Shown piece after piece: positions 1 to 58,973 of a stretch of DNA of 58,973 bases. This stretch comes from an uncultured Agathobacter sp. (GTDB taxonomy: Bacteria; Bacillota; Clostridia; Lachnospirales; Lachnospiraceae): contig CAMDYX010000010.1 of the NCBI GenBank assembly GCA_945910395.1, positions 1-58,973 on the forward strand. Direction: 5' to 3'. Within the stretch, counting starts at the first letter, position 1; each line of letters begins with the position of its first letter. The position numbers and the translations under genes are program-made. The notes under the pieces are model-generated. The model ran no database searches and was not told the DNA's origin. It saw only the letters and a program-made list of their open reading frames with translations.

Positions 1-74
1 TCCAGATTCGCTTTTTTTAGGGTAAAAAAACTGGAATTTGAAAATTCACTTTACGGCATCGTATTTTTTATAAC

Positions 75-103
75 TTGATAATGTAGACAAATCAGGATAT
101 AAT
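75..103 (+). promoter_or_regulatory. Sigma-A-type promoter of the toxin-antitoxin pair
   Basis: A -35 box TTGATA (75-80) and a perfect -10 box TATAAT (98-103) are separated by exactly 17 bp. They lie about 30 bp upstream of the antitoxin start, which is preceded by GGAGG. I see nothing assignable in bases 1-74 beyond AT-rich sequence that may hold the terminator of an upstream gene. Confidence 0.75.
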
Positions 104-131
104 ATGACTATAAGAAAGCGGAGGTATTTTT

Positions 132-410
132 ATGCATACATTACAGGAAACAATTCGACCATCGGCAGATTTGAGAAATCATTACAGTGAAATTTCAAGA
201 CATTGCAGGGAAGAAAATGAAGCAGTCATTATAACAGTCAATGGACGTGGCGATACTGTCTCTTTATCATATGAGGAATACAAGAGGATGAAGTCCAGAA
301 TTGAACTTTTGGAAATCCTTGCGGAAGCAGAAGATGATGTAAAGAATGGAAGAGTAGCACCGATAAGCGAGACCTTTGATGATTTAAGACAGATGCTGCG
401 GGAGGAATAG
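132..410 (+). CDS. Phd/YefM-family antitoxin
   Basis: A 92-residue protein matching the Phd/YefM antitoxin pattern. The N-terminal part (about residues 8-55) has the typical sequence in which a short DNA-binding segment (ADLRNHYSEI) is followed by a beta strand reading VIITVNGRGDTVSLSYEEY. The acidic C-terminal part is the usual toxin-wrapping tail. Antitoxins of this family bind their partner toxin and repress the shared promoter. The gene lies directly after a strong promoter and ends 4 bases before the toxin start, so the two genes are almost certainly co-transcribed and translationally coupled. The start ATG has a GGAGG site 8 bp upstream. Family assignment is from sequence pattern; which RelE/ParE subtype it neutralises is inferred only from the neighbour. 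Confidence 0.85.
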   Translation: MHTLQETIRPSADLRNHYSEISRHCREENEAVIITVNGRGDTVSLSYEEYKRMKSRIELLEILAEAEDDVKNGRVAPISETFDDLRQMLREE

Positions 411-414
411 GATT

Positions 415-732
415 TTGAAATATAAGGTTATTCGCACGGAAACAGCAGATGCACAGATTCGTAAAATCATTTTACATGTAGCTGAAAATTTTGGAACGGA
501 CGTTGCTCTTAAGAAACTCGATGAATTGGAGCAGAGTATTCTTGATTTGGGAATTTTCCCATTAAAAGGTGTAGATCCTCGTTATCTTGTGCTGAAAAGA
601 CAGGGCTACAAAGTATTGATACTTGAGAAAAATCTTGTGTTCTACAAGATTGATGAAGAAAAAAAGGAAGTCATCGTTTATGCCGTTGTAGACCAGAGAC
701 AGGATTATTTAAATATCATCAGGGGATTATAA
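415..732 (+). CDS. RelE/ParE-family toxin
   Basis: A 105-residue protein with a TTG start placed right after the antitoxin stop; the antitoxin's last codons (GGGAGGAATAG) supply the ribosome-binding site. The fold pattern is that of the RelE/ParE superfamily: N-terminal strand (KYKVIRTETADAQI), two helices, then strands reading YKVLILEKNLVFYKID and VIVYAVVDQRQDY, ending with the usual short C-terminal tail. RelE members cleave ribosome-bound mRNA and ParE members poison gyrase. The strongly conserved VDQRQDY ending is common in ParE/RelE-like toxins of Firmicutes, but the target cannot be decided here. The pair is intact and not obviously linked to the downstream kinase. Confidence 0.85.
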   Translation: MKYKVIRTETADAQIRKIILHVAENFGTDVALKKLDELEQSILDLGIFPLKGVDPRYLVLKRQGYKVLILEKNLVFYKIDEEKKEVIVYAVVDQRQDYLNIIRGL

Positions 733-912
733 AAATATCTATGGAATGGAAACTGTAAAGAATGTAAATGGTGTACTTTATCTAATTGTGGTTGGGTGTG
801 CGCAAATCAAAAAAAATTTACTTTGAAGAAGATGAAGATAGAAATTATAAGTTCCACCAGTCATAGAAACAGCGTTTATGGTGTTCTGTATAACAGAAGA
901 GGAGTAGGGGAA

Positions 913-2658
913 ATGCAAAAGGAAATAAAAAATATAGCTTCCGTGCTATATTTTGCAGCGCTTTTTTTGACAGTAGTGATGCTTTTTCTCATTGGTATCA
1001 ACGAAAAAAGCGAGAAATACCAGGCAAGAGCGGATCTTGGTTATGAAATTATAGAGGAGTATGAATGTCTGGAAGTGGAGGATTCAAGCACACCGGTAGG
1101 AATCAAAAAAATCTACACCTGGACATTGCCTGAAAGTATACAGTCAGATACCTCTCTGGCATTTTATTTTGTTCATCAGTATGTGCGGGTCTATCTGGGG
1201 GATGAGCTGGTTTGCAGCGTTTTTCCGGAATCAGGAACGAGGATCGGAAAAACACTTGGATGTGACTGGGTGGCGGTTCCGCTTTATCAGGAGGATGCAA
1301 AAAAGCAGGTAAAGGTAGAGATCATTCCTGTTTATGAAGCCAGCGTTAATCGGACAGTAACCTTTTTTGTGGGTTCCAAGCTCAGCATCTATCGTGCACA
1401 GGCTCAGAAGGATAAATGGCAGATCATCTTAAGTCTGGCATCCGTGATCATCGGTGTGGTTTTTCTTGGTATAGCAGTTTACTATATGTTCGGGAGAAAA
1501 CAGAACAAAAATTTGCTGGCCTTAGGAGCCTTTTCACTTATGCTGGGAATCTGGAGGCTGACGGATACCTGGTTTTCACCGCTGCTCTTTCCGGGAAAAC
1601 CAACCCTTCTTTTTTACCTGTCCGTTACAATGCTGATGATTGGAGTAGTACCGCTTCTTAAAATACTGCAGGCATACCTGTATGAAAAAGAATATGTGCT
1701 GATTGATATCTGCTGTGCTTTTTATGCAGTATTAAGTATCCTTCTGGTGGGAATCCAGATGCTTGGACTTGCAGATATCAGAGAAAACCTGATTATCATC
1801 CACATTATGATTCTGACAGGAGTGTTGATTGCAATCGGCTTAGAGATATATGACAGAATTGTATACAAAAAGGGTAAAAGTAAGGGAATCTTATGGATCT
1901 GCGCTATCGGAGCCGTATTGGATGTGGCGGCCTATTACATAAAAGGGAATTCCATAGGGTTATTCTTTTCATTGCTGGCATTTCAGATTTATATCCTGTG
2001 CACGGGAATCCTTTCCATCAGAGAATATGTCCTATGGGAAAAGAAGATTTCCGAGCAGGAGGCGGAGCTGATGGAAAGCAGGGTGGCTATCATGTTAAGC
2101 CAGATTCAGCCCCACTTTTTGTATAATTCATTAACCAGTATCTCTTACCTCTGCGGAAAAGATCCGGCAGCTGCAAAACACGCAATCAATGATTTTGCAG
2201 ATTATCTCAGGGGAAATATGGATTCCCTGAAACAGAAAACACCTGTTCCGTTTGAAATGGAATTAAAGCATGTTCAGATTTATCTTTCCCTGGAAAAAAT
2301 GAGGTTTGAGGAGGAATTGCAGATCGAATATGACATTAAAGTAAAAGAGTTTCGTATACCATCTCTAACGATGCAGCCCTTGGTGGAAAATGCGGTAAAA
2401 CACGGCGTAGGAAAATCCCCGGACGGAGGGAAGGTAGTCATCTCAACAAGAGAAAAGGAGAATTGCTATGAGGTAATTGTTGAGGACAACGGAGTAGGAT
2501 TTGATGTCAACAAAATACAGGAGGATGGGAAAACGCATATTGGAATTGCAAATGTAAGAAGCAGACTGTGGGAGATGAGCCGGGCTACGTTAGATATTGT
2601 AAGCGCAGAGGGGAAAGGAACCACGGCCACCATCACGATACCAAAGAATAAATCTTGA
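913..2658 (+). CDS. 7TM-type sensor histidine kinase (LytS/YesM-like)
   Basis: A membrane histidine kinase of 581 residues when started at ATG 913, which has GGAGTAGGGG just upstream. The open frame extends back to a GTG at 796, but those 39 residues do not look like a signal anchor and lack a good ribosome site. Order of parts: an N-terminal transmembrane helix (residues about 8-28), an extracytoplasmic region (about 30-175), a block of about seven to eight transmembrane helices (about 180-375), then a His_kinase dimerisation segment with phospho-acceptor His401 in QPHFLYNSL, and an ATPase domain with the N-box PLVENAVKHG and a DNGVGF box. This is the LytS/YesM class, which normally pairs with a regulator encoded nearby. 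The only candidate partner on this side is the SARP-type response regulator at 4062-4868, separated by the B12 cassette. The extracytoplasmic ligand is unknown. Confidence 0.85.
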   Translation: MQKEIKNIASVLYFAALFLTVVMLFLIGINEKSEKYQARADLGYEIIEEYECLEVEDSSTPVGIKKIYTWTLPESIQSDTSLAFYFVHQYVRVYLGDELVCSVFPESGTRIGKTLGCDWVAVPLYQEDAKKQVKVEIIPVYEASVNRTVTFFVGSKLSIYRAQAQKDKWQIILSLASVIIGVVFLGIAVYYMFGRKQNKNLLALGAFSLMLGIWRLTDTWFSPLLFPGKPTLLFYLSVTMLMIGVVPLLKILQAYLYEKEYVLIDICCAFYAVLSILLVGIQMLGLADIRENLIIIHIMILTGVLIAIGLEIYDRIVYKKGKSKGILWICAIGAVLDVAAYYIKGNSIGLFFSLLAFQIYILCTGILSIREYVLWEKKISEQEAELMESRVAIMLSQIQPHFLYNSLTSISYLCGKDPAAAKHAINDFADYLRGNMDSLKQKTPVPFEMELKHVQIYLSLEKMRFEEELQIEYDIKVKEFRIPSLTMQPLVENAVKHGVGKSPDGGKVVISTREKENCYEVIVEDNGVGFDVNKIQEDGKTHIGIANVRSRLWEMSRATLDIVSAEGKGTTATITIPKNKS

Positions 2659-2698
2659 CAAAATAGCTCTTTATGTGATAGAACTTACTACGAAAAAA

Positions 2699-2870
2699 GC
2701 GATAGGTGTCGAAGCGCGTATGCGGCTTCGGTGAAAAGGGAAACAGGTGAAAGGCCTGTGCGAACTCGTCACTGTATATAGCGATAAGAACGAATCATAA
2801 GCGAAAGCTTAGCCACTGGAAACGGGAAGGCGATTTGTTTTAGCTGTAAGCCAGGAGACCTGCCTATTTG
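2699..2870 (+). ncRNA. Cobalamin riboswitch (aptamer)
   Basis: The sequence carries the hallmark blocks of the cobalamin (AdoCbl-type) aptamer in the right order: GATAGGTGTCG at 2701, GGTGAAAAGGGAA near 2730, a GCGAACTCGTCACTG block (2760-2774), GCCACTG (2812-2818), and the B12 box AAGCCAGGAGACCTGCC (2848-2864). About 100 bases downstream an intrinsic terminator (2968-3000) serves as the expression platform, so binding of a cobalamin most likely ends transcription. A further pairing, CTATTTGA (2864-2871) with TCAAATAG (near 2907-2914), could be part of the switch. It controls the DUF4430 and ECF S-component genes directly downstream, which argues that both act in B12 or corrinoid uptake. Confidence 0.93.
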
Positions 2871-2967
2871 AATGACTATAATAAGCCACGAGTAATTGGT
2901 TTGCAGTCAAATAGATGTCCATCAGCAAAATTCGAAAAGGAATTTTGTTTTCTATTTGTGCGATTAT

Positions 2968-3000
2968 AGCTCCCGGCCTATTAGGTCAGGGAGCTTTTTA
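2968..3000 (+). terminator. Riboswitch-controlled intrinsic terminator
   Basis: The stem AGCTCCC/GGGAGCT, extended by GGCCT/AGGTC around a short loop, is followed by a T-run (TTTTTA). It lies between the cobalamin aptamer and the first gene of the cassette, as expected for transcriptional control. The 5' half of the stem is the part an antiterminator would have to capture. Confidence 0.88.
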
Positions 3001-3025
3001 TTATAAAAGAAAGAGGTAAAAAATC

Positions 3026-3445
3026 ATGAAAAAGAGTACCAAAATTACAATTGCAGTCCTTGCAGCAGTTGTTGTTATCGCAGCATTTGTGGGCGTATAT
3101 TTCGTCTTCGGACCCAAGACAACACAGGGTGCAAAAGCGATTACCGTAGAAGTTGTGGATAACAATGGAGAAACAACAACCTACGAGACAAGAACCGATG
3201 CGGAATATTTAAGACAGGCATTGGAAGAGCTGGATGCTGCAACGGATTTTGCAATTGCAGGAGAAGAGTCTGATTACGGTCTTTATATCACAACCGTAAA
3301 TGGAATTACAGCTGATTACAATGCAGATGGAGCATACTGGTCTGTTTATGTAAATGGAGAATACGGTATGTATGGCGTTGATACACAGCCGGTAACAGAT
3401 GGTGATGCATACAGCATCGTATATGAGGTTTATGTTGCAGAATAA
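3026..3445 (+). CDS. DUF4430 (transcobalamin-like) membrane-anchored protein
   Basis: A 139-residue protein with an uncleaved-looking N-terminal anchor (KITIAVLAAVVVIAAFVGVYFVFG, about residues 6-29; no lipobox cysteine) and an external domain of about 100 residues. The domain ends in the DUF4430 signature, with GAYWSVYVNGEYG followed by VTDGDAYSIVYE. DUF4430 resembles the C-terminal corrinoid-contacting domain of transcobalamin and intrinsic factor. Together with the B12 riboswitch in front and an ECF S-component behind (overlap 14 bp), this makes an extracellular cobalamin-capturing subunit the best reading. Direct binding is inferred, not shown. Start ATG 3026 has AAAGAGG upstream. Confidence 0.82.
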   Translation: MKKSTKITIAVLAAVVVIAAFVGVYFVFGPKTTQGAKAITVEVVDNNGETTTYETRTDAEYLRQALEELDAATDFAIAGEESDYGLYITTVNGITADYNADGAYWSVYVNGEYGMYGVDTQPVTDGDAYSIVYEVYVAE

Positions 3446-3944
3446 GAAAGCATTTTTTTCAGTAAAAGACATAGCGGTGATCGGCATGATGACCGCTATG
3501 CTGGAAGCCGTAAAAATCGCATTGCAGGCGGTTCCGAATGTGGAGCTGGTTACCCTGCTTATCATATTGTTTACCCTTTTTTTAGGGTGGAAAACGCTCA
3601 TCGCAGTCTGGGCATTTGTCGGAATCGAGTGTGTGGTATGGGGAATCGGGCTATGGACCATCATGTATGTATATATATGGCCGATTCTGGTTTTTCTTAC
3701 CCTGCTGCTAAAAAAGGCAAATTCACATTGGGTCTATTGCTTTCTGTCCGGTTTTTTTGGACTGTTTTTTGGAGCGTTCTGCTCCATTCCCTACTTTTTT
3801 ATCGGAGGACCGTCCATGGCAGTCAGCTGGTGGATTTCCGGTATTCCCTATGACATCCTGCACGGTATAAGCAACTTTGTGGTGTGCCTTGTCCTGTTTC
3901 CACCGCTAAATGCCGCACTTGCAAGAATAAAAGCATATTTGTGA
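3432..3944 (+). CDS. ECF transporter S-component, predicted for cobalamin/corrinoid
   Basis: An integral membrane protein of 170 residues from ATG 3432, which overlaps the DUF4430 gene by 14 bp and has GAGG 4 bp upstream; a longer frame to 3399 has no better site. It has about six hydrophobic helices and the ECF-type substrate-specific subunit layout: the short N-terminal helix FSVKDIAVIGMMTAMLEAVK, an internal GW.TLIAVWAFVGIE segment, and near the C-terminus a GIPYDILHGISNFVVCLVLFPPL segment typical of S-components. S-components bind the vitamin and use a shared energising module (EcfA, EcfA', EcfT) usually encoded elsewhere, and no such genes are in this window. The specificity call rests on the cobalamin riboswitch and the DUF4430 partner. 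It belongs to the group that includes CbrT-like cobalamin transporters, but the exact family is uncertain. Confidence 0.8.
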   Translation: MLQNKKAFFSVKDIAVIGMMTAMLEAVKIALQAVPNVELVTLLIILFTLFLGWKTLIAVWAFVGIECVVWGIGLWTIMYVYIWPILVFLTLLLKKANSHWVYCFLSGFFGLFFGAFCSIPYFFIGGPSMAVSWWISGIPYDILHGISNFVVCLVLFPPLNAALARIKAYL

Positions 3945-3967
3945 TCGTGGACAAAGGAAGGTCTCTG

Positions 3968-3996
3968 TTGACGTTTTTTACAGCGAATTATATTAT
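3968..3996 (+). promoter_or_regulatory. Promoter of the SARP-type response regulator
   Basis: A -35 box TTGACG (3968-3973) and a -10 box TATTAT (3991-3996) are separated by 17 bp, about 65 bp before the regulator start. This gives the regulator a promoter outside the B12 riboswitch, so it need not follow cobalamin levels. Confidence 0.65.
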
Positions 3997-4061
3997 GTAA
4001 TACAGATAGAACCTGCGAGCCGGTGGATGGCTCTGCTAATACGTAAGGGGATAGGGCAAAG

Positions 4062-4868
4062 ATGCAGATTATGGCGGTGGATGATGAAAATGCAGCACTT
4101 TCCGTATTGATGGATGCAATTGCGGAGGCAACAACAGAACAATATACAGATATGCATATAGAGGGATTTCGAAGTACAGGTGAAGCGCTTTCGTATGCAA
4201 AGGAGCATGCGTTGGACGTCGCGTTTCTCGATATTGAAATGCGCGAGATGACAGGACTTGAACTGGCAAGAAAGCTGAAAGGTATCTCTCCGAAGATCAA
4301 TATTGTTTTTGTAACAGGGTATTCGGAATATATGAAACAGGCAATTTCACTACATGCCAGCGGTTATCTGACGAAGCCGGTTCGGGCAGAGGATGTGGCA
4401 GCAGAGCTTGACAATCTCCTTCATCCGATAGAGGTTACGGAGGAAATTACAATTCGAACCTTTGGAAATTTTGAGGTACTGTGCAATGGAAAACCCGTTG
4501 AATTTGAGCGCTCCAAAGCAAAGGAACTGCTGGCATATCTTGTCAGCAGAGGTGGCGCTACCGTAACAAGAAAAGAAATTGCCGCGATATTGTTTGAAAA
4601 TCAGGAATATGACAAAAAAACTCAGGATTATATCAGCAAGATTTACCGAAGCCTTCGAATGACGCTGAAAAGTATTCATGCAGAGGATATTCTGATCAAG
4701 GGACGGAATCTGTATGGAGTGGATTTGAGCAAGGTAAACTGCGATTCAATGGATTACCTGAATGGTTTGCCCTATGCAATCAATCTGTTTCAGGGTGAAT
4801 ATATGAGTCAATACAGTTGGGCAGAAGGTATGATCGGAAGATTTATGGATCTGCCGGATAAGGATTGA
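4062..4868 (+). CDS. Response regulator with SARP-type DNA-binding domain
   Basis: A 268-residue two-component regulator. Residues 1-125 are a receiver domain: acidic pair Asp7-Asp8, phospho-acceptor Asp57 in VAFLDIEM, Thr in VTGYSEY, and the conserved Lys in YLTKPV. Residues about 132-228 form an OmpR-like winged helix of the SARP type, beginning ITIRTFGNFEVLCNGKPVEF and including RSKAKELLAYLVSRGG. About 40 further residues (GLPYAINLFQGEYMSQYSWAE) look like the start of a BTAD domain that is cut short compared with full SARPs. Such SAPR-family regulators activate transcription by binding heptameric direct repeats. The likely sensor is the kinase at 913-2658. Both adhesin promoters (5007-5039 and 25264-25296) carry 11-bp-spaced heptamers suited to this DNA-binding domain, so it is the best candidate activator of both. 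A strong terminator follows. Confidence 0.88.
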   Translation: MQIMAVDDENAALSVLMDAIAEATTEQYTDMHIEGFRSTGEALSYAKEHALDVAFLDIEMREMTGLELARKLKGISPKINIVFVTGYSEYMKQAISLHASGYLTKPVRAEDVAAELDNLLHPIEVTEEITIRTFGNFEVLCNGKPVEFERSKAKELLAYLVSRGGATVTRKEIAAILFENQEYDKKTQDYISKIYRSLRMTLKSIHAEDILIKGRNLYGVDLSKVNCDSMDYLNGLPYAINLFQGEYMSQYSWAEGMIGRFMDLPDKD

Positions 4869-4872
4869 AAGA

Positions 4873-4908
4873 GGCTTCCACCAATCTGGTGGAAGCCTTA
4901 TTTTTTTA
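4873..4908 (+). terminator. Intrinsic terminator after the response regulator
   Basis: A perfect 11-bp stem (AGGCTTCCACC/GGTGGAAGCCT) with a 5-base loop is followed by a T-rich run. It separates the regulator from the giant surface-protein operon, so that operon needs its own promoter. Confidence 0.93.
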
Positions 4909-5006
4909 TGTTCATTTTTCTTTTTGTACTATTTTGAAGGTAAAAATTTGGCTGGTACCTAAAATTCATGAAAATGAGGCGATTTTTCCTACTTTTCTCC
5001 TATTTT

Positions 5007-5039
5007 GTCCCATTTCTGTCCCATATGGAATGGTAGAAT
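5007..5039 (+). promoter_or_regulatory. Activator-dependent promoter of the giant surface-protein operon
   Basis: Two identical heptamers GTCCCAT (5007-5013 and 5018-5024) lie 11 bp apart and are followed after 9 bp by a -10 box TAGAAT (5034-5039). No acceptable -35 exists at the 17-bp position (CATTTC). Weaker copies (CTCCTAT at 4997-5003 and CCTAC near 4988-4992) continue the periodicity upstream. The same arrangement, 33 bp from first heptamer to end of -10, recurs at 25264-25296. The geometry fits a SARP-type activator bound in place of the -35. The promoter call is inference from sequence. Confidence 0.7.
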
Positions 5040-5135
5040 ACAAAAAAACTATACTTTTACGAAAATGAAAACGATAATTGCCTCTTTAAAGGGGAAAAAC
5101 ATAGATTATTCGGGATTTGTATTAGGAGACAAAAG

Positions 5136-8100
5136 ATGAAAAGAAAATTCAAAGAGAGAATGAAAAGAGCAATTGTGAAGCTGTTGGCGGCATCCATGGT
5201 TATCGGCTGTTTCGATGGCTTAAGCTTTGGTGGAGGAAGCAAAGAAAAATTAAATGTACTGGCTGATAATGGTATTATTACCAATAATCAGGTAAGTGAG
5301 CATTTGCCTACAGACTATACGATTGCCTATAGAGCAGATTTGACACCAAGTAATTCTACTGTGCCAATTGGGGATTCGGTTATCTTTGTACCAAATGGAT
5401 ATTCGGCAGGAGATACCACCAAAATCTATGGCAGTGTACCGGCGGGCTCTGCGGTCTTACGGCACGTTTCCTATCAGGATATCTGGTCGCTGATTTATAC
5501 CTATGACAGTGATACATTTGCCGTATGGGTAGACCGCTCGGCAGAGGGCTTTGATGATTGCGTTACCGGTGATCTTAGAAATAATTTCACATCTTACTAT
5601 TGTAGCGGTGGTGTGGTAGAGGACTTAAAGGGACGCACTTATGTGATGGATAAGGTGCCTTATTACCAGCAGGTTAAGATAGAACTAAAAAGAAATGGGG
5701 TTTCATGGTACTTAAAGGATAAATCCGAAGATACCACAGAAGAAATCCAGGAGAATATTGATGTATATTTGAAAGCTGATGGAAGATATTTTCCATTAAC
5801 CAATAATGGAGGTGGAACCTTCACCAGCGATTATGTCATGGCGGGAACCTATGAAATCTGGGTTAACTACAGCGGAGAAGATGTAAATACCTTTTACACA
5901 ATTACAGTAAAAGATACCATGTCTACCTATGTTCCGGAAGGCGGTGTAAAAAAGGAAGAAGCATCCGGAAACTGCAATGGAAAAAACTATTCAGTAAAAA
6001 GGGTAGATGGCAGTTGGGCTTTTTGTAGTGAAAATACATATTTGGCAACGGTTGAGTATGAAGACAAATTAGTAAATCTTTGTGTCCTAGAGAACTTTAA
6101 ATCAGGAAGCTCTTACGAGTGGGTACAGGGACTGTATGATGAAGCAAATGTAAAACCAACTGAAACTAAAAACCCGGATTACGTTCAGGTTTACAATCGT
6201 CTGTCTGGAGATGTTGGAGGATATCTGGAAGATATAACAAAGAATGTCTATAAAACGGACGAGAATCTGAATAAGGGTTATTATCTGAAAGCCATGAGTC
6301 TACAGGATTATCAGCGATACGATATCTATCTGGATTTGTATGGTGCCAATACAAAGACTGATGCGTTTGTGTATAATGGAACAGCTTCAAAAAGCGATAA
6401 TAGTGGTAGAAGTCCGGCAAACGTAAATCTGGTTCAGGTGCAGTTAAATATCCGTTCAGATAAAGATAGAACCGCCTTACAGGATGCTTTTGTAACCTTA
6501 CGAAACGAGGATGGCTGTGATGTGGCATTTCTGCAATACAATCAGGAGGCAACAGACAAGGCAAATGGTGAAAATAGCCCCTATAAAAATAGTATGGGAG
6601 ATAAGCAAATCTATTCCTACACTGCTCTTATGTTGCCGGGTACTGAAACCTACGATGTATTTGTGGATGAGCAGGATGTGCAGATAAAATTAGGCCCTAG
6701 CGATTCTGATATCAATACACGTATGGGGATAGTGGATTTCTATGCTCTGACGGTTCCTGTTTCTTTGGATAAGAAGTCTTGTGATCAGGCAGATATTACA
6801 GCTACGAACGGAGTACAGAAATACACCCTTCATACGGAAAAAGATGAGAATGGCACTCTTAAGACGGAAACGGTAGATGGCTATACCTATGCCCTCTGGG
6901 TGGCAGATGTGTTTAAAAACCCGAATGCACGGGTATATACGGTAAAAATTAATCCTTCCATTGATGATGGCGATGTTTTATCTGTACGTAATGACGGAGA
7001 CCATAAGTTGGCGGGACAGAAGTATTATAGTGTGAACTTCATGCAGAGTGCTGAGGAAAATGCGGCTGTCCATCGTCCACAACGTGTAGAGGAGGGCTCT
7101 ACTGCAATCAAACCGGAAAATCCATATAAGAGAGGAAGCAGCTTTGACAGTTGGGTAAAACGTGGGGAAAGCACTGCTTATGATTTCTCCAATCCGATTT
7201 TAAATACTACCAGAATAGATCCAATCTTCAATGAACCTGCGGTATTCATTAATGGATTCTTACGTACCGACAAGTTTGGTAATTTCCAACCGGATGGTAC
7301 CTGCTTTACGTTGCCGAATCTGACCTTATTTGGCTTTTCAGCAGAGGACGACGCTATTCGAAGCATGCTGGTGGAAGTCAGCAATATGGAGCAGATTATC
7401 ATTAAGCCAACTGATGCAGTTGCGACATCTCTTTCCCAGGGAAGCGGAGTGGCTCTTACTTCTGTTCCTGCATCCGAAGGCTATGAAGTCGGAACAAAAT
7501 CTTCAAATTCCAAAACCGTGTCAATCTATTTCATGACACCGGTGTCTGTGTTAAAAGCACAGAATTACATTCGTGATAACTTTATTTTTATTCCGCAGAA
7601 GGATGAGAATGGGAAAAATCTGACCAGTGAAGTGCGTGTGTCTGCGTCAGACGATAACATGAATACCACACCTTCTACAAACAGTGTTTCAGTAAATGTA
7701 TACAATCAGACCTGGCAGCCAATCAGCGGTGGAGTCAGATACAATTCGACACTTTATTCCGGATACTATTATCTGACAGGAAATCCAACCTATTATCCCA
7801 GCGGATCTCCGTCCAGTGGTTTAAATATCAGCGGATCGGTATACATTTATCTCAATGGATATACCTTAACCAGCAAAGGCTCTGATGGTAGCGGAACTAC
7901 GCCGGGGGGAGCCGGTATTCGTGTGCCCGGCGGCAGTTACCTGTATGTGATTGGACGCGGTACGGTAAAAGCAACCGGTGGTAGAGCCGGAAATGGTTCA
8001 AGCGGAAGCAGCGGTAGCGGCAGCGGAAATACCGGTGGTAGCGGTGGCTCCGGTGGTGGCGGCGCCGGTGCAGGTATCGGTACAGCCGGTGGCTCCGGTG

Positions 8101-11100
8101 GTAGCGGTGGTAGCGGTGACTATCAGTCTAGTGGTTGGAGTGGTAGTTCCGGTTCCAGTGCATCTTCCGCAGGTTATGTTTATAACTATAACGCTTCTAT
8201 GTACGTCTCTGGAGGAAGCGCTGGAAGCGGCGGTTCCGGTGGTTCCAATGGTGGTAATCTAGCCGGCGGCGGCGGCGGCGGAGGCGGCGGTGGCGCAGGT
8301 TATCAGTATGGCTCCGGCGGAGGCGGCGGAGGCGGCGGCGGTGGCGGCGGCGGTAAAGAAGAAAGAGACTGTAAAGCCGATTTGGCCGGCACCGGCGGAA
8401 AAGGTGGCAGCGGAGGAAGAGGTGCATCCTCCGGTAGCAGCGGTAGTGAAGGAAAGAAGGGAAGCTATGGAATATTCAATGGCACTTCCTCTTCGCACAC
8501 CGGTGGCAGCGGCGGCTCAGGAGGCGGCGCAAGCAGCGGAAGCTTGAGAACCTACAGCGCTACATTAGGAATTACCTATTATTCCGTTACCTTCCAGAAT
8601 GCGAAGAGCAATGGAGTCACGTACTATGACTTTTGCAATGCAAAGGGATCCAAATTTATCGTCGCACCGGAATATGCAGTAAAAAGCTCAAAAGAATACT
8701 TCCTTGGCTGGAGAATAAAGACAGTCGGAAAGACCATTGATACCAGCTATGAGCTGACTCAGACAACCAACAAGAGAATGTATCAACCGGGAGAGGTTAT
8801 CGAAATCAAACCGGGGACTTACGGTAATCTTGTATTCCAGGCTGTTTTAGAGCAGAAAGTAGGAATTCAGGCGACTTCAGAATATGAGCAGATTCCGGCG
8901 CTGCAATACAATCAGCCGACGAAATACTATTTATATGAGGTAAGAAGTACCTTGGATGGTGTAGCAACCTCCTTAGGAAAGAACTATACCATTAAAAAAG
9001 ATGATAAAGAGTATCCGTTGGCAATTGATTCTGAACCGGGATCAAACAGTACCATTTTAACCTCCTTGGGAACTTATGAGATTTTCGCAGATGGGGAAGA
9101 TACCGGCTTAACCGTAACGGGTGTGGAGTATGATGCCACAGTAGATAAAGCAACGGTTGGAACAGAAGTGCCATACGAAGCTTTACGTGTCTATGTGAAG
9201 GGATATACACCGGAGACTGTAAAATTAATCAGTACCACGACGAAGGCAGAAAATCCACCTACGTTAAGATATCAGGGACTGTGCGACGAAGAGGGTTACG
9301 AAGGTTACGCTTTGTATCGCTATGAGCGTCAGATTTTAGACTATAACGATCGTGTAACTGAATTGCCGAAGGACAGCTACTATGTATTGGTGGATGGCAC
9401 GTTTGTAGCTGCAACAGAAACCAACTGTTATTGGAAGAAAGAAAATCGGGCAGTTGTAAGCTACGATAAGTTCAGCCTTGTAGATGGAACCAAGACAATC
9501 TACTACTATTACGATGAAAATGATGAAGTAACAACAAGGGACGTTTATGCCCTTTTGGGAGAAAGTCCAATCGAACCGGAAACCGGTTTAGACCCTGTAT
9601 ATCTGCAGGAAAAGAACGATGCCGGTCTGTACAAATATAAAGTGGAATTGTCAGAGGATGTAATTACAGAAGAGAACACTTCGACTTATATTTATCAGAG
9701 CTCTCAGGGAAATATTAGCTTTGAACCGGTTATGAAGACAAGTGCTCCGAGTGAGCAGGAAACAAAAGAAATCGATGACAATACTTACTATGCATATCAT
9801 TTGAAGGTAGTGAAGGATGGAGCGGAACAAAACGAGGTTATAAAGGGAAGCGATGGAGAAGCGCTGGTTGTATATGTAGATAAGAACGGTGCCTCCATAT
9901 TACTTTCAGAAGAAACCTATGCAAAAATGGTTCCGGTTTATACCAATGTCCGGAAGATTGAGACCATTCCGCACTCTGTAATCGACAAGAATTCCACCAC
10001 CAAGGGTGAAGTGCGCGTAGATTATACCACTATAACCGTGGATATTGGCGGTAATGGAAAACTGGACAATGTTTCCTTAAAGAAAATTAGCAACGTAGAT
10101 GAAGAAGGAAGAATCAGCTACGGAGAAGTTATTTTCTTAGATTCCGTTGCAAAAGAGGGAGCAGACAGCCGTATCTATACGACAACCCGGTTAAAGGATA
10201 CGCAAGATGAAAAAACATCCTATGCACTGTTCATAAACGGAAGACCGGTCTATACCACAACATCTGTAGAAGTTGATGGTGTGGTAACAACACAGAAGAA
10301 CATCGTAACAACGGATTTTGGCGACAGCAATACAGTAAGAGCAAATGCCTATGATGTGAATGTTGTAACCAGATTGGATAGCAGAGCAGATTGGTTACCG
10401 GTGGAGGAAATCACGGTCAATGGAAACCCGGCAAAGAAAACAGAAAACGCCGGAATTTACACCTATAGTACCGTATCCGGAGACAATGCTACGGTATTTT
10501 CCATTACATCAGGTACAGATATCCAGTTACCACAGTTTGTATTGGATGTAAGCTCTAACGAAGCAGTTACGAAGTACATAGATTACTATAATGTGACATT
10601 CCATGATAATGTTCCGGGAAGTGCAGAAAACAAGGCGCTAAGAGTAGCCGTTCCTTCCAAGTTAATCGTAGCAAAAGGACATGAGGCAGAGCTTCCGGGC
10701 TTTTCAATCACGGAGGAAAAAACGGATACTTATGGTACATATACCGTATATGGCGATATCCCTACTCGTAGCGGATATACCTTCTTAGGCTGGTCCGAGA
10801 ATTCAAGTGCAACTGCGCCTACCTACACCATGGGTGATCACAATATTCTGGTAACGCAGCAGACAGAATTGTATGCAGTATGGCAGGTAAATACCTCCAT
10901 TGGCGGTACGGTTACATTTAATTATGGAACTATGGGTGCAAATGGTAATCTCATTTTGGCAGGTCAGGATAAGGATGAGACTGGTATCTATAATCGGAAA
11001 ACCTATGCGGTTTTAAAATTAGAAGCATTCAATGCTGAAGGAGAAAAGATTCCTGCACTGGGAGCTTTAGATAATGCTGCCACAAAATGGAATTATTACC

Positions 11101-14100
11101 GTCTGGTTCGTCCAAGTGAAATTGTTTATACATATACGTATAAGACAAGAGACGCAGAAACTGTCATTGATGTATTTAATAAAAATGCAACAGACCCGAG
11201 TCTGCCGGAAGAGAGCCAATGGGAACGCGCATATGAAACAGATGCTGAAGCAGCTGCTTTTGCAGCAGAAGACAATACAGCAAATCTTATCAAAACGTAT
11301 CTTGACTTGAAGACGAATGGTAAAATTATTGCTGGTCAGGATTTGCCTACCCAGAACATCTACTTTGTATATGACCAAACGGAAATTTATAACGATGCTG
11401 TTACTGTAAATGACGGTAATAAGGCTGATTACCTGTCCTTGTTACTGGGCGAAAAGGCAAAGGAAGGTGGTACAGAAGGCGAAAAAGAACCGGGATATGT
11501 TACTACACAGGATGGCGAAGGAAATGGAAGTCATGTAGAGGGCAAGATTGCTTATCCGCTTACAGGAGCAAGCTATTCTTATTCTTATTATGATGAGAGC
11601 AATGTGCAATCTGTTACGATTACTGTACCGGCAACACCAAGTACTTTATCAACAACTACAGTAGATCAGTATTTTGCGGATTATCGAACATATGAAGGAC
11701 AATATCAAAAATATTTGGAGGACAAAGCAAATACTACGGATATTTTCTTGAAATCAAGTAGTGTTCCGAATACCATTGCACAACCAGCGGTATTTAGTTA
11801 CCAATATAAATCCGGGGCGATTAATAAAACAGCAACAGTTGATATCAATGATAATGATAGTTGGAATGCATATGTAGGGCACAAAGAAAACGATGAGATT
11901 GTTGCTGGTTCTTTCTCATGCGAAAATACTATTTCAGAACAGCAATATACCTACCAGTATTATTCGGTTGTGACAGCAGCACGCCCGTCCATTTCAGCAG
12001 ATGCTGATGAAGCAACATGGAACACTTATAAGATTGCTTTGAATCAGTATATATCTGATTATAAAGCTTATAAAGAAAGCAGCTCATTGAAAGAAGTTGA
12101 AGCACTTTCCATTACTTTGGAGAGTGGTGAGTATACTTATAAAACCGTTAAGGTTCCGGAAGAAAAGAACGTAAAATGTTCCGTAGAAGTGACTGCAATT
12201 GCGGAGGATGGAACCATTACGGAAGCTCAAAAAACGTTAATCAATAAGTTCACGCAAGACTATACGGACGCACAGGCTGTAAACAATGAAAAAGGCTGGG
12301 TATTTAAAACCGACCTGCGCAGTGATCTTTCTTACGGTCAGTATCGTTATTCCTATGATAACGGAGCAGCAGTACAAAAGACTGTCCGTTTTAAGACAGC
12401 AGACTACGAGACGGAATTGCAGAAGTATACGGCATTCGTGGAGAAAGCGAAAGACAGTAGCTCACATATTTCTGATGTAACTGCACTTAAAACGGAAGAG
12501 CGACCATTGATCAGCTACAAGTACTCATATTACGCCTCAACCACTAGGGTTTCAAAATCGGATGCTAATTTTGAATCAGAGTATATAGGAAAGAAACTGG
12601 CAAGCGTGGGCGATGATGCGACAATAGAATTCTTGAAAGATTTATCAGGAGTAGAGGAAAGCTGTACAAAACTTGAGTATACTTGGGTTAAAACCCCGAA
12701 GGCAGTAGAAGTAAGAGCATTATCTTCTGAGAATAATCCAACGACGGATGATATTATAGCATTTTTCAATAATTATAAGACTGCAGAGGATGATGAAAGA
12801 ATTGAAGCTGGTGCAGAGAATACAGTTGAGAGCCTCAAAATAAATTACTCTTATCCTGACGAAAATGCAGACGGTGGTATAGCGACAGGAACGATAAAAT
12901 GGGGAGACGACGGCTGGGATACAGTAATGAAGCAGGAAAAACTGGCATTGTCATTGAATACAAAGACAAGCTGTTCCTACACTTATGTAATAAACGAAGA
13001 AATTCCGGAAACAGTAACCATTTCTCTCTTTGGCGAGGATGGAACGACTGCTACCAGTACCGCAGATGCAGATTTAGTAACTTATAAAGCACGTTTGGCA
13101 GATGCAGAGAATTCAGAATGTAAAAATAAGATTACTGTTCAATTACATCTGGTATCAGGAACAGTTAGAGGCGATGACTTTTTCTACTACAAGACAAAGG
13201 GAGATACTGCCCATAAGAATGTTTCTTTCGATGATTATGGCGAAAGCGAAGACGGAGGTACTGTAAATCCGGATGTACAGAAGGCCATTGATAAGTATAA
13301 TGAATTATCAAAATATGGTGCGGTTTCTAAGAACCTGGAGGTTAGCGTTCCGGTAGGACAGTACTCCTTTACAAATCTTCCAACCGTTTATAATGGTGAG
13401 ATAGTGGTATATCAGGTCAGTCTTGCAACTGATGTGGAGAGTAAGGAATTTATTACTTACTTGGAACGAAACACAGATGGTTTGCAGGATGGTTATAAAC
13501 AGAACTTTGTTTCCAAACGAGATGAAACCGGAACTCTGGACAAATATTATACGGTTGAAACGGAAAGTAAGCACGCTGATGTGAAGGATTCTGCTGGAAA
13601 TTCAACAGGAGAAGATGAGCGTGCAATTCAGACCGACTTTACCTTAAAATATCAGACTGGAACAAAAATGGTAAAAGTAGTTATTGAGACAGATGGTTCC
13701 TTCATAAATGCCACAGATCATTTGCCAACTCAGATTCAGGTATCTTTGAATGGAGTAAAGGCATCTGAGGAGTATTCTTTGAGTCTGTATCCGAAGGCAA
13801 AGGGAGACGGAAGCTATATCTATGAACAGACAGTAAAAATCCCTGAGAATGTGGATATTGATACTATGTCTATGAATAGAACACAATACAAATTCGGAAG
13901 TCAGCTAAGGAGTCCTTCAACAGTAGAGAACGATTTAGGATACTTTATCTATCGGTCAGAAGAAACTACAACAGAGAATGAAGTAAGAGTATTTAATGGC
14001 AAAATCGTTGAAAAAGTCGCAAATATTACCTTTGTGAAAGGAACTACAGAAACGGTTTCCAATATGCCTTCCGGTGCAAGAGTATTCTATGGTAAGAATT

Positions 14101-17100
14101 ATGTGCTTCCGGTAAATGTACCGGTGCGCAAAGGATATTCCTTTGAAGGATGGAGTGTAGGCGAACAGGTTTATCAGCCGGGCTACAGCAGTATGGTTAA
14201 TAGTGATGTTACCTTTACTGCAACATGGGAACCACATGAATACACGGTTACCTATGCAGAGGTAAATGACGTATCGGATATAGATGATGAAGCAAAATAT
14301 CCGAAGAAATTTACCTATGCTCAGGGTGGAACTTTTGAAGTTGGAATTCCTTCAAAATCTGGATACATTTTTGCTGGATGGGAAGCAAAGGGAGCTACCA
14401 TTTCAAAAAAGAGCGAGAGTGATTTGACAGCAATCGTACCGAGGGATGAGCAAAGAAATATTACGCTTACCGCAATCTGGAGAAAGGCTGCCTCAATTGG
14501 AATCCTTTATGAAAATATGGAGGAAGGAGAATTTATAAAGCCTGATGGAACGGATGCAGAGAAGATTGCCTTCTATCAGGAGAAAACAGATCAGGAGATA
14601 CCGGCAGCAAAGAGAACCGGCTATATTTTCAAAGGCTGGACAGTATACAATAATGGTGAAACACAGGAACTCGTTAATGGTGAGACGGGAGCTGTTATAC
14701 TTTCAGATATGACCTGTAGTGGCGAGTTAATCTTAAAGGCGAACTGGGAGCCAAGGAGATACGGATTCACCTACAAACTGATACCATATTGGGAAGGGGA
14801 TACGGACCAGACCATAGCAGATTTGAGAGTTGGAAAAGCATATACATTAGGTCTGGATGCGGACAACAATGAGACAAGGGCAGAAACAACACAGCATATT
14901 TATGATACCAGAACGCTCATTTCCGATCCGACCAATGCAGATCCATACTACAAATTTGCAGGATGGACACAGACGATTAATTCGAATATAACGAAGAATC
15001 TGGTCATTGGCGAACGGGATTATACCGATACGATTGAACTGACCTCTACTTGGGAACCGGAGAGATGGGAGATTGAATATCAGGCAGGTAAGGATGCAAA
15101 TGGTAAGGAAGTAACCGATGCAACCTTTAATTCAGGCAATCCAACCGAATATCTGTATGCGACAGCCTTTAAGGATAATCCAGATAGTGATAGTGATGGA
15201 GAACCTGATATTACTATTAATGGCAATAAGATTGAGAATCCGGTACGGGAAGGCTACAGATTTACCGGCTGGACGGTACAGCAGCAGTACGAAGTATTTG
15301 TGCCGAAGGTAGAAAAGCGGGGAGACGAGTATACGTTTAGTGAGTCCGGTACATGGAAGACCATCACAAAGGAGGTTGTACAGGACGCGGATAAGACACA
15401 CCTTTCATTTACAGAAGATATTTATGTGGATGCAACGGACGCAGATGAAGAACCTACAAAGAAACTGACCTCCGGAAATCTGCAGATTAAGGGAGCCTTC
15501 GAGGTAGAAAATGATGAAAGCGATACATCCTTCATCAAGGATATCTCTCTTTTAACACATGAACAGCTGGAGGCTATGCACAATGAAGAGGTAACTCTCT
15601 ATACGCAGAATACCAAGGCAAAACTGATTCTTACAGCAAACTGGGAACCATACGAGTACAACTTGATTTACCATGTGGATTATCCGGTGGAATATACACA
15701 GAAGGATTCAAACGGCAATCCGATGCCCTTTACAAATACCTATGATGGAAAATGGAACAACGCTTTTGCTTGGGACGAATACGTAATAGGGAATGCTGAT
15801 AAAGACAATAAAAAGGCAACAAAGAAGTATGCAATTGATCTGACTTTGATCGGCTTTTCCGGAGCTACAAGACCGGAAATGAGTCCTGATATGCAGGATT
15901 TGGTGGATACTGATAAAATCGGTGCGGTAAACTATAGTTTTGTCGGCTGGTCTGAAACGAAGCCAAACTTCGTTATTAATCAGGCAGTTTGGGCAGAAAA
16001 TCCGGATGTTACTGCACAACCGGAGGAAGACTACTATATTCAGGCAACCTACTATAAGACCGGAGACGACAGTTCCATTACCTATACCAGAAATGGTCGT
16101 TATGATGGAGATACCTTAAATCTGTATGCAGTCTTTGAGCGTGATGTATATCTGAAAGGAAACATAACGTTCAATTATTCCAATGTCTCTATTCACGACA
16201 AGGGAGACCTCTCTACGAAGGTAGTTGCAGAGGGTGACGATGCCGTTGATGAACTGACACTGACAGTTAAGCGAATCAACATGCTTACGGGAGAAGAGGA
16301 TAAGAACTGGACGCCGAATGCATATGAAGGTAAGAAAACCGTAACAATCCCGGTTGCAGTAAGTGAAAATAGACTTACCGGAAGCGCAAGCTATGATTTT
16401 GGTCATTTCCCTCGTGCAGATGAATTTGGTAATATTTTCCGCTATGAAATCGTCGCAGAGCCGATTGAAAACTATACGGAAGAGCGAGAGCTAACCATTT
16501 ATCCGGGAGAGGTAAACTTTATAGAAACCTATGCACCGGACCGCTTTGAGGCGTCCTGGAACGTAGCACTTGTACAGGGCAGAGGAGCAAATAAGGATAT
16601 CCCAGCAGCAATTAAAGTGATGCCGATGTACTTAAAAGACGGTGAGTGGATTGACCTCTTTAAGGAAGAATGGGTGGATGTAGAAACACGCTTTATCACG
16701 GAACTTACTTATGACCCAGAACAGTCTGCTTATGTAGGAGACATTTTCCTGCCAAGTACAAGTTTGGGTAATACGGATAAAGAGCGAATTTATAGTTACC
16801 GTCTGTACAAGGTTGGTTATGAATCAACGGATGGTACAGAACTGAACTGGAAATTTGCAGAATATGCAGAAGGCTTGAGCTTTGAAATGGGAAGCACCCG
16901 CGTTTCCAAGTCAAAGAACAAGGCAATGACAGGAACCATTACCTTACAGGATATTACGGCACCTGTTATTAAAGTTACCTATGCACCAAGCGAAGACGCA
17001 GGAACAAAGACGCTGACTACCGGAAATATTACCTTGGATGCTTCTGTTTCCATGACGGTTTCAGCAGTAGATGACTATCTGAAATCTCTGGAGTATTATT

Positions 17101-20100
17101 GGGGAGAACCGGGTGGACCGGCTGCGGAAAAAGTGGATGAAAGAAAATGGAAGACCATGGAAAATAACGATTGTGTTGTTCCGCAGGAAGGCAGTCAGGT
17201 GCTTTACGTAAAAGCTGAGGATTTGGACGGCAATGTAACCTATTTCAGATCCGGAACAATTACGGTAAAGGGCACTCCAACGATAGGCGGTGTTGATCCG
17301 GATAAGCAGAATGAAGAATATTATCCGGGACAGGGAATCGAGCTTCCGGGAAGTGATCCAAGTGATGGTGGAAGTCAGCTTCCGTTACCTACGGAAAAAG
17401 AGCCTGAATTGGAAAATACACAGGTATCCTTCAAAGATCCTGAGTCTGTAAAAGGTACGGATAAGGATGGTAACGAGTATGAGTACAATCCACAAGATAA
17501 GGGCATTACGGAAAAAGACCCGGATGGAACGGAATTTAAAAAGCAGTACCCGTCAAATGTGGTTACCGAAGAACAGCCTGGTGACGATGGTTCTACTTTT
17601 ACATGGACCCCGGATGAGACAACTCCTACAGATGGTGATGGCGCATTAAAGGAAGAAAAGCCGGATGGAACCGAGTATGAGAAGAAGTATCCGGATGGAA
17701 CCGTAACCAAGAAGGAGCCTCCACAGAACGATGGTGATCCTACTACTGTGATTACCAAGAAGCCTGCAAATCCGGAAGATTCTGATTCGAAGGAAACCAT
17801 TACAAAGACCTTTGATCTTGATAATAATGAGAAATATACTTATTATCCGGATGATGATAAGATTGAGTATAAGGATCCTGATGGTAGTAATACCTATGAG
17901 TTTAATCCAACAGGTGGACCAAATGGAGAACCACAATATACGAAGAATGGAATTCCAGAGAATCCAAACTCTAATCCGATTGATGATGAAATCAAGAAGA
18001 AACTTCTTGACGAAAGAGAAAATCTTTCAAAGGAAAAAGATGATATAGACAAAGAGGAAGAGATTCTTGATCAAGAGAAGGAGCGATTAGAAGAAAAGAG
18101 TAAGGAACTGGATAAGGTAAAAGACATCCTGGATGATAAGGAAGAGGGTACGACTCATGCAAAGGATGATAAGGATGACACAGATTATGAAATCGAGTAT
18201 GATTTGAAGAATCCTTCTGAAACACCTGCAAAGGACAGCATTGAAAAAATCACTCATACCGATAAGGATGGAAATAAGTATACGGAAACCTTTGATGAGA
18301 AGGGTAAGGGAAAAGATATTTCCCACACCACAAAAGATCCGAATGGAAACGATGTTAAATATCAGTGGATACCGGATGATAAAGACAATCCGGATGGATC
18401 AGGCAAATTTGTGATTACCGATCCGGACAATCCGGAACATCCAAGAGAGTATACTTGGACACCTAGCGGAGTATTCCCTGACCTATTACCTGGAAGCTTC
18501 TCACCGGAAAATGGTACACAGCCAGCTGAGCCTTCTGATGAGGAGAAAGAAATCTTCAAGGATCTTCGTAAGGAAATGGAGAAAATCAATGATCTGAAGG
18601 ATGATCTGACGGATCCGAACAAGAAGAAGGAATCGGAACCGGAAAAAGCAGTACCGGCTTTGGAATACCAGATTGACTTGGAGAATAAGCAGGTAATTGC
18701 AACGGACGGAGACGGTAACCGCTATGTATGGACACCGGATCCAACAGACCAGACATATCCAAATGGCAGAGGAACACTTACCATGACGGATAAGGATGGA
18801 AATCCGCTTCCGAATACAGAAGAGAACCAGAAGCTGGCACAGAGCTTAAAGAAGAAGTTGTCAGAGAAAGAAAGAGGTACACTTCCGTATACCGATAGTG
18901 ATGGAAATACTTATGATGTTGAATATGATCTAAGGAAACAAGATGTGATTACTCGGGTAACTGATCCGAAGACCGGATCGCCGGTAGATGATTCGAAAAA
19001 GGATGAGTTGGAGAAGGATTTGACCGGTGACGACGATCCAACAAAGACCGTGGTTCACTATAAAGACCCGGAGAAACCGGATCAGACCTACGACATCGAA
19101 TTACCGGATAATAAGGTCTCTACCAAAGATCCGGATGATGATATCACCTATACCTTTATTCCGAATCCGAGTGGTACGGAAGGTAAATTGGTATGGACAG
19201 AGGAAGATCCGAACGGAAAAACCTATACTTACACCTATGATCCAAGCGATAATGGTGGAAACGGATCCTTTAAGCGAACAGAATTAGATGAGAATGGCAA
19301 TCCGAAACCTGACACAACAAAACCTGTGCTAAGTGACAAATTGGATGATCCGGTAGGAAATACCACCTATGAGCAGCATAAAAAACAGATTTACGAAGAA
19401 CTGAAAAAGCACCAGATTCCACAGAATCCGGACGGCTCTTACAGATTGGATGAGCCTGGAGATTATGACATTGAGATTCTGGATAAGGATGGAAAGCCGG
19501 TAGATGATCCACTTAGTATTACCATTTTGGATGAAGATAAGTTCGGCGATGAAGATGTGCCATATCCGGAGAATCCAAACGCATGGCATCCAACCGGAGA
19601 AGAGGGAGAACAGGAACGTACCGGAAAGGATGGTACGGTCGAGACCGAAGTCCAGGGAGTATTAGACCCGGATAAGTTCTCATTCCCGATAGATGTTGGA
19701 GTAGAACCGGGCGGAACACCGCAAGATGGTAAGAGAAACAACTACACTAAGACGGTAACAAAGGGACCGGGAGCACCTGCTACCAAGGTTAACAATTCCA
19801 TTCAGGATCTGATTTTGGCAGTATTGACATTAACCAATGCTGATGGAAGTGCAATACCAAGCAGTAGTGAAGACGGTAAAATGATTACAGCAATGACGAA
19901 TGCACTTACAACACCGGGAAGCGAAGTGGATATTCTCACAACCGTTTCTGCACAGAGCGAATCTCAGGTTCCGACAGGATCCAAGAAACGTCTGAATACA
20001 AAGCTTGAGCAGATGGGTGGAGAGAAGATTGCATACCTCGATATCCGTATGAAGGCAATTGTTACCATTGGTAATGCGACTGCGACAGAATATCCGATTA

Positions 20101-20894
20101 CGAGAACCGCTTCGAAGGTTTCCTTCAGCGTTGATGTACCGGAATCTCTGGCAAACGTACCGAGCGGATATACTCGTTCCTACATGGTGCTTCGTGATCA
20201 TGGTACTTCGACAACTGCTTTGACCGATTGGGTAACTCCGGTAAATGGCAAGCTGAACTTTGAGTCAGATTTGTTCTCACCTTATGCAATTATCTGTAAG
20301 GATACTAGAACACCATATAATGTGATTTCCGATGTAGGAGATTCCACTATGGACGCAGTAAGAGATGCAGCCAATCCGATTCTTGCTCCGATTACGAACC
20401 TTATCGAGCTGATCCTTAACAACGCAGATGCGAAAGAGGACGACCAGAAGAATCCATCCAAGAGAGGACATTCCGATAACACCGGTGATGGCACAGAGGA
20501 AGAAAACGGGTATGCAGATTTAGTAAAGCAAACAGAAACAGAAGAGACTGGGGAAAGCGAATCCGAGAATTCTACCGAGAGTAATGTAATCCCGGAGGAT
20601 GAGGATACGGATGATACCTCTGGAAGAGGAACCTTTGTTATCTTAAATCTTCTTTTAACATTAGTCTCCGTCCTGCTTCTTGCCGTTACGATTTTTAGAA
20701 GAAAGAGCTGCAAAGGCAATCTTGTGGCTGCCCTTGCAACCATAATTCTTCTGCTTGTGACTACTGGTTTTGGAAGGGTTGTATTTGTAAATTGGTGGAC
20801 CATAGCCTTTGCAATTCTATTTATCCTGCAGCTTGGTATTTTCTACTATACGAACAACAAGAAGGAAGAGGTTAAAAATGAAGGACGCTTATAA
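5136..20894 (+). CDS. Giant (5252-residue) multidomain surface protein
   Basis: A single uninterrupted frame of 15.8 kb with AGGAG before the ATG. Parts in order: Sec signal peptide (residues 1 to about 43, ending LNVLA); N-terminal region with an InlB-like segment near 632-695; a glycine/serine-rich tract (about 915-1142); further B-repeat-like segments near 1145-1240 and 1868-1918; a stretch of degenerate tyrosine-rich repeats (about 2140-2750); a cluster of InlB B-repeats recognisable by GY.F.GW and TW/AVW endings (about 2958-3668); an Ig-like domain (about 3940-4045); a long D/P/K-rich repeat stalk with DKDGN and YTWTP motifs (about 4056-4850) holding a charged coiled coil (about 4282-4335); a final globular domain (about 4870-5058); and three C-terminal membrane helices (about 5166-5188 and 5196-5240) instead of an LPXTG signal. 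It is most likely a very long adhesin or surface fibre held by its C-terminus. The next gene overlaps its end by 17 bp and begins an acylation enzyme set. Confidence 0.85.
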   Translation: MKRKFKERMKRAIVKLLAASMVIGCFDGLSFGGGSKEKLNVLADNGIITNNQVSEHLPTDYTIAYRADLTPSNSTVPIGDSVIFVPNGYSAGDTTKIYGSVPAGSAVLRHVSYQDIWSLIYTYDSDTFAVWVDRSAEGFDDCVTGDLRNNFTSYYCSGGVVEDLKGRTYVMDKVPYYQQVKIELKRNGVSWYLKDKSEDTTEEIQENIDVYLKADGRYFPLTNNGGGTFTSDYVMAGTYEIWVNYSGEDVNTFYTITVKDTMSTYVPEGGVKKEEASGNCNGKNYSVKRVDGSWAFCSENTYLATVEYEDKLVNLCVLENFKSGSSYEWVQGLYDEANVKPTETKNPDYVQVYNRLSGDVGGYLEDITKNVYKTDENLNKGYYLKAMSLQDYQRYDIYLDLYGANTKTDAFVYNGTASKSDNSGRSPANVNLVQVQLNIRSDKDRTALQDAFVTLRNEDGCDVAFLQYNQEATDKANGENSPYKNSMGDKQIYSYTALMLPGTETYDVFVDEQDVQIKLGPSDSDINTRMGIVDFYALTVPVSLDKKSCDQADITATNGVQKYTLHTEKDENGTLKTETVDGYTYALWVADVFKNPNARVYTVKINPSIDDGDVLSVRNDGDHKLAGQKYYSVNFMQSAEENAAVHRPQRVEEGSTAIKPENPYKRGSSFDSWVKRGESTAYDFSNPILNTTRIDPIFNEPAVFINGFLRTDKFGNFQPDGTCFTLPNLTLFGFSAEDDAIRSMLVEVSNMEQIIIKPTDAVATSLSQGSGVALTSVPASEGYEVGTKSSNSKTVSIYFMTPVSVLKAQNYIRDNFIFIPQKDENGKNLTSEVRVSASDDNMNTTPSTNSVSVNVYNQTWQPISGGVRYNSTLYSGYYYLTGNPTYYPSGSPSSGLNISGSVYIYLNGYTLTSKGSDGSGTTPGGAGIRVPGGSYLYVIGRGTVKATGGRAGNGSSGSSGSGSGNTGGSGGSGGGGAGAGIGTAGGSGGSGGSGDYQSSGWSGSSGSSASSAGYVYNYNASMYVSGGSAGSGGSGGSNGGNLAGGGGGGGGGGAGYQYGSGGGGGGGGGGGGGKEERDCKADLAGTGGKGGSGGRGASSGSSGSEGKKGSYGIFNGTSSSHTGGSGGSGGGASSGSLRTYSATLGITYYSVTFQNAKSNGVTYYDFCNAKGSKFIVAPEYAVKSSKEYFLGWRIKTVGKTIDTSYELTQTTNKRMYQPGEVIEIKPGTYGNLVFQAVLEQKVGIQATSEYEQIPALQYNQPTKYYLYEVRSTLDGVATSLGKNYTIKKDDKEYPLAIDSEPGSNSTILTSLGTYEIFADGEDTGLTVTGVEYDATVDKATVGTEVPYEALRVYVKGYTPETVKLISTTTKAENPPTLRYQGLCDEEGYEGYALYRYERQILDYNDRVTELPKDSYYVLVDGTFVAATETNCYWKKENRAVVSYDKFSLVDGTKTIYYYYDENDEVTTRDVYALLGESPIEPETGLDPVYLQEKNDAGLYKYKVELSEDVITEENTSTYIYQSSQGNISFEPVMKTSAPSEQETKEIDDNTYYAYHLKVVKDGAEQNEVIKGSDGEALVVYVDKNGASILLSEETYAKMVPVYTNVRKIETIPHSVIDKNSTTKGEVRVDYTTITVDIGGNGKLDNVSLKKISNVDEEGRISYGEVIFLDSVAKEGADSRIYTTTRLKDTQDEKTSYALFINGRPVYTTTSVEVDGVVTTQKNIVTTDFGDSNTVRANAYDVNVVTRLDSRADWLPVEEITVNGNPAKKTENAGIYTYSTVSGDNATVFSITSGTDIQLPQFVLDVSSNEAVTKYIDYYNVTFHDNVPGSAENKALRVAVPSKLIVAKGHEAELPGFSITEEKTDTYGTYTVYGDIPTRSGYTFLGWSENSSATAPTYTMGDHNILVTQQTELYAVWQVNTSIGGTVTFNYGTMGANGNLILAGQDKDETGIYNRKTYAVLKLEAFNAEGEKIPALGALDNAATKWNYYRLVRPSEIVYTYTYKTRDAETVIDVFNKNATDPSLPEESQWERAYETDAEAAAFAAEDNTANLIKTYLDLKTNGKIIAGQDLPTQNIYFVYDQTEIYNDAVTVNDGNKADYLSLLLGEKAKEGGTEGEKEPGYVTTQDGEGNGSHVEGKIAYPLTGASYSYSYYDESNVQSVTITVPATPSTLSTTTVDQYFADYRTYEGQYQKYLEDKANTTDIFLKSSSVPNTIAQPAVFSYQYKSGAINKTATVDINDNDSWNAYVGHKENDEIVAGSFSCENTISEQQYTYQYYSVVTAARPSISADADEATWNTYKIALNQYISDYKAYKESSSLKEVEALSITLESGEYTYKTVKVPEEKNVKCSVEVTAIAEDGTITEAQKTLINKFTQDYTDAQAVNNEKGWVFKTDLRSDLSYGQYRYSYDNGAAVQKTVRFKTADYETELQKYTAFVEKAKDSSSHISDVTALKTEERPLISYKYSYYASTTRVSKSDANFESEYIGKKLASVGDDATIEFLKDLSGVEESCTKLEYTWVKTPKAVEVRALSSENNPTTDDIIAFFNNYKTAEDDERIEAGAENTVESLKINYSYPDENADGGIATGTIKWGDDGWDTVMKQEKLALSLNTKTSCSYTYVINEEIPETVTISLFGEDGTTATSTADADLVTYKARLADAENSECKNKITVQLHLVSGTVRGDDFFYYKTKGDTAHKNVSFDDYGESEDGGTVNPDVQKAIDKYNELSKYGAVSKNLEVSVPVGQYSFTNLPTVYNGEIVVYQVSLATDVESKEFITYLERNTDGLQDGYKQNFVSKRDETGTLDKYYTVETESKHADVKDSAGNSTGEDERAIQTDFTLKYQTGTKMVKVVIETDGSFINATDHLPTQIQVSLNGVKASEEYSLSLYPKAKGDGSYIYEQTVKIPENVDIDTMSMNRTQYKFGSQLRSPSTVENDLGYFIYRSEETTTENEVRVFNGKIVEKVANITFVKGTTETVSNMPSGARVFYGKNYVLPVNVPVRKGYSFEGWSVGEQVYQPGYSSMVNSDVTFTATWEPHEYTVTYAEVNDVSDIDDEAKYPKKFTYAQGGTFEVGIPSKSGYIFAGWEAKGATISKKSESDLTAIVPRDEQRNITLTAIWRKAASIGILYENMEEGEFIKPDGTDAEKIAFYQEKTDQEIPAAKRTGYIFKGWTVYNNGETQELVNGETGAVILSDMTCSGELILKANWEPRRYGFTYKLIPYWEGDTDQTIADLRVGKAYTLGLDADNNETRAETTQHIYDTRTLISDPTNADPYYKFAGWTQTINSNITKNLVIGERDYTDTIELTSTWEPERWEIEYQAGKDANGKEVTDATFNSGNPTEYLYATAFKDNPDSDSDGEPDITINGNKIENPVREGYRFTGWTVQQQYEVFVPKVEKRGDEYTFSESGTWKTITKEVVQDADKTHLSFTEDIYVDATDADEEPTKKLTSGNLQIKGAFEVENDESDTSFIKDISLLTHEQLEAMHNEEVTLYTQNTKAKLILTANWEPYEYNLIYHVDYPVEYTQKDSNGNPMPFTNTYDGKWNNAFAWDEYVIGNADKDNKKATKKYAIDLTLIGFSGATRPEMSPDMQDLVDTDKIGAVNYSFVGWSETKPNFVINQAVWAENPDVTAQPEEDYYIQATYYKTGDDSSITYTRNGRYDGDTLNLYAVFERDVYLKGNITFNYSNVSIHDKGDLSTKVVAEGDDAVDELTLTVKRINMLTGEEDKNWTPNAYEGKKTVTIPVAVSENRLTGSASYDFGHFPRADEFGNIFRYEIVAEPIENYTEERELTIYPGEVNFIETYAPDRFEASWNVALVQGRGANKDIPAAIKVMPMYLKDGEWIDLFKEEWVDVETRFITELTYDPEQSAYVGDIFLPSTSLGNTDKERIYSYRLYKVGYESTDGTELNWKFAEYAEGLSFEMGSTRVSKSKNKAMTGTITLQDITAPVIKVTYAPSEDAGTKTLTTGNITLDASVSMTVSAVDDYLKSLEYYWGEPGGPAAEKVDERKWKTMENNDCVVPQEGSQVLYVKAEDLDGNVTYFRSGTITVKGTPTIGGVDPDKQNEEYYPGQGIELPGSDPSDGGSQLPLPTEKEPELENTQVSFKDPESVKGTDKDGNEYEYNPQDKGITEKDPDGTEFKKQYPSNVVTEEQPGDDGSTFTWTPDETTPTDGDGALKEEKPDGTEYEKKYPDGTVTKKEPPQNDGDPTTVITKKPANPEDSDSKETITKTFDLDNNEKYTYYPDDDKIEYKDPDGSNTYEFNPTGGPNGEPQYTKNGIPENPNSNPIDDEIKKKLLDERENLSKEKDDIDKEEEILDQEKERLEEKSKELDKVKDILDDKEEGTTHAKDDKDDTDYEIEYDLKNPSETPAKDSIEKITHTDKDGNKYTETFDEKGKGKDISHTTKDPNGNDVKYQWIPDDKDNPDGSGKFVITDPDNPEHPREYTWTPSGVFPDLLPGSFSPENGTQPAEPSDEEKEIFKDLRKEMEKINDLKDDLTDPNKKKESEPEKAVPALEYQIDLENKQVIATDGDGNRYVWTPDPTDQTYPNGRGTLTMTDKDGNPLPNTEENQKLAQSLKKKLSEKERGTLPYTDSDGNTYDVEYDLRKQDVITRVTDPKTGSPVDDSKKDELEKDLTGDDDPTKTVVHYKDPEKPDQTYDIELPDNKVSTKDPDDDITYTFIPNPSGTEGKLVWTEEDPNGKTYTYTYDPSDNGGNGSFKRTELDENGNPKPDTTKPVLSDKLDDPVGNTTYEQHKKQIYEELKKHQIPQNPDGSYRLDEPGDYDIEILDKDGKPVDDPLSITILDEDKFGDEDVPYPENPNAWHPTGEEGEQERTGKDGTVETEVQGVLDPDKFSFPIDVGVEPGGTPQDGKRNNYTKTVTKGPGAPATKVNNSIQDLILAVLTLTNADGSAIPSSSEDGKMITAMTNALTTPGSEVDILTTVSAQSESQVPTGSKKRLNTKLEQMGGEKIAYLDIRMKAIVTIGNATATEYPITRTASKVSFSVDVPESLANVPSGYTRSYMVLRDHGTSTTALTDWVTPVNGKLNFESDLFSPYAIICKDTRTPYNVISDVGDSTMDAVRDAANPILAPITNLIELILNNADAKEDDQKNPSKRGHSDNTGDGTEEENGYADLVKQTETEETGESESENSTESNVIPEDEDTDDTSGRGTFVILNLLLTLVSVLLLAVTIFRRKSCKGNLVAALATIILLLVTTGFGRVVFVNWWTIAFAILFILQLGIFYYTNNKKEEVKNEGRL
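7880..8560 (+). repeat. Glycine/serine-codon low-complexity tract inside the giant gene
   Basis: About 680 bp made largely of GGT, GGC, GGA and AGC codons, with runs such as GGCGGCGGCGG, encoding a Gly/Ser-rich stretch of roughly 230 residues (about residues 915-1142). It is far more GC-rich than the surrounding DNA. It opens with a GGAGIRV-PGGSYLYVIGRG-type segment that looks like a right-handed beta-helix turn. The tract creates several spurious open frames on both strands, and such runs are prone to replication slippage. Confidence 0.85.
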
Positions 20895-21966
20895 AAACCG
20901 AATCAATATGTTTGATTTCTCAAAGGGAACAGCAATGCTATTGATTTTATCCGTACACACCCTGGGACGTTATGATTTCTTTCATAATTCACCGGCGTTA
21001 TGGTTCTGGATGACGATTGCTTATCCCGGAACAGCGGCCTTATTCCTAGTGATGGGTTATTGGTACAAACAAAAAAGAACCGGGCAGCTCCTTAGGGAGC
21101 TGTGGAGTTCTGCCTTAAAGATTTATGCCATAACAGGCCTCGTTTCCGTGGTTGCTGTTCCTATGTTTTCATGGACAGATCCGGCTTATGCGGAACATAT
21201 TAATTCAAAAACCTTAGGCGTTTTTCTGGGGTATCTGTTAGGATACGACACCAGCGTGATGCTTGGAGATGTGATTGTCTGGGAGATTGGTGCAATGTGG
21301 TATGTGCTAGCATATATCATTGGCATCCTGATTTTAAATCTGATTTTTTCCACGGGATTGCAGGAAAAACATAAATGGATCATAGCTGTTTTTGTTTTTC
21401 CTCTGGCAATCCTGGGATTGGTTTTCGGCAATTCCATGCTTCCCTACTGTCTGCCTCAGGTTCTGGTGACGGTTCAGACGCTGTTTTATGGATACGTGCT
21501 TCGGCAGAATGGTATGATGAACCGAAAATGGAACGTCAAAGACTGGCTGCTTCTGGTACTGGGCTGTGTAGGTACACTGGGAGTCTTTTTTGGTGTTTCT
21601 CTGATTATTGGCGGAATCGGCGGTATGTATAACCGCGCAGCAATGCTGTTTGCAGTTCCTGCGGGAACCATGCTACTTAGACTGGGGCAGTTTTTGCAGA
21701 AGAGAGACTGGTTAATTACGAATCTCATCAGCGTAATCGGAAGCAAAAGTATTCTTCTGATGGCGATTTTTGCAGTGGAAAATGTTGCCATTAACTGGAA
21801 CCATATTGCGAATAGTAATATAATGCCAAAGAATCAAGTGGTCAATGCATTGCTGATTTTAGCACTACGCACAGTGATTTATACAGGAGTTGTATTGTTG
21901 ATTCCAATCATAAATCAACTGTTTGGAAGGATGCGGCTAAGCATTTTGGGAAAAGGCAGGAAATAA
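20878..21966 (+). CDS. Acyltransferase-3 family membrane protein
   Basis: A polytopic membrane protein of 362 residues from ATG 20878, preceded by GAAGGAAGAGG and overlapping the giant gene's last codons by 17 bp; the longer frame to 20809 lies inside the giant gene and has no ribosome site. It has about ten hydrophobic helices. The N-terminus RINMFDFSKGTAMLLILSVHTLG matches the acyltransferase-3 (AT3) pattern, in which the first helix carries a basic residue and an essential His. AT3 proteins move acyl groups across the membrane onto sugars or other surface acceptors. Here the two downstream genes encode an AMP-forming ligase and an acyl carrier protein, which could supply the acyl group, while the gene upstream encodes a giant surface protein. 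The acceptor (that protein or a wall polymer) is inferred only from this context. No SGNH domain is fused. Confidence 0.82.
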   Translation: MKDAYKNRINMFDFSKGTAMLLILSVHTLGRYDFFHNSPALWFWMTIAYPGTAALFLVMGYWYKQKRTGQLLRELWSSALKIYAITGLVSVVAVPMFSWTDPAYAEHINSKTLGVFLGYLLGYDTSVMLGDVIVWEIGAMWYVLAYIIGILILNLIFSTGLQEKHKWIIAVFVFPLAILGLVFGNSMLPYCLPQVLVTVQTLFYGYVLRQNGMMNRKWNVKDWLLLVLGCVGTLGVFFGVSLIIGGIGGMYNRAAMLFAVPAGTMLLRLGQFLQKRDWLITNLISVIGSKSILLMAIFAVENVAINWNHIANSNIMPKNQVVNALLILALRTVIYTGVVLLIPIINQLFGRMRLSILGKGRK

Positions 21967-21969
21967 GTT

Positions 21970-23403
21970 ATGACATTTTATGAATGCCTGGGAAGGTTAT
22001 GCAAGGGCTTTGGGAATACTAAGGCCTTTTGTGATATATATAGAGATAATGCAATCTATACCTATGAGCAGTTCTTTTCGGATGTGAAAAGGTATATGGG
22101 ATATTTTCAAAATTGCAGCGCATATCGTATTGCGATTATGGGTGCCGGTTCCTATGAGTGGGTGTGTCAGGTCTATGGCGCTTTGGCGGTGGGAAAAAAC
22201 ATCATTCCCCTTGATCCATACCAGAATCTGACCAATCTGACAGCAATGCTGCGGTATTCGGAAGCGGAAATGATTTTGCATGATGAACCGGATGCGGAAT
22301 TTGAAAAAGCATTTTCAAAGGAACTGCATCTTTGTTACAGAGGATATATAAAGGAACAGGAGCTTCCTCAAAATCAGCCGCTTTTGCCGGAAAACGGAAC
22401 CATGATGTTTTTTACCTCCGGAACGAATAGCAAAGTCAAGGGAACCATTATTGATTTGGAGCGTTTCTGGAACAGCCTGGAACCGGGCATCCCGATATGG
22501 AACGAAGGAATTACCTTTGGACCGGGGATAAACGGAGAGCAGATTAAAATTTATATTCCAATCCCGATGCAGGCCATTTATGGAAGCTGCATGTGCCTGT
22601 TGTATCTGATGCAGGGAAGCTGTATTTATTTTGGAAATGCTAGAAAATTTGTTACGGAATTGATTGATATTGATCCCCATATTATGGTGGGCGTATCCAC
22701 CATGATTCAGATTCTTTTGCAGGTAAAAAAGCCCCAAAACCTTCAAATGGTCATGTCTTCCGGAGGACCCTGCAAGGAAGAACTCTATCAGTCCGCATTA
22801 GAAAAAGGCTTTGAAATCCGGAATATTTACGGTGCTTCGGAGCTGGGAGGTCTTGCTTTTAACAAGTGCGGGAAAGCGATTTCCCACCTGACACCTCTGA
22901 CCGGAAATGAGATTCGCATTGATGAAAAAAACGTAATCTGGATACGTTCTGCAAATAGGATGTTAGGGTACTACAATATGCCGGAGGAAACGGCAGCACT
23001 CTATGATGGAGAATGGTTTACCCTGGATGATCTGGGTAGCTGGAACGAAGACAAAACATTTCGTATTGAAGGCAGAAGCAAGCATATGATTGCCATGGAA
23101 AATGGCGCCAAGCTTTATCTGGAAGAAATTGAAGAACGGTTGGAAAAGATACCGGAAGTAAAAGAAGCAGGGATTCTTTATCTGAACCAGAAAATTATTG
23201 CGGTACTGGTTGTGGACAGCGATAGTCAGGCTGAGGTTGTGCAAAATGGAATCCGGGAGTACAATAGAGATCAGGAATTTCAGTATAAGATTGCAGAAAG
23301 CTGGATTCGAAAAGAGCCGCTTCCGCGGCTGGAATTAAACAAAATTGCCAGAAAAGTGCTGGAAGAGCAGTATTTGGATAAGAATGAGAGGAAGATACCA
23401 TGA
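21970..23403 (+). CDS. AMP-forming acyl/amino-acid ligase (ANL superfamily, DltA-like role)
   Basis: A 477-residue adenylating enzyme. Visible core motifs: the phosphate-binding loop TSGTNSKVKG (about residues 150-160), the A5-type motif NIYGASE (about 290), the LDDLG motif that replaces the usual TGD (about 352), the hinge GRSKHMIAMENGAKLYLEEIE (about 367-388), and the catalytic lysine region LELNKIARK near the C-terminus. Length is close to that of DltA and free-standing adenylation domains. Such enzymes activate a carboxylic acid with ATP and load it onto a carrier protein's phosphopantetheine arm. The next gene, overlapping by 4 bp (ATGA), is that carrier. The substrate cannot be read from the sequence, so D-alanine, another amino acid or a short acyl acid all remain possible. 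It starts 3 bases after the AT3 stop. Confidence 0.85.
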   Translation: MTFYECLGRLCKGFGNTKAFCDIYRDNAIYTYEQFFSDVKRYMGYFQNCSAYRIAIMGAGSYEWVCQVYGALAVGKNIIPLDPYQNLTNLTAMLRYSEAEMILHDEPDAEFEKAFSKELHLCYRGYIKEQELPQNQPLLPENGTMMFFTSGTNSKVKGTIIDLERFWNSLEPGIPIWNEGITFGPGINGEQIKIYIPIPMQAIYGSCMCLLYLMQGSCIYFGNARKFVTELIDIDPHIMVGVSTMIQILLQVKKPQNLQMVMSSGGPCKEELYQSALEKGFEIRNIYGASELGGLAFNKCGKAISHLTPLTGNEIRIDEKNVIWIRSANRMLGYYNMPEETAALYDGEWFTLDDLGSWNEDKTFRIEGRSKHMIAMENGAKLYLEEIEERLEKIPEVKEAGILYLNQKIIAVLVVDSDSQAEVVQNGIREYNRDQEFQYKIAESWIRKEPLPRLELNKIARKVLEEQYLDKNERKIP

Positions 23404-23630
23404 CAAGAGAAGAAGCAAAAGACGTCGTATTTGAAGCAATTCAGGCCATATTGGATTGCAAAGGTATCTGTCTGACAGAAGAACTGGATTTGGTAGATGA
23501 ATTGGGATTCAGCTCCCTTACCTATTTCATCCTCCTTGCCAGAATCGAAGAGAAGAGCGGCAAGCGAATTCCGGAGCGGAAGGCACGCAGAATGGAAACT
23601 GTAAAGGATATCATCGATGCCTTGCTGTAG
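23400..23630 (+). CDS. Acyl/peptidyl carrier protein (DltC/ACP-like)
   Basis: A 76-residue carrier protein. The phosphopantetheine site is Ser39 in ELGFSSLTYF, where the usual D-S-L is S-S-L; the helix pattern around it and the end (RRMETVKDIIDALL) are typical. Its start overlaps the ligase stop (ATGA), so the two are translationally coupled. With the ligase and the AT3 protein it forms a three-part route: activation, carriage, and transfer at the membrane. No terminator is evident after it before the GGDEF gene 62 bp downstream, so read-through is possible. Confidence 0.88.
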   Translation: MTREEAKDVVFEAIQAILDCKGICLTEELDLVDELGFSSLTYFILLARIEEKSGKRIPERKARRMETVKDIIDALL

Positions 23631-23635
23631 GGGAG

Positions 23636-23680
23636 CTTCTTTTGCCTTGCACATCGCCATTGGCTTAATTTTATTACTAC
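23636..23680 (+). repeat. Short intergenic repeat, copy 1
   Basis: The sequence between the carrier-protein gene and the GGDEF gene contains CTTTTGCC, GCACA, CC-TTGGCTT and TTATTAC in that order. The same words in the same order recur just after the GGDEF gene (25036-25078). The copies thus flank the GGDEF gene as imperfect direct repeats of about 43 bp. No function is assigned. Confidence 0.4.
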
Positions 23681-23692
23681 GGAGCAGATAAA

Positions 23693-25030
23693 ATGGAAAA
23701 AATATGGGAATTTTTTGAGAATCTGAATGAATATGTTTATGCTGCAGATGCGGACAGCTTTGATTTGGTTTATATGAATAGAAAAACCAGAGAAACTTAT
23801 GGAATTACTTCCATGGAAGAGCTTTCCAATAGGAAATGCTATGAGGTTCTGAATGGAAACAGTACTCCCTGTGCGTTCTGCAACAATGCAGATCTTGAGC
23901 CGGGAAAATTCAAAGAATGGAGCTATTATAATCCGATTGTCGGCAAGCACTTGTCATTAAAGGACACCATAATTGAACAGGATGGCAGGCGCTATCGGAT
24001 TGAGATTGCCATTGATGTAAGTGCTCAGGTGCAGCAGGGGAAGGCTCTTTTGGACTACCAGAATCTCGAAAAGCTTGCAAATGAGGGATTTAGAATCGCC
24101 TTACAGGCTCCTACACCTGACAAGACCATTGATGTGATTTTGGAATATCTCGGAAAGGCGCTGCAGGGAGAGAGAACCTATGTTTTTGAGAAGAATTCCG
24201 GTGGTGGGGATGACAACACCTATGAATGGGTGGCAAATGGTGTAACCCCTGAAATCGATAATTTACAGAATCTTCCGCCGGAGGTCTGCGCGAACTGGTA
24301 TCGGAAATTCGGTGAAAATGAAAATATTCTGATTGAAGAGCTGGAGGATATTCGGGAAGAGGACCCTCTGCAGTATGAGAACCTTAAGAGACAGAATATT
24401 CATTCCTTAGCAGTAGTTCCTCTTTTTGATGATGGGAAGGTTATTGGATTTTACGGTGTTGACAATCCACCCGGAGAATCCTTGATTTATGCACAGAATA
24501 TGCTGCAGATTGTGGGACATTTTATCGTTTCCTGCTTAAAAAGACGCAACCTTCTAAAAGAACTAAAGAATATGAGCTATTGTGACCAGCTTACCGGAAT
24601 CGGAAACCGGCATGCCCTGTACGAATACATAGCGAATATAAAAAAGGAAGAGCATATCGGCGTAGTATACTGTGATATCACGGGACTTAAGAGGGTAAAT
24701 GATACGCAGGGCCATGAAGCGGGAGATGATCTGATACTTCTGGCTTGTCAATGCTTAAAGAATGTGTTCGGGCTCTACGGTTTATTCCGAATCGGTGGAG
24801 ATGAACTGTTAGTTCTTTGTCCAAAGATCGGGGAAGATGAACTGAAGGAAAAGGTTCAGGGGGTAAAAAGGGAGATAGAGGATCATGCCGTTGCAATGGC
24901 AATTGGTTCTATATGGAAGAAGGACGGCAGCAAGAATGTGGAAAAGCTGATAACGGAATCAGAGAAGTTGATGTATCAGGATAAAGCTGCGTATTATAAA
25001 AAAATGGGAATTGACAGAAGAAAATACTAG
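23693..25030 (+). CDS. PAS-GAF-GGDEF protein (diguanylate cyclase-like)
   Basis: A soluble 445-residue signalling protein with no membrane helix. Residues about 1-115 are a PAS domain (VYMNRKTRETYGI; a C-x2-C pair in CAFCNNADLEPG), about 130-285 a GAF domain, and about 290-445 a GGDEF domain with DQLTGIGNRHAL, DITGLKRVND and the active-site loop RIGGDELLVL (near residue 368). The loop reads GGDEL rather than GGDEF/GGEEF, so activity is plausible but not certain. The upstream I-site RxxD is not evident. It would make or sense cyclic di-GMP in response to a small-molecule or redox cue. Its position between two adhesin genes fits the common use of this messenger in surface attachment, which is inference. 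The ATG has GGAG 8 bp upstream. Confidence 0.83.
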   Translation: MEKIWEFFENLNEYVYAADADSFDLVYMNRKTRETYGITSMEELSNRKCYEVLNGNSTPCAFCNNADLEPGKFKEWSYYNPIVGKHLSLKDTIIEQDGRRYRIEIAIDVSAQVQQGKALLDYQNLEKLANEGFRIALQAPTPDKTIDVILEYLGKALQGERTYVFEKNSGGGDDNTYEWVANGVTPEIDNLQNLPPEVCANWYRKFGENENILIEELEDIREEDPLQYENLKRQNIHSLAVVPLFDDGKVIGFYGVDNPPGESLIYAQNMLQIVGHFIVSCLKRRNLLKELKNMSYCDQLTGIGNRHALYEYIANIKKEEHIGVVYCDITGLKRVNDTQGHEAGDDLILLACQCLKNVFGLYGLFRIGGDELLVLCPKIGEDELKEKVQGVKREIEDHAVAMAIGSIWKKDGSKNVEKLITESEKLMYQDKAAYYKKMGIDRRKY

Positions 25031-25035
25031 GACGT

Positions 25036-25078
25036 TTCTTCTGCCACGCACAGCACCCTTTGGCTTGGAAATTATTAC
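25036..25078 (+). repeat. Short intergenic repeat, copy 2
   Basis: Second copy of the element at 23636-23680: CTTCTGCC, GCACA, CC-TTTGGCTT and ATTATTAC in the same order. It sits between the GGDEF stop codon and the terminator at 25092. Confidence 0.4.
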
Positions 25079-25091
25079 AATTAATTAAAAG

Positions 25092-25130
25092 GTGGGAAAA
25101 TGAGCAATCGCAAGTTTTCCCACTTTTTTT
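25092..25130 (+). terminator. Intrinsic terminator, repeated copy A
   Basis: The stem GTGGGAAAA/TTTTCCCAC, extended by TG/CA, is followed by eight Ts. It ends the GGDEF transcript. The whole hairpin and about 50 following bases recur at 29212-29302, downstream of the second adhesin gene. In the rest of the intergenic region (25131-25260) I see only AT-rich sequence. Confidence 0.9.
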
Positions 25131-25263
25131 GTTTGCTTCTATTGAGGAAGTGAGATCTTGAGAAACGGAGATTTTGAGGGACTGGATTTGGTGAATTTTG
25201 CTAACTGTGATTCTAAATAGACTAAAAGCGCTGGGATTTTTTAATGAATTTCGCCAATGATTT

Positions 25264-25296
25264 GTCCCATTTTTGTCCTATTCCGTGTTGTAAAAT
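25264..25296 (+). promoter_or_regulatory. Activator-dependent promoter of the second adhesin
   Basis: The heptamers GTCCCAT (25264-25270) and GTCCTAT (25275-25281) are 11 bp apart and are followed after 9 bp by a -10 box TAAAAT (25291-25296). There is no -35 at the expected place. Spacing is identical to that of the giant gene's promoter (5007-5039). The leaders also share ATTAGGAG before the start codon. A common SARP-type activator is the likely explanation. Confidence 0.7.
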
Positions 25297-25350
25297 GAAA
25301 TGATTTAATGAGGCTGGTGGAAAATCCACGAAGCATTAGGAGCAAAACAA

Positions 25351-28300
25351 ATGTGTAACATAAAGAAACAGAAGAAACATATGCGGTCTTTCAAAATATT
25401 CGGCTTTCTGCTGGGATTCTGCCTGATTGTGGGCGTGAGCACAGGAGTAAACATAGGGACTGCATATGCGGATGATACAGATAATAGAAAATTGCAGAAT
25501 GGTAGCTTTCAAACGTTAAATAATGTGACGTGGAGTAACAAGTATATATTCTCGGAACAAGGGAATGTTGAAGCATGGAATACAACTGCATCTGACGGGA
25601 AAATAGAATTATTTAAAGAAAATAGTAATGTTTATATAAAAAGCCCTTCAGGGACATTAGTACCTTCAGATGGAGATATTGCGGCGGAATTAAATGCGAA
25701 CGAGGAGAGTACATTATATCAGAACGTTGTTACGACGCCTGCCAGTATTTATCAATGGGGATTGGATCATGGTGGTCGTAATGCTACGGATACCATGGCA
25801 TTGGTAATTGGCCCCAAGCAGGCTGTAAGCCCTTCAAAAACAGATATAAATAACGACGGAAGATCGGATAAAGCCGGACGGGATCAGTTGATGCAGATGG
25901 TAGACTGGCTGATTGCCCAGAGAAAGACTTCTGTAAAGGACTCTGCTGGTATGGGAGAACATCTTACCGTTTACAGTAAGAAGTTTTCCACAAATGGAAC
26001 TTTTGAGAATAATTCGGGAAATAATGCCTTCAGTATGACATCCAGCTCTATCTATACGGAAGAGTGGCAGATTTGGATTATGGCAGATAGTAGGGACACA
26101 AGTGGGGGTACAAATCCATGGGGAAAATATGGAAGTAATGCAGTATCCTCAAGTGGTACCGGGGTAGATTTGAGTGGGGATTATTTCTATACCGTACCCG
26201 CAGGTCAGACAGAAACTTTATTTGGGTTTGTGTCCGTTGGAGGTGTAGATGCCAACGGCAACCAAAACACGGATAAGAGTTATGGTAACTTTCTTGACAA
26301 TATTAATTTCAAGATTTTTCACCCATTGTCAGGAAGTTCGACGCTTCACGGAAGCGGTGTGGTTAGTGACAGTACCGGAGTAACGTCAGGCGAAGCAGAT
26401 ATAAGTACAGGCTACGAGGTTAGGGTGGATAATAAACTGATTACCTATGCCGTGGATGGGGAACCATTGAAGGTACAGGCAATTGTTAAGAAAGAGGATG
26501 CTGTTGACGGATGCGAATTTGTCGGATTAAATTATACGACACAGGGGGCATCGGGAAATCTGGTAACCAATTTCTTGAAAAAGGACGGAAATGAGATTGA
26601 TTATCAGGATAATTTGACAAATGAAGAAAAGAAGAATAAATGGATAAAATATACTAACGATGGCGGAGATATCATTTACACCTATTATCTTGACGATATT
26701 ACTACAGCAACGGACCTGCATTTTGTCTTTATCAAGAGCCCTACAGTAACCTATGACCCGAATGGAGGACTGGCTTATGCTGTAGAACGAAGCTATAATA
26801 CTGATGAAGAACCAAATGTATACAGCTTCAAACCGGTTCCTAAAACGGGTGAGGAAAATAAATTTACATATATTCCTCCTTATGTATCCCATGCGGCAGA
26901 AGGTAATGATGGCTGGAAATTTATGGGATGGTTACTGACTGGTGATACAGTAAGTAATATACAGGGAGAAACAGATCAGCAAAATGCTGACCAGCTGGGG
27001 AAATTATTACTTCCGGCAGAGCATACCATTGCTTGTGATTTTAATGTAAAACAGACGGAAAAGGAACAGTTTTTTCAAATATGGGCGAAAGGAATTGAGA
27101 AAACAGCTTGGACTCCGCAACTTGATAACACACCATATGCGAAATGGACTACGACAGATCCGACGGCAGTTTGTAGTTATGCCAATATCCACAAAGGGCT
27201 TACCATGGTTGCCCAGTGGAGGTGGCGGCAGGCATTTCTTCCGCAAATAAATAGTAATGAAGGATATACCAATTCTGATACAGGTGGAACGGTTGAGATT
27301 ACCAGTGTATCAAATCCGGATGCCAATTATGTGGCTGCATATAATGGAAACGGTGGAAAAGCTTATTTTGCCGAAACGGATGAAATTGTAACTGCCAAGG
27401 CAACGGCAAAAGAGGGTCATGTATTTGAGGGCTGGTATGATGGTACCGGCAGTGATGCAAATTTGCTTTCTACGAAAGCAACCTACAGTTTTATCGAAAC
27501 CAAAGAAAAAGTAGGCACTTACTATGCAAGATTTTCCAAAACAGTGACTCAGACTTATGGACGTAAGGTAAAGAATGGGGAAACATGGAACGAGGCAGAT
27601 GATACTGTAGGAAACCTGGACCGCTATTCTTATGTTGATGTAGCAGGAAAGGACATTAGTGTTACTGCGACAGCAGGAGAAGGCTATAAATTCGTTGGTT
27701 GGTATGATTCCACAGGAAATAAGGTGACAACAGGATTAAGTAGTGATGGAACAACCATCAGCTATACAACAACCGGGGATGCCACTTATTATGCAGGATT
27801 TGAGGCAACAGTAACCCAGACCTTTGATCGTCAGATAAAAGTGAATGGTACATGGAGCACAATCTCAGATAATAATGTAGGAACGATGACTTCTTATAAG
27901 CATACGGATGTGGTGGGAAAAACTGCTACTTCCACAGCATCGCCGGGGGCAGGGTATAGATTTTTGGGCTGGTATGATGCAGCAGGAAATGCAGTATCAG
28001 ATAACATGCTAAGTAGTGATGGAACAACCATCAGCTATACAACAACCGGAAATGCAACCTATCATGCCCGTTTTGAAAGAATCATGGTCACTCAGACCTA
28101 TAAACGTCAGGTAAAGAGTGGCGACACATGGGTTGATACCACAGATGACAGTATAGGAACAGTTACTCTGGATAGTAAAACCTGCGGATGGGGAGATACA
28201 GCAGGTTCAATAGCGACGAAAGGAACCGGCTATGAATTTGTAGGCTGGTATGATGTAGCAGGAAACGCAGTATTGAATACCATGCTGGGGGGTGAAAGCA

Positions 28301-29148
28301 ACATTTTAAGCTACGCCGCAACGGCGGATGCCACCTATATCGCCCGTTTTGAAAGAATCATGGTCACTCAGACCTATAAACGTCAGGTAAAGAATGGCGA
28401 CACATGGGTTGATACCACAGATGACAGTATAGGAACAGTTGCTCCGGATAGTAAAACCTGCAGTTGGGGAGATACAGCAGGTTCAATAGCGACGAAAGGA
28501 ACTGGCTATGAATTTGTAGGCTGGTATGATGAATACGGACATGCAGTATCGAATACCATGCTAGGGGCTGAAAGTAACATCTTAAGTTACACAGCAACGA
28601 AGAATGCTACATATTATGCGCGCTTCCAGAGAGAACAGGGAGTACAGGGCGGACAGGAATCACAGGGAACACAAGGAACACAAGGAACACAGAACGGACA
28701 GGGAGAACAGAGAAGACAGAGAGAGGGAACAGTCGAAAACGTGACCCAGACCTATATCCGTCAGATAAAAAATGGGAAAACATGGGAAACAACCACAGAG
28801 GATAGTGTAGGATCCCTAACCTGTTATATTCATAGGGATAAAGCGGGAGTACTAGCAGCTTCTACCATAACAGCAGGAGCTGGTTACAAATTTGTAGGCT
28901 GGTATGATGAAGCTGGAGAAAAAGTTCCGGATGAGATGTTAAAGAACGAAGGAACAACGCTTTGCTACATTACCACGGTGGATGCTACCTACTATGCGAG
29001 ATTCGAGAAAACTACCTTTGTTGAAGAGATTAATGAAATTCTGAAGTCTCCAAAAACCAGCGATAACAGGACTCTGGTTTTATGGATAGCACTTTTTCTT
29101 TTTTCAATGGAAATACTTGTAGTATGCAAAGTGATGAAATTACATTAG
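25351..29148 (+). CDS. B-repeat surface adhesin with C-terminal anchor
   Basis: A 1265-residue secreted protein. A signal peptide ends at about residue 40 (GTAYA). Residues about 45-330 form a mixed-strand domain (NGSFQTLNNVTW, then DTMALVIGPKQ) that resembles N-terminal ligand-binding domains of adhesins, although I do not recognise a named family. InlB-like B-repeats follow, then five repeats of about 90 residues (starting near 27543, 27810, 28086, 28362 and 28741), each opening VTQTY.R..K.G.TW and containing GWYD. A QG-rich collagen-like tract (28633-28740) separates the last two. The C-terminus has SPKTSDN, one hydrophobic helix and a short basic tail; this resembles an S/N-P-x-T sorting signal of the sortase-B type used by clostridia, but the motif is not canonical. 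RBS AGGAG supports ATG 25351. It is monocistronic, with terminators on both sides. Confidence 0.82.
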   Translation: MCNIKKQKKHMRSFKIFGFLLGFCLIVGVSTGVNIGTAYADDTDNRKLQNGSFQTLNNVTWSNKYIFSEQGNVEAWNTTASDGKIELFKENSNVYIKSPSGTLVPSDGDIAAELNANEESTLYQNVVTTPASIYQWGLDHGGRNATDTMALVIGPKQAVSPSKTDINNDGRSDKAGRDQLMQMVDWLIAQRKTSVKDSAGMGEHLTVYSKKFSTNGTFENNSGNNAFSMTSSSIYTEEWQIWIMADSRDTSGGTNPWGKYGSNAVSSSGTGVDLSGDYFYTVPAGQTETLFGFVSVGGVDANGNQNTDKSYGNFLDNINFKIFHPLSGSSTLHGSGVVSDSTGVTSGEADISTGYEVRVDNKLITYAVDGEPLKVQAIVKKEDAVDGCEFVGLNYTTQGASGNLVTNFLKKDGNEIDYQDNLTNEEKKNKWIKYTNDGGDIIYTYYLDDITTATDLHFVFIKSPTVTYDPNGGLAYAVERSYNTDEEPNVYSFKPVPKTGEENKFTYIPPYVSHAAEGNDGWKFMGWLLTGDTVSNIQGETDQQNADQLGKLLLPAEHTIACDFNVKQTEKEQFFQIWAKGIEKTAWTPQLDNTPYAKWTTTDPTAVCSYANIHKGLTMVAQWRWRQAFLPQINSNEGYTNSDTGGTVEITSVSNPDANYVAAYNGNGGKAYFAETDEIVTAKATAKEGHVFEGWYDGTGSDANLLSTKATYSFIETKEKVGTYYARFSKTVTQTYGRKVKNGETWNEADDTVGNLDRYSYVDVAGKDISVTATAGEGYKFVGWYDSTGNKVTTGLSSDGTTISYTTTGDATYYAGFEATVTQTFDRQIKVNGTWSTISDNNVGTMTSYKHTDVVGKTATSTASPGAGYRFLGWYDAAGNAVSDNMLSSDGTTISYTTTGNATYHARFERIMVTQTYKRQVKSGDTWVDTTDDSIGTVTLDSKTCGWGDTAGSIATKGTGYEFVGWYDVAGNAVLNTMLGGESNILSYAATADATYIARFERIMVTQTYKRQVKNGDTWVDTTDDSIGTVAPDSKTCSWGDTAGSIATKGTGYEFVGWYDEYGHAVSNTMLGAESNILSYTATKNATYYARFQREQGVQGGQESQGTQGTQGTQNGQGEQRRQREGTVENVTQTYIRQIKNGKTWETTTEDSVGSLTCYIHRDKAGVLAASTITAGAGYKFVGWYDEAGEKVPDEMLKNEGTTLCYITTVDATYYARFEKTTFVEEINEILKSPKTSDNRTLVLWIALFLFSMEILVVCKVMKLH
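28075..28626 (+). repeat. Tandem 276-bp duplication inside the second adhesin
   Basis: Two adjacent 276-bp units (28075-28350 and 28351-28626) are nearly identical in their first 90 bp (GAAAGAATCATGGTCACTCA onward) and very similar in the remainder. They encode the third and fourth B-repeats (92 residues each). The high DNA identity points to recent duplication and a risk of length variation. Confidence 0.88.
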
Positions 29149-29211
29149 AAATATTTCGATATAAATAACTCTCATTTTGGGAACACTTTTCCGAAGAGGG
29201 ACATAATTCAT

Positions 29212-29250
29212 GTGGGAAAATGAGCAATCGCGAGTTTTCCCACCTTTTTG
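29212..29250 (+). terminator. Intrinsic terminator, repeated copy B
   Basis: Same hairpin as 25092-25130 (GTGGGAAAA/TTTTCCCAC, one base different in the loop) plus a T-run. It terminates the second adhesin transcript. Similarity to copy A continues to about 29302. Confidence 0.88.
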
Positions 29251-29345
29251 TTGCTATTGAGGATGTGAAATCTAGAAAAATTTTGAAATAGATCTGGATA
29301 AAAGGTGATATACATACGATTCTGGCACGCCTTTGTATTTTGGTA

Positions 29346-29678
29346 GGTATGTTTTTAGAGGTGATACATACCTGCAGCTTCATTTTCCAATTTCTCGTAT
29401 GTACATTTATCCTAGGTGAACATACAGCTTTTGTTTTTTTTTACTTTTGGTATGTACGCGGTTGCGAAGAATGCATACCAATTTCATCATTTTTTCTTTT
29501 TTGTATGTAAGCGACTAGAAAGTATACATACCAATTTCCTCTTTTTCACTTTTCTTGTATGTAAGCGACTAGAAAGTATACATACCAATTTCCTCTTTTT
29601 CACTTTTTTGTATGTAAGCAACTAGAGGAGTACATACAAACTTTTCTTTTTTTCGACTTTTGGTATGTAAGACAATTG
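29346..29678 (-). repeat. 53-bp-period hairpin array, copy 1
   Basis: Seven units begin at 29346, 29396, 29449, 29502, 29556, 29609 and 29662, so spacing is 50-54 bp and mostly exactly 53. Each complete unit is about 31 bp bounded by inverted GGTATGTA / TACATACC half-sites, followed by a T-rich spacer of about 22 bp. The last unit is a half. The units at 29502 and 29556 are almost identical. Compared with array 2 (48370-48702) the units are in reverse-complement orientation: the spacer here reads TTTCCTCTTTTTCACTTTT, there AAAAGTGAAAAG. This array fills most of the gene-free stretch 29150-29850. The remainder holds a terminator (29212-29250) and a fragment resembling a palindrome flank near 29178. 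Confidence 0.85.
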
Positions 29679-29852
29679 CTACAATTGGGATTCATTTCAG
29701 TAGATTTGCGAAGCATAGACTTGTGGGGATTTGGTGGGAAAATGGGAAGTAGCGAACGGGGATTTGCGCAAAAAATGCACTTGCAAGAATGGGGATTTGC
29801 GTTATACTTTTTTTGGAGAGGCGCTATTACAAAGGACTATAGGAGGGAAAAC

Positions 29853-30206
29853 ATGGCAGAAAAAAGAGGGCAGGAATATATTGAAAAGCTTGGATTGGAA
29901 GAAATGACAAATGCAGTGAAAGAGGCTGTTTCTCTGATGGAAGTATCCGGTGATGAAGAAATCATCAACAAGGCATTGTATTGTGGACACCAGTATATTT
30001 CATTGTATGGAAAAAGATACCGCTTGATTCTTTTCATTCTGAAAAAAGATGATACCGGATATTTCCTCTTCAATGATAACGGAGGTTTTTCTGTTGCAGG
30101 ACCTGTTACATTGGAGCAGATGAAGGAGTTTGCTTCCCTCAATAAGGATGCAGCAGAATATGTTCTGTTTGCAGAGGTGGGCAACAACTTGTATACCATT
30201 GTGTAG
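29853..30206 (+). CDS. Small soluble protein of unknown function
   Basis: A 117-residue protein from ATG 29853, which has AGGAGGG 6 bp upstream; the open frame continues 177 bp further upstream into repeat-rich DNA without a ribosome site. It has no signal peptide or membrane helix. The sequence is an acidic N-terminal helical part (KRGQEYIEKLGLEEMTNAVKEAVSLMEVS) followed by an alternating-strand part (YRLILFILKKDDTGYFLFNDNGGF). I do not recognise a family. It sits 12 bp before a membrane-protein gene with its own RBS (GGAGAGG), so the two are likely co-transcribed. Confidence 0.6.
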   Translation: MAEKRGQEYIEKLGLEEMTNAVKEAVSLMEVSGDEEIINKALYCGHQYISLYGKRYRLILFILKKDDTGYFLFNDNGGFSVAGPVTLEQMKEFASLNKDAAEYVLFAEVGNNLYTIV

Positions 30207-30218
30207 GAGAGGAAAAAC

Positions 30219-30869
30219 ATGCATTTTTTAGATAATATACGAAAAGCAAAGCCATCACATTCTGTGTCAGAGAAGATTTTGGCTACTTTGGGAATTTTAG
30301 TACTCGGAATTATTTTGGGAGTGTTTGCAAAATATCTGGATGTGCATCAGGCAAACCTTCCGAATCTTATGGCGCGGGTGGACCGATTTCTGGATTTTCA
30401 CAATTTCCTTGGAGGCTTTGCGCCATGGATTTTAATCGCAATATGCATTGCTGTTTACAGCAGAACACAGATTAGGGCAGCAATCAATGTATTTGCCTTT
30501 TTCCTTGGCATGGTGGCAAGCTACTATTTGTACTGCTACTTTGCAGCAGGCTTTTTCCCAAAGGATTACGCCATGACCTGGATTATTCTTACCATGCTTT
30601 CACCAATTCTTGGATTTATATGCTGGTATGGAAAAGGGCGCGGTGTTGCAGCAGTCATTATTTCTGCGCTGGCGCTATCGGTTTTATTTAACTGCGCATT
30701 TGGATACGGCTGGTCCTATATCAGCGTGAAGCGGTGGCTGAATGTACTGATGTACGCCATCGGTGTCGGTGTGCTGTACCGCAAATCGCGGGAGATGGAG
30801 GGCATGCTTGCACTTTCCATTGTGTTTGCAATTCTTCTTAATATGTTCTTGCCGGTAAAATTCTGGTAA
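30219..30869 (+). CDS. Multipass membrane protein of unknown function
   Basis: A 216-residue protein with about seven hydrophobic helices, beginning with a short cytoplasmic N-terminus (NIRKAKPSHSVSEK) and ending with a helix. A YYLYCYFAAGFFPKDY motif lies near the middle. I do not recognise a named family or catalytic motifs. The gene follows the 117-residue unknown by 12 bp and probably forms a two-gene unit with it. Confidence 0.6.
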   Translation: MHFLDNIRKAKPSHSVSEKILATLGILVLGIILGVFAKYLDVHQANLPNLMARVDRFLDFHNFLGGFAPWILIAICIAVYSRTQIRAAINVFAFFLGMVASYYLYCYFAAGFFPKDYAMTWIILTMLSPILGFICWYGKGRGVAAVIISALALSVLFNCAFGYGWSYISVKRWLNVLMYAIGVGVLYRKSREMEGMLALSIVFAILLNMFLPVKFW

Positions 30870-30974
30870 GCAGGCACAATTAAGAAATTCATAATACTTT
30901 ACTAAGAGAACATTAAAACATAACCTCCTGTGTTTGTGGGATAATGAGACCATGAACCTAGGAGGTCTTTTTAT

Positions 30975-31877
30975 ATGAGCGAACATGAAATACAAATGAT
31001 TGATTTGCAACGGGAAGAAAGAAGAAACATAGAAAGAAACAACGAAAGACGCATGGAAAGAAACGGGATATCAGAAAGAAAACGAAAGCTTAGACGTCAG
31101 AGAAAAATGTATCGGGCAGCTTTGCGAGGTACGGTGTTGCTTATTTTTGCAATTCTTGTTGTAAGCTTTGTTAAGGGGTTGTTTTTCAATGGCAATATCA
31201 TTGCTTCAAAATATGAGCAAAAGGTTCAAAAAGAAAAGCTAGTGGCAATGGAGAACGGAGAGTACCCGGACAGCCTTATGGAGTTATATGACCGAAATGA
31301 AGAAGCCCGGGATTTTGTGCTGGGATATCTGGATTATGAGGGCAATCCGGATAAAATTGATATCAGCAAAGAGGTAAAGAAAGGGTCAATTCCGCATTTT
31401 TTGCAATGGGATGTAAGATGGGGATATGAGCAGTACGGCAACAATTTTATTGCCATTACCGGCTGCGGACCCACCTGCCTTTCCATGGTGTACTGCGGTC
31501 TGACCGGGGATGATACGAAAAATCCCTATGAGGTGGCAAAGCTTGCAGAGCAGGAAGGCTACTATGTGGAGGGGAGCGGCTCTCTTTGGACAATCATGAG
31601 TGATTTTGCGGAAAATGATTTGGGACTTGATGTCATTGATGTGCGATTTGAGGAGGATGCAATTTTATCGGAGCTGTATCAGGGACACCCCATTATCTGC
31701 ATCATGGGTGCCGGTGATTTTACGGATTCCGGACATTTTATCGTATTGTATGGTGTGACAGAGGATGGAAAAATATTGGTACGTGACCCTAATAGTATCA
31801 AAAGAACTCAAAAGGAGTGGGAGCTTCCTACGCTTATGAAACAGATCCGGAATCTGTGGGGATATAGTGAAGCATAA
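30975..31877 (+). CDS. Membrane-anchored C39-like cysteine peptidase
   Basis: A 300-residue protein with a very basic, Arg-rich cytoplasmic N-terminus (residues 1-48), one transmembrane helix (about 50-72) and an external C39-like domain (about 130-300). The catalytic Cys lies in TGCGPTCLSM (about residue 164) and the His in SGHFIVLYG (about 254), with an Asp following in VRDPNS. This is the Peptidase_C39_2 pattern. Classical C39 domains cut leader peptides at double-glycine sites, but these single-domain extracellular forms have mostly unknown substrates. The start has CTAGGAGG upstream. An ACCTCCT at 30923-30929 could pair with this AGGAGGT and mask it if the transcript starts far enough upstream. 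Confidence 0.8.
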   Translation: MSEHEIQMIDLQREERRNIERNNERRMERNGISERKRKLRRQRKMYRAALRGTVLLIFAILVVSFVKGLFFNGNIIASKYEQKVQKEKLVAMENGEYPDSLMELYDRNEEARDFVLGYLDYEGNPDKIDISKEVKKGSIPHFLQWDVRWGYEQYGNNFIAITGCGPTCLSMVYCGLTGDDTKNPYEVAKLAEQEGYYVEGSGSLWTIMSDFAENDLGLDVIDVRFEEDAILSELYQGHPIICIMGAGDFTDSGHFIVLYGVTEDGKILVRDPNSIKRTQKEWELPTLMKQIRNLWGYSEA

Positions 31878-32055
31878 AACCAGCGATTTGAAGGCAAATT
31901 TGATGAAAATTAGGTAGAGCGCAAAATTCGCTTATCAAAACATGAAAATGAAGCGTCCCTACAGTACAAAAAAGAGACCATATGATACAACAGGGTATCG
32001 TAGAATACATTTTTGTCCGATACAAAAACAGAATAGGCATAAGGTGGTGCAGGGG

Positions 32056-32775
32056 ATGAAAATTGCAATTTGTGATGATGTAGAACCAATCAGAGACTAT
32101 TTAAAAGGACTATTGGATGAAACAAAGGAATCTCATGAGATTACACTATTTGCAGATGGGAAAAGTCTTTTGGAAACAGATGTTATGCGATATGATGCCA
32201 TTTTTTTGGATATTGAAATGGCTGGTATAAATGGGGTTAAGGTAGCAGAACAAATCAGGCATGAGCAGGAAAAAGCGTGCCGGGATATATGGGGTGGGAT
32301 GCCGCTTATTATTTTTGTGACAGGATATAAGGAGCATATGCCGGAGGCGTTTGACGTGCATGCATTTGCATATCTGTTAAAACCATTTGAGAAGCCTGCC
32401 TTTGATAAAATTTATGAGCAAATGGTATCGGTTTGGAAAAAGCATACCCCTTGCAGCAAGCAGTATCTTTTAATTAAAGTAAGAGGAGAAGTAAAGCGGA
32501 TACAAGTCGATAAAATCTTATATATTGAGAGTGAAAAAAGAAAAAATATCATACATCTTCTGAACGAGAAAATCGTTTATTATGGTTCTATGGAGGAACT
32601 GGAAAAGGAGCTTCCGGATGATTTCTTTCGGGTTCATAAAGGATATTTTGTGAATATGAATTATGTGGAAAAATACGATAGAAGTGAAATTACGGTAAAA
32701 GGTGGAGATGTGGTCTTGATTTCGAAATATCGTTATGCCGAATTTGTGAATGCATACTTATTGTTTATTCGATAG
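32056..32775 (+). CDS. LytTR-family response regulator (AgrA-like)
   Basis: A 239-residue regulator from ATG 32056; the 38 extra upstream codons of the open frame do not resemble a receiver start. Residues 1-125 are a receiver domain with Asp7-Asp8, phospho-acceptor Asp52 (IFLDIEM), Thr in VTGYKEH and Lys in LLKPF. Residues about 140-239 are a LytTR DNA-binding domain (LLIKVRGEVKRIQVDKILYIES, then FFRVHKGYFVNMNYV). LytTR regulators bind paired direct repeats. The partner kinase begins 11 bp downstream. No AgrB/AgrD peptide genes are visible, so the signal is unknown. Confidence 0.9.
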   Translation: MKIAICDDVEPIRDYLKGLLDETKESHEITLFADGKSLLETDVMRYDAIFLDIEMAGINGVKVAEQIRHEQEKACRDIWGGMPLIIFVTGYKEHMPEAFDVHAFAYLLKPFEKPAFDKIYEQMVSVWKKHTPCSKQYLLIKVRGEVKRIQVDKILYIESEKRKNIIHLLNEKIVYYGSMEELEKELPDDFFRVHKGYFVNMNYVEKYDRSEITVKGGDVVLISKYRYAEFVNAYLLFIR

Positions 32776-32786
32776 GAGCTTGATAA

Positions 32787-34181
32787 ATGAATCAGGAAAT
32801 TTGTGAATGGATTGCTTATTTTTCAGCGTATGTCAGGACCTTTGTAATTGTCGGTATATTGTTTGGAGGCTGGAGAGTAATTATTGAAAACAAGGTGAGA
32901 TGTCAAACAAGGATCTTTTTTGGGATTCTTTTGGGATGGCTTCTGGTTGGAGATGCAGCAGAAATATATTTCGTTGTACGATATGGAGTTGCTACGGGAC
33001 TTGTGGTTCTATATAGTGTCGGGGTTTGCCAATGTGAATGGGAAAAACCGGCATTTTTGCTGCTTTTTTCTTTTAATCTGCACGTATCGGCATTTCTTAT
33101 TTCGGATTGCTTGTATCAGGGAGTTTACACAAAGCTGGTGGAAAACTTAGATGTTAATTCCAAGCAGTATGTCGAACAGCTATATCTATTGGTTGGAGTG
33201 GGACAAATTGCATTAATGATTTTCTATTCTATACTTGCATATGTATTTTCTCTGATTTTCAAACAGATCGGAAAAAATTTTGAAAGAATGGAATGGCAGG
33301 ATTTTGTTTTTTTATCTGTACTAAATATAGTCGGAATTCTGTTTTCGTATACGATGATTGGAATTTCTGTAATTAAATTGGAAACGGATATATTTTTATT
33401 GTTTGAAGAGAAAAAAGATGTTATCTGGAAAATTCCTGCGACACTGCTTTTGCTGCTGGCTGGTGAGTATGCGGGAATTTATGTCTGGAAAAAATATCGT
33501 ATGCTTTTAAATGAGCGGCAGTTGGTATTTGCCCAAGAAGAACAGCTTCGACAGTTAAAAGCCAGATTTGAGGAAACAAATGTATTTTATCAGGATATTC
33601 GCGGGGTACGCCATGATATGAAGAATCATATGATGAATATGAAGGGATTGATGGAACAGGGTCATTATGTGGAAGCAGCGGAATATATGAAAAAGCTGGA
33701 TCAATCATTAGACTCCTTTGATTTTAAATTTTTAACGGGAAACGCAGTTTGCGATGTTGTCATTAACAGTAAGTATCGTCAGGCACAATATCAGGGAATT
33801 GATCTGCGGGTACAATTTGTATATCAGAAAGAGAGCGGTGTGGCAGATTATGATATGGCTATTGTACTGAGTAATCTTTTGGATAATGCGATGGAAGCAT
33901 GCATGCTGGTGGAAAATCGACATCGATATATAGAGCTTGAACTAAAACAAAGGGGGAATTTTTTCTTGATTAAAGTTCAAAATCCATTTTCCGGAAAACT
34001 TAATTTTGATGAAAAGAATGGTATGCCGGTTTCTTCGAAAGAGAAGGATGGGGAATTGCATGGGATAGGACTTCAAAATGTAAGTGCAATTGCAAAACGG
34101 TATTATGGAACTGTGAACATAGAAACACAGAATCAGATTTTTGCTGTTACCGTGATGCTGCAGCAGTCAATGGGAACATAA
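32787..34181 (+). CDS. GHKL sensor histidine kinase (AgrC-like)
   Basis: A 464-residue kinase. Residues 1 to about 235 hold about six to seven transmembrane helices, followed by a short coiled linker (RQLVFAQEEQLRQLKARFEE). The phospho-acceptor His276 lies in RGVRHDMKNHMMNMKGL, and the GHKL ATPase domain shows N-box LSNLLDNAMEAC and G-box GIGLQNVSAIAKRY. This class pairs with LytTR regulators and often reads peptide signals. It forms an operon with the regulator upstream (11-bp gap). Targets may include the small FliD-like gene 88 bp downstream, which is inference from position. Confidence 0.88.
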   Translation: MNQEICEWIAYFSAYVRTFVIVGILFGGWRVIIENKVRCQTRIFFGILLGWLLVGDAAEIYFVVRYGVATGLVVLYSVGVCQCEWEKPAFLLLFSFNLHVSAFLISDCLYQGVYTKLVENLDVNSKQYVEQLYLLVGVGQIALMIFYSILAYVFSLIFKQIGKNFERMEWQDFVFLSVLNIVGILFSYTMIGISVIKLETDIFLLFEEKKDVIWKIPATLLLLLAGEYAGIYVWKKYRMLLNERQLVFAQEEQLRQLKARFEETNVFYQDIRGVRHDMKNHMMNMKGLMEQGHYVEAAEYMKKLDQSLDSFDFKFLTGNAVCDVVINSKYRQAQYQGIDLRVQFVYQKESGVADYDMAIVLSNLLDNAMEACMLVENRHRYIELELKQRGNFFLIKVQNPFSGKLNFDEKNGMPVSSKEKDGELHGIGLQNVSAIAKRYYGTVNIETQNQIFAVTVMLQQSMGT

Positions 34182-34268
34182 AAATGTCCAGTAGGTGCGA
34201 AAGCATAGATTCCTGCGGAAGAAAACTCGATAATGAAATTATCAATCAGAATCGAGGAGGAAAAAGAT

Positions 34269-34943
34269 ATGAATATATCACCGAACATGTTTCTAAGTAA
34301 TATAAGCGGAATTGGTTCCATGCTCCGCACAAGTTCTGCAATATCCGGCAGAGGAAGGACAGGAAGTAATGCTTCATATGCTGCTGCAAATGCAAAATAT
34401 AATGTAAACAATTATTACAACAGACAGGCTGTGGGATATACAAATATTGGAAGTTCGGCTGAGTCACTTCGAAGCACAGCGGCGTCGTTTTCTTCCAAGA
34501 ATTCCACGAATGTTTTTTCAATTGCAAGAAAAAACGGAACAACGGTAGGTCTTCTTTCCCAAGCAAAAGAAATGGTAACCAGCTATAACAATACGTTAAA
34601 GGGATTAAGCCAAACTCCGTCGTCACTAAATAGAGTGTATGGTCAAATGATGCAAAATGCGTTTCGTGAAAATAAAGATTCCCTAAAAAGTATAGGAATT
34701 ACTGTGAACAAAGATAATACGATCAGTTTAAATGAGAAAAGATTTAGGGAAGCAGGGGTGGATCAAATAGAAAAGACCCTTGGATCAGAGGCTGGCTTTT
34801 CTTCCAGAATAGAATTTATTTCGGAAAATACGGCCAACAATGCCATTCGAAATGCTACAGGATTTGCCGGACAGTATGATTTTAACGGCGCATATGTGTC
34901 TGCACTTCTTGGGGCCGGAAGTCGTTTTAATTTCTGGTCTTAA
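34269..34943 (+). CDS. Small protein with FliD-like C-terminal segment
   Basis: A 224-residue protein from ATG 34269 (GAGGAGG upstream), with no signal peptide or membrane helix. Its N-terminal half is rich in Ser, Ala, Asn and Gly. The region LKGLSQTPSSLNRVYGQMM, then LKSIGITVNKDNTISLNEKRF (about residues 120-165) resembles the pattern near the C-terminus of the flagellar cap protein FliD. No flagellar genes are present here, and similar free-standing proteins occur in non-motile Clostridia. It may be a non-canonically exported protein controlled by the two-component system just upstream. It overlaps the convergent methyltransferase gene by 4 bp. Confidence 0.55.
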   Translation: MNISPNMFLSNISGIGSMLRTSSAISGRGRTGSNASYAAANAKYNVNNYYNRQAVGYTNIGSSAESLRSTAASFSSKNSTNVFSIARKNGTTVGLLSQAKEMVTSYNNTLKGLSQTPSSLNRVYGQMMQNAFRENKDSLKSIGITVNKDNTISLNEKRFREAGVDQIEKTLGSEAGFSSRIEFISENTANNAIRNATGFAGQYDFNGAYVSALLGAGSRFNFWS

Positions 34944-35797
34944 GGACGCCTTCCCAGCTGCCAGAATGCAACTGCGCTGGCTGCCGCAACATTTAAGGAA
35001 TCTACATCGTGGGACATCGGAATTTTTACGGTATAGTCGCAATCGGCAATGGTTTTTGCAGCTAAACCATCCCCTTCTGTTCCGAGAATAATTGCAAGCT
35101 TTTCTTCCGACAGCAGCACCGGATCGTCGATGGAAACAGAATCGTCGGAAAGGGCCATTGCAGCAGTTTTAAAACCAAGTTTATGAAGGAACGAAAGTCC
35201 AAAGTCCGGCCAAAGACTTTCCTGTTTTGTGAAATTGCAAGGCAGAGTGGCAGAGCTTAAAAACGTCCACGGAACCTGAAATACGGTTCCCATGGAAACT
35301 CTTGCAGAGCGCCGGTAGAGGGGATCGCTGCAGGCAGGTGTAAGGAGAACCGCATCCATGCCAAGGGCTGCGGCACTGCGGAAAATCGCGCCGACATTTG
35401 TTGGATTTACCACATCCTCTAAAACGGCAATTCTGGCTGCATTTTTACAAATATCTTCCACGGACGGGAGGTCCTTCCTCTTCATGGCGCATAATGCACC
35501 CCGGGTCAGTTCATATCCTGTCAGCTTTTTTATGACCGCAAGCTCTGCGGCGTAAACCGGAACATTTGGACATTTTTCCAGCAGCTCCTTTGCCTCTCCG
35601 GAAAACTGCTTTTTCTCCATGAGAAAAGAGAGCGGCTCGTAACCGGCATCTAATGCGCGTTCAATGACTTTGGGACTTTCCGTTATGAAAAGTCCGCCCT
35701 TTGGTTCATAGTAGGTGCGAAGCTGATTTTCGGAAAGTCTTGCATACAGATCAAGCTCCGGGGCAGAAAAATCGGTAATTTCAATCATTTTGGGCAT
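34940..35797 (-). CDS. TrmH/SpoU-family RNA 2'-O-methyltransferase
   Basis: A 285-residue protein with an N-terminal substrate-binding part (about residues 1-115) and a SpoU methylase domain. Motif 1 is NPTNVGAIFRSAAALG, motif 2 LGTEGDGL, and motif 3 IPMSHDVDSLNVAAASAV, which together form the knotted SAM site. It methylates the ribose 2'-O of a tRNA or rRNA base; the exact target (RlmB-, TrmH- or TsnR-like) cannot be decided. It is transcribed away from proS and converges on the FliD-like gene. Confidence 0.88.
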   Translation of the reverse strand: MPKMIEITDFSAPELDLYARLSENQLRTYYEPKGGLFITESPKVIERALDAGYEPLSFLMEKKQFSGEAKELLEKCPNVPVYAAELAVIKKLTGYELTRGALCAMKRKDLPSVEDICKNAARIAVLEDVVNPTNVGAIFRSAAALGMDAVLLTPACSDPLYRRSARVSMGTVFQVPWTFLSSATLPCNFTKQESLWPDFGLSFLHKLGFKTAAMALSDDSVSIDDPVLLSEEKLAIILGTEGDGLAAKTIADCDYTVKIPMSHDVDSLNVAAASAVAFWQLGRRP

Positions 35798-35887
35798 AGC
35801 AGATGGCTCCTTGGTTTGATGAGATGATTGTAAGACTTTTTTTCAAAAATGGCTAGTACTAAGAAAGAAGCACATGAAAAAGATTAC

Positions 35888-35915
35888 TTGACATTTTTTC
35901 ACAGAAAGGTAAAAT
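35888..35915 (+). promoter_or_regulatory. Promoter of the T-box/proS transcript
   Basis: A consensus -35 TTGACA (35888-35893) and -10 TAAAAT (35910-35915) are separated by 16 bp, shortly before the T-box leader. Confidence 0.75.
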
Positions 35916-35924
35916 GTGTTTAAA

Positions 35925-36180
35925 TGCGATGAACAGAATAGTAGACATGAACAAGTCTTCAGAGAGAAAACGGCTGGTGTGAGTTTTTAGATGGAAGCAT
36001 GTTGAACCTGCCTGCGAGCAATACAGGGATGAACCTGTATCGGATGTTCCCGTTATCATGGACAATCAATCGAGTAAAATCGGCTGAGCAGAGTGCGGTC
36101 TGACTGACAGACTGAATTTAGGTGGTATCACGGATAAGTTTATTCGCCCTAAGTCACGAAAGTGATTTAGGGCTTTTTTT
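35925..36180 (+). ncRNA. T-box riboswitch, proline-specific
   Basis: Stem I begins near 35925 and holds the AGAGAG...GGCTGGTGTGAG elements. A GAACCTGC segment near 36003-36012 supplies a CCT (proline) specifier. The T-box core TTTAGGTGGTATCACGG (about 36116-36132) is followed by the intrinsic terminator GCCCTAAGTCA/TGATTTAGGGC with a T-run (36146-36180). Uncharged tRNA-Pro would stabilise the antiterminator and allow transcription of proS, whose start lies 56 bp downstream. Specifier codon and target gene agree. Confidence 0.93.
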
Positions 36181-36235
36181 ATGACAAAAGGGCGATGATC
36201 GAGGCAAAAGAAGCGTCCCCGCGAAAGGAGAAAAT

Positions 36236-37957
36236 ATGAAAGTAGCAAATTTAGTAGGATCAAGATTTAAGGAGAAACCGGCGGATTGTGTAATTGACAG
36301 CCATGCATTGATGGTTCGGGGCGGTTACATGAAGTATGTGGGAAACGGTATTTTTTCCGAATTTCCGATTCTTCGCAGAGTGACCAGAAAAATTGAGGAG
36401 ATTATCCGGGAAGAGATGGATGCAATCGATGGACAGGAGGTGCTGTTCCCGGTTGTTCTTCCGGCAGATCTGTGGGATGAGTCGGGGCGATACGAGTCCG
36501 TGGGAAGTGAGCTTCTTCGTTTTACGGACAGGAATAAGGCCCGGATGGTGCTTGGCATGACCCATGAGGAGGCAGCGGTTCATCTGGTAAGGGAGTACGC
36601 AAACAGCTACACCAAATATCCGTTTATGATTTATCAGCTTCAGCGCAAATTCCGTGATGAGGCAAGGCCTCGCGCGGGAATGATCCGTGTCCGGGAGTTT
36701 ACCATGAAGGATGCCTATTCCTTCCACACCTCACAGAAGGATTTAGAGGAGTACTATCAGGTATGCTATGACGCATATAACCGGATCTTTCAGCGCGTCG
36801 GTGTGCCGGAGGTTATCACCGTTGCATCGGATTCCGGAATGATGGGGGGGAATCTGTCCCATGAATATATGCTCCTTACTCCGGTGGGAGAGGATAGCAT
36901 CGTAATCTGTACCTCCTGCGATTACCGCGCGAACATGGAGGCTGCGGAGAATAAAACGGTAAACGAAAAACCGGGAGAGACAGCAGAGCTTACCTATGTA
37001 GAAACCCCTCATTGTAAGACCATCGAGGAAGTCTGCGATTTCTTAAAGAGTGATGTAGAAACCTCCTGCAAGGCTGTGGTATATCAGAAAAATGCAGATG
37101 ACACCTTTGTGGTAGCCTTTGTCCGTGGCGATTATGAGGTAAATGAGACGAAGCTTCGTAACCTTGTGGGGGAGGAAATCCATGGGGCAGAGATCACGGA
37201 GGATGCTCCGCTTGTTGCAGGATATATCGGACCATATGGAATCGCAGAGGAGGTTGAGGTCTATTATGATGTGACCTTAAAGGGAATCAACAATCTTGTG
37301 GCCGGTGCCAACAGGGAGGGATACCACATCACCGGTCTTTGCTTAGAGCGTGATGTAAAAAATGTATCCTTTGCAGATATCTCCAAGGTAAAAGAGGGGA
37401 ATGTATGTCCCTGCTGCGGAAAGAAGACCATTACTATAAAACGTGGTATCGAGGTTGGAAACATTTTCCAGCTTGGTGATAAATATACAAAATCCATGAA
37501 TATGACCTATGTCGATGAAAATGGCAAGGAGCAGTATCCGGTAATGGGATGCTATGGCATCGGTGTGGGGCGTCTTGCCGCTTCCATCTGTGAGGCACAT
37601 CATGATGAGTTCGGCCCGATCTGGCCGATTTCCATTGCACCCTGGGAAGTGGAAATCTGCTGCCTGCGCGCTGATGATGAAAAGACAAAAGCGGTGGCGG
37701 ATGACCTTTACGAAAAGCTGCAGAAGGCCGGCGTGGAAGTCCTTTATGATGATCGGAAAGGAGTTCGCGCGGGGGCAATGTTCTCGGATGCAGATCTGAT
37801 CGGCGCACCGATCCGTGTGGTTGTAAGCCCGAGAAATCTGGAAAATCAGGTGGTGGAAATTACCACCAGGGATAAGACTCTGAAGGAAGCTGTTTTGGTA
37901 GAGGAGGCGGTCCGTTTTGTGACGGAGCTTAAGGCAGAATTATTTGAAAATATTTGA
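36236..37957 (+). CDS. proS: Prolyl-tRNA synthetase (bacterial type)
   Basis: A 573-residue class II synthetase that attaches proline to tRNA-Pro. Motif 2 (QRKFRDEARPRAGMIRVREFTMKDAYS) lies near residues 138-163 and motif 3 (GCYGIGVGRLAASICE) near 440-455. Between them an insertion domain (about 225-390) matches the editing (INS) domain of bacterial ProRS that removes mis-charged alanine. The C-terminal anticodon-binding domain begins IWPISIAPWEVEI. Length is normal for the bacterial form. ATG 36236 has AAAGGAG 6 bp upstream. The proline T-box in front is direct support for the assignment. Confidence 0.97.
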   Translation: MKVANLVGSRFKEKPADCVIDSHALMVRGGYMKYVGNGIFSEFPILRRVTRKIEEIIREEMDAIDGQEVLFPVVLPADLWDESGRYESVGSELLRFTDRNKARMVLGMTHEEAAVHLVREYANSYTKYPFMIYQLQRKFRDEARPRAGMIRVREFTMKDAYSFHTSQKDLEEYYQVCYDAYNRIFQRVGVPEVITVASDSGMMGGNLSHEYMLLTPVGEDSIVICTSCDYRANMEAAENKTVNEKPGETAELTYVETPHCKTIEEVCDFLKSDVETSCKAVVYQKNADDTFVVAFVRGDYEVNETKLRNLVGEEIHGAEITEDAPLVAGYIGPYGIAEEVEVYYDVTLKGINNLVAGANREGYHITGLCLERDVKNVSFADISKVKEGNVCPCCGKKTITIKRGIEVGNIFQLGDKYTKSMNMTYVDENGKEQYPVMGCYGIGVGRLAASICEAHHDEFGPIWPISIAPWEVEICCLRADDEKTKAVADDLYEKLQKAGVEVLYDDRKGVRAGAMFSDADLIGAPIRVVVSPRNLENQVVEITTRDKTLKEAVLVEEAVRFVTELKAELFENI

Positions 37958-38100
37958 CAGATTTGGCATTTTGTTCCTCAAATATCAATCTTTTTTGTTG
38001 AAAAGCGACGATTGGAGTGCTACTATATAATTAGTCTTTTTTCTGCATAAATTCTCAAAATAGAATTAGGCGGAAATGGAAAAATGGGAGGAGACAACTC

Positions 38101-39900
38101 ATGAAGGGGAATACAGCAAACGTAAAAAATGAACCCAAAAGAAAATCCAGTCAGAGAAAAAGAAGCTTAAGCAGAAGGGTAATTTTTTCCACGATTCTGC
38201 TTGCAGTTATCAGTATTTTTGGAGTCATCTCCAATAAGTCTGCTATGTACGTGGTGCAGGACTATATGGACTGCTATGACTATTATGTGGAGATGCAGAC
38301 GCTTACGGAGAATGCCAAGGCTAATTACCTTGAGCAGCAGATGTATATGAATCTGTCATTATACATGGAAGGACAGGAGGGCGCCGGGGAGGCTTTTTCC
38401 TATGTGCAGAATAAAGAAACGGTAGTGCTGGAAGACTGTGCAAGGCTCAATGAGATTGCCTCAAAGCTTCTGCTGCCGGATACCACAGACCCGGATACAG
38501 AGTTTTCGGAAGCAGTTACGGCATGGACAGAGGATATATCAAGCTACGCTACGCAGGCAGCAGCTGCTGCTGAGGCAGGGGCAAATGGAGACTATACTTC
38601 GGTATATTCGTTTGGAGAAACACAGAGAAATCTTTATGAGCAAATTGCACAGAGCGAGACAGCCTATGAAGAGCTGCTATCCGCCCGGGTTGCCTATATT
38701 CAGGAAAAATCAGACATGCGGGTAAACGGAACTGTCATATATAATAATATTCTGGTTGTGCTCAACTTTTTGATTGTGGCATTTATTGTTGTGATTCTGT
38801 ATCGCAATCTTGTAAGACCTGCCAGAGCTTCCCAGAGCCAGACGCAGGACATCGTGCAGAAGATACAGTCCGGAAACGGAGATCTGACAGAGAGGATTCC
38901 GGTACGGGCAAATGATGAGGTTGGTGCACTTTCTGCGGGAATCAATCAGATGCTGGGCGAGTTGCACGGAATCGTATCCATGCTGGACGGACATGCATCA
39001 AGCTTACAGACCGTTGCAAACAATGTAGCAAGAAATATCAAGCGCTCCGAGGATGAAATCACAAATGTTTCCTCCACCATGGAAGAGATGTCTGCATCCA
39101 GTCAGGAGACCAGCGCATCCCTTTCCCAGGTAACCAAGGAGATGGATGATATTGCGGTTCTGGTAAATGGAGTGTATGAGCAGGCAAAGGAACAATCGGA
39201 TATCTCAGAAAAAATCGTTGTAAAAGTAGAGAAGATGAGAGATGGTGCAATTACACAGCGTGATGCCATCGATATAGAAATCCAGGAAATCGTTGCTGCT
39301 TTGGATGCCTGCATCATTTCCGCAAGAAAAGTGGAAAAGATACAGGAACTGGTAAGCAACATTTTAAATATTTCAGATCAGACAAACCTGTTGTCTTTGA
39401 ATGCTTCCATTGAAGCTGCAAGAGCAGGAGAAGCCGGTAAGGGATTTGCAGTTGTTGCAGATGAAATCAGTAAGTTAGCAAACGATTCATCCGATGCTGC
39501 ATCTCATATTCAGGATGTTTCCAACGAAGTAATCAGTGCGGTAAATGATCTTGCCCAGAAGGCAAACGAGATGTCTGAAATCTTAAAGAGCAATAATGCA
39601 GAAGGACGGGAGAGCGCCATTGCCATGTCCGATGCATACAAGGATGACATCAATAGTATGGCAGAATCCATGGAAGATTTTGCAAGCAGCAGCCAGAAGG
39701 TACAGGAAGCTATCAGTACCATAAAGGAAGCCATCGATGCAATCAATATCGCAGTAGAGGAAACGGCACAGGGTATTTCCAATGTTACAACAGCAACTGT
39801 GGATATCGTTTCATCCATGAATGATATTGAAGAGGATGCCCAGAAGAATCTGGAAGTATCCGAAGAATTGTATGGCGAGGTAAGAAGATTTAAGATCTAA
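38101..39900 (+). CDS. Methyl-accepting chemotaxis protein
   Basis: A 599-residue receptor. A basic N-terminal tail of about 27 residues precedes transmembrane helix 1 (about 28-45). A four-helix-bundle type external sensor follows (about 46-210), then transmembrane helix 2 (about 215-237), a HAMP domain ([32 protein letters not shown]) and a long signalling coiled coil. Its conserved hairpin tip reads [27 protein letters not shown]. It would pass ligand signals to CheA/CheW. No other chemotaxis gene is in the window, so it is an orphan receptor here. The ligand is unknown. GGGAGGAG precedes the start and a terminator follows. Confidence 0.93.
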
Positions 39901-39933
39901 CTTATTGTTTACCTGATATAATTAAATGATAAA

Positions 39934-39966
39934 AATAACCGCTCATAATGAGCGGTTATTTTTTAT
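39934..39966 (+). terminator. Intrinsic terminator after the chemotaxis receptor
   Basis: The stem AACCGCTCA/TGAGCGGTT with a short TAA loop is followed by ATTTTTTAT. A-rich bases before the stem mean it could also work on the opposite strand for the convergent glycosidase gene. Confidence 0.9.
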
Positions 39967-39997
39967 GATACTTTTATTACGGAAATGTATTCCTTAG

Positions 39998-40129
39998 AAT
40001 GAATTTTGCTATTTGAATCAGAACGTTTAAAAAGCGTCGGCACTTAATGAGCAATTGATTGCGAATTTAGTACCGTTACGCTTTTTACAAACGAGAGTGG
40101 GTTCTGATTCAAATATACAAATTCATTCT
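39998..40129. repeat. 132-bp palindromic element, copy 1
   Basis: A long imperfect palindrome bounded by GAATGAATTT and AAATTCATTC ends, in reverse orientation to copies 2-4. The inner stem pairs the AAAAAGCG-containing arms around a GCAATT/AATTGC centre. It lies between the convergent chemotaxis-receptor and beta-glucosidase genes. Related copies are at 42174, 48201 and 52627. Confidence 0.88.
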
Positions 40130-40146
40130 CTGACACAAAGATAGGT

Positions 40147-42117
40147 TTATTTCTTTAATCCATATCCGTAAGGATAAAGAATCTTATCTGCATCTGCAGT
40201 ATCCTTACTTCCAATATCATTCATATCCTTCATCCAGGTATATTTTAATGTTCCGGTAAAATCATAATCTCCAAACAGAACATCGGCTACACCATCGCCT
40301 TCGGTTCCCGGAAGCCATGCCATGATGATGGCATCAAACATATCTTCATATTCTGAAATATTGATGGGACGTCCTGCAATGATGATTCCAATCACAGGAG
40401 CATCCTCCGGCAGAACTGTCAGGTTTTCCCGGAGTGCATCCAGGCTTTGGCAATCGGAGGAACAGATATTTAGTGTACTTCCGGTGCGATCCCCATCCGT
40501 CTCTGCATATGGGGTTTCTCCAAATACTGCAATCACAGCATCGGCACCCTCACAATTGGAAGCATCCAGACTGTGGCTTAATGCTACATCAGAGTCTACT
40601 GCCTGATCAAAGCCTTCAATCAGAGTGGTTCCCTGGGTGATTTTTCCGGCTTTCCCCTGCCAGGTGATTGTCCAGCCACCGCACTGGCTTCCGATATCAT
40701 AGGCCTTCTGACCAACCACCGCAATATTTTTGGAGGAGGAAAGGGCAGAGAGGGCGGTTTCATCTCCCACAGGATCATTCTTTAATAGTACGAGGCTTTC
40801 GCGGACGGCACGGCGGGCAACCTCACGATGCTCGTCACTGCCAAAGCTTGAAAACAGTTCCTGCTCGGTGGTATTGTTCGGCTCGGTGTCAAACAAGCCG
40901 GCGGTAAACTTTACGCGAAGGATTCTTGTGACCGCATCGTTAATTCGTTCTTCTGTGACCCGGCCTTCCGCTACTAATTCCAGGAGGGTTTCCATACATT
41001 CCTTCCAGGTGTTTGGCTCCATAAACATATCAATTCCTGCATTGACACAAAGCTCCACCTGATCCTTGTAGGTTGCGCCGGAGGTCTGTTCGATGGCGTT
41101 GTAGTCGCTGACAACAAAACCGGTAAAACCAAGCTCATTTTTTAAAACATCGGTTAAAAGATGTTTATTTTCATGGCATTTTACGCCATCCACGCTATTG
41201 TAGGACGCCATCACCGTAAGTACACCCGCATTCAGGGCACTGGTATATGGATCAAGGACTCCGTTTGCAAGAAGTTCATCAAATTCTTCCGGTGTCATGT
41301 CGACATTTCCCTGATTGATTCCGTCTGTGGTATAGCCTTCTCCGATAAAATGCTTTGCACAGGCAATGACATGCTCCTGATCCATGTAGTCATTTTTATT
41401 AAGGCTTCCCTGGAGTCCTTCGACATATGCAAAAGCAAGGGGAGCGATATCCTCCGGCCGTTCGCTAAAGCATTCATAGGTTCTTCCCCAGGTGACATTC
41501 ATGGGATTGCCGAGGGTAGGAGCGAAGGTCCAGGGAATTCCCACTGCCCGTACTTCCTCTCCGACAACGGTGCCGATTTCCTCCATCAGCTCAGTGTCAT
41601 TTGCGGCGCCAAGTCCAATGTTGTGTGGAAAAACCGTAGCACCGTAAATATTGTTATTTCCGTGTACTGCGTCAATGCCATATAGGAGTGGGATGGAAAG
41701 CCGGCTTTCGAGAGAGGCAGACACCAGATCGTTGACACGCGCCTGCCAGTCCCTCGGGGTATTTCCGGTGGATGGTGCGCTGCCGCCACCGCTTAGGACA
41801 GAACCGATGCCATAGGCTGTTACCTCCTCCGGTGTGATGGAAGCCTGTTCTGCCTGTACCATCTGGGCAACCTTTTCTTCTAAGGTCATTTGTGCAAGCA
41901 AAGCAGCAACGCGGTCCTCGATGGGTGCGGAGGAATCCATATAGATACTTTGGTCAACCTCAAATGTTTGGGAAATGACTGCTTCATTTTGAGTGGACAA
42001 CGATTCCGTATTTGCGGAAAAGGCATCGGTATTGGAGCTGCCGCATCCGCCGAGTACAAGGGCTGCACTAAGAAAAAGTGCGGGAAGCTTTCTTCGGACA
42101 TATGTATCGAATTTCAT
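40147..42117 (-). CDS. Lipoprotein beta-glucosidase, glycoside hydrolase family 3
   Basis: A 656-residue exported enzyme with a lipoprotein signal (basic start, hydrophobic core, lipobox LGGC with Cys at about residue 24). The GH3 N-terminal barrel covers about 60-400: IPLLYGIDAVHGNNN substrate pocket, CAKHFIGEG, and the catalytic Asp in GFVVSDYNAIEQT. The C-terminal domain covers about 420-656 (ESLVLLKND, then IAVVGQKA). Family members release glucose or related sugars from the non-reducing ends of beta-glucans or cellodextrins at the cell surface. Exact substrate is unknown. It is monocistronic, flanked on both sides by copies of the 132-bp palindrome. Confidence 0.93.
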   Translation of the reverse strand: MKFDTYVRRKLPALFLSAALVLGGCGSSNTDAFSANTESLSTQNEAVISQTFEVDQSIYMDSSAPIEDRVAALLAQMTLEEKVAQMVQAEQASITPEEVTAYGIGSVLSGGGSAPSTGNTPRDWQARVNDLVSASLESRLSIPLLYGIDAVHGNNNIYGATVFPHNIGLGAANDTELMEEIGTVVGEEVRAVGIPWTFAPTLGNPMNVTWGRTYECFSERPEDIAPLAFAYVEGLQGSLNKNDYMDQEHVIACAKHFIGEGYTTDGINQGNVDMTPEEFDELLANGVLDPYTSALNAGVLTVMASYNSVDGVKCHENKHLLTDVLKNELGFTGFVVSDYNAIEQTSGATYKDQVELCVNAGIDMFMEPNTWKECMETLLELVAEGRVTEERINDAVTRILRVKFTAGLFDTEPNNTTEQELFSSFGSDEHREVARRAVRESLVLLKNDPVGDETALSALSSSKNIAVVGQKAYDIGSQCGGWTITWQGKAGKITQGTTLIEGFDQAVDSDVALSHSLDASNCEGADAVIAVFGETPYAETDGDRTGSTLNICSSDCQSLDALRENLTVLPEDAPVIGIIIAGRPINISEYEDMFDAIIMAWLPGTEGDGVADVLFGDYDFTGTLKYTWMKDMNDIGSKDTADADKILYPYGYGLKK

Positions 42118-42173
42118 AGAATCTATATTCCTTTCATGATTTTTTAAAACTTCTGTTTCGGAAAAGTGTTCGC

Positions 42174-42305
42174 GAATGAATTTGCATATTCGATTCAGAA
42201 CCCGTTCTCGCTTGTAAAAAGCGTAACGGTACTAAATTCGAAATAAATTGCTCATTAAGTGCCGACGCTTTTTAAACGTTCTGATTCGAATAGCAAAATT
42301 CATTC
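42174..42305. repeat. 132-bp palindromic element, copy 2
   Basis: The same palindrome lies in the gap between the divergent beta-glucosidase and hydrogenase operons. In this copy the stem extends further outward: GAAAAGTGTTC (left, near 42160-42171) pairs with GAACACTTTTC (right, near 42310-42320), so the folded length is about 170 bp. The inner stem here uses TTCGA/TCGAA where other copies use TTGAA/TTCAA or TTCCAA/TTGGAA. Confidence 0.88.
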
Positions 42306-42518
42306 TAAGGAACACTTTTCTGAAACGGGAATTTCATAATTAGAATATAGGACGAATAATATTTTTTCCATAGGTTATGAAATAAGGATACGAAAACGAA
42401 AAATTGATACCTTTTTGTGGAAAATAGGAAATGAAAATAGGAAGAAAGTGCATTGGGATTTTTACTATATTTTGACTTGATTTTTTGTGAACTTTTTCGG
42501 GCTTTGCGGCGGAAGTTT

Positions 42519-42550
42519 TTGTTAACAAATTAACAACAAAATGGTATATT
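42519..42550 (+). promoter_or_regulatory. Rex operator overlapping the ech promoter
   Basis: TTGTTAACAAATTAACAA (42519-42536) is an exact match to the clostridial Rex consensus TTGTTAA-N4-TTAACAA. A -35 TTAACA (42522-42527) lies inside it, and 17 bp later comes the -10 TATATT (42545-42550), so bound Rex would block RNA polymerase. The hydrogenase operon starts 37 bp after the -10. Rex leaves DNA when NADH is high, which would switch on hydrogen production under reducing conditions. Confidence 0.82.
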
Positions 42551-42586
42551 TGAAAGTGGTATTTTTTAACGAGGAGGACAATTGTT

Positions 42587-44509
42587 ATGGACAAATTGGT
42601 TATGGCACTTATTTGTCTGCCATTTTTGATGGCAATACTTCCTGCTGTGATTAAAAAGAGTAAAATCAGAAGTACCGTGGTATATATCTGCGGTGCGATT
42701 GTGGCGATTCTTTCCATCACAACAGCAGTATGGTGGTATTCCCTGGGCGGCAACGCGCTGGTCTTTGATCTGCCATATACGGAAGTTTTTGACAAAATTA
42801 TTTTGATAGGCGATTTCGCTTTGATGTTTTTGATTATCTATTTATCGGTAAAGCATCATAAGACGATTATCAGCCTTCTTTCTATTGTACAGACGCTCTT
42901 GGTAGCGGGGCTGGAGCTGTTTGGACCGCACCCGGCAGAGACCATGCACATCCGCATTGACTGGCTGACCTTTATCATGATTCTGATCATCGGTATCATT
43001 GGTGTGGCAATCGGTATTTATGCTGTTGGCTATATGCATGGTTATCACATTCATCATCATAAGGAACTGAAGGACCGCAGAAGCTTTTTCCTTGCAATGA
43101 TCTTTGTGTTCTATGGTGCAATGTTTGGTCTTGTATTATCCGTAAGTCTGGTCTGGTTGTATTTTTTCTGGGAAATCACCAGTGTAACATCTTTCCTGTT
43201 AATCGGATATACGAGAACAGAGGAAGCAGTCAACAATTCCTTTAAGGCTTTGTGGATGAATCTTTTAGGAGGACTTGGAATTGCAATTGCAATTGCATAT
43301 GCGATTCTTGTTCAGGGTACGGTGAACTTATATGACGTGATTGATAGCGCAATTGCCGGTGGGGCAGGAAGTGCAGCACTTGTTCCGATTGCTTTTCTTG
43401 CATTCGCAGCGCTTACCAAGTCTGCACAGTTCCCATTTTCGGGCTGGCTGCTTGGCGCAATGGTTGCTCCGACACCTTCCTCTGCACTATTACATAGTGC
43501 AACCATGGTAAAAGCCGGTGTTTATCTTTTAGTTCGTCTTGCCCTTGCAATGAACGGAAATTATGTTGGACAGATGGTCTATCTGTGCGGAGGATTTACC
43601 TTCTTGATCGCTTCCTGTCTTGCAATCGCTCAGAGCGATGGAAAAAAGGTTCTTGCTTATTCCACAATTTCCAATTTGGGACTGATTGTAGCCTGTGCGG
43701 GAGCGGGATATCAGGAAACCATCTGGGCTGCCGTATTCCTTATCATTTTCCATGCGGTATCCAAGTCTATGCTGTTCCAGTGCGTAGGTGCAATTGAGAA
43801 TACAACAGGAAGCCGTGATATCGAGGATATGGAAGGCCTTGCGGTTCGCTACCCGAAGCTTGCTTTTATTCTGATGGTAGGTATTGCAGGAATGTTCTTG
43901 GCTCCGTTTGGTATGCTGATTTCCAAGTGGGCAGCACTGAAGGCATTCGTAGATGCACCAAGTGCACTTATGGTGCTTTTCATTGTATTTGGTAGTTCAA
44001 CCACTATGTTCTACTGGACAAAGTGGTTTGCAAAAATTCTCGGAATCCATGCAGAAAAGGGTGTGGATCGTACCAAGCCAAATGAGTATGTATCCATGTA
44101 CTTCCATGCGGTTCTTCTGATTTTGCTTTGCGTAGGCTTCCCGATTACATCCAAGTATGTCATCGAGCCTTTGATGAACGATATGTACGGAACTTCAACT
44201 CCGGTTATTTCTGAAGGAAATATTGCAATTATGGTTATTATGATCTGTGCAGTATTCATTGTTCCATCCATTAACTATCTGCTTACCAGAAATCGTAAGG
44301 ATAAGGAAGTAATGGTTTACATGGGCGGTGCAAACATCGGAGACAACAAGAATTTTATTGATTCCATGGGTGAGTCAAAGGAACTTCAGGTTTCCAGCTG
44401 GTACATGACAGACTGGTTCGGAGAGGACAAGCTTTTTAAGCCGGCAGTTGTTGTGGGAACGTTTATCATTTTGATCTTCCTTTGCGTCGTTGTAGGAGGT
44501 GCATTCTAA
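42587..44509 (+). CDS. echA: Ech hydrogenase membrane subunit EchA (NuoL/antiporter-like)
   Basis: A 640-residue polytopic membrane protein of the proton-pumping NuoL/MrpA family with about fifteen helices. Characteristic stretches are YFFWEITSVTSFLLIGY, FAALTKSAQFPFSGWLLGAMVAPTPSSALLHSATMVKAG (conserved Lys and His residues) and AYSTISNLGLIVACAG. In Ech-type energy-converting hydrogenases this subunit moves H+ or Na+ coupled to electron flow from ferredoxin to protons. It is first in a six-gene set in the order membrane antiporter, NuoH-like, NuoB-like, NuoC-like, NuoD-like, ferredoxin-like, which equals echABCDEF. GAGGAGG precedes the start; the next gene overlaps by one base (TAATG). Confidence 0.88.
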   Translation: MDKLVMALICLPFLMAILPAVIKKSKIRSTVVYICGAIVAILSITTAVWWYSLGGNALVFDLPYTEVFDKIILIGDFALMFLIIYLSVKHHKTIISLLSIVQTLLVAGLELFGPHPAETMHIRIDWLTFIMILIIGIIGVAIGIYAVGYMHGYHIHHHKELKDRRSFFLAMIFVFYGAMFGLVLSVSLVWLYFFWEITSVTSFLLIGYTRTEEAVNNSFKALWMNLLGGLGIAIAIAYAILVQGTVNLYDVIDSAIAGGAGSAALVPIAFLAFAALTKSAQFPFSGWLLGAMVAPTPSSALLHSATMVKAGVYLLVRLALAMNGNYVGQMVYLCGGFTFLIASCLAIAQSDGKKVLAYSTISNLGLIVACAGAGYQETIWAAVFLIIFHAVSKSMLFQCVGAIENTTGSRDIEDMEGLAVRYPKLAFILMVGIAGMFLAPFGMLISKWAALKAFVDAPSALMVLFIVFGSSTTMFYWTKWFAKILGIHAEKGVDRTKPNEYVSMYFHAVLLILLCVGFPITSKYVIEPLMNDMYGTSTPVISEGNIAIMVIMICAVFIVPSINYLLTRNRKDKEVMVYMGGANIGDNKNFIDSMGESKELQVSSWYMTDWFGEDKLFKPAVVVGTFIILIFLCVVVGGAF

Positions 44510-45387
44510 TGAGTGAAAATTTGATTCGTATGATTGTAATGCTCCTCTACATTGTAGCAGGACCATTTATAGGTGGCATTTTGGACGGTTTTGACCGTAA
44601 GATTTCTGCAAGAATGCAGGGACGAAAAGGACCGACTGTTTTGCAGCCATTTTATGATGTACTGAAATTGACCCAGAAGCAGCTTCTGGCAGTAAATAAG
44701 TTCCAGCTCCTGATGGTTATGTCCTATTTATTCTTTGTCATCCTTTCCGGAGTACTTTTCTTTGGCGGATTTGATATGCTGCTTTGCTTTTTCTCCTTAT
44801 CAACAGCAGCAATGTTTTTGATTCTGGCATCTACATCCACGCACTCACCATTTTCTACCATCGGTACACATCGTGAGCTTGCGCAGATGATGTCCTATGA
44901 GCCGATGGTGCTTCTTACGGCAGTAGGCTTTTACCTTGCCACCGGAACCTTCCAGGTAAGTGACATTATTCAGGCAAAGGTTCCTGCAATTGTGTATGCA
45001 CCGGGATTTTTTATCGGTTTTGTGTTTATTCTTACCATAAAGTTCCGCAAGTCACCCTTTGACCTTAGTACAACCCACCATGCACATCAGGAGGTTGTAA
45101 AGGGTGTAACTACGGAAATGGTTGGAATTGAGTATGCAATTACAACACTTACAGAGTGGTATGAGAATGTATTCCTTTTAGCAGTGGTTGGATTATTCTT
45201 TATCAACAGTAACCCGATCAGCTATCTGGTGGCAATCATTGCGGTATTTATCGTGTACTTTTTTGAGATTCTGATTGATAATACCTCGGCCCGTGTAAAA
45301 TGGCAGTTAATGCTGAAAATGGCATGGGGTGTTACCATTGTTGCCGGAGGTTTAAACCTCTTTATCTTAGAGCTTATCAATTTCTAA
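44509..45387 (+). CDS. echB: Ech hydrogenase membrane subunit EchB (NuoH-like)
   Basis: A 292-residue membrane protein from ATG 44509, overlapping the echA stop by one base and with TAGGAGG upstream. About eight helices. NuoH-family signatures are GFDRKISARMQGRKGPTVLQPFYDVLKL near the N-terminus and the FRKSPFDLSTTHHAHQEVVKG loop, with EYAITTLTEW after it. This subunit joins the soluble hydrogenase arm to the ion-translocating part. The family is shared with complex I NuoH, but the gene set and catalytic motifs downstream identify the hydrogenase form. Confidence 0.9.
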   Translation: MSENLIRMIVMLLYIVAGPFIGGILDGFDRKISARMQGRKGPTVLQPFYDVLKLTQKQLLAVNKFQLLMVMSYLFFVILSGVLFFGGFDMLLCFFSLSTAAMFLILASTSTHSPFSTIGTHRELAQMMSYEPMVLLTAVGFYLATGTFQVSDIIQAKVPAIVYAPGFFIGFVFILTIKFRKSPFDLSTTHHAHQEVVKGVTTEMVGIEYAITTLTEWYENVFLLAVVGLFFINSNPISYLVAIIAVFIVYFFEILIDNTSARVKWQLMLKMAWGVTIVAGGLNLFILELINF

Positions 45388-45402
45388 TGGAGGAAAAGAG
45401 AA

Positions 45403-45843
45403 ATGAAAAATATTCATAAATCACCTTGGCTTCTCCACTATGATGGATCAAGCTGTAACGGCTGTGACATTGAGGTTTTGGCATGTACCACACCGGTCTA
45501 CGATGTGGAGCGTTTTGGTGTTGTAAATACAGGTAACCCAATGCATGCAGATATTTTCCTGATTACCGGTGGTATCAACAGCCAGAATGAGGAAGTTGTA
45601 AGACAAATTTACGAACAGATGCCAAACCCAAAGGTTGTGGTTGCTGTGGGAACCTGTGCATGTACAGGAGGAATTTTCAAAGAGTGCTACAACATTAAGG
45701 GTGGCGTGGATACGGTGATTCCGGTTGATATTTATGTACCCGGATGTGCCGCAAGACCGGAATCCATCATTGATGGTGTGGTAAAGGCCGTAGGTCTTTT
45801 CAGAGAAAAGCATTTAAAGGAAAAGGAAGGAGAGAAAGCCTAA
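45403..45843 (+). CDS. echC: Ech hydrogenase small subunit EchC (NuoB-like, Fe-S)
   Basis: A 146-residue small subunit carrying the proximal [4Fe-4S] cluster next to the NiFe site. Cluster ligands are visible as Cys18 and Cys21 in SSCNGCDIE, a Cys in VGTCACTGG and a Cys in VPGCAARPES. It relays electrons between the EchF ferredoxin-like subunit and the catalytic subunit EchE. Its stop overlaps the echD start by one base (TAATG). Confidence 0.92.
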   Translation: MKNIHKSPWLLHYDGSSCNGCDIEVLACTTPVYDVERFGVVNTGNPMHADIFLITGGINSQNEEVVRQIYEQMPNPKVVVAVGTCACTGGIFKECYNIKGGVDTVIPVDIYVPGCAARPESIIDGVVKAVGLFREKHLKEKEGEKA

Positions 45844-46199
45844 TGGAAGAACTTCAGAAGGATATCTATAAAATTGAAAAAGTTGAGCTCCTTCCGGTCA
45901 TCATGGAAAAAAAGAATGACTATTGGCGCTTGCTTCAGATTTGCTGCGCATTTGCAGATGGAAAATATGAGGTTACCTATTCCTTTGCATCAGGCTATGA
46001 GATTGCAAACTATCGCCTTGTTGTAGAGAAGGATGAGGAGGTTCCAAGTATTTCCCGTGTTTATAAGGCAGCAATTTTTTATGAAAATGAGATGAAAGAG
46101 CTGTTTGGCCTGAATGTGGAACACATGAAAGTGGATTTACAGAACAAGCTGTATCGAATTGACGCAGAGGTTCCATTTATGAAAGAGGAGGACAAATAA
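45843..46199 (+). CDS. echD: Ech hydrogenase subunit EchD (NuoC-like)
   Basis: A 118-residue protein of the NuoC/30-kDa family: YWRLLQICCAFADGKYEVTYSF strand region and the end-segment VYKAAIFYENEMKELFGLNVEHM, which is the family hallmark (ERE/ENE-MKE-FG). It has no cofactor and supports assembly of the catalytic arm. It is translationally coupled on both sides: one-base overlap with echC, and echE starts immediately after its stop. Confidence 0.88.
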   Translation: MEELQKDIYKIEKVELLPVIMEKKNDYWRLLQICCAFADGKYEVTYSFASGYEIANYRLVVEKDEEVPSISRVYKAAIFYENEMKELFGLNVEHMKVDLQNKLYRIDAEVPFMKEEDK

Positions 46200-47279
46200 A
46201 TGCCAAAAAGAAGTATTGTCCCATTTGGACCGCAGCACCCGGTTCTTCCGGAGCCAATTCATTTGGACCTTGTGCTGGAAGATGAAAAAGTAATTGAGGC
46301 AATTCCTTCCATCGGATATGTTCATCGTGGACTGGAAAGCCTTGTAACCAAAAAAGATTTTAACGAGATGGTGTATGTAACGGAGCGTATCTGCGGAATC
46401 TGTTCCTTCATGCATGGAATGGGTTACAGCATGGCAGTGGAAAAGATCATGAACGTAGAGGTTCCACGCCGTGCGGAATATCTTCGTACCATATGGGCTG
46501 AGATGTCAAGAATCCACAGCCACTTATTATGGCTTGGACTTCTTGCGGATGCCTTTGGATTTGAGTCTCTTTTCATGCAGTCCTGGAGACTTCGTGAGAA
46601 GATTCTTGATATGTTTGAGATTTCTACCGGTGGACGAGTTATTTTTTCCGTAAACAAGATTGGTGGAGTACTTAAGGATATGCCGGCGGATATGTTAAAC
46701 CAGTTTGTTTCTATCCTGAATGATATGGAGAAGGATCTTCGCGCAACCACAAAGGTATTCTTGGAGGATTACACCGTAAAGAGCCGTCTGGTAGGCGTTG
46801 GTATTCTTACAAAGGAAGACGCCATCCGCCGTGGTGCGGTTGGACCGATGATGCGTGCAAGCGGAATCGAAGTGGATATGAGAAAGACTGGCTATGCTGC
46901 ATATAATGACATTGATTTTGAACTGATCACCAGCAAGGAGTGCGACAGCTATGGACGTTGCTGCGTGCGTATCGATGAGATTTTCCAGTCTATCGAGATT
47001 ATTCGTCAGGCTGTAAAGAAGATTCCGGATACAGAGCTTTCAGCAACCGTTAAGGGCTTCCCAAACGGAGAGGCATTTGTCCGCTTAGAGCAGCCGAGAG
47101 GAGAGGCTTTCTACTATGTACGTGCAAACGGATCAAAATTCTTAGACAGAATGAGAGTCCGCACACCTACCTTTGCAAACCTTCCGGCACTTACCCAGAC
47201 CTTACAGGGATGCCAGTTTGCCGATGTTCCACTGCTCATCCTTACCATTGATCCATGTATCAGCTGTACAGAAAGATAA
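46200..47279 (+). CDS. echE: Ech hydrogenase catalytic subunit EchE (NiFe large subunit)
   Basis: A 359-residue large subunit with both nickel-binding motifs: RICGICS (Cys65, Cys68) near the N-terminus and DPCISCTER at the very end (Cys353, Cys356). These four cysteines separate a true [NiFe] hydrogenase from NuoD of complex I, which lacks them. The protein stops three residues after the last cysteine, so there is no C-terminal extension to be removed by a maturation protease, as known for group 4 enzymes such as EchE and CooH, and no such protease gene is present. Catalyses reversible proton reduction to hydrogen. Confidence 0.95.
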   Translation: MPKRSIVPFGPQHPVLPEPIHLDLVLEDEKVIEAIPSIGYVHRGLESLVTKKDFNEMVYVTERICGICSFMHGMGYSMAVEKIMNVEVPRRAEYLRTIWAEMSRIHSHLLWLGLLADAFGFESLFMQSWRLREKILDMFEISTGGRVIFSVNKIGGVLKDMPADMLNQFVSILNDMEKDLRATTKVFLEDYTVKSRLVGVGILTKEDAIRRGAVGPMMRASGIEVDMRKTGYAAYNDIDFELITSKECDSYGRCCVRIDEIFQSIEIIRQAVKKIPDTELSATVKGFPNGEAFVRLEQPRGEAFYYVRANGSKFLDRMRVRTPTFANLPALTQTLQGCQFADVPLLILTIDPCISCTER

Positions 47280-47292
47280 GGAGGAACAGATC

Positions 47293-47694
47293 ATGGCACA
47301 ATTTTTAACATTTACAAAGACGGTAATGAAGAACCTGTTCTCAAAACCGGCGACTACTGCATATCCTGCAGTACCACGGGAATATCCGGAACGTACACGG
47401 GGACATGTGGAAATCAATATCGAGGAGTGCATCATGTGCGGAATGTGCATGAGAAGCTGCCCTCCGGGAGCAATTGAGGTTAAGAGAGCTGAAAATACCT
47501 GGACTATCAATCGTTTTGACTGTGTCCAGTGCGGATACTGTGTTGAGAAGTGTCCCAAGAAGTGCTTATCCATTGTTCCGGGCTATCAGGAGCCGGGGGA
47601 TGCGAAGTTTGTAGATTCCGTAGTAAAGCCGGTTGTAGAAAAGCCGGCAGAGGAAGCACCAAAGCCAGCGGCAGAAGTAAAACCGGCAGAGTAG
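47293..47694 (+). CDS. echF: Ech hydrogenase ferredoxin-like subunit EchF
   Basis: A 133-residue protein from ATG 47293 (AGGAGGAACAG upstream). Two classical cluster motifs, CIMCGMCMRSCP and CVQCGYCVEKCP, bind two [4Fe-4S] clusters and accept electrons from reduced ferredoxin. The family is NuoI-like. The C-terminus carries an extra Pro/Ala/Lys/Glu-rich tail (VEKPAEEAPKPAAEVKPAE) not needed for cluster binding. It is the last structural gene of the hydrogenase; hypA follows after 13 bp. Confidence 0.92.
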   Translation: MAQFLTFTKTVMKNLFSKPATTAYPAVPREYPERTRGHVEINIEECIMCGMCMRSCPPGAIEVKRAENTWTINRFDCVQCGYCVEKCPKKCLSIVPGYQEPGDAKFVDSVVKPVVEKPAEEAPKPAAEVKPAE

Positions 47695-47707
47695 GAGATT
47701 AGCAAGT

Positions 47708-48049
47708 ATGCATGAGTATCATAAAGCAGTAGAATGGGTAGAAAAAGCAAATGCTCTTGCGAAAGAGCGGGGAGCATCAAAGGTAACTTCTCTTAAGGTT
47801 ACCTTTGGAGAGGCATCAGACTATTCACCTGAGGTTGTGAAAAATTACTTCGATGAAGCGGCAGAAGGGACTCCTTGTGAAGGAGCAAAATTTGATGTGA
47901 CAATTACCCGGTGTATGCTGAAATGCCCAAACTGCAGCAAGCTTTTTGAAAAGAAATTGTTGGAATACAGATGCCCGGACTGTAAAGTGGAGGGAAATCC
48001 AACGGATTCCGGCAACGAAGTGGAATTAAACGATATTGTGTGTGAATAA
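47708..48049 (+). CDS. hypA: Hydrogenase nickel chaperone HypA
   Basis: A 113-residue protein with the N-terminal Met-His-Glu nickel site (MHEYHKAVEW) and a zinc site made of two C-x2-C pairs (CPNC and CPDC, about residues 76-96). HypA hands nickel to the large subunit, normally together with the GTPase HypB. No hypB gene is present in this window. It is the final gene of the ech operon, followed by a terminator at 48098-48133. The remaining hyp genes begin 690 bp further on. Confidence 0.9.
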   Translation: MHEYHKAVEWVEKANALAKERGASKVTSLKVTFGEASDYSPEVVKNYFDEAAEGTPCEGAKFDVTITRCMLKCPNCSKLFEKKLLEYRCPDCKVEGNPTDSGNEVELNDIVCE

Positions 48050-48097
48050 AAAAAGAATCTGCTGTCTGCATGTTCTTTGTATTCCTAACAACATGGA

Positions 48098-48133
48098 ACT
48101 CGCAACCTCTTACTCGGAGATTGCGGGTTTTTT
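48098..48133 (+). terminator. Intrinsic terminator after the ech-hypA operon
   Basis: The stem ACTCGCAA-CTC / GAG-TTGCGGGT has one internal mismatch and is followed by six Ts. It separates the ech-hypA transcript from the repeat region. Confidence 0.85.
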
Positions 48134-48200
48134 GATACCGGGAGTGGCGTACATACCAGTGAATCGATTAATATAACTCCCATTTTACAATTGTGTGTCT

Positions 48201-48332
48201 GAATGAATTTGCGTATTTGAATCAGAACCCACTCTCGTTTGTAAAAAGCGTAGCGGTACTAAATTCGCAATAAATTGCTCATTAAGTGCCGACGCTTTTT
48301 AAACGTTCTGATTCAAATAGCAAAATTCATTC
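48201..48332. repeat. 132-bp palindromic element, copy 3
   Basis: Palindrome with GAATGAATTT/AAATTCATTC ends and inner stem TTGAATCAGAAC/GTTCTGATTCAA paired perfectly. Just outside, TGTGTCT (48194-48200) pairs with AGACACA (48335-48341). It lies after the ech-hypA terminator and directly before the 53-bp array. Confidence 0.88.
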
Positions 48333-48369
48333 ATAGACACACAAAAGTAAAAAGGGAATAATATAATTC

Positions 48370-48702
48370 GGTATGTATGATTTTTAGGGCGTACATACTG
48401 CTCTTTGGAAAAAGAGTATCTGGTATGTAGGTGCATAGGTGGCGTACATACCAATTTTGGAAAAAGTAGTATATGGTATGTAGATTTAAGAGTGGCGTAC
48501 ATACCAATCTTGGGAAAAAGAAAATTTGGTATGTAGGTTTATGAGTGACGTACATATCAAAAAGAGAAAATGGAGAAATTGGTATGTATGCCTAATAGTA
48601 GAGTACATACCAAAAGTAAAAAATGATGAAGACGGTATGTATGCCTAGCAGTAGAGTACATACCAAAAGTGAAAAGTACAGAAATAGGTATGTATGAGAA
48701 GC
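48370..48702 (+). repeat. 53-bp-period hairpin array, copy 2
   Basis: Seven units begin at 48370, 48422, 48475, 48528, 48581, 48634 and 48687, with spacing 52, 53, 53, 53, 53 and 53 bp. Units 1-6 are 30-31 bp with inverted GGTATGTA / TACATACC ends, a variable middle, then a 22-bp A-rich spacer; unit 7 is a half. The family is the same as at 29346-29678 but in opposite orientation. Together with palindrome copy 3 it fills the gene-free stretch between hypA and hypF. No promoter for hypF is obvious within it. Confidence 0.88.
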
Positions 48703-48734
48703 AAAAGTAAATCATCAGGAGCAAAATAATTGAT

Positions 48735-51344
48735 ATGATCACAAAGAAAATCGTTGTGCAGGGGCTTGTGCAGGGAATCGGATTCCGCCCGTTTGTTGCC
48801 AAGCTGTGCGAACAACTTCATATATCAGGCTGGGTAAAAAACACAGACGGCATTGTGACGATTCTTGCGACAGGAGAAGAAGATGCGATTGCTTTGCTTG
48901 TGGAAAAATTGCAGAGTGAAGCTCCGACAGGGGCGGTGGTTCTTGATGTTCAGGTGACAGAGTTGAAAATAGCAGAACGACAGGTGACAGAACCGGAAGA
49001 AAGCCTTGAAAGAGATGTAATTGTGCATCCGCAGGGAAATCAAAAACAAGAGCACCAAAAGAAAGAGCACCAAAAGCAGGAGCACGAAAATCAGGTGCAC
49101 CAGAATCAGTTCTCCATCGTTGAAAGTGAGAAGAATGAGGGAAAGAAAAAGGAAAACGACTCCTTCCCACTTCTTCCGGCAGATTTGGCGACCTGCAAAC
49201 GCTGTGAAGAAGAGCTTCATGATGAAAAAAATCGGAGATTTCGTCATCCCTTTATCAGCTGCACCGCCTGTGGACCAAGGTACAGCATTATAGATGAAAT
49301 TCCGTATGACCGGGAACATATTATGATGCGTGATTTTGAAATGTGCCCAGCATGTAAGCAGGAATACACGCAAAAGGGAGATATCAGAAGGCATGCGCAG
49401 ACCATTGCGTGTAAGGATTGCGGGCCAACATTAACATACAAGGAATATGCGGTTCCATTGGATAATTCCATGGAACAGAACAATATATCAGAAGGAACAA
49501 TTAAGCAAAGACAGATACATAAGACAAAAGAAAACAAGCGTATCATCGAAAAACAAAATGAGGAAGCCCTTACCTATTCGGTGAATCATTTAAAAAAAGG
49601 TGGAATTCTTGCAGTCAAGGATATCGGAGGCTATCATCTTGCGGCCAGTCCTTTCGAAGAAGACACCATAAGAAGACTAAGAAACCTGAAAGGAAGAGAA
49701 GCAAAGCCTTTTGCGGTCCTGTTTCCGAGTGTAGAATCCGTGGCGGAATACTGCGAATTAGATGAAAAAGAAGAGGAACTGCTTACATCGCCGCCTCGGC
49801 CAATCGTGCTTTTGAGAAAGAAAAAGGACGGTAAGAAATTGCATGACCTGGTATGTGGAAGCAGTCCGGATATCGGAGCCATGCTTTGCTGCAATCCGGT
49901 CCAGATTATGCTTGCAAAGGCGCTGGGGCCTTTGATTATGACAAGTGCAAATGTGTCCGGGGAACTGATTACCATTGAAAATGAACAGATGGAGAAGTGG
50001 CTTTGCAAGGAAAGCATGGCAATACTAAGCCATGACAGAAAAATTGTCACTCCCTTGGATGATTCCATTGTACGTGTTGTGTCAGGGAAAAAGCAGACAC
50101 TTCGTCGGGCAAGAGGATATGTTCCGGAGCCGGTTCCGTTTCCCTATGATCTGGAAATCTTTGCAGCAGGGGGAGACTTAAAATCCTGCTTTTGTTATAC
50201 CGGAGGAAAAAGGGCATATCTTAGCCAGCATCTTGGGGATTTGGTGGAAGAAAGCTGCTTTGGGGAATATGAAACGCAGAAAAAGCGTATGGAGCGGCTG
50301 TTTGGATTTCATCCTCAGATATTTGTCTGTGACAAGCATCCTGCATATCGCTCCAGAAGCGCGGTATCCGGTGTAGAATCAGAATTATATGCAAATAAAA
50401 AAGAGGCACAGGCTGTAAATTCAGAAATGCTGCAATCTGAAACCTCAGAGAGTAGAATCCTCTATGAAATCCAGCATCATAAAGCCCATGTCGCCTCTGT
50501 TCTTGCAGAGCATAATCTAAAAGGAAAGGTGCTGGGATTTGCCTTCGACGGAACCGGATACGGCGATGATAAAACCATATGGGGAAGCGAAGTGTTTGTG
50601 TGGAATGAGAAGGAAATGAAACGTGTCGCACATCTTGCACCGGTTCTTTTAATCGGTGGAGATGAGGGAGCGAAGAATGCAGATACGATTCTGTATGGAT
50701 ACCTTTGTAATCTGTTAGAGAACCTTGGAAAAGAAGATGAAAGCTTACAGGAAAAGCAAAAAAAATCCTGGATGAAACGGTTAGAAAAGCAGGATATTTT
50801 TGAAAAAAGCCGTTTTGACCTTGTGGAGCGTGCAATAAAGTGTAAAATAAATTGTGTGCAGTCTACCTCCATGGGAAGATTGTTTGACGCAGTCAGCGCT
50901 TTTCTTGATATCTGCCACTATAACAGCTATGAGGGGCAGGCACCCATTGAATTGGAAAATCTTGCAGCAACAACGAATAGTTATGTCCCGCTTTCTTTTG
51001 ATATGACCGTAGACAACGAGTCGGGACAGCTTTTGCTGGATGCGACGGGACTGTTTGTCCAAATGGAGGAGGCGCTTTCTAAGGGAAGATCTGTAGCCAC
51101 CATTGCGAGAGGCTTTTTGTTTGCGGTTTCCGATGCAATTGCAGCGATTGCAGAGAAAATGAATATCGAGCAGATCGCGCTTTCCGGGGGTACATTTTTA
51201 AACCAGATTCTTTTGGAGCATGTGACTGCACAGCTAACAGAAAAAGGATTTTTCGTGTATCGAAATGAGCAGGTGCCTCCGGGAGATGGGGGAATCTGTC
51301 TCGGACAGGCGTATCTTGCCGCAAAGAAATGTGAGGATAAATAA
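48735..51344 (+). CDS. hypF: Hydrogenase maturation carbamoyltransferase HypF
   Basis: HypF makes the thiocarbamate on HypE that becomes the cyanide ligands of the NiFe site. At 869 residues it is about 100 longer than usual. Domains in order: acylphosphatase (1 to about 90; VQGLVQGIGFRPFV), two zinc fingers (CKRCEEE, CTACGP, CPACKQE, CKDCGP; about 155-235), a YrdC-like domain (about 280-460; GGILAVKDIGGYHLA, LIMTSANVSGE), and a Kae1-like domain (about 475-869; HHKAH, FDGTGYGDD, LSGGTFLNQ). The extra length comes from a His/Gln/Lys-rich insert at about 98-145, encoded by 15-bp tandem repeats, and a charged insert near 240-275. It starts the hypF-hypC-hypD unit. Confidence 0.93.
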   Translation: MITKKIVVQGLVQGIGFRPFVAKLCEQLHISGWVKNTDGIVTILATGEEDAIALLVEKLQSEAPTGAVVLDVQVTELKIAERQVTEPEESLERDVIVHPQGNQKQEHQKKEHQKQEHENQVHQNQFSIVESEKNEGKKKENDSFPLLPADLATCKRCEEELHDEKNRRFRHPFISCTACGPRYSIIDEIPYDREHIMMRDFEMCPACKQEYTQKGDIRRHAQTIACKDCGPTLTYKEYAVPLDNSMEQNNISEGTIKQRQIHKTKENKRIIEKQNEEALTYSVNHLKKGGILAVKDIGGYHLAASPFEEDTIRRLRNLKGREAKPFAVLFPSVESVAEYCELDEKEEELLTSPPRPIVLLRKKKDGKKLHDLVCGSSPDIGAMLCCNPVQIMLAKALGPLIMTSANVSGELITIENEQMEKWLCKESMAILSHDRKIVTPLDDSIVRVVSGKKQTLRRARGYVPEPVPFPYDLEIFAAGGDLKSCFCYTGGKRAYLSQHLGDLVEESCFGEYETQKKRMERLFGFHPQIFVCDKHPAYRSRSAVSGVESELYANKKEAQAVNSEMLQSETSESRILYEIQHHKAHVASVLAEHNLKGKVLGFAFDGTGYGDDKTIWGSEVFVWNEKEMKRVAHLAPVLLIGGDEGAKNADTILYGYLCNLLENLGKEDESLQEKQKKSWMKRLEKQDIFEKSRFDLVERAIKCKINCVQSTSMGRLFDAVSAFLDICHYNSYEGQAPIELENLAATTNSYVPLSFDMTVDNESGQLLLDATGLFVQMEEALSKGRSVATIARGFLFAVSDAIAAIAEKMNIEQIALSGGTFLNQILLEHVTAQLTEKGFFVYRNEQVPPGDGGICLGQAYLAAKKCEDK
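49047..49106 (+). repeat. 4 x 15-bp tandem repeat encoding a His-rich insert in hypF
   Basis: Four 15-bp units (49047-49061, 49062-49076, 49077-49091, 49092-49106), each containing (A/G)GCAC, encode QEHQK, KEHQK, QEHEN and QVHQN. Each unit adds one histidine between the acylphosphatase domain and the zinc fingers. It keeps frame, so copy-number change would not break the gene. Confidence 0.85.
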
Positions 51345-51345
51345 T

Positions 51346-51555
51346 ATGTGTGTAGCAATACCGGGAAAAGTAATTGCATTAGAGGATGGACTTGCAACCG
51401 TGGATTTTTCGGGAAATCAGGTCAAGGCCTTTGTGGGACTGGTAAATACAAGGGTGGGCGATTATGTGCTTGTACATGCAGGCTGCGTGATTCAGACCAT
51501 GAAGCAGCAGGAAGCGGAAGAAATCTTGGAATTGATGGACGGATTTAAGGAATGA
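51346..51555 (+). CDS. hypC: Hydrogenase assembly chaperone HypC
   Basis: A 69-residue protein beginning MCVAIPGKV, the HypC hallmark in which Cys2 (after Met removal) carries the iron ligand-transfer chemistry. It ends with a helix (KQQEAEEILELMDGFKE). The start ATG 51346 lies one base after the hypF stop; the longer frame to 51265 lies inside hypF. It overlaps hypD by 4 bp (ATGA). HypC shuttles the Fe(CN)2CO unit from HypD to the large subunit. Confidence 0.95.
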   Translation: MCVAIPGKVIALEDGLATVDFSGNQVKAFVGLVNTRVGDYVLVHAGCVIQTMKQQEAEEILELMDGFKE

Positions 51556-52595
51556 CATTTGGAGAGATATGTAACTACCTAAGAGAATATGATGGCAAGC
51601 CTTTTACCTTTATGGAGGTATGCGGAAGTCATACTGCAGCCATCGCAAAGTTTGGAATCAAGGACGTGTTGTCCGACAAGATCCGTCTGATCAGCGGCCC
51701 GGGATGTCCGGTCTGTGTGACACCATCCGCATATATTGATAAGCTGATTGAACTGGCAAAGACACCGGGCTATTGTGTCGTATCCTTTGGGGATATGCTT
51801 CGTGTTCCGGGAAGTAAGCAAAGTCTTAGCGAGGCAAAAAGCGAGGGGGCAAAAGCGGTCATGGTGTATTCCCCCATGGATGTGCTAAAGCTTGCGACCG
51901 ATCATCCGGATACAACCTATGTATTTGCGGCCGTGGGATTTGAGACAACGGCACCGATCTATACCCTTTTCCTTGAGGAAGCAATAAGAAGGAATATCTG
52001 TAATGTGAAATTGCTCACATCCCTTAAGACGATGCCGAAGGTTATAGACTGGCTGCTTCTTCACGGGGCAAGCATCGATGGATTTCTGGCTCCGGGACAT
52101 GTCTGTGCCATTACAGGAAGCGAGTATTTTGACAATCTTGCCAAAAAGCATCAGATTCCTTTTGCCGTATCTGGTTTTGGTGACCGGGAGCTTATTATGG
52201 CAATCTATGGACTTTTAAAAATGGCAGAAAACAGAGAGACCTGTGTAAAGAACTTCTACCCGGCTGTCGTGGAAGGAAAAGGAAATGAAATTGCAATAAA
52301 AAAGCTGAATACATATTTTTCCGTCAGCAGTGCGGTATGGAGAGGAATGGGTGAAATTGATGGCTCCGGTCTTTTGCTTCGGGAAGAATATCTAAGGTTT
52401 GATGCAGGAAGCACCGGACTTACCGAAGATGCAAAAAGAAATAAGGGCTGCTGCTGCGGAAAAATTCTGATGGGGCAGATGGAGCCAAAGGACTGTCCGC
52501 TGTTTGGAAAGGTATGCTCACCGGATCATCCTCAGGGAGCCTGCATGGTATCCTACGAGGGAAGCTGTTATCAGTATTATTTGAATCAAAGATAG
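51552..52595 (+). CDS. hypD: Hydrogenase iron-cofactor scaffold HypD
   Basis: A 347-residue Fe-S protein on which the Fe(CN)2CO cofactor is built. Family motifs include FMEVCGSHT near residue 20, GPGCPVCVTP near 50-60, FAAVGFETTAP near 125, and the C-terminal cysteine cluster CCCGKILMGQMEPKDCPLFG with CSPDHPQGACMVS. Length is normal. Its start overlaps hypC. It ends just before palindrome copy 4, which separates it from hypE. Confidence 0.95.
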   Translation: MTFGEICNYLREYDGKPFTFMEVCGSHTAAIAKFGIKDVLSDKIRLISGPGCPVCVTPSAYIDKLIELAKTPGYCVVSFGDMLRVPGSKQSLSEAKSEGAKAVMVYSPMDVLKLATDHPDTTYVFAAVGFETTAPIYTLFLEEAIRRNICNVKLLTSLKTMPKVIDWLLLHGASIDGFLAPGHVCAITGSEYFDNLAKKHQIPFAVSGFGDRELIMAIYGLLKMAENRETCVKNFYPAVVEGKGNEIAIKKLNTYFSVSSAVWRGMGEIDGSGLLLREEYLRFDAGSTGLTEDAKRNKGCCCGKILMGQMEPKDCPLFGKVCSPDHPQGACMVSYEGSCYQYYLNQR

Positions 52596-52626
52596 ATGAA
52601 TAGTTCTCTTTCACACTGGTGTATTT

Positions 52627-52759
52627 GAATGAATTTGCATATTCCAATCAGAACCCGCTTCCGCTTCATAAAAAGCGTAGCGGTACTAAATTCGCAATGC
52701 ATTGCTCATTAAGTGCCGACGCTTTTTAAAAGTTCTGATTGGAATAGCAAAATTCATTC
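52627..52759. repeat. 133-bp palindromic element, copy 4
   Basis: Same palindrome family, located between hypD and hypE inside what is otherwise one hyp operon. Its inner stem uses TTCCAATCAGAAC/GTTCTGATTGGAA, perfectly paired but different from the pairs in the other copies. No separate promoter for hypE is evident. Confidence 0.88.
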
Positions 52760-52807
52760 ATAGACTCACAAATCTAAAATGAGAAATAAGAATAACATGG
52801 AGTAATT

Positions 52808-53857
52808 ATGGAACGAATCAGAATGGAGCACGGCAGTGGTGGCCGTGCAACCGGAGAATTAATCGGAGAAATTTTTGAAAAAGCATTTTCCAACGAGACC
52901 TTGTCCCAGATGGAGGATGCGGCGGTGGTAGCAGGAAGTGGAAGGATCGCCGTTACAACAGACAGTTTTGTTGTAACTCCTTTGGAATTTCCGGGGGGAG
53001 ATATCGGGCGGCTTTGCATCTGCGGAACCGTAAATGACCTTTTGATGAGAGGGGCGACCCCGAAATATCTTACCTGTGGGTTTATTTTAGAGGAAGGTGC
53101 TGACATTGAGCAGTTAAAGAGAATTGCATCTTCCATGGCCCTTACCGCAAAAGAGGCGGGGGTACAGATTATTGCGGGAGATACAAAGGTAATCGAAGGC
53201 TCCGGCGGCGTATACATTAATACCACAGGGGTAGGCTTTGTGCCGGAGAATGTGGATATCAAGGCTTCCAACAGTGCCACGGAGGATGTCATTATTGTGT
53301 CCGGAAATCTTGGGGATCATCACGCCACCGTGCTCAGCCAGAGAATGGAAATCAAAAATTCCATAGAAAGTGACAACGCGCCATTGGTGGAGATGGTAGG
53401 AAAGCTTTTGAAGGAAAATATCGAGGTTCATGTTCTTCGGGATGTCACCCGGGGCGGCTTGGCAACGGTTCTTAAGGAGCTTGCTCAAAGTAGCGGAAAG
53501 GTATTTGAAATCGAAGAGGAAAAGCTTCCGGTTGATCCCCAGGTAAAGGATTTTTGCGGCCTGCTGGGACTGGATCCGTTGTATATGGGAAATGAGGGCA
53601 AGCTGGTGGCCATTGTCTCAAAGAAGGATGCAGAACGGGCGCTGGAAATCATCAGAAGTTCTAGGTATGGAGAACACGCGGCGATTGTGGGAAAAGTAAG
53701 TGATGGACAGCCGGTAACAGGGATGGAAAAAATAAGTGACGAACAGGCTGAAAATGAGGGTGGCAAAACAATCGGAAAGCTCATCTTAAAAACCCGAATC
53801 GGCGGAAGAAGAGTACTTAAGGAGCTGCAGGGCGAAGGACTTCCGAGAATCTGTTAA
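52808..53857 (+). CDS. hypE: Hydrogenase maturation protein HypE
   Basis: A 349-residue protein of the AIR-synthase/PurM family. The N-terminus MERIRMEHGSGGRATGELI and the central DVTRGGLATVLKELA segment are typical. It ends in LPRIC, where the terminal Cys receives the carbamoyl group from HypF and is dehydrated to thiocyanate for cyanide donation. It completes the set hypA, F, C, D, E in this window. The start has GGAG 6 bp upstream. Confidence 0.96.
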   Translation: MERIRMEHGSGGRATGELIGEIFEKAFSNETLSQMEDAAVVAGSGRIAVTTDSFVVTPLEFPGGDIGRLCICGTVNDLLMRGATPKYLTCGFILEEGADIEQLKRIASSMALTAKEAGVQIIAGDTKVIEGSGGVYINTTGVGFVPENVDIKASNSATEDVIIVSGNLGDHHATVLSQRMEIKNSIESDNAPLVEMVGKLLKENIEVHVLRDVTRGGLATVLKELAQSSGKVFEIEEEKLPVDPQVKDFCGLLGLDPLYMGNEGKLVAIVSKKDAERALEIIRSSRYGEHAAIVGKVSDGQPVTGMEKISDEQAENEGGKTIGKLILKTRIGGRRVLKELQGEGLPRIC

Positions 53858-53905
53858 TACTGCCTGCGGCGGATTGGCACAGAAAGGTCTATACATAGAG
53901 CATAT

Positions 53906-54340
53906 ATGAAAGTAGAAATTGAACTTGTTACGAAGGCGGAGCAGGAAGGCGCAAAAATCAGCACCATGGAGATTACGGAATCCGTGGAACAGGCGAAGCA
54001 GCTCTTAGAATGTGATTCGAAGGGTATTCCTGCAGTAAAGGATGAAAAAACATATCTGATTGATCCAAATCAGATTTATTATGCGGAGTCCATAGATAGT
54101 AAGTGCTTTATCTATACCAAGGACGACTGCTTTGAAGTAAAGTATAAGCTGTATGAGCTGGAAATGATACTGGACTATCGCTTTTTCCGGTGCTCAAAGT
54201 CCATGATCTGTAATGTAAAAAAGATTCGTTTTGTGAAGGCGGAATACAATGCCAAGATGATTGCAACAATGCTAAATGGAGAGGCGATTGTGATTAACCG
54301 CAGTTATGTCAAGGAGCTTAAGAAAAGGCTGGGTATGTGA
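53906..54340 (+). CDS. Stand-alone LytTR DNA-binding regulator
   Basis: A 144-residue protein with no receiver domain. Residues about 1-45 are an acidic, mixed helix/strand lead-in and about 46-144 a LytTR domain (KTYLIDPNQIYYAESIDSKCFIYTKDD, then FFRCSKSMICNVKKI and VINRSYVKELKKRLG). The next gene, 1 bp later, encodes a DUF3021 membrane protein. Such LytTR/DUF3021 pairs are known as LytTR regulatory systems, in which the membrane protein holds back the activator and the operon is usually autoregulated. Targets unknown. Confidence 0.88.
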   Translation: MKVEIELVTKAEQEGAKISTMEITESVEQAKQLLECDSKGIPAVKDEKTYLIDPNQIYYAESIDSKCFIYTKDDCFEVKYKLYELEMILDYRFFRCSKSMICNVKKIRFVKAEYNAKMIATMLNGEAIVINRSYVKELKKRLGM

Positions 54341-54341
54341 T

Positions 54342-54776
54342 ATGAAAAAGGTATTAATGATTTTGGAAGAGGCATTGATGATATCGGTTGGAATGCTGTT
54401 TGTCATGGGAATAAACGGATTGGCAGCATATCTGCAGGGAAGGGCGACAGACGGCTGGTTTCCGTGGTATACTCCTTTTTCCATCATCCTAACCGGCTTT
54501 TTGAGCGCACTGGCAACGGATATTCTTCCCTATGACAAGGACGTAAGCAAAGCTGTGGCGAGAATCCGCATTGTAATTCATTTTTTCCTGATTTTACTGA
54601 TTGTCTCAGGAATGGGGTATTTTGCGCACTGGTATCATGATTGGAAGGGATATGCTTACGTGCTGGTATCCTATGTTGTAATCTATATCGCGGTATGGAT
54701 TTTTATGATGTGCTTACAAAAGCATGAGGAGAATCTAATCAATCAGGTTCTAGAGCAGATGAGTGATGAGGAATAG
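54342..54776 (+). CDS. DUF3021 membrane protein, predicted partner/inhibitor of the LytTR regulator
   Basis: A 144-residue membrane protein from ATG 54342 with four hydrophobic helices (about residues 5-28, 42-62, 74-96, 104-125) and a short basic-acidic C-terminal tail. Topology, length and the position directly behind a stand-alone LytTR gene match the DUF3021 family. By analogy with described LytTR regulatory systems it would restrain its neighbour at the membrane. That role is inferred from family and context. Confidence 0.82.
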   Translation: MKKVLMILEEALMISVGMLFVMGINGLAAYLQGRATDGWFPWYTPFSIILTGFLSALATDILPYDKDVSKAVARIRIVIHFFLILLIVSGMGYFAHWYHDWKGYAYVLVSYVVIYIAVWIFMMCLQKHEENLINQVLEQMSDEE

Positions 54777-54782
54777 AGGATG

Positions 54783-54810
54783 AGGATCAGCTTGGGCTGG
54801 TCCTTTTTCA
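54783..54810 (+). terminator. Intrinsic terminator after the LytTR/DUF3021 pair
   Basis: The stem AGGATCAGC/GCTGGTCCT (one G-T pair) with a 4-base loop is followed by TTTTT. It isolates this operon from the Fic/restriction locus. Confidence 0.87.
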
Positions 54811-54823
54811 ATTACATCATAAT

Positions 54824-54867
54824 AAGTTCAATTTAGTCATTTTGATGAAAATGACTAAATTGAACTT
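54824..54867. promoter_or_regulatory. Perfect 20-bp inverted repeat, operator of the Fic/RM operon
   Basis: Two 20-bp arms (54824-54843 and 54848-54867) are perfect reverse complements around a GATG loop; the arm core is TTCAATTTAGTCAT. Its right end touches the -35 box at 54866. There is no T-run after it, so it is not a terminator. It most likely binds a repressor dimer or tetramer. Confidence 0.8.
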
Positions 54868-54894
54868 GATTTTAACGAAACTGAGGTATATAAT
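54866..54894 (+). promoter_or_regulatory. Promoter of the Fic-hsdM-hsdS operon
   Basis: A -35 TTGATT (54866-54871) and a perfect -10 TATAAT (54889-54894) are separated by 17 bp. The promoter is sandwiched between the perfect operator (54824-54867) and a second, weaker copy (54892-54933). Confidence 0.8.
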
Positions 54895-54933
54895 TCAATT
54901 AAGTCATAATGAATAGAATGACGAAGTTAAATT
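54892..54933. promoter_or_regulatory. Second, imperfect operator copy
   Basis: TTCAATTAAGTCAT (54894-54907) matches the upstream arm core at 13 of 14 positions. It is followed by the degenerate inverted half AATGACGAAGTTAAA (54917-54931). It overlaps the -10 and start-point region, as expected for a second repressor site. Confidence 0.65.
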
Positions 54934-54951
54934 CAAAATGAGGTAATTAGA

Positions 54952-56013
54952 ATGAGACAATTTGATTACACGGAAAAATGGAAAAGATTGCTCACGCCAG
55001 AGATTGTGCGTTACCTTACAACAATTCATGAATACAAGGGGGAACAGCGCTTGATTGCTGAACACCATGCTGATGTATTGGAAAGTCTTGTTGAGGTGGC
55101 TAAGATTCAAAGTACAGAGAGTTCAAATAAAATTGAGGGTATCTATACTTCTGATGAACGTTTGAAAAAGATTGTTTTGGATAAGACAATGCCAAAGACA
55201 AGAAATGAGCGTGAGATTGCAGGATACAGGGATGTGCTTAACACAATACACGAGAACTTCCCTCACATTCCAATCCGTGACACATTCATATTACAACTTC
55301 ATAGAGATTTGTATAAATTTGAGAATGCCGCTAATGGAGGTAGATTTAAAACTGCTGACAATATAATTGAGGAAGAAGATGCAAGTGGTGAAAAGTTTGT
55401 TAGATTCAGACCTCTACCTGCATGGGAGACTCCGGAAGCAATTATAAGCCTGTGTACTGCCTATAATGAGGCGATTAACAGAAACGAAGCAGATCCACTT
55501 TTAATCATACCAATGTTTATCATTGATTTCTTGTGCATTCATCCATTTAATGATGGAAATGGAAGAATGAGCAGACTGTTGACTTTATTATTGCTATATC
55601 AGAATGACTATATTGTTGGTAAATATATTAGTTTGGAAAAACTGATAGAGCGAACAAAAGACAGTTATTATGATGCTCTTCAAGAAAGTTCGAGGGGGTG
55701 GAGGGAAGACGAAAATAACTACGAGTCTTTTGTAAAATTTATTTTGGGAATTATTACGGCAGCATACCGAGAATTCTTTGATAGAGCACAAATTGTGGAA
55801 GAAAAGAAAGTGCCTAAACCAGATAGGATTGAGGAACTGATAAAGAATCATTTGGGTACAATAACCAAGGCTGAGATTGTTGATGCCACACCGGGAATAA
55901 GTACAACGACGGTACAGAGAACATTAACGGATTTGGTTAAGGCAGAAAAGATAATAAAGATTGGAAATGGTCGTTATACAAAGTATAAATGGAACTGGGA
56001 TAAGGAGAATTAG
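54952..56013 (+). CDS. Fic-domain protein with C-terminal winged helix
   Basis: A 353-residue protein. An N-terminal inhibitory-type segment with S-x3-E-G (Ser58 to Gly63) precedes the Fic domain, whose catalytic motif HPFNDGNGR spans 197-205 with His197. The C-terminal 60-70 residues form a winged helix-turn-helix (KAEIVDATPGISTTTVQRTLTDLVKAEKI). Fic enzymes usually attach AMP to proteins, and the S-x3-E-G helix keeps them off. Because the protein has a DNA-binding end and the gene sits right behind a double operator, self-repression of the operon is likely. It begins a unit with hsdM 3 bp downstream. Confidence 0.9.
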   Translation: MRQFDYTEKWKRLLTPEIVRYLTTIHEYKGEQRLIAEHHADVLESLVEVAKIQSTESSNKIEGIYTSDERLKKIVLDKTMPKTRNEREIAGYRDVLNTIHENFPHIPIRDTFILQLHRDLYKFENAANGGRFKTADNIIEEEDASGEKFVRFRPLPAWETPEAIISLCTAYNEAINRNEADPLLIIPMFIIDFLCIHPFNDGNGRMSRLLTLLLLYQNDYIVGKYISLEKLIERTKDSYYDALQESSRGWREDENNYESFVKFILGIITAAYREFFDRAQIVEEKKVPKPDRIEELIKNHLGTITKAEIVDATPGISTTTVQRTLTDLVKAEKIIKIGNGRYTKYKWNWDKEN

Positions 56014-56016
56014 AAA

Positions 56017-57519
56017 ATGATTACAGGCGAATTAAAAAATAGAATTGACAGCTTATGGGAGATTTTTTGGACCGGCGGTCTTACAAATCCATTAGATGTC
56101 ATTGAGCAGATGACATATCTTATGTTCATTCATGATTTAGATGTGTCTGATAATACGCATGCAAAAGAAAGTGCTATGCTTGGTCTTCCTTACGAAAGTG
56201 TATTTGCAAAAGAGGTAAAGATTGGTGAGAGAACTATTGATGGAACACAACTTAAGTGGTCCGTTTTCAGGGACTATCCAGCTGATAGAATGTATTCTGT
56301 AGTGCAGGAAATGGTGTTTCCATTTATTAAGAATTTGCATGCAAATAAAGATAGTGCATTTTCCAAATATATGGATGATGCGATTTTCAAGCTTCCTACA
56401 CCTTTAATGCTTTCTAAGGTTGTGGATGCAATGGATGATTTATATATACAGATGGCAAAGCTGAATGATTCAGATGCTAGAGGAGATGTATATGAGTATC
56501 TTCTTTCAAAACTTGCAACAGCAGGCGTAAATGGTCAGTTTAGAACACCTCGTCATATTATTAAGATGATGGTAGAACTCATGGATCCTAAGGCTGATGA
56601 TGTTATTTGTGATCCAAGCTGTGGTACAGCTGGGTTCCTAGTAGAATCAGGAGAGTATCTGTGGACTAATAAGAAAGATGAAATCTTCTATGATAAGCAG
56701 AAGAAAGACCATTTCATGAATCACATGTTCCATGGCTTTGATATGGATAGAACGATGCTTCGTATTGGTGCTATGAACATGATGAATCATAGAGTAGAAA
56801 GTCCATTTATTGAATATAGAGACAGTTTGTCAGATCAGAATCCGGATAAAGACAAATATTCATTGATTCTTGCAAATCCACCTTTCAAGGGAAGTCTTGA
56901 TGCAGATATCGTATCTGCAGATTTGCTCAAAGTATGTAATACAAAGAAGACAGAACTTCTCTTCTTAGCATTATTTGTTCGTATGCTTAAAGTTGGTGGT
57001 AGATGTGCTTGTATCGTTCCTGATGGAGTGTTATTTGGCTCTTCTAAGGCTCATAAGGACATTCGAAAAGAGTTGATTGAGAACCAGAGATTAGAAGCTG
57101 TTATTTCAATGCCTTCAGGTGTGTTTAAGCCATATGCCGGAGTATCTACAGGAATTCTTATCTTCACCAAAACTAATTATGGTGGAACTGACAGTGTATG
57201 GTTCTATGATATGCAAGCGGATGGATTCAGCTTGGATGATAAGCGTTCTCCTGTGACTGAAAATGATATTCCAGATATTATTGAAAGATTCCGTAAGCGT
57301 GATGCTGAGGTAGATAGAAAGCGTACAGACAAGTCCTTCATGGTTTCTAAACAAGAGATTGTTGATAATAGTTATGATCTCAGCATTAACAAGTACAAAG
57401 AGGTTGAGTATGTAGCTGTTGAGTATCCTCCAACATCCGAAATTATGGCCAATATCCGTGAAATTGAGATGGAGATTGGGAAAGAAATGGATGAGTTGGA
57501 AAACTTATTAAAATTATAG
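56017..57519 (+). CDS. hsdM: Type I restriction-modification methyltransferase subunit HsdM
   Basis: A 500-residue N6-adenine methyltransferase subunit. It has an N-terminal helical HsdM domain (WEIFWTGGLTNPLDVIEQMTYLMF), SAM-binding motif DPSCGTAGFLVESGEYL (near residue 198), catalytic motif ANPPF (near 288) and a typical C-terminal tail (QEIVDNSYDLSINKYKEVEY). It modifies host DNA at the sequence chosen by HsdS. It lies 3 bp after the Fic gene and 48 bp before hsdS. No hsdR is in the window; it may lie beyond the right end. Confidence 0.95.
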   Translation: MITGELKNRIDSLWEIFWTGGLTNPLDVIEQMTYLMFIHDLDVSDNTHAKESAMLGLPYESVFAKEVKIGERTIDGTQLKWSVFRDYPADRMYSVVQEMVFPFIKNLHANKDSAFSKYMDDAIFKLPTPLMLSKVVDAMDDLYIQMAKLNDSDARGDVYEYLLSKLATAGVNGQFRTPRHIIKMMVELMDPKADDVICDPSCGTAGFLVESGEYLWTNKKDEIFYDKQKKDHFMNHMFHGFDMDRTMLRIGAMNMMNHRVESPFIEYRDSLSDQNPDKDKYSLILANPPFKGSLDADIVSADLLKVCNTKKTELLFLALFVRMLKVGGRCACIVPDGVLFGSSKAHKDIRKELIENQRLEAVISMPSGVFKPYAGVSTGILIFTKTNYGGTDSVWFYDMQADGFSLDDKRSPVTENDIPDIIERFRKRDAEVDRKRTDKSFMVSKQEIVDNSYDLSINKYKEVEYVAVEYPPTSEIMANIREIEMEIGKEMDELENLLKL

Positions 57520-57567
57520 GGAAGGATATACAAAGCCGATAAATTCGGGTTTGTAGGGATGATGTAG

Positions 57568-58653
57568 ATGAAAACTTTTGATGAAATATTTATAGATAAA
57601 ACAAAATATGGAGTTAAGGTTCAGACATCGGAGTATGGCGAGCAAGGGAAACATATTATTATAGACCAAGGGCAAACTCAAATCGCTGGTTATACAGATT
57701 GTGAGGATGGATTATTTGAGGAAGTTCCAGTAGTAATATTTGGTGACCATACTAGAGTGATTAAGTATGTTGAGGATCCATTCTTCCTTGGGGCTGATGG
57801 AGTTAAGGTACTTCGCAGCAAAGATAATAATGCTAATTACAAATATTTGTATTATGCATTAAAGAATGCCAAAATTCCTAATACTGGATATAATAGACAT
57901 TTTAAATGGTTAAAAGAAGTTAAAATCAAATATCCAGATAGAGAGAGACAAGACGAGATTGTTGTAATCCTCGATAAGGTGTCGGATGTTATTCAGAAAA
58001 GGCAAAATGAGTTATCTCAATTAGAGGATCTCATCAAAGCCCGATTTGTCGAGTTGTTTGGGGATCCGATGGTAAATCCAAAAGGTTATAAGATTCAGAA
58101 ATATGGAGAATTATTTGAACTAAATGCTGGAGGGACACCTTCCAAAACTGTGCCAGAATATTGGGAGAATGGCACAATATCATGGATTGGTTCTAATATG
58201 TGCCAAAATGTAATTCTGTATGAGAATGATGGAAAGTATATTTCACAAGATGGGTATGACCATTCTTCAGCAAGACTTTTTCCTGTTGATACGGTGTTAA
58301 TTGCTTTAGTTGGTGCTACCATCGGAAAAACCGCACTACTTAAATTTGAAACTTCAACTAATCAGAACGTACTTGGAGTAAGACATATTGTAGAATCAGG
58401 ATACAATCCGATGTTTGTATTTTACTATACACAGTTCTTGTACCAGAAATTTATGAATATCGGAGATGGTGGATTTAATATGGCTTCAAAAGGCTTTGTC
58501 AGTGAATTGCCTATGTATGACGTTGATTTATCAGTACAGAATGAGTTTGCAACATTTGCTAACAAAATCGACAAATCAAAAGTTGCAGTACAAAGGGCAC
58601 TAGAAAAAACACAGTTATTGTTTGATAGTTTGATGCAAGATTATTTTGGATAA
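57568..58653 (+). CDS. hsdS: Type I restriction-modification specificity subunit HsdS
   Basis: A 361-residue specificity subunit with two target-recognition domains. TRD1 covers about residues 1-130 and is short, starting almost at the N-terminus. The central conserved helix covers about 130-165 (RQDEIVVILDKVSDVIQKRQNELSQLEDLIKARFVELFGDP), TRD2 about 170-325 (LNAGGTPSKTVPEYW, then SWIGSNM), and the C-terminal conserved helix is VQRALEKTQLLFDSLMQDYFG. Each TRD reads half of a split DNA target. The sequence of the target cannot be predicted. I see no second hsdS copy or recombinase in the remaining 320 bp. Confidence 0.93.
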   Translation: MKTFDEIFIDKTKYGVKVQTSEYGEQGKHIIIDQGQTQIAGYTDCEDGLFEEVPVVIFGDHTRVIKYVEDPFFLGADGVKVLRSKDNNANYKYLYYALKNAKIPNTGYNRHFKWLKEVKIKYPDRERQDEIVVILDKVSDVIQKRQNELSQLEDLIKARFVELFGDPMVNPKGYKIQKYGELFELNAGGTPSKTVPEYWENGTISWIGSNMCQNVILYENDGKYISQDGYDHSSARLFPVDTVLIALVGATIGKTALLKFETSTNQNVLGVRHIVESGYNPMFVFYYTQFLYQKFMNIGDGGFNMASKGFVSELPMYDVDLSVQNEFATFANKIDKSKVAVQRALEKTQLLFDSLMQDYFG

Positions 58654-58663
58654 AGCATTAGGC

Positions 58664-58973
58664 ATGGAAGGAGAAAGAAGGGAAATTTTGATACGGGAGA
58701 ACGATAAGATTCAATTATACGAAGAACAGCCGATAAGAAGCGCTTGGGATGAAGAAAATGAAGAATGGTATTTTTCAATTATTGATGTGGTGGCAGTACT
58801 AACCGATAGCAAAGATGCTAATGCATATTGGAGAAAACTAAAACAAAGGTTAATTGAAGATGGAAATGAAACCGTGACAAATTGTCACGGTTTGAAAATG
58901 AAGGCTTCGGATGGAAAACGACGAATGACGGATGTTGCAAATACAGAACAGCTTTTGCGCATCATTCAATCGA
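58664..58973 (+). CDS. Bro-N/antirepressor-like protein, cut by the window edge
   Basis: An open frame runs off the right end. Translation gives DKIQLYEEQPIRSAWDEE, then EWYFSIIDVVAVLTDSKDANAYWRKLKQRL, then TNCHGLKMKASDGKRRMTDVANTEQLLRII. This is the pattern of Bro-N (phage antirepressor-like) domains, often found as accessory genes inside type I restriction loci. ATG 58664 opens the frame, but TTG 58688 lies after a better ribosome site (GGAGAAAGAAGGG), so the start is uncertain. At least about 95 residues are present. Confidence 0.7.
   Translation, partial: MEGERREILIRENDKIQLYEEQPIRSAWDEENEEWYFSIIDVVAVLTDSKDANAYWRKLKQRLIEDGNETVTNCHGLKMKASDGKRRMTDVANTEQLLRIIQS

Follow-up and report, generated by a model that had tools for sequence, protein, structure and literature searches.

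How does an AT3 membrane acyltransferase obtain its acyl group, and onto what is that group placed, when its gene is preceded by that of a giant surface protein and followed by those of a ligase and an acyl carrier protein? The question is raised by the window, a stretch of 58,973 nucleotides, in which these four genes lie one after the other (Table 1). The route by which acyl groups reach AT3 proteins is not settled; a published review regards acyl-CoA, the donor reported for OafA/OafB, Oac, OatA and CmmA, as likelier than a carrier protein (PMC9558356). A group of AT3 enzymes that travels with a ligase and a carrier, includes one fusion and has one motif residue replaced offers a direct test of donor choice.

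Table 1 Features of the giant protein–acyltransferase locus (positions in the window).
Feature	Position	Strand	Length	Basis
Terminator-like hairpin between the response regulator and giant genes	4871..4899	+		13 pairs, 7 of them G-C, then a T run
Giant surface protein gene	5136..20894	+	5,252 aa	ORF list
AT3 membrane acyltransferase gene	20878..21966	+	362 aa from ATG 20878	PF01757
ANL-family acyl-AMP ligase gene	21970..23403	+	477 aa	PF00501
Acyl carrier protein gene	23400..23630	+	76 aa	PF00550
GAF-GGDEF protein gene	23693..25030	+		PF00990, 66.1 bits

The ORF coordinates bear out the gene arrangement given in the preliminary description, with a 17-bp overlap between the giant and AT3 genes, a 3-bp gap between AT3 and ligase, and a 4-bp overlap between ligase and carrier. 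A longer AT3 ORF, with a TTG start at 20809, was also listed. Upstream, the hairpin sets the giant gene apart from a response regulator gene. The scan found no terminator-like site on the + strand from 20700 to 24886, which makes a single transcript carrying the giant, AT3, ligase and carrier genes plausible. The GAF-GGDEF gene, 62 bp downstream of the carrier gene, is possibly part of the same transcript as the AT3–ligase–carrier set.

The ligase matches PF00501 at 94.8 bits (cut-off 29.9), and its core is intact: F148–T152, K157, G288, E291, D354, R369 and K458 are invariant in seven ligases. Six positions, T149, G151, K157, E291, D354 and K458, are invariant in both ligase alignments, A1 and A5, as expected of an ANL enzyme. 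We take the core residues to represent the P-loop, the glutamate of the ANL A5 motif, the aspartate of the A7 motif and the A10 lysine. The ligase scores with acyl-CoA synthetases, a point that is new relative to the preliminary description. Its top NCBIfam models (best 25 of 75) are acyl-CoA synthetases and MenE; no DltA model is among these 25, and any match to one would fall below about 57 bits. The closest solved relative in the PDB is FadD13, and an acyl-ACP synthetase is also among the matches to the ligase family profile, while DltA is absent both from the 20 PDB matches of the window ligase and from the profile matches listed (60 of 67). Ligases of such sets are diverse: in alignment A5, identities between the window ligase and the other 16 members are 18–28%. 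A single-sequence scan of the named genomes with the ligase gave no matches, and a scan with the ligase alignment gave 80 loci of distant ligases (20–31% identity), none of which had an AT3 of the group described below. The carrier matches PF00550 at 24.0 bits (cut-off 20.8), and its phosphopantetheine Ser39 falls in a column that holds Ser in every one of the 19 carriers compared, a count that includes the window carrier. In NCBIfam it matches 11 models at E up to 0.1, ten for acyl carrier proteins plus AsbD, and none of them is a DltC model.

The window acyltransferase belongs to the AT3 family (PF01757, 39.9 bits, cut-off 31); PF01757 was its sole family match at E up to 0.1, with none to MBOAT. 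Two AT3 motifs are of interest for the donor, R/K-X10-H, proposed for acetyl-CoA, and RxxR, thought to bind acyl-CoA. The first is present as K16-X10-H27, and the second is broken by Leu75 at the first-Arg column. RxxR is described as not absolutely conserved in AT3 proteins (PMC7448272).

In a 55-row AT3 tree, the window protein falls in a group of 24 rows, itself and 23 others, with support 100/98. A ligase and/or carrier gene lies within 2 kb of the AT3 gene in 23/24 of these rows, the one member lacking both being L236. The coupling label changes only twice on the tree, against a mean of 17.8 after shuffling. When L276 was removed, a 23-row group holding the window AT3 had support 100/100; an alternative tree placing the window AT3 outside the other 23 rows was not rejected (p-AU 0.171). 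All three genes occur within 2 kb of one another in 13 of 20 neighbourhoods, and in locus L066 the AT3 is fused to two ligase domains (AT3-ligase-ligase, 1,191 aa). The preliminary description had proposed that ligase, carrier and AT3 form one set, and the coupling, the full triplets and the fusion agree with it. The first-Arg column of RxxR is basic in none of the 24 group rows (18 have Gln), compared with 24 of 30 other AT3s. Coupling also followed resemblance to the group in new genomes: among the best 20 of 28, ranked by a four-row AT3 profile with no row from those genomes, a ligase or carrier gene lay beside the AT3 gene in 9/10 at ranks 1–10 and in 1/10 at ranks 11–20, the ranked genomes including three (G153, G217 and G369) from which stretches had been sampled earlier for their ligases. 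None of the ten other AT3s of the window's own genome has a ligase or carrier beside it in the stretches examined. The coupling within the group, the L066 fusion and a first RxxR Arg that is never basic together suggest that the AT3 enzymes of this group are served by a dedicated carrier in place of coenzyme A. As the preliminary description had supposed, no account of a carrier-fed AT3 set was found in the open-access literature, a scope that leaves aside most subscription papers.

The giant protein comprises a signal segment, InlB/List_Bact repeats, Gly-rich and acidic stretches, and a membrane tail. Three membrane-type segments at its C-terminal end had gone unremarked in the preliminary description. 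They are laid out similarly to those of FILTED-domain surface proteins (NF052597), although by eye the giant has less charged sequence between segments one and two, and the match is weak (22.1 and 25.6 bits, below the cut-off of 40). Of 61 other genus genomes, 12 contain ORFs that weakly match the C-terminal 403 aa, and none of the 61 has a match to the N-terminal 805-aa stretch. Because the tail resembles NF052597, the AT3–ligase–carrier set was considered as a FILTED processing set and rejected. FILTED matches above the cut-off numbered 16, in 15 of 299 genomes; more than 5 kb of downstream sequence was available for 13 of them, and none of the 13 has a ligase, a carrier or a group AT3 within 6 kb, with the caveat that both giant FILTED hosts (5,337 and 3,823 aa) stop at contig edges. 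Some of the FILTED matches are in ORFs that are short or contain many segments, and these appear to be fortuitous hits to membrane sequence.

What, then, is acylated? The preliminary description proposed the giant protein, or a polymer bound by it, as the acceptor; one reading along this line is that the set acylates the emerging protein or a glycan that it carries. The overlap of the giant and AT3 genes, with no terminator-like site between them on the + strand, is in keeping with this, as are large secreted proteins of 1,485 and 1,480 aa found after related sets in L234 and L270. However, these two are orthologous to one another (45% identity), lie 232–266 bp downstream of their sets, matched nothing in the giant by BLAST (E up to 1), and are absent from the stretch that surrounds L235, a sister set. 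The confinement of the giant's N-terminal stretch to this genome among those of the genus searched and the lack of such sets beside FILTED-type tails also count against the giant. The preliminary description had itself named triplets usually lying without a surface protein as an observation that would speak against its proposal, and this is largely what the neighbourhoods gave: no secreted ORF of >2,000 aa occurs within 6 kb of the set in any of 19 others (14 with 6 kb on both sides and five shorter on one or both sides). Instead, polysaccharide or teichoic-type polymer genes surround the set in 13/19; four stand alone and two are on short contigs. Since the sets of relatives lie mostly in sugar-polymer clusters, the giant protein is probably not the molecule modified, and its acylation by the set seems unlikely. 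No polysaccharide synthesis genes were found among the window proteins scanned, and the case for a glycan acceptor therefore rests on the relatives.

A different objection concerns the donor. The AT3 might work on ordinary acetyl-CoA, with ligase and carrier serving another step, for example cytoplasmic acyl loading of a sugar nucleotide or lipid. This would suit the preference for acyl-CoA in the review (PMC9558356), the R/K-X10-H motif kept in the window AT3 and, by pattern, in 22/23 coupled rows, and the second RxxR Arg, which is rare outside the group as well. We nevertheless find it improbable, given that ligase and carrier coupling tracks the AT3 tree, that an AT3–ligase fusion exists and that the first basic RxxR residue is lost throughout the group. 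The AT3–ligase–carrier set could also be a decaying cassette brought in from a polysaccharide locus, its frames open and its AT3 step catalytically inactive. The window AT3 is divergent (top identity 25%), its branch of 2.11 is among the longest of the group (L238, 2.18), and only 2 of 59 other genus genomes searched give a match, both weak. It is also the sole group member without a conserved His, replaced by Phe298, and may as a result be altered or failing. Against decay, all three frames are intact and tightly packed, the ligase core residues and the carrier Ser are retained, and the His, kept in 23/24 group rows, is also missing from 6 of the 30 non-group AT3s (24/30 keep it). We consider decay very unlikely.

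We favour, with some confidence, the reading in which the AT3–ligase–carrier genes represent a set that recurs in this bacterial family and whose carrier-fed AT3 acylates an envelope glycan or teichoic-type polymer and is co-expressed with the giant. Starting from what is read in the sequence, namely the gene order, the families, the intact ligase and carrier motifs and the grouping with carrier-coupled AT3s, we infer the following route. The ligase would use ATP to activate a carboxylic acid and load it onto the carrier's phosphopantetheine arm. Docking of the carrier at the cytoplasmic face of the AT3 would follow, and the AT3 would transfer the acyl group across the membrane. The acceptor on the outer side would most likely be a hydroxyl on a glycan of the envelope or on a teichoic-type polymer. 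With the set at the 3′ end of the giant gene, co-expression with this membrane-anchored protein is probable, and the giant would more likely serve the modified surface layer as a partner than be acylated itself. Alternatively, ligase and carrier could supply another transferase rather than feed the AT3. Beyond this locus, we see an even chance that the AT3 group left acyl-CoA for a ligase-loaded carrier; this would be a second, DltB-independent export of carrier-bound acyl groups, marked by the lost CoA-side Arg and coupled here to a giant surface protein. Such a carrier-coupled group suggests that acylation of bacterial surface polymers extends beyond acetylation.

Among known systems, the dlt pathway (DltA-DltC-DltB-DltD) D-alanylates teichoic acid by means of a ligase, a small carrier and a multi-pass membrane transferase, the acyl group ending up outside. 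The preliminary description drew this parallel, and its logic stands, as the window set combines the same three kinds of protein. The components differ: the transferase is an AT3 (PF01757) and not an MBOAT DltB, the ligase is, by sequence, acyl-CoA-synthetase-like rather than a DltA-type D-alanine ligase, none of the carrier's NCBIfam matches is a DltC model, and no DltD-like match was found among the window proteins scanned. With OafA/OafB, Oac, OatA and CmmA, the window AT3 shares its family and the K-X10-H near the N-terminus; unlike them, it has a dedicated ligase and carrier and a replaced first RxxR Arg. Similarly, the window ligase is of the same sequence family as the acyl-CoA and acyl-ACP synthetases FadD13, MenE and AasS, but its gene, unlike theirs, adjoins those of a carrier and an AT3.

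The preliminary description placed a giant surface-protein gene directly ahead of genes for an AT3 (PF01757) membrane acyltransferase, an acyl-AMP (ANL) ligase and an acyl carrier protein, and ORF positions in the window, a complete contig (G000:C10) from a 3.14-Mb draft genome, bear out this four-gene arrangement. When named genomes were scanned with the ligase alignment, the top two hits, at 24% identity, carried the label Lachnospiraceae, a weak hint that the organism may belong to this family. AT3, ligase and carrier each scored above their own Pfam family cut-offs. Recognizable parts of the giant protein are a signal segment, List_Bact/InlB-type repeats in several copies, and a membrane tail of three segments. 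A strong terminator-like hairpin lies upstream of its gene, and a scan of 20700–25500 found no + strand terminator-like site before 24886. Gene overlap ties the set to the giant gene, a link seen once, in the window. The other window proteins that were scanned comprise two-component, chemotaxis and hydrogenase proteins, glycosidases and housekeeping functions; none belongs to polysaccharide synthesis.

The window also encodes a second InlB-repeat surface protein, downstream of the operon. To judge by eye, its tail (SPKTSD and a hydrophobic stretch) resembles a sortase signal and differs from the three-segment tail of the giant. Further giants with the FILTED tail domain (NF052597) occur in relatives, at loci L082 and L089. 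Both contigs stop just past the giant gene, and in L089 a response-regulator-like gene, recognized by eye, lies immediately upstream, as in the window. DUF4430, a domain that occurs in B12-binding proteins, is encoded behind one of two RNA leaders found elsewhere in the window.

Coordinates of features in the window and at related loci
Location	Feature	Coordinates	Strand	Remarks
Window	Cobalamin riboswitch	2687-2881		82.9 bits; ahead of DUF4430 gene
Window	Small DUF4430 gene	3026-3445		
Window	Giant surface protein	5136-20894	+	
Window	AT3	20878-21966	+	
Window	Ligase	21970-23403	+	
Window	Carrier	23400-23630	+	
Window	InlB-repeat surface protein	25351-29148		1,265 aa
Window	T-box leader	35920-36154		120.4 bits; ahead of synthetase gene
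Window	Class II tRNA synthetase	36236-37957		editing domain present; likely proline
Window	Hydrogenase region	42587-53857		membrane-bound hydrogenase-like subunits, then maturation genes hypF, hypD, hypE-like
Window	Fic-domain and HsdM genes	54952-57519		Fic gene immediately 5' of type I restriction methylase gene
L066	AT3-ligase fusion	120-3695	-	one 1,191-aa frame, two ANL domains
L082	FILTED-tailed giant	122-16135		5,337 aa
L089	FILTED-tailed giant	265-11736		3,823 aa
L231	Alpha/beta hydrolase	1893-2732		lipoprotein-like; adjoins carrier
L238	Alpha/beta hydrolase	9459-10343		lipoprotein-like; one gene beyond carrier
L234	Secreted protein	12291-16748		45% identity to L270 orthologue
L270	Secreted protein	12453-16895		

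The set recurs in other genomes. A ligase search (E up to 1e-20) matched 19 of 397 family genomes, the window's own included, and yielded three AT3-ligase arrangements: L065 (carrier-AT3-ligase-CotH), L069 (AT3-ligase-carrier-ligase-carrier) and the L066 fusion, in which the first ANL domain is by eye without a P-loop. No giant protein was found in the available stretches of these three. A four-row profile built from their AT3s and that of the window found relatives in 31/397 family genomes. Neighbourhoods were examined for the best 20 of the 28 new genomes (3 partly sampled before via their ligases); a same-strand ligase or carrier lay within 2 kb of AT3 in nine of the ten highest-ranked and in one of ranks 11–20. 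At the order level, a 15-row profile matched 17/383 genomes, and the set was present in 6 of the 11 examined (of 12 new). At the phylum level 9/269 matched, with the set in none of the six examined (of eight new). Most searched genomes lack an AT3 of this group, and the set is therefore uncommon. Within the window's own genome, the stretches examined around the ten other AT3s contained neither a ligase nor a carrier match. In total, 20 neighbourhoods in 19 genomes were collected, the window's included: 13 hold all three genes within 2 kb, two have AT3 and ligase (the fusion and one at a contig end), and five have AT3 and carrier, with the ligase further off in L231, L238 and L273.

The giant protein, or a polymer bound by it, was proposed as acceptor of the acyl group, and the presence of a giant secreted protein beside the set was to be counted across genomes. 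This count went largely against the giant as acceptor: no secreted ORF >2,000 aa lay within 6 kb in any of the 19 other neighbourhoods, 14 of which offered the full 6 kb on both sides (less in L065, L066, L230, L231 and L243). Pfam analysis of neighbours placed 13 of the 19 among polysaccharide or teichoic-type polymer genes. Twelve (L231–L235, L237, L238, L243, L270–L272 and L276) adjoin glycosyltransferases, flippases, sugar-nucleotide or polysaccharide-export-type genes, and L069 has a CDP-glycerol glycerophosphotransferase-type gene nearby. L229, L230, L273 and L274 lie among other kinds of genes, L274 being placed by likeness to L273, without Pfam. The contigs carrying L065 and L066 are 5.0 and 3.8 kb long. 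Downstream of the set, L234 and L270 each encode a secreted protein of about 1,480 aa. The two are orthologues but differ in wall anchor, one having SLH domains and the other choline-binding-type repeats. The hydrolases of L231 and L238 are possibly an outer partner or an esterase.

A 55-row AT3 tree unites all 23 coupled rows (ligase and/or carrier gene within 2 kb) with one uncoupled row, L236, in a single group with support of 100/98, or 100/100 with L276 left out. The window AT3 falls inside on a long branch. An alternative topology that sets the window AT3 apart from the remaining 23 rows was not rejected (p-AU 0.171), so the window AT3 may be their sister rather than nested.

Motif comparison bears on the donor. 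Two papers (PMC7448272, PMC9558356) describe the motifs R/K-X10-H and RxxR as essential in AT3 proteins and propose a role in acyl-CoA binding; the latter, a 2022 review, argues for acyl-CoA rather than a carrier protein as the donor. The first motif is kept, as K16-X10-H27 in the window and by pattern in 22/23 coupled rows. The first-Arg column of RxxR, fixed by two own-genome AT3s with the full motif, is basic in 0/24 group rows (18 Gln, 3 Ser, 2 Leu, 1 Thr) versus 24/30 others. This loss fits a donor that lacks the adenosine phosphate found in coenzyme A. As the rows are related, a single change in the tree may account for all 24 of them. The second Arg is scarce in both groups (1/24 and 6/30), which weakens the donor argument from RxxR. 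The His298 column holds His in 23/24 group rows and 24/30 others; the window AT3 is the sole group row to differ, and its Phe counts against full activity.

The supply proteins keep their key motifs. The window ligase retains the P-loop, A5 Glu, A7 Asp and A10 Lys, and the phosphopantetheine attachment Ser is kept in the window carrier, which is of fatty-acid ACP type with low scores, and in all 18 carriers compared from other sets. From protein families, gene coupling and the fusion, the most likely pathway runs from ligase through carrier and AT3 to an envelope glycan: the ligase would load an acid onto the carrier, and AT3 would receive the acyl group from the loaded carrier and hand it outside, to the glycan.

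Searches of an open-access library turned up no description of an AT3 paired with a dedicated ligase and carrier. AT3 acylation itself is known; what would be new is its supply through a ligase and carrier in dlt-like fashion. The parallel to dlt drawn initially does not extend to a DltA-type ligase, as the window ligase is nearest to FadD13, MenE and other acyl-CoA synthetases. The likeness to dlt lies in the logic of supply, and the window set is best read as AT3 acylation with a probable dlt-like supply.
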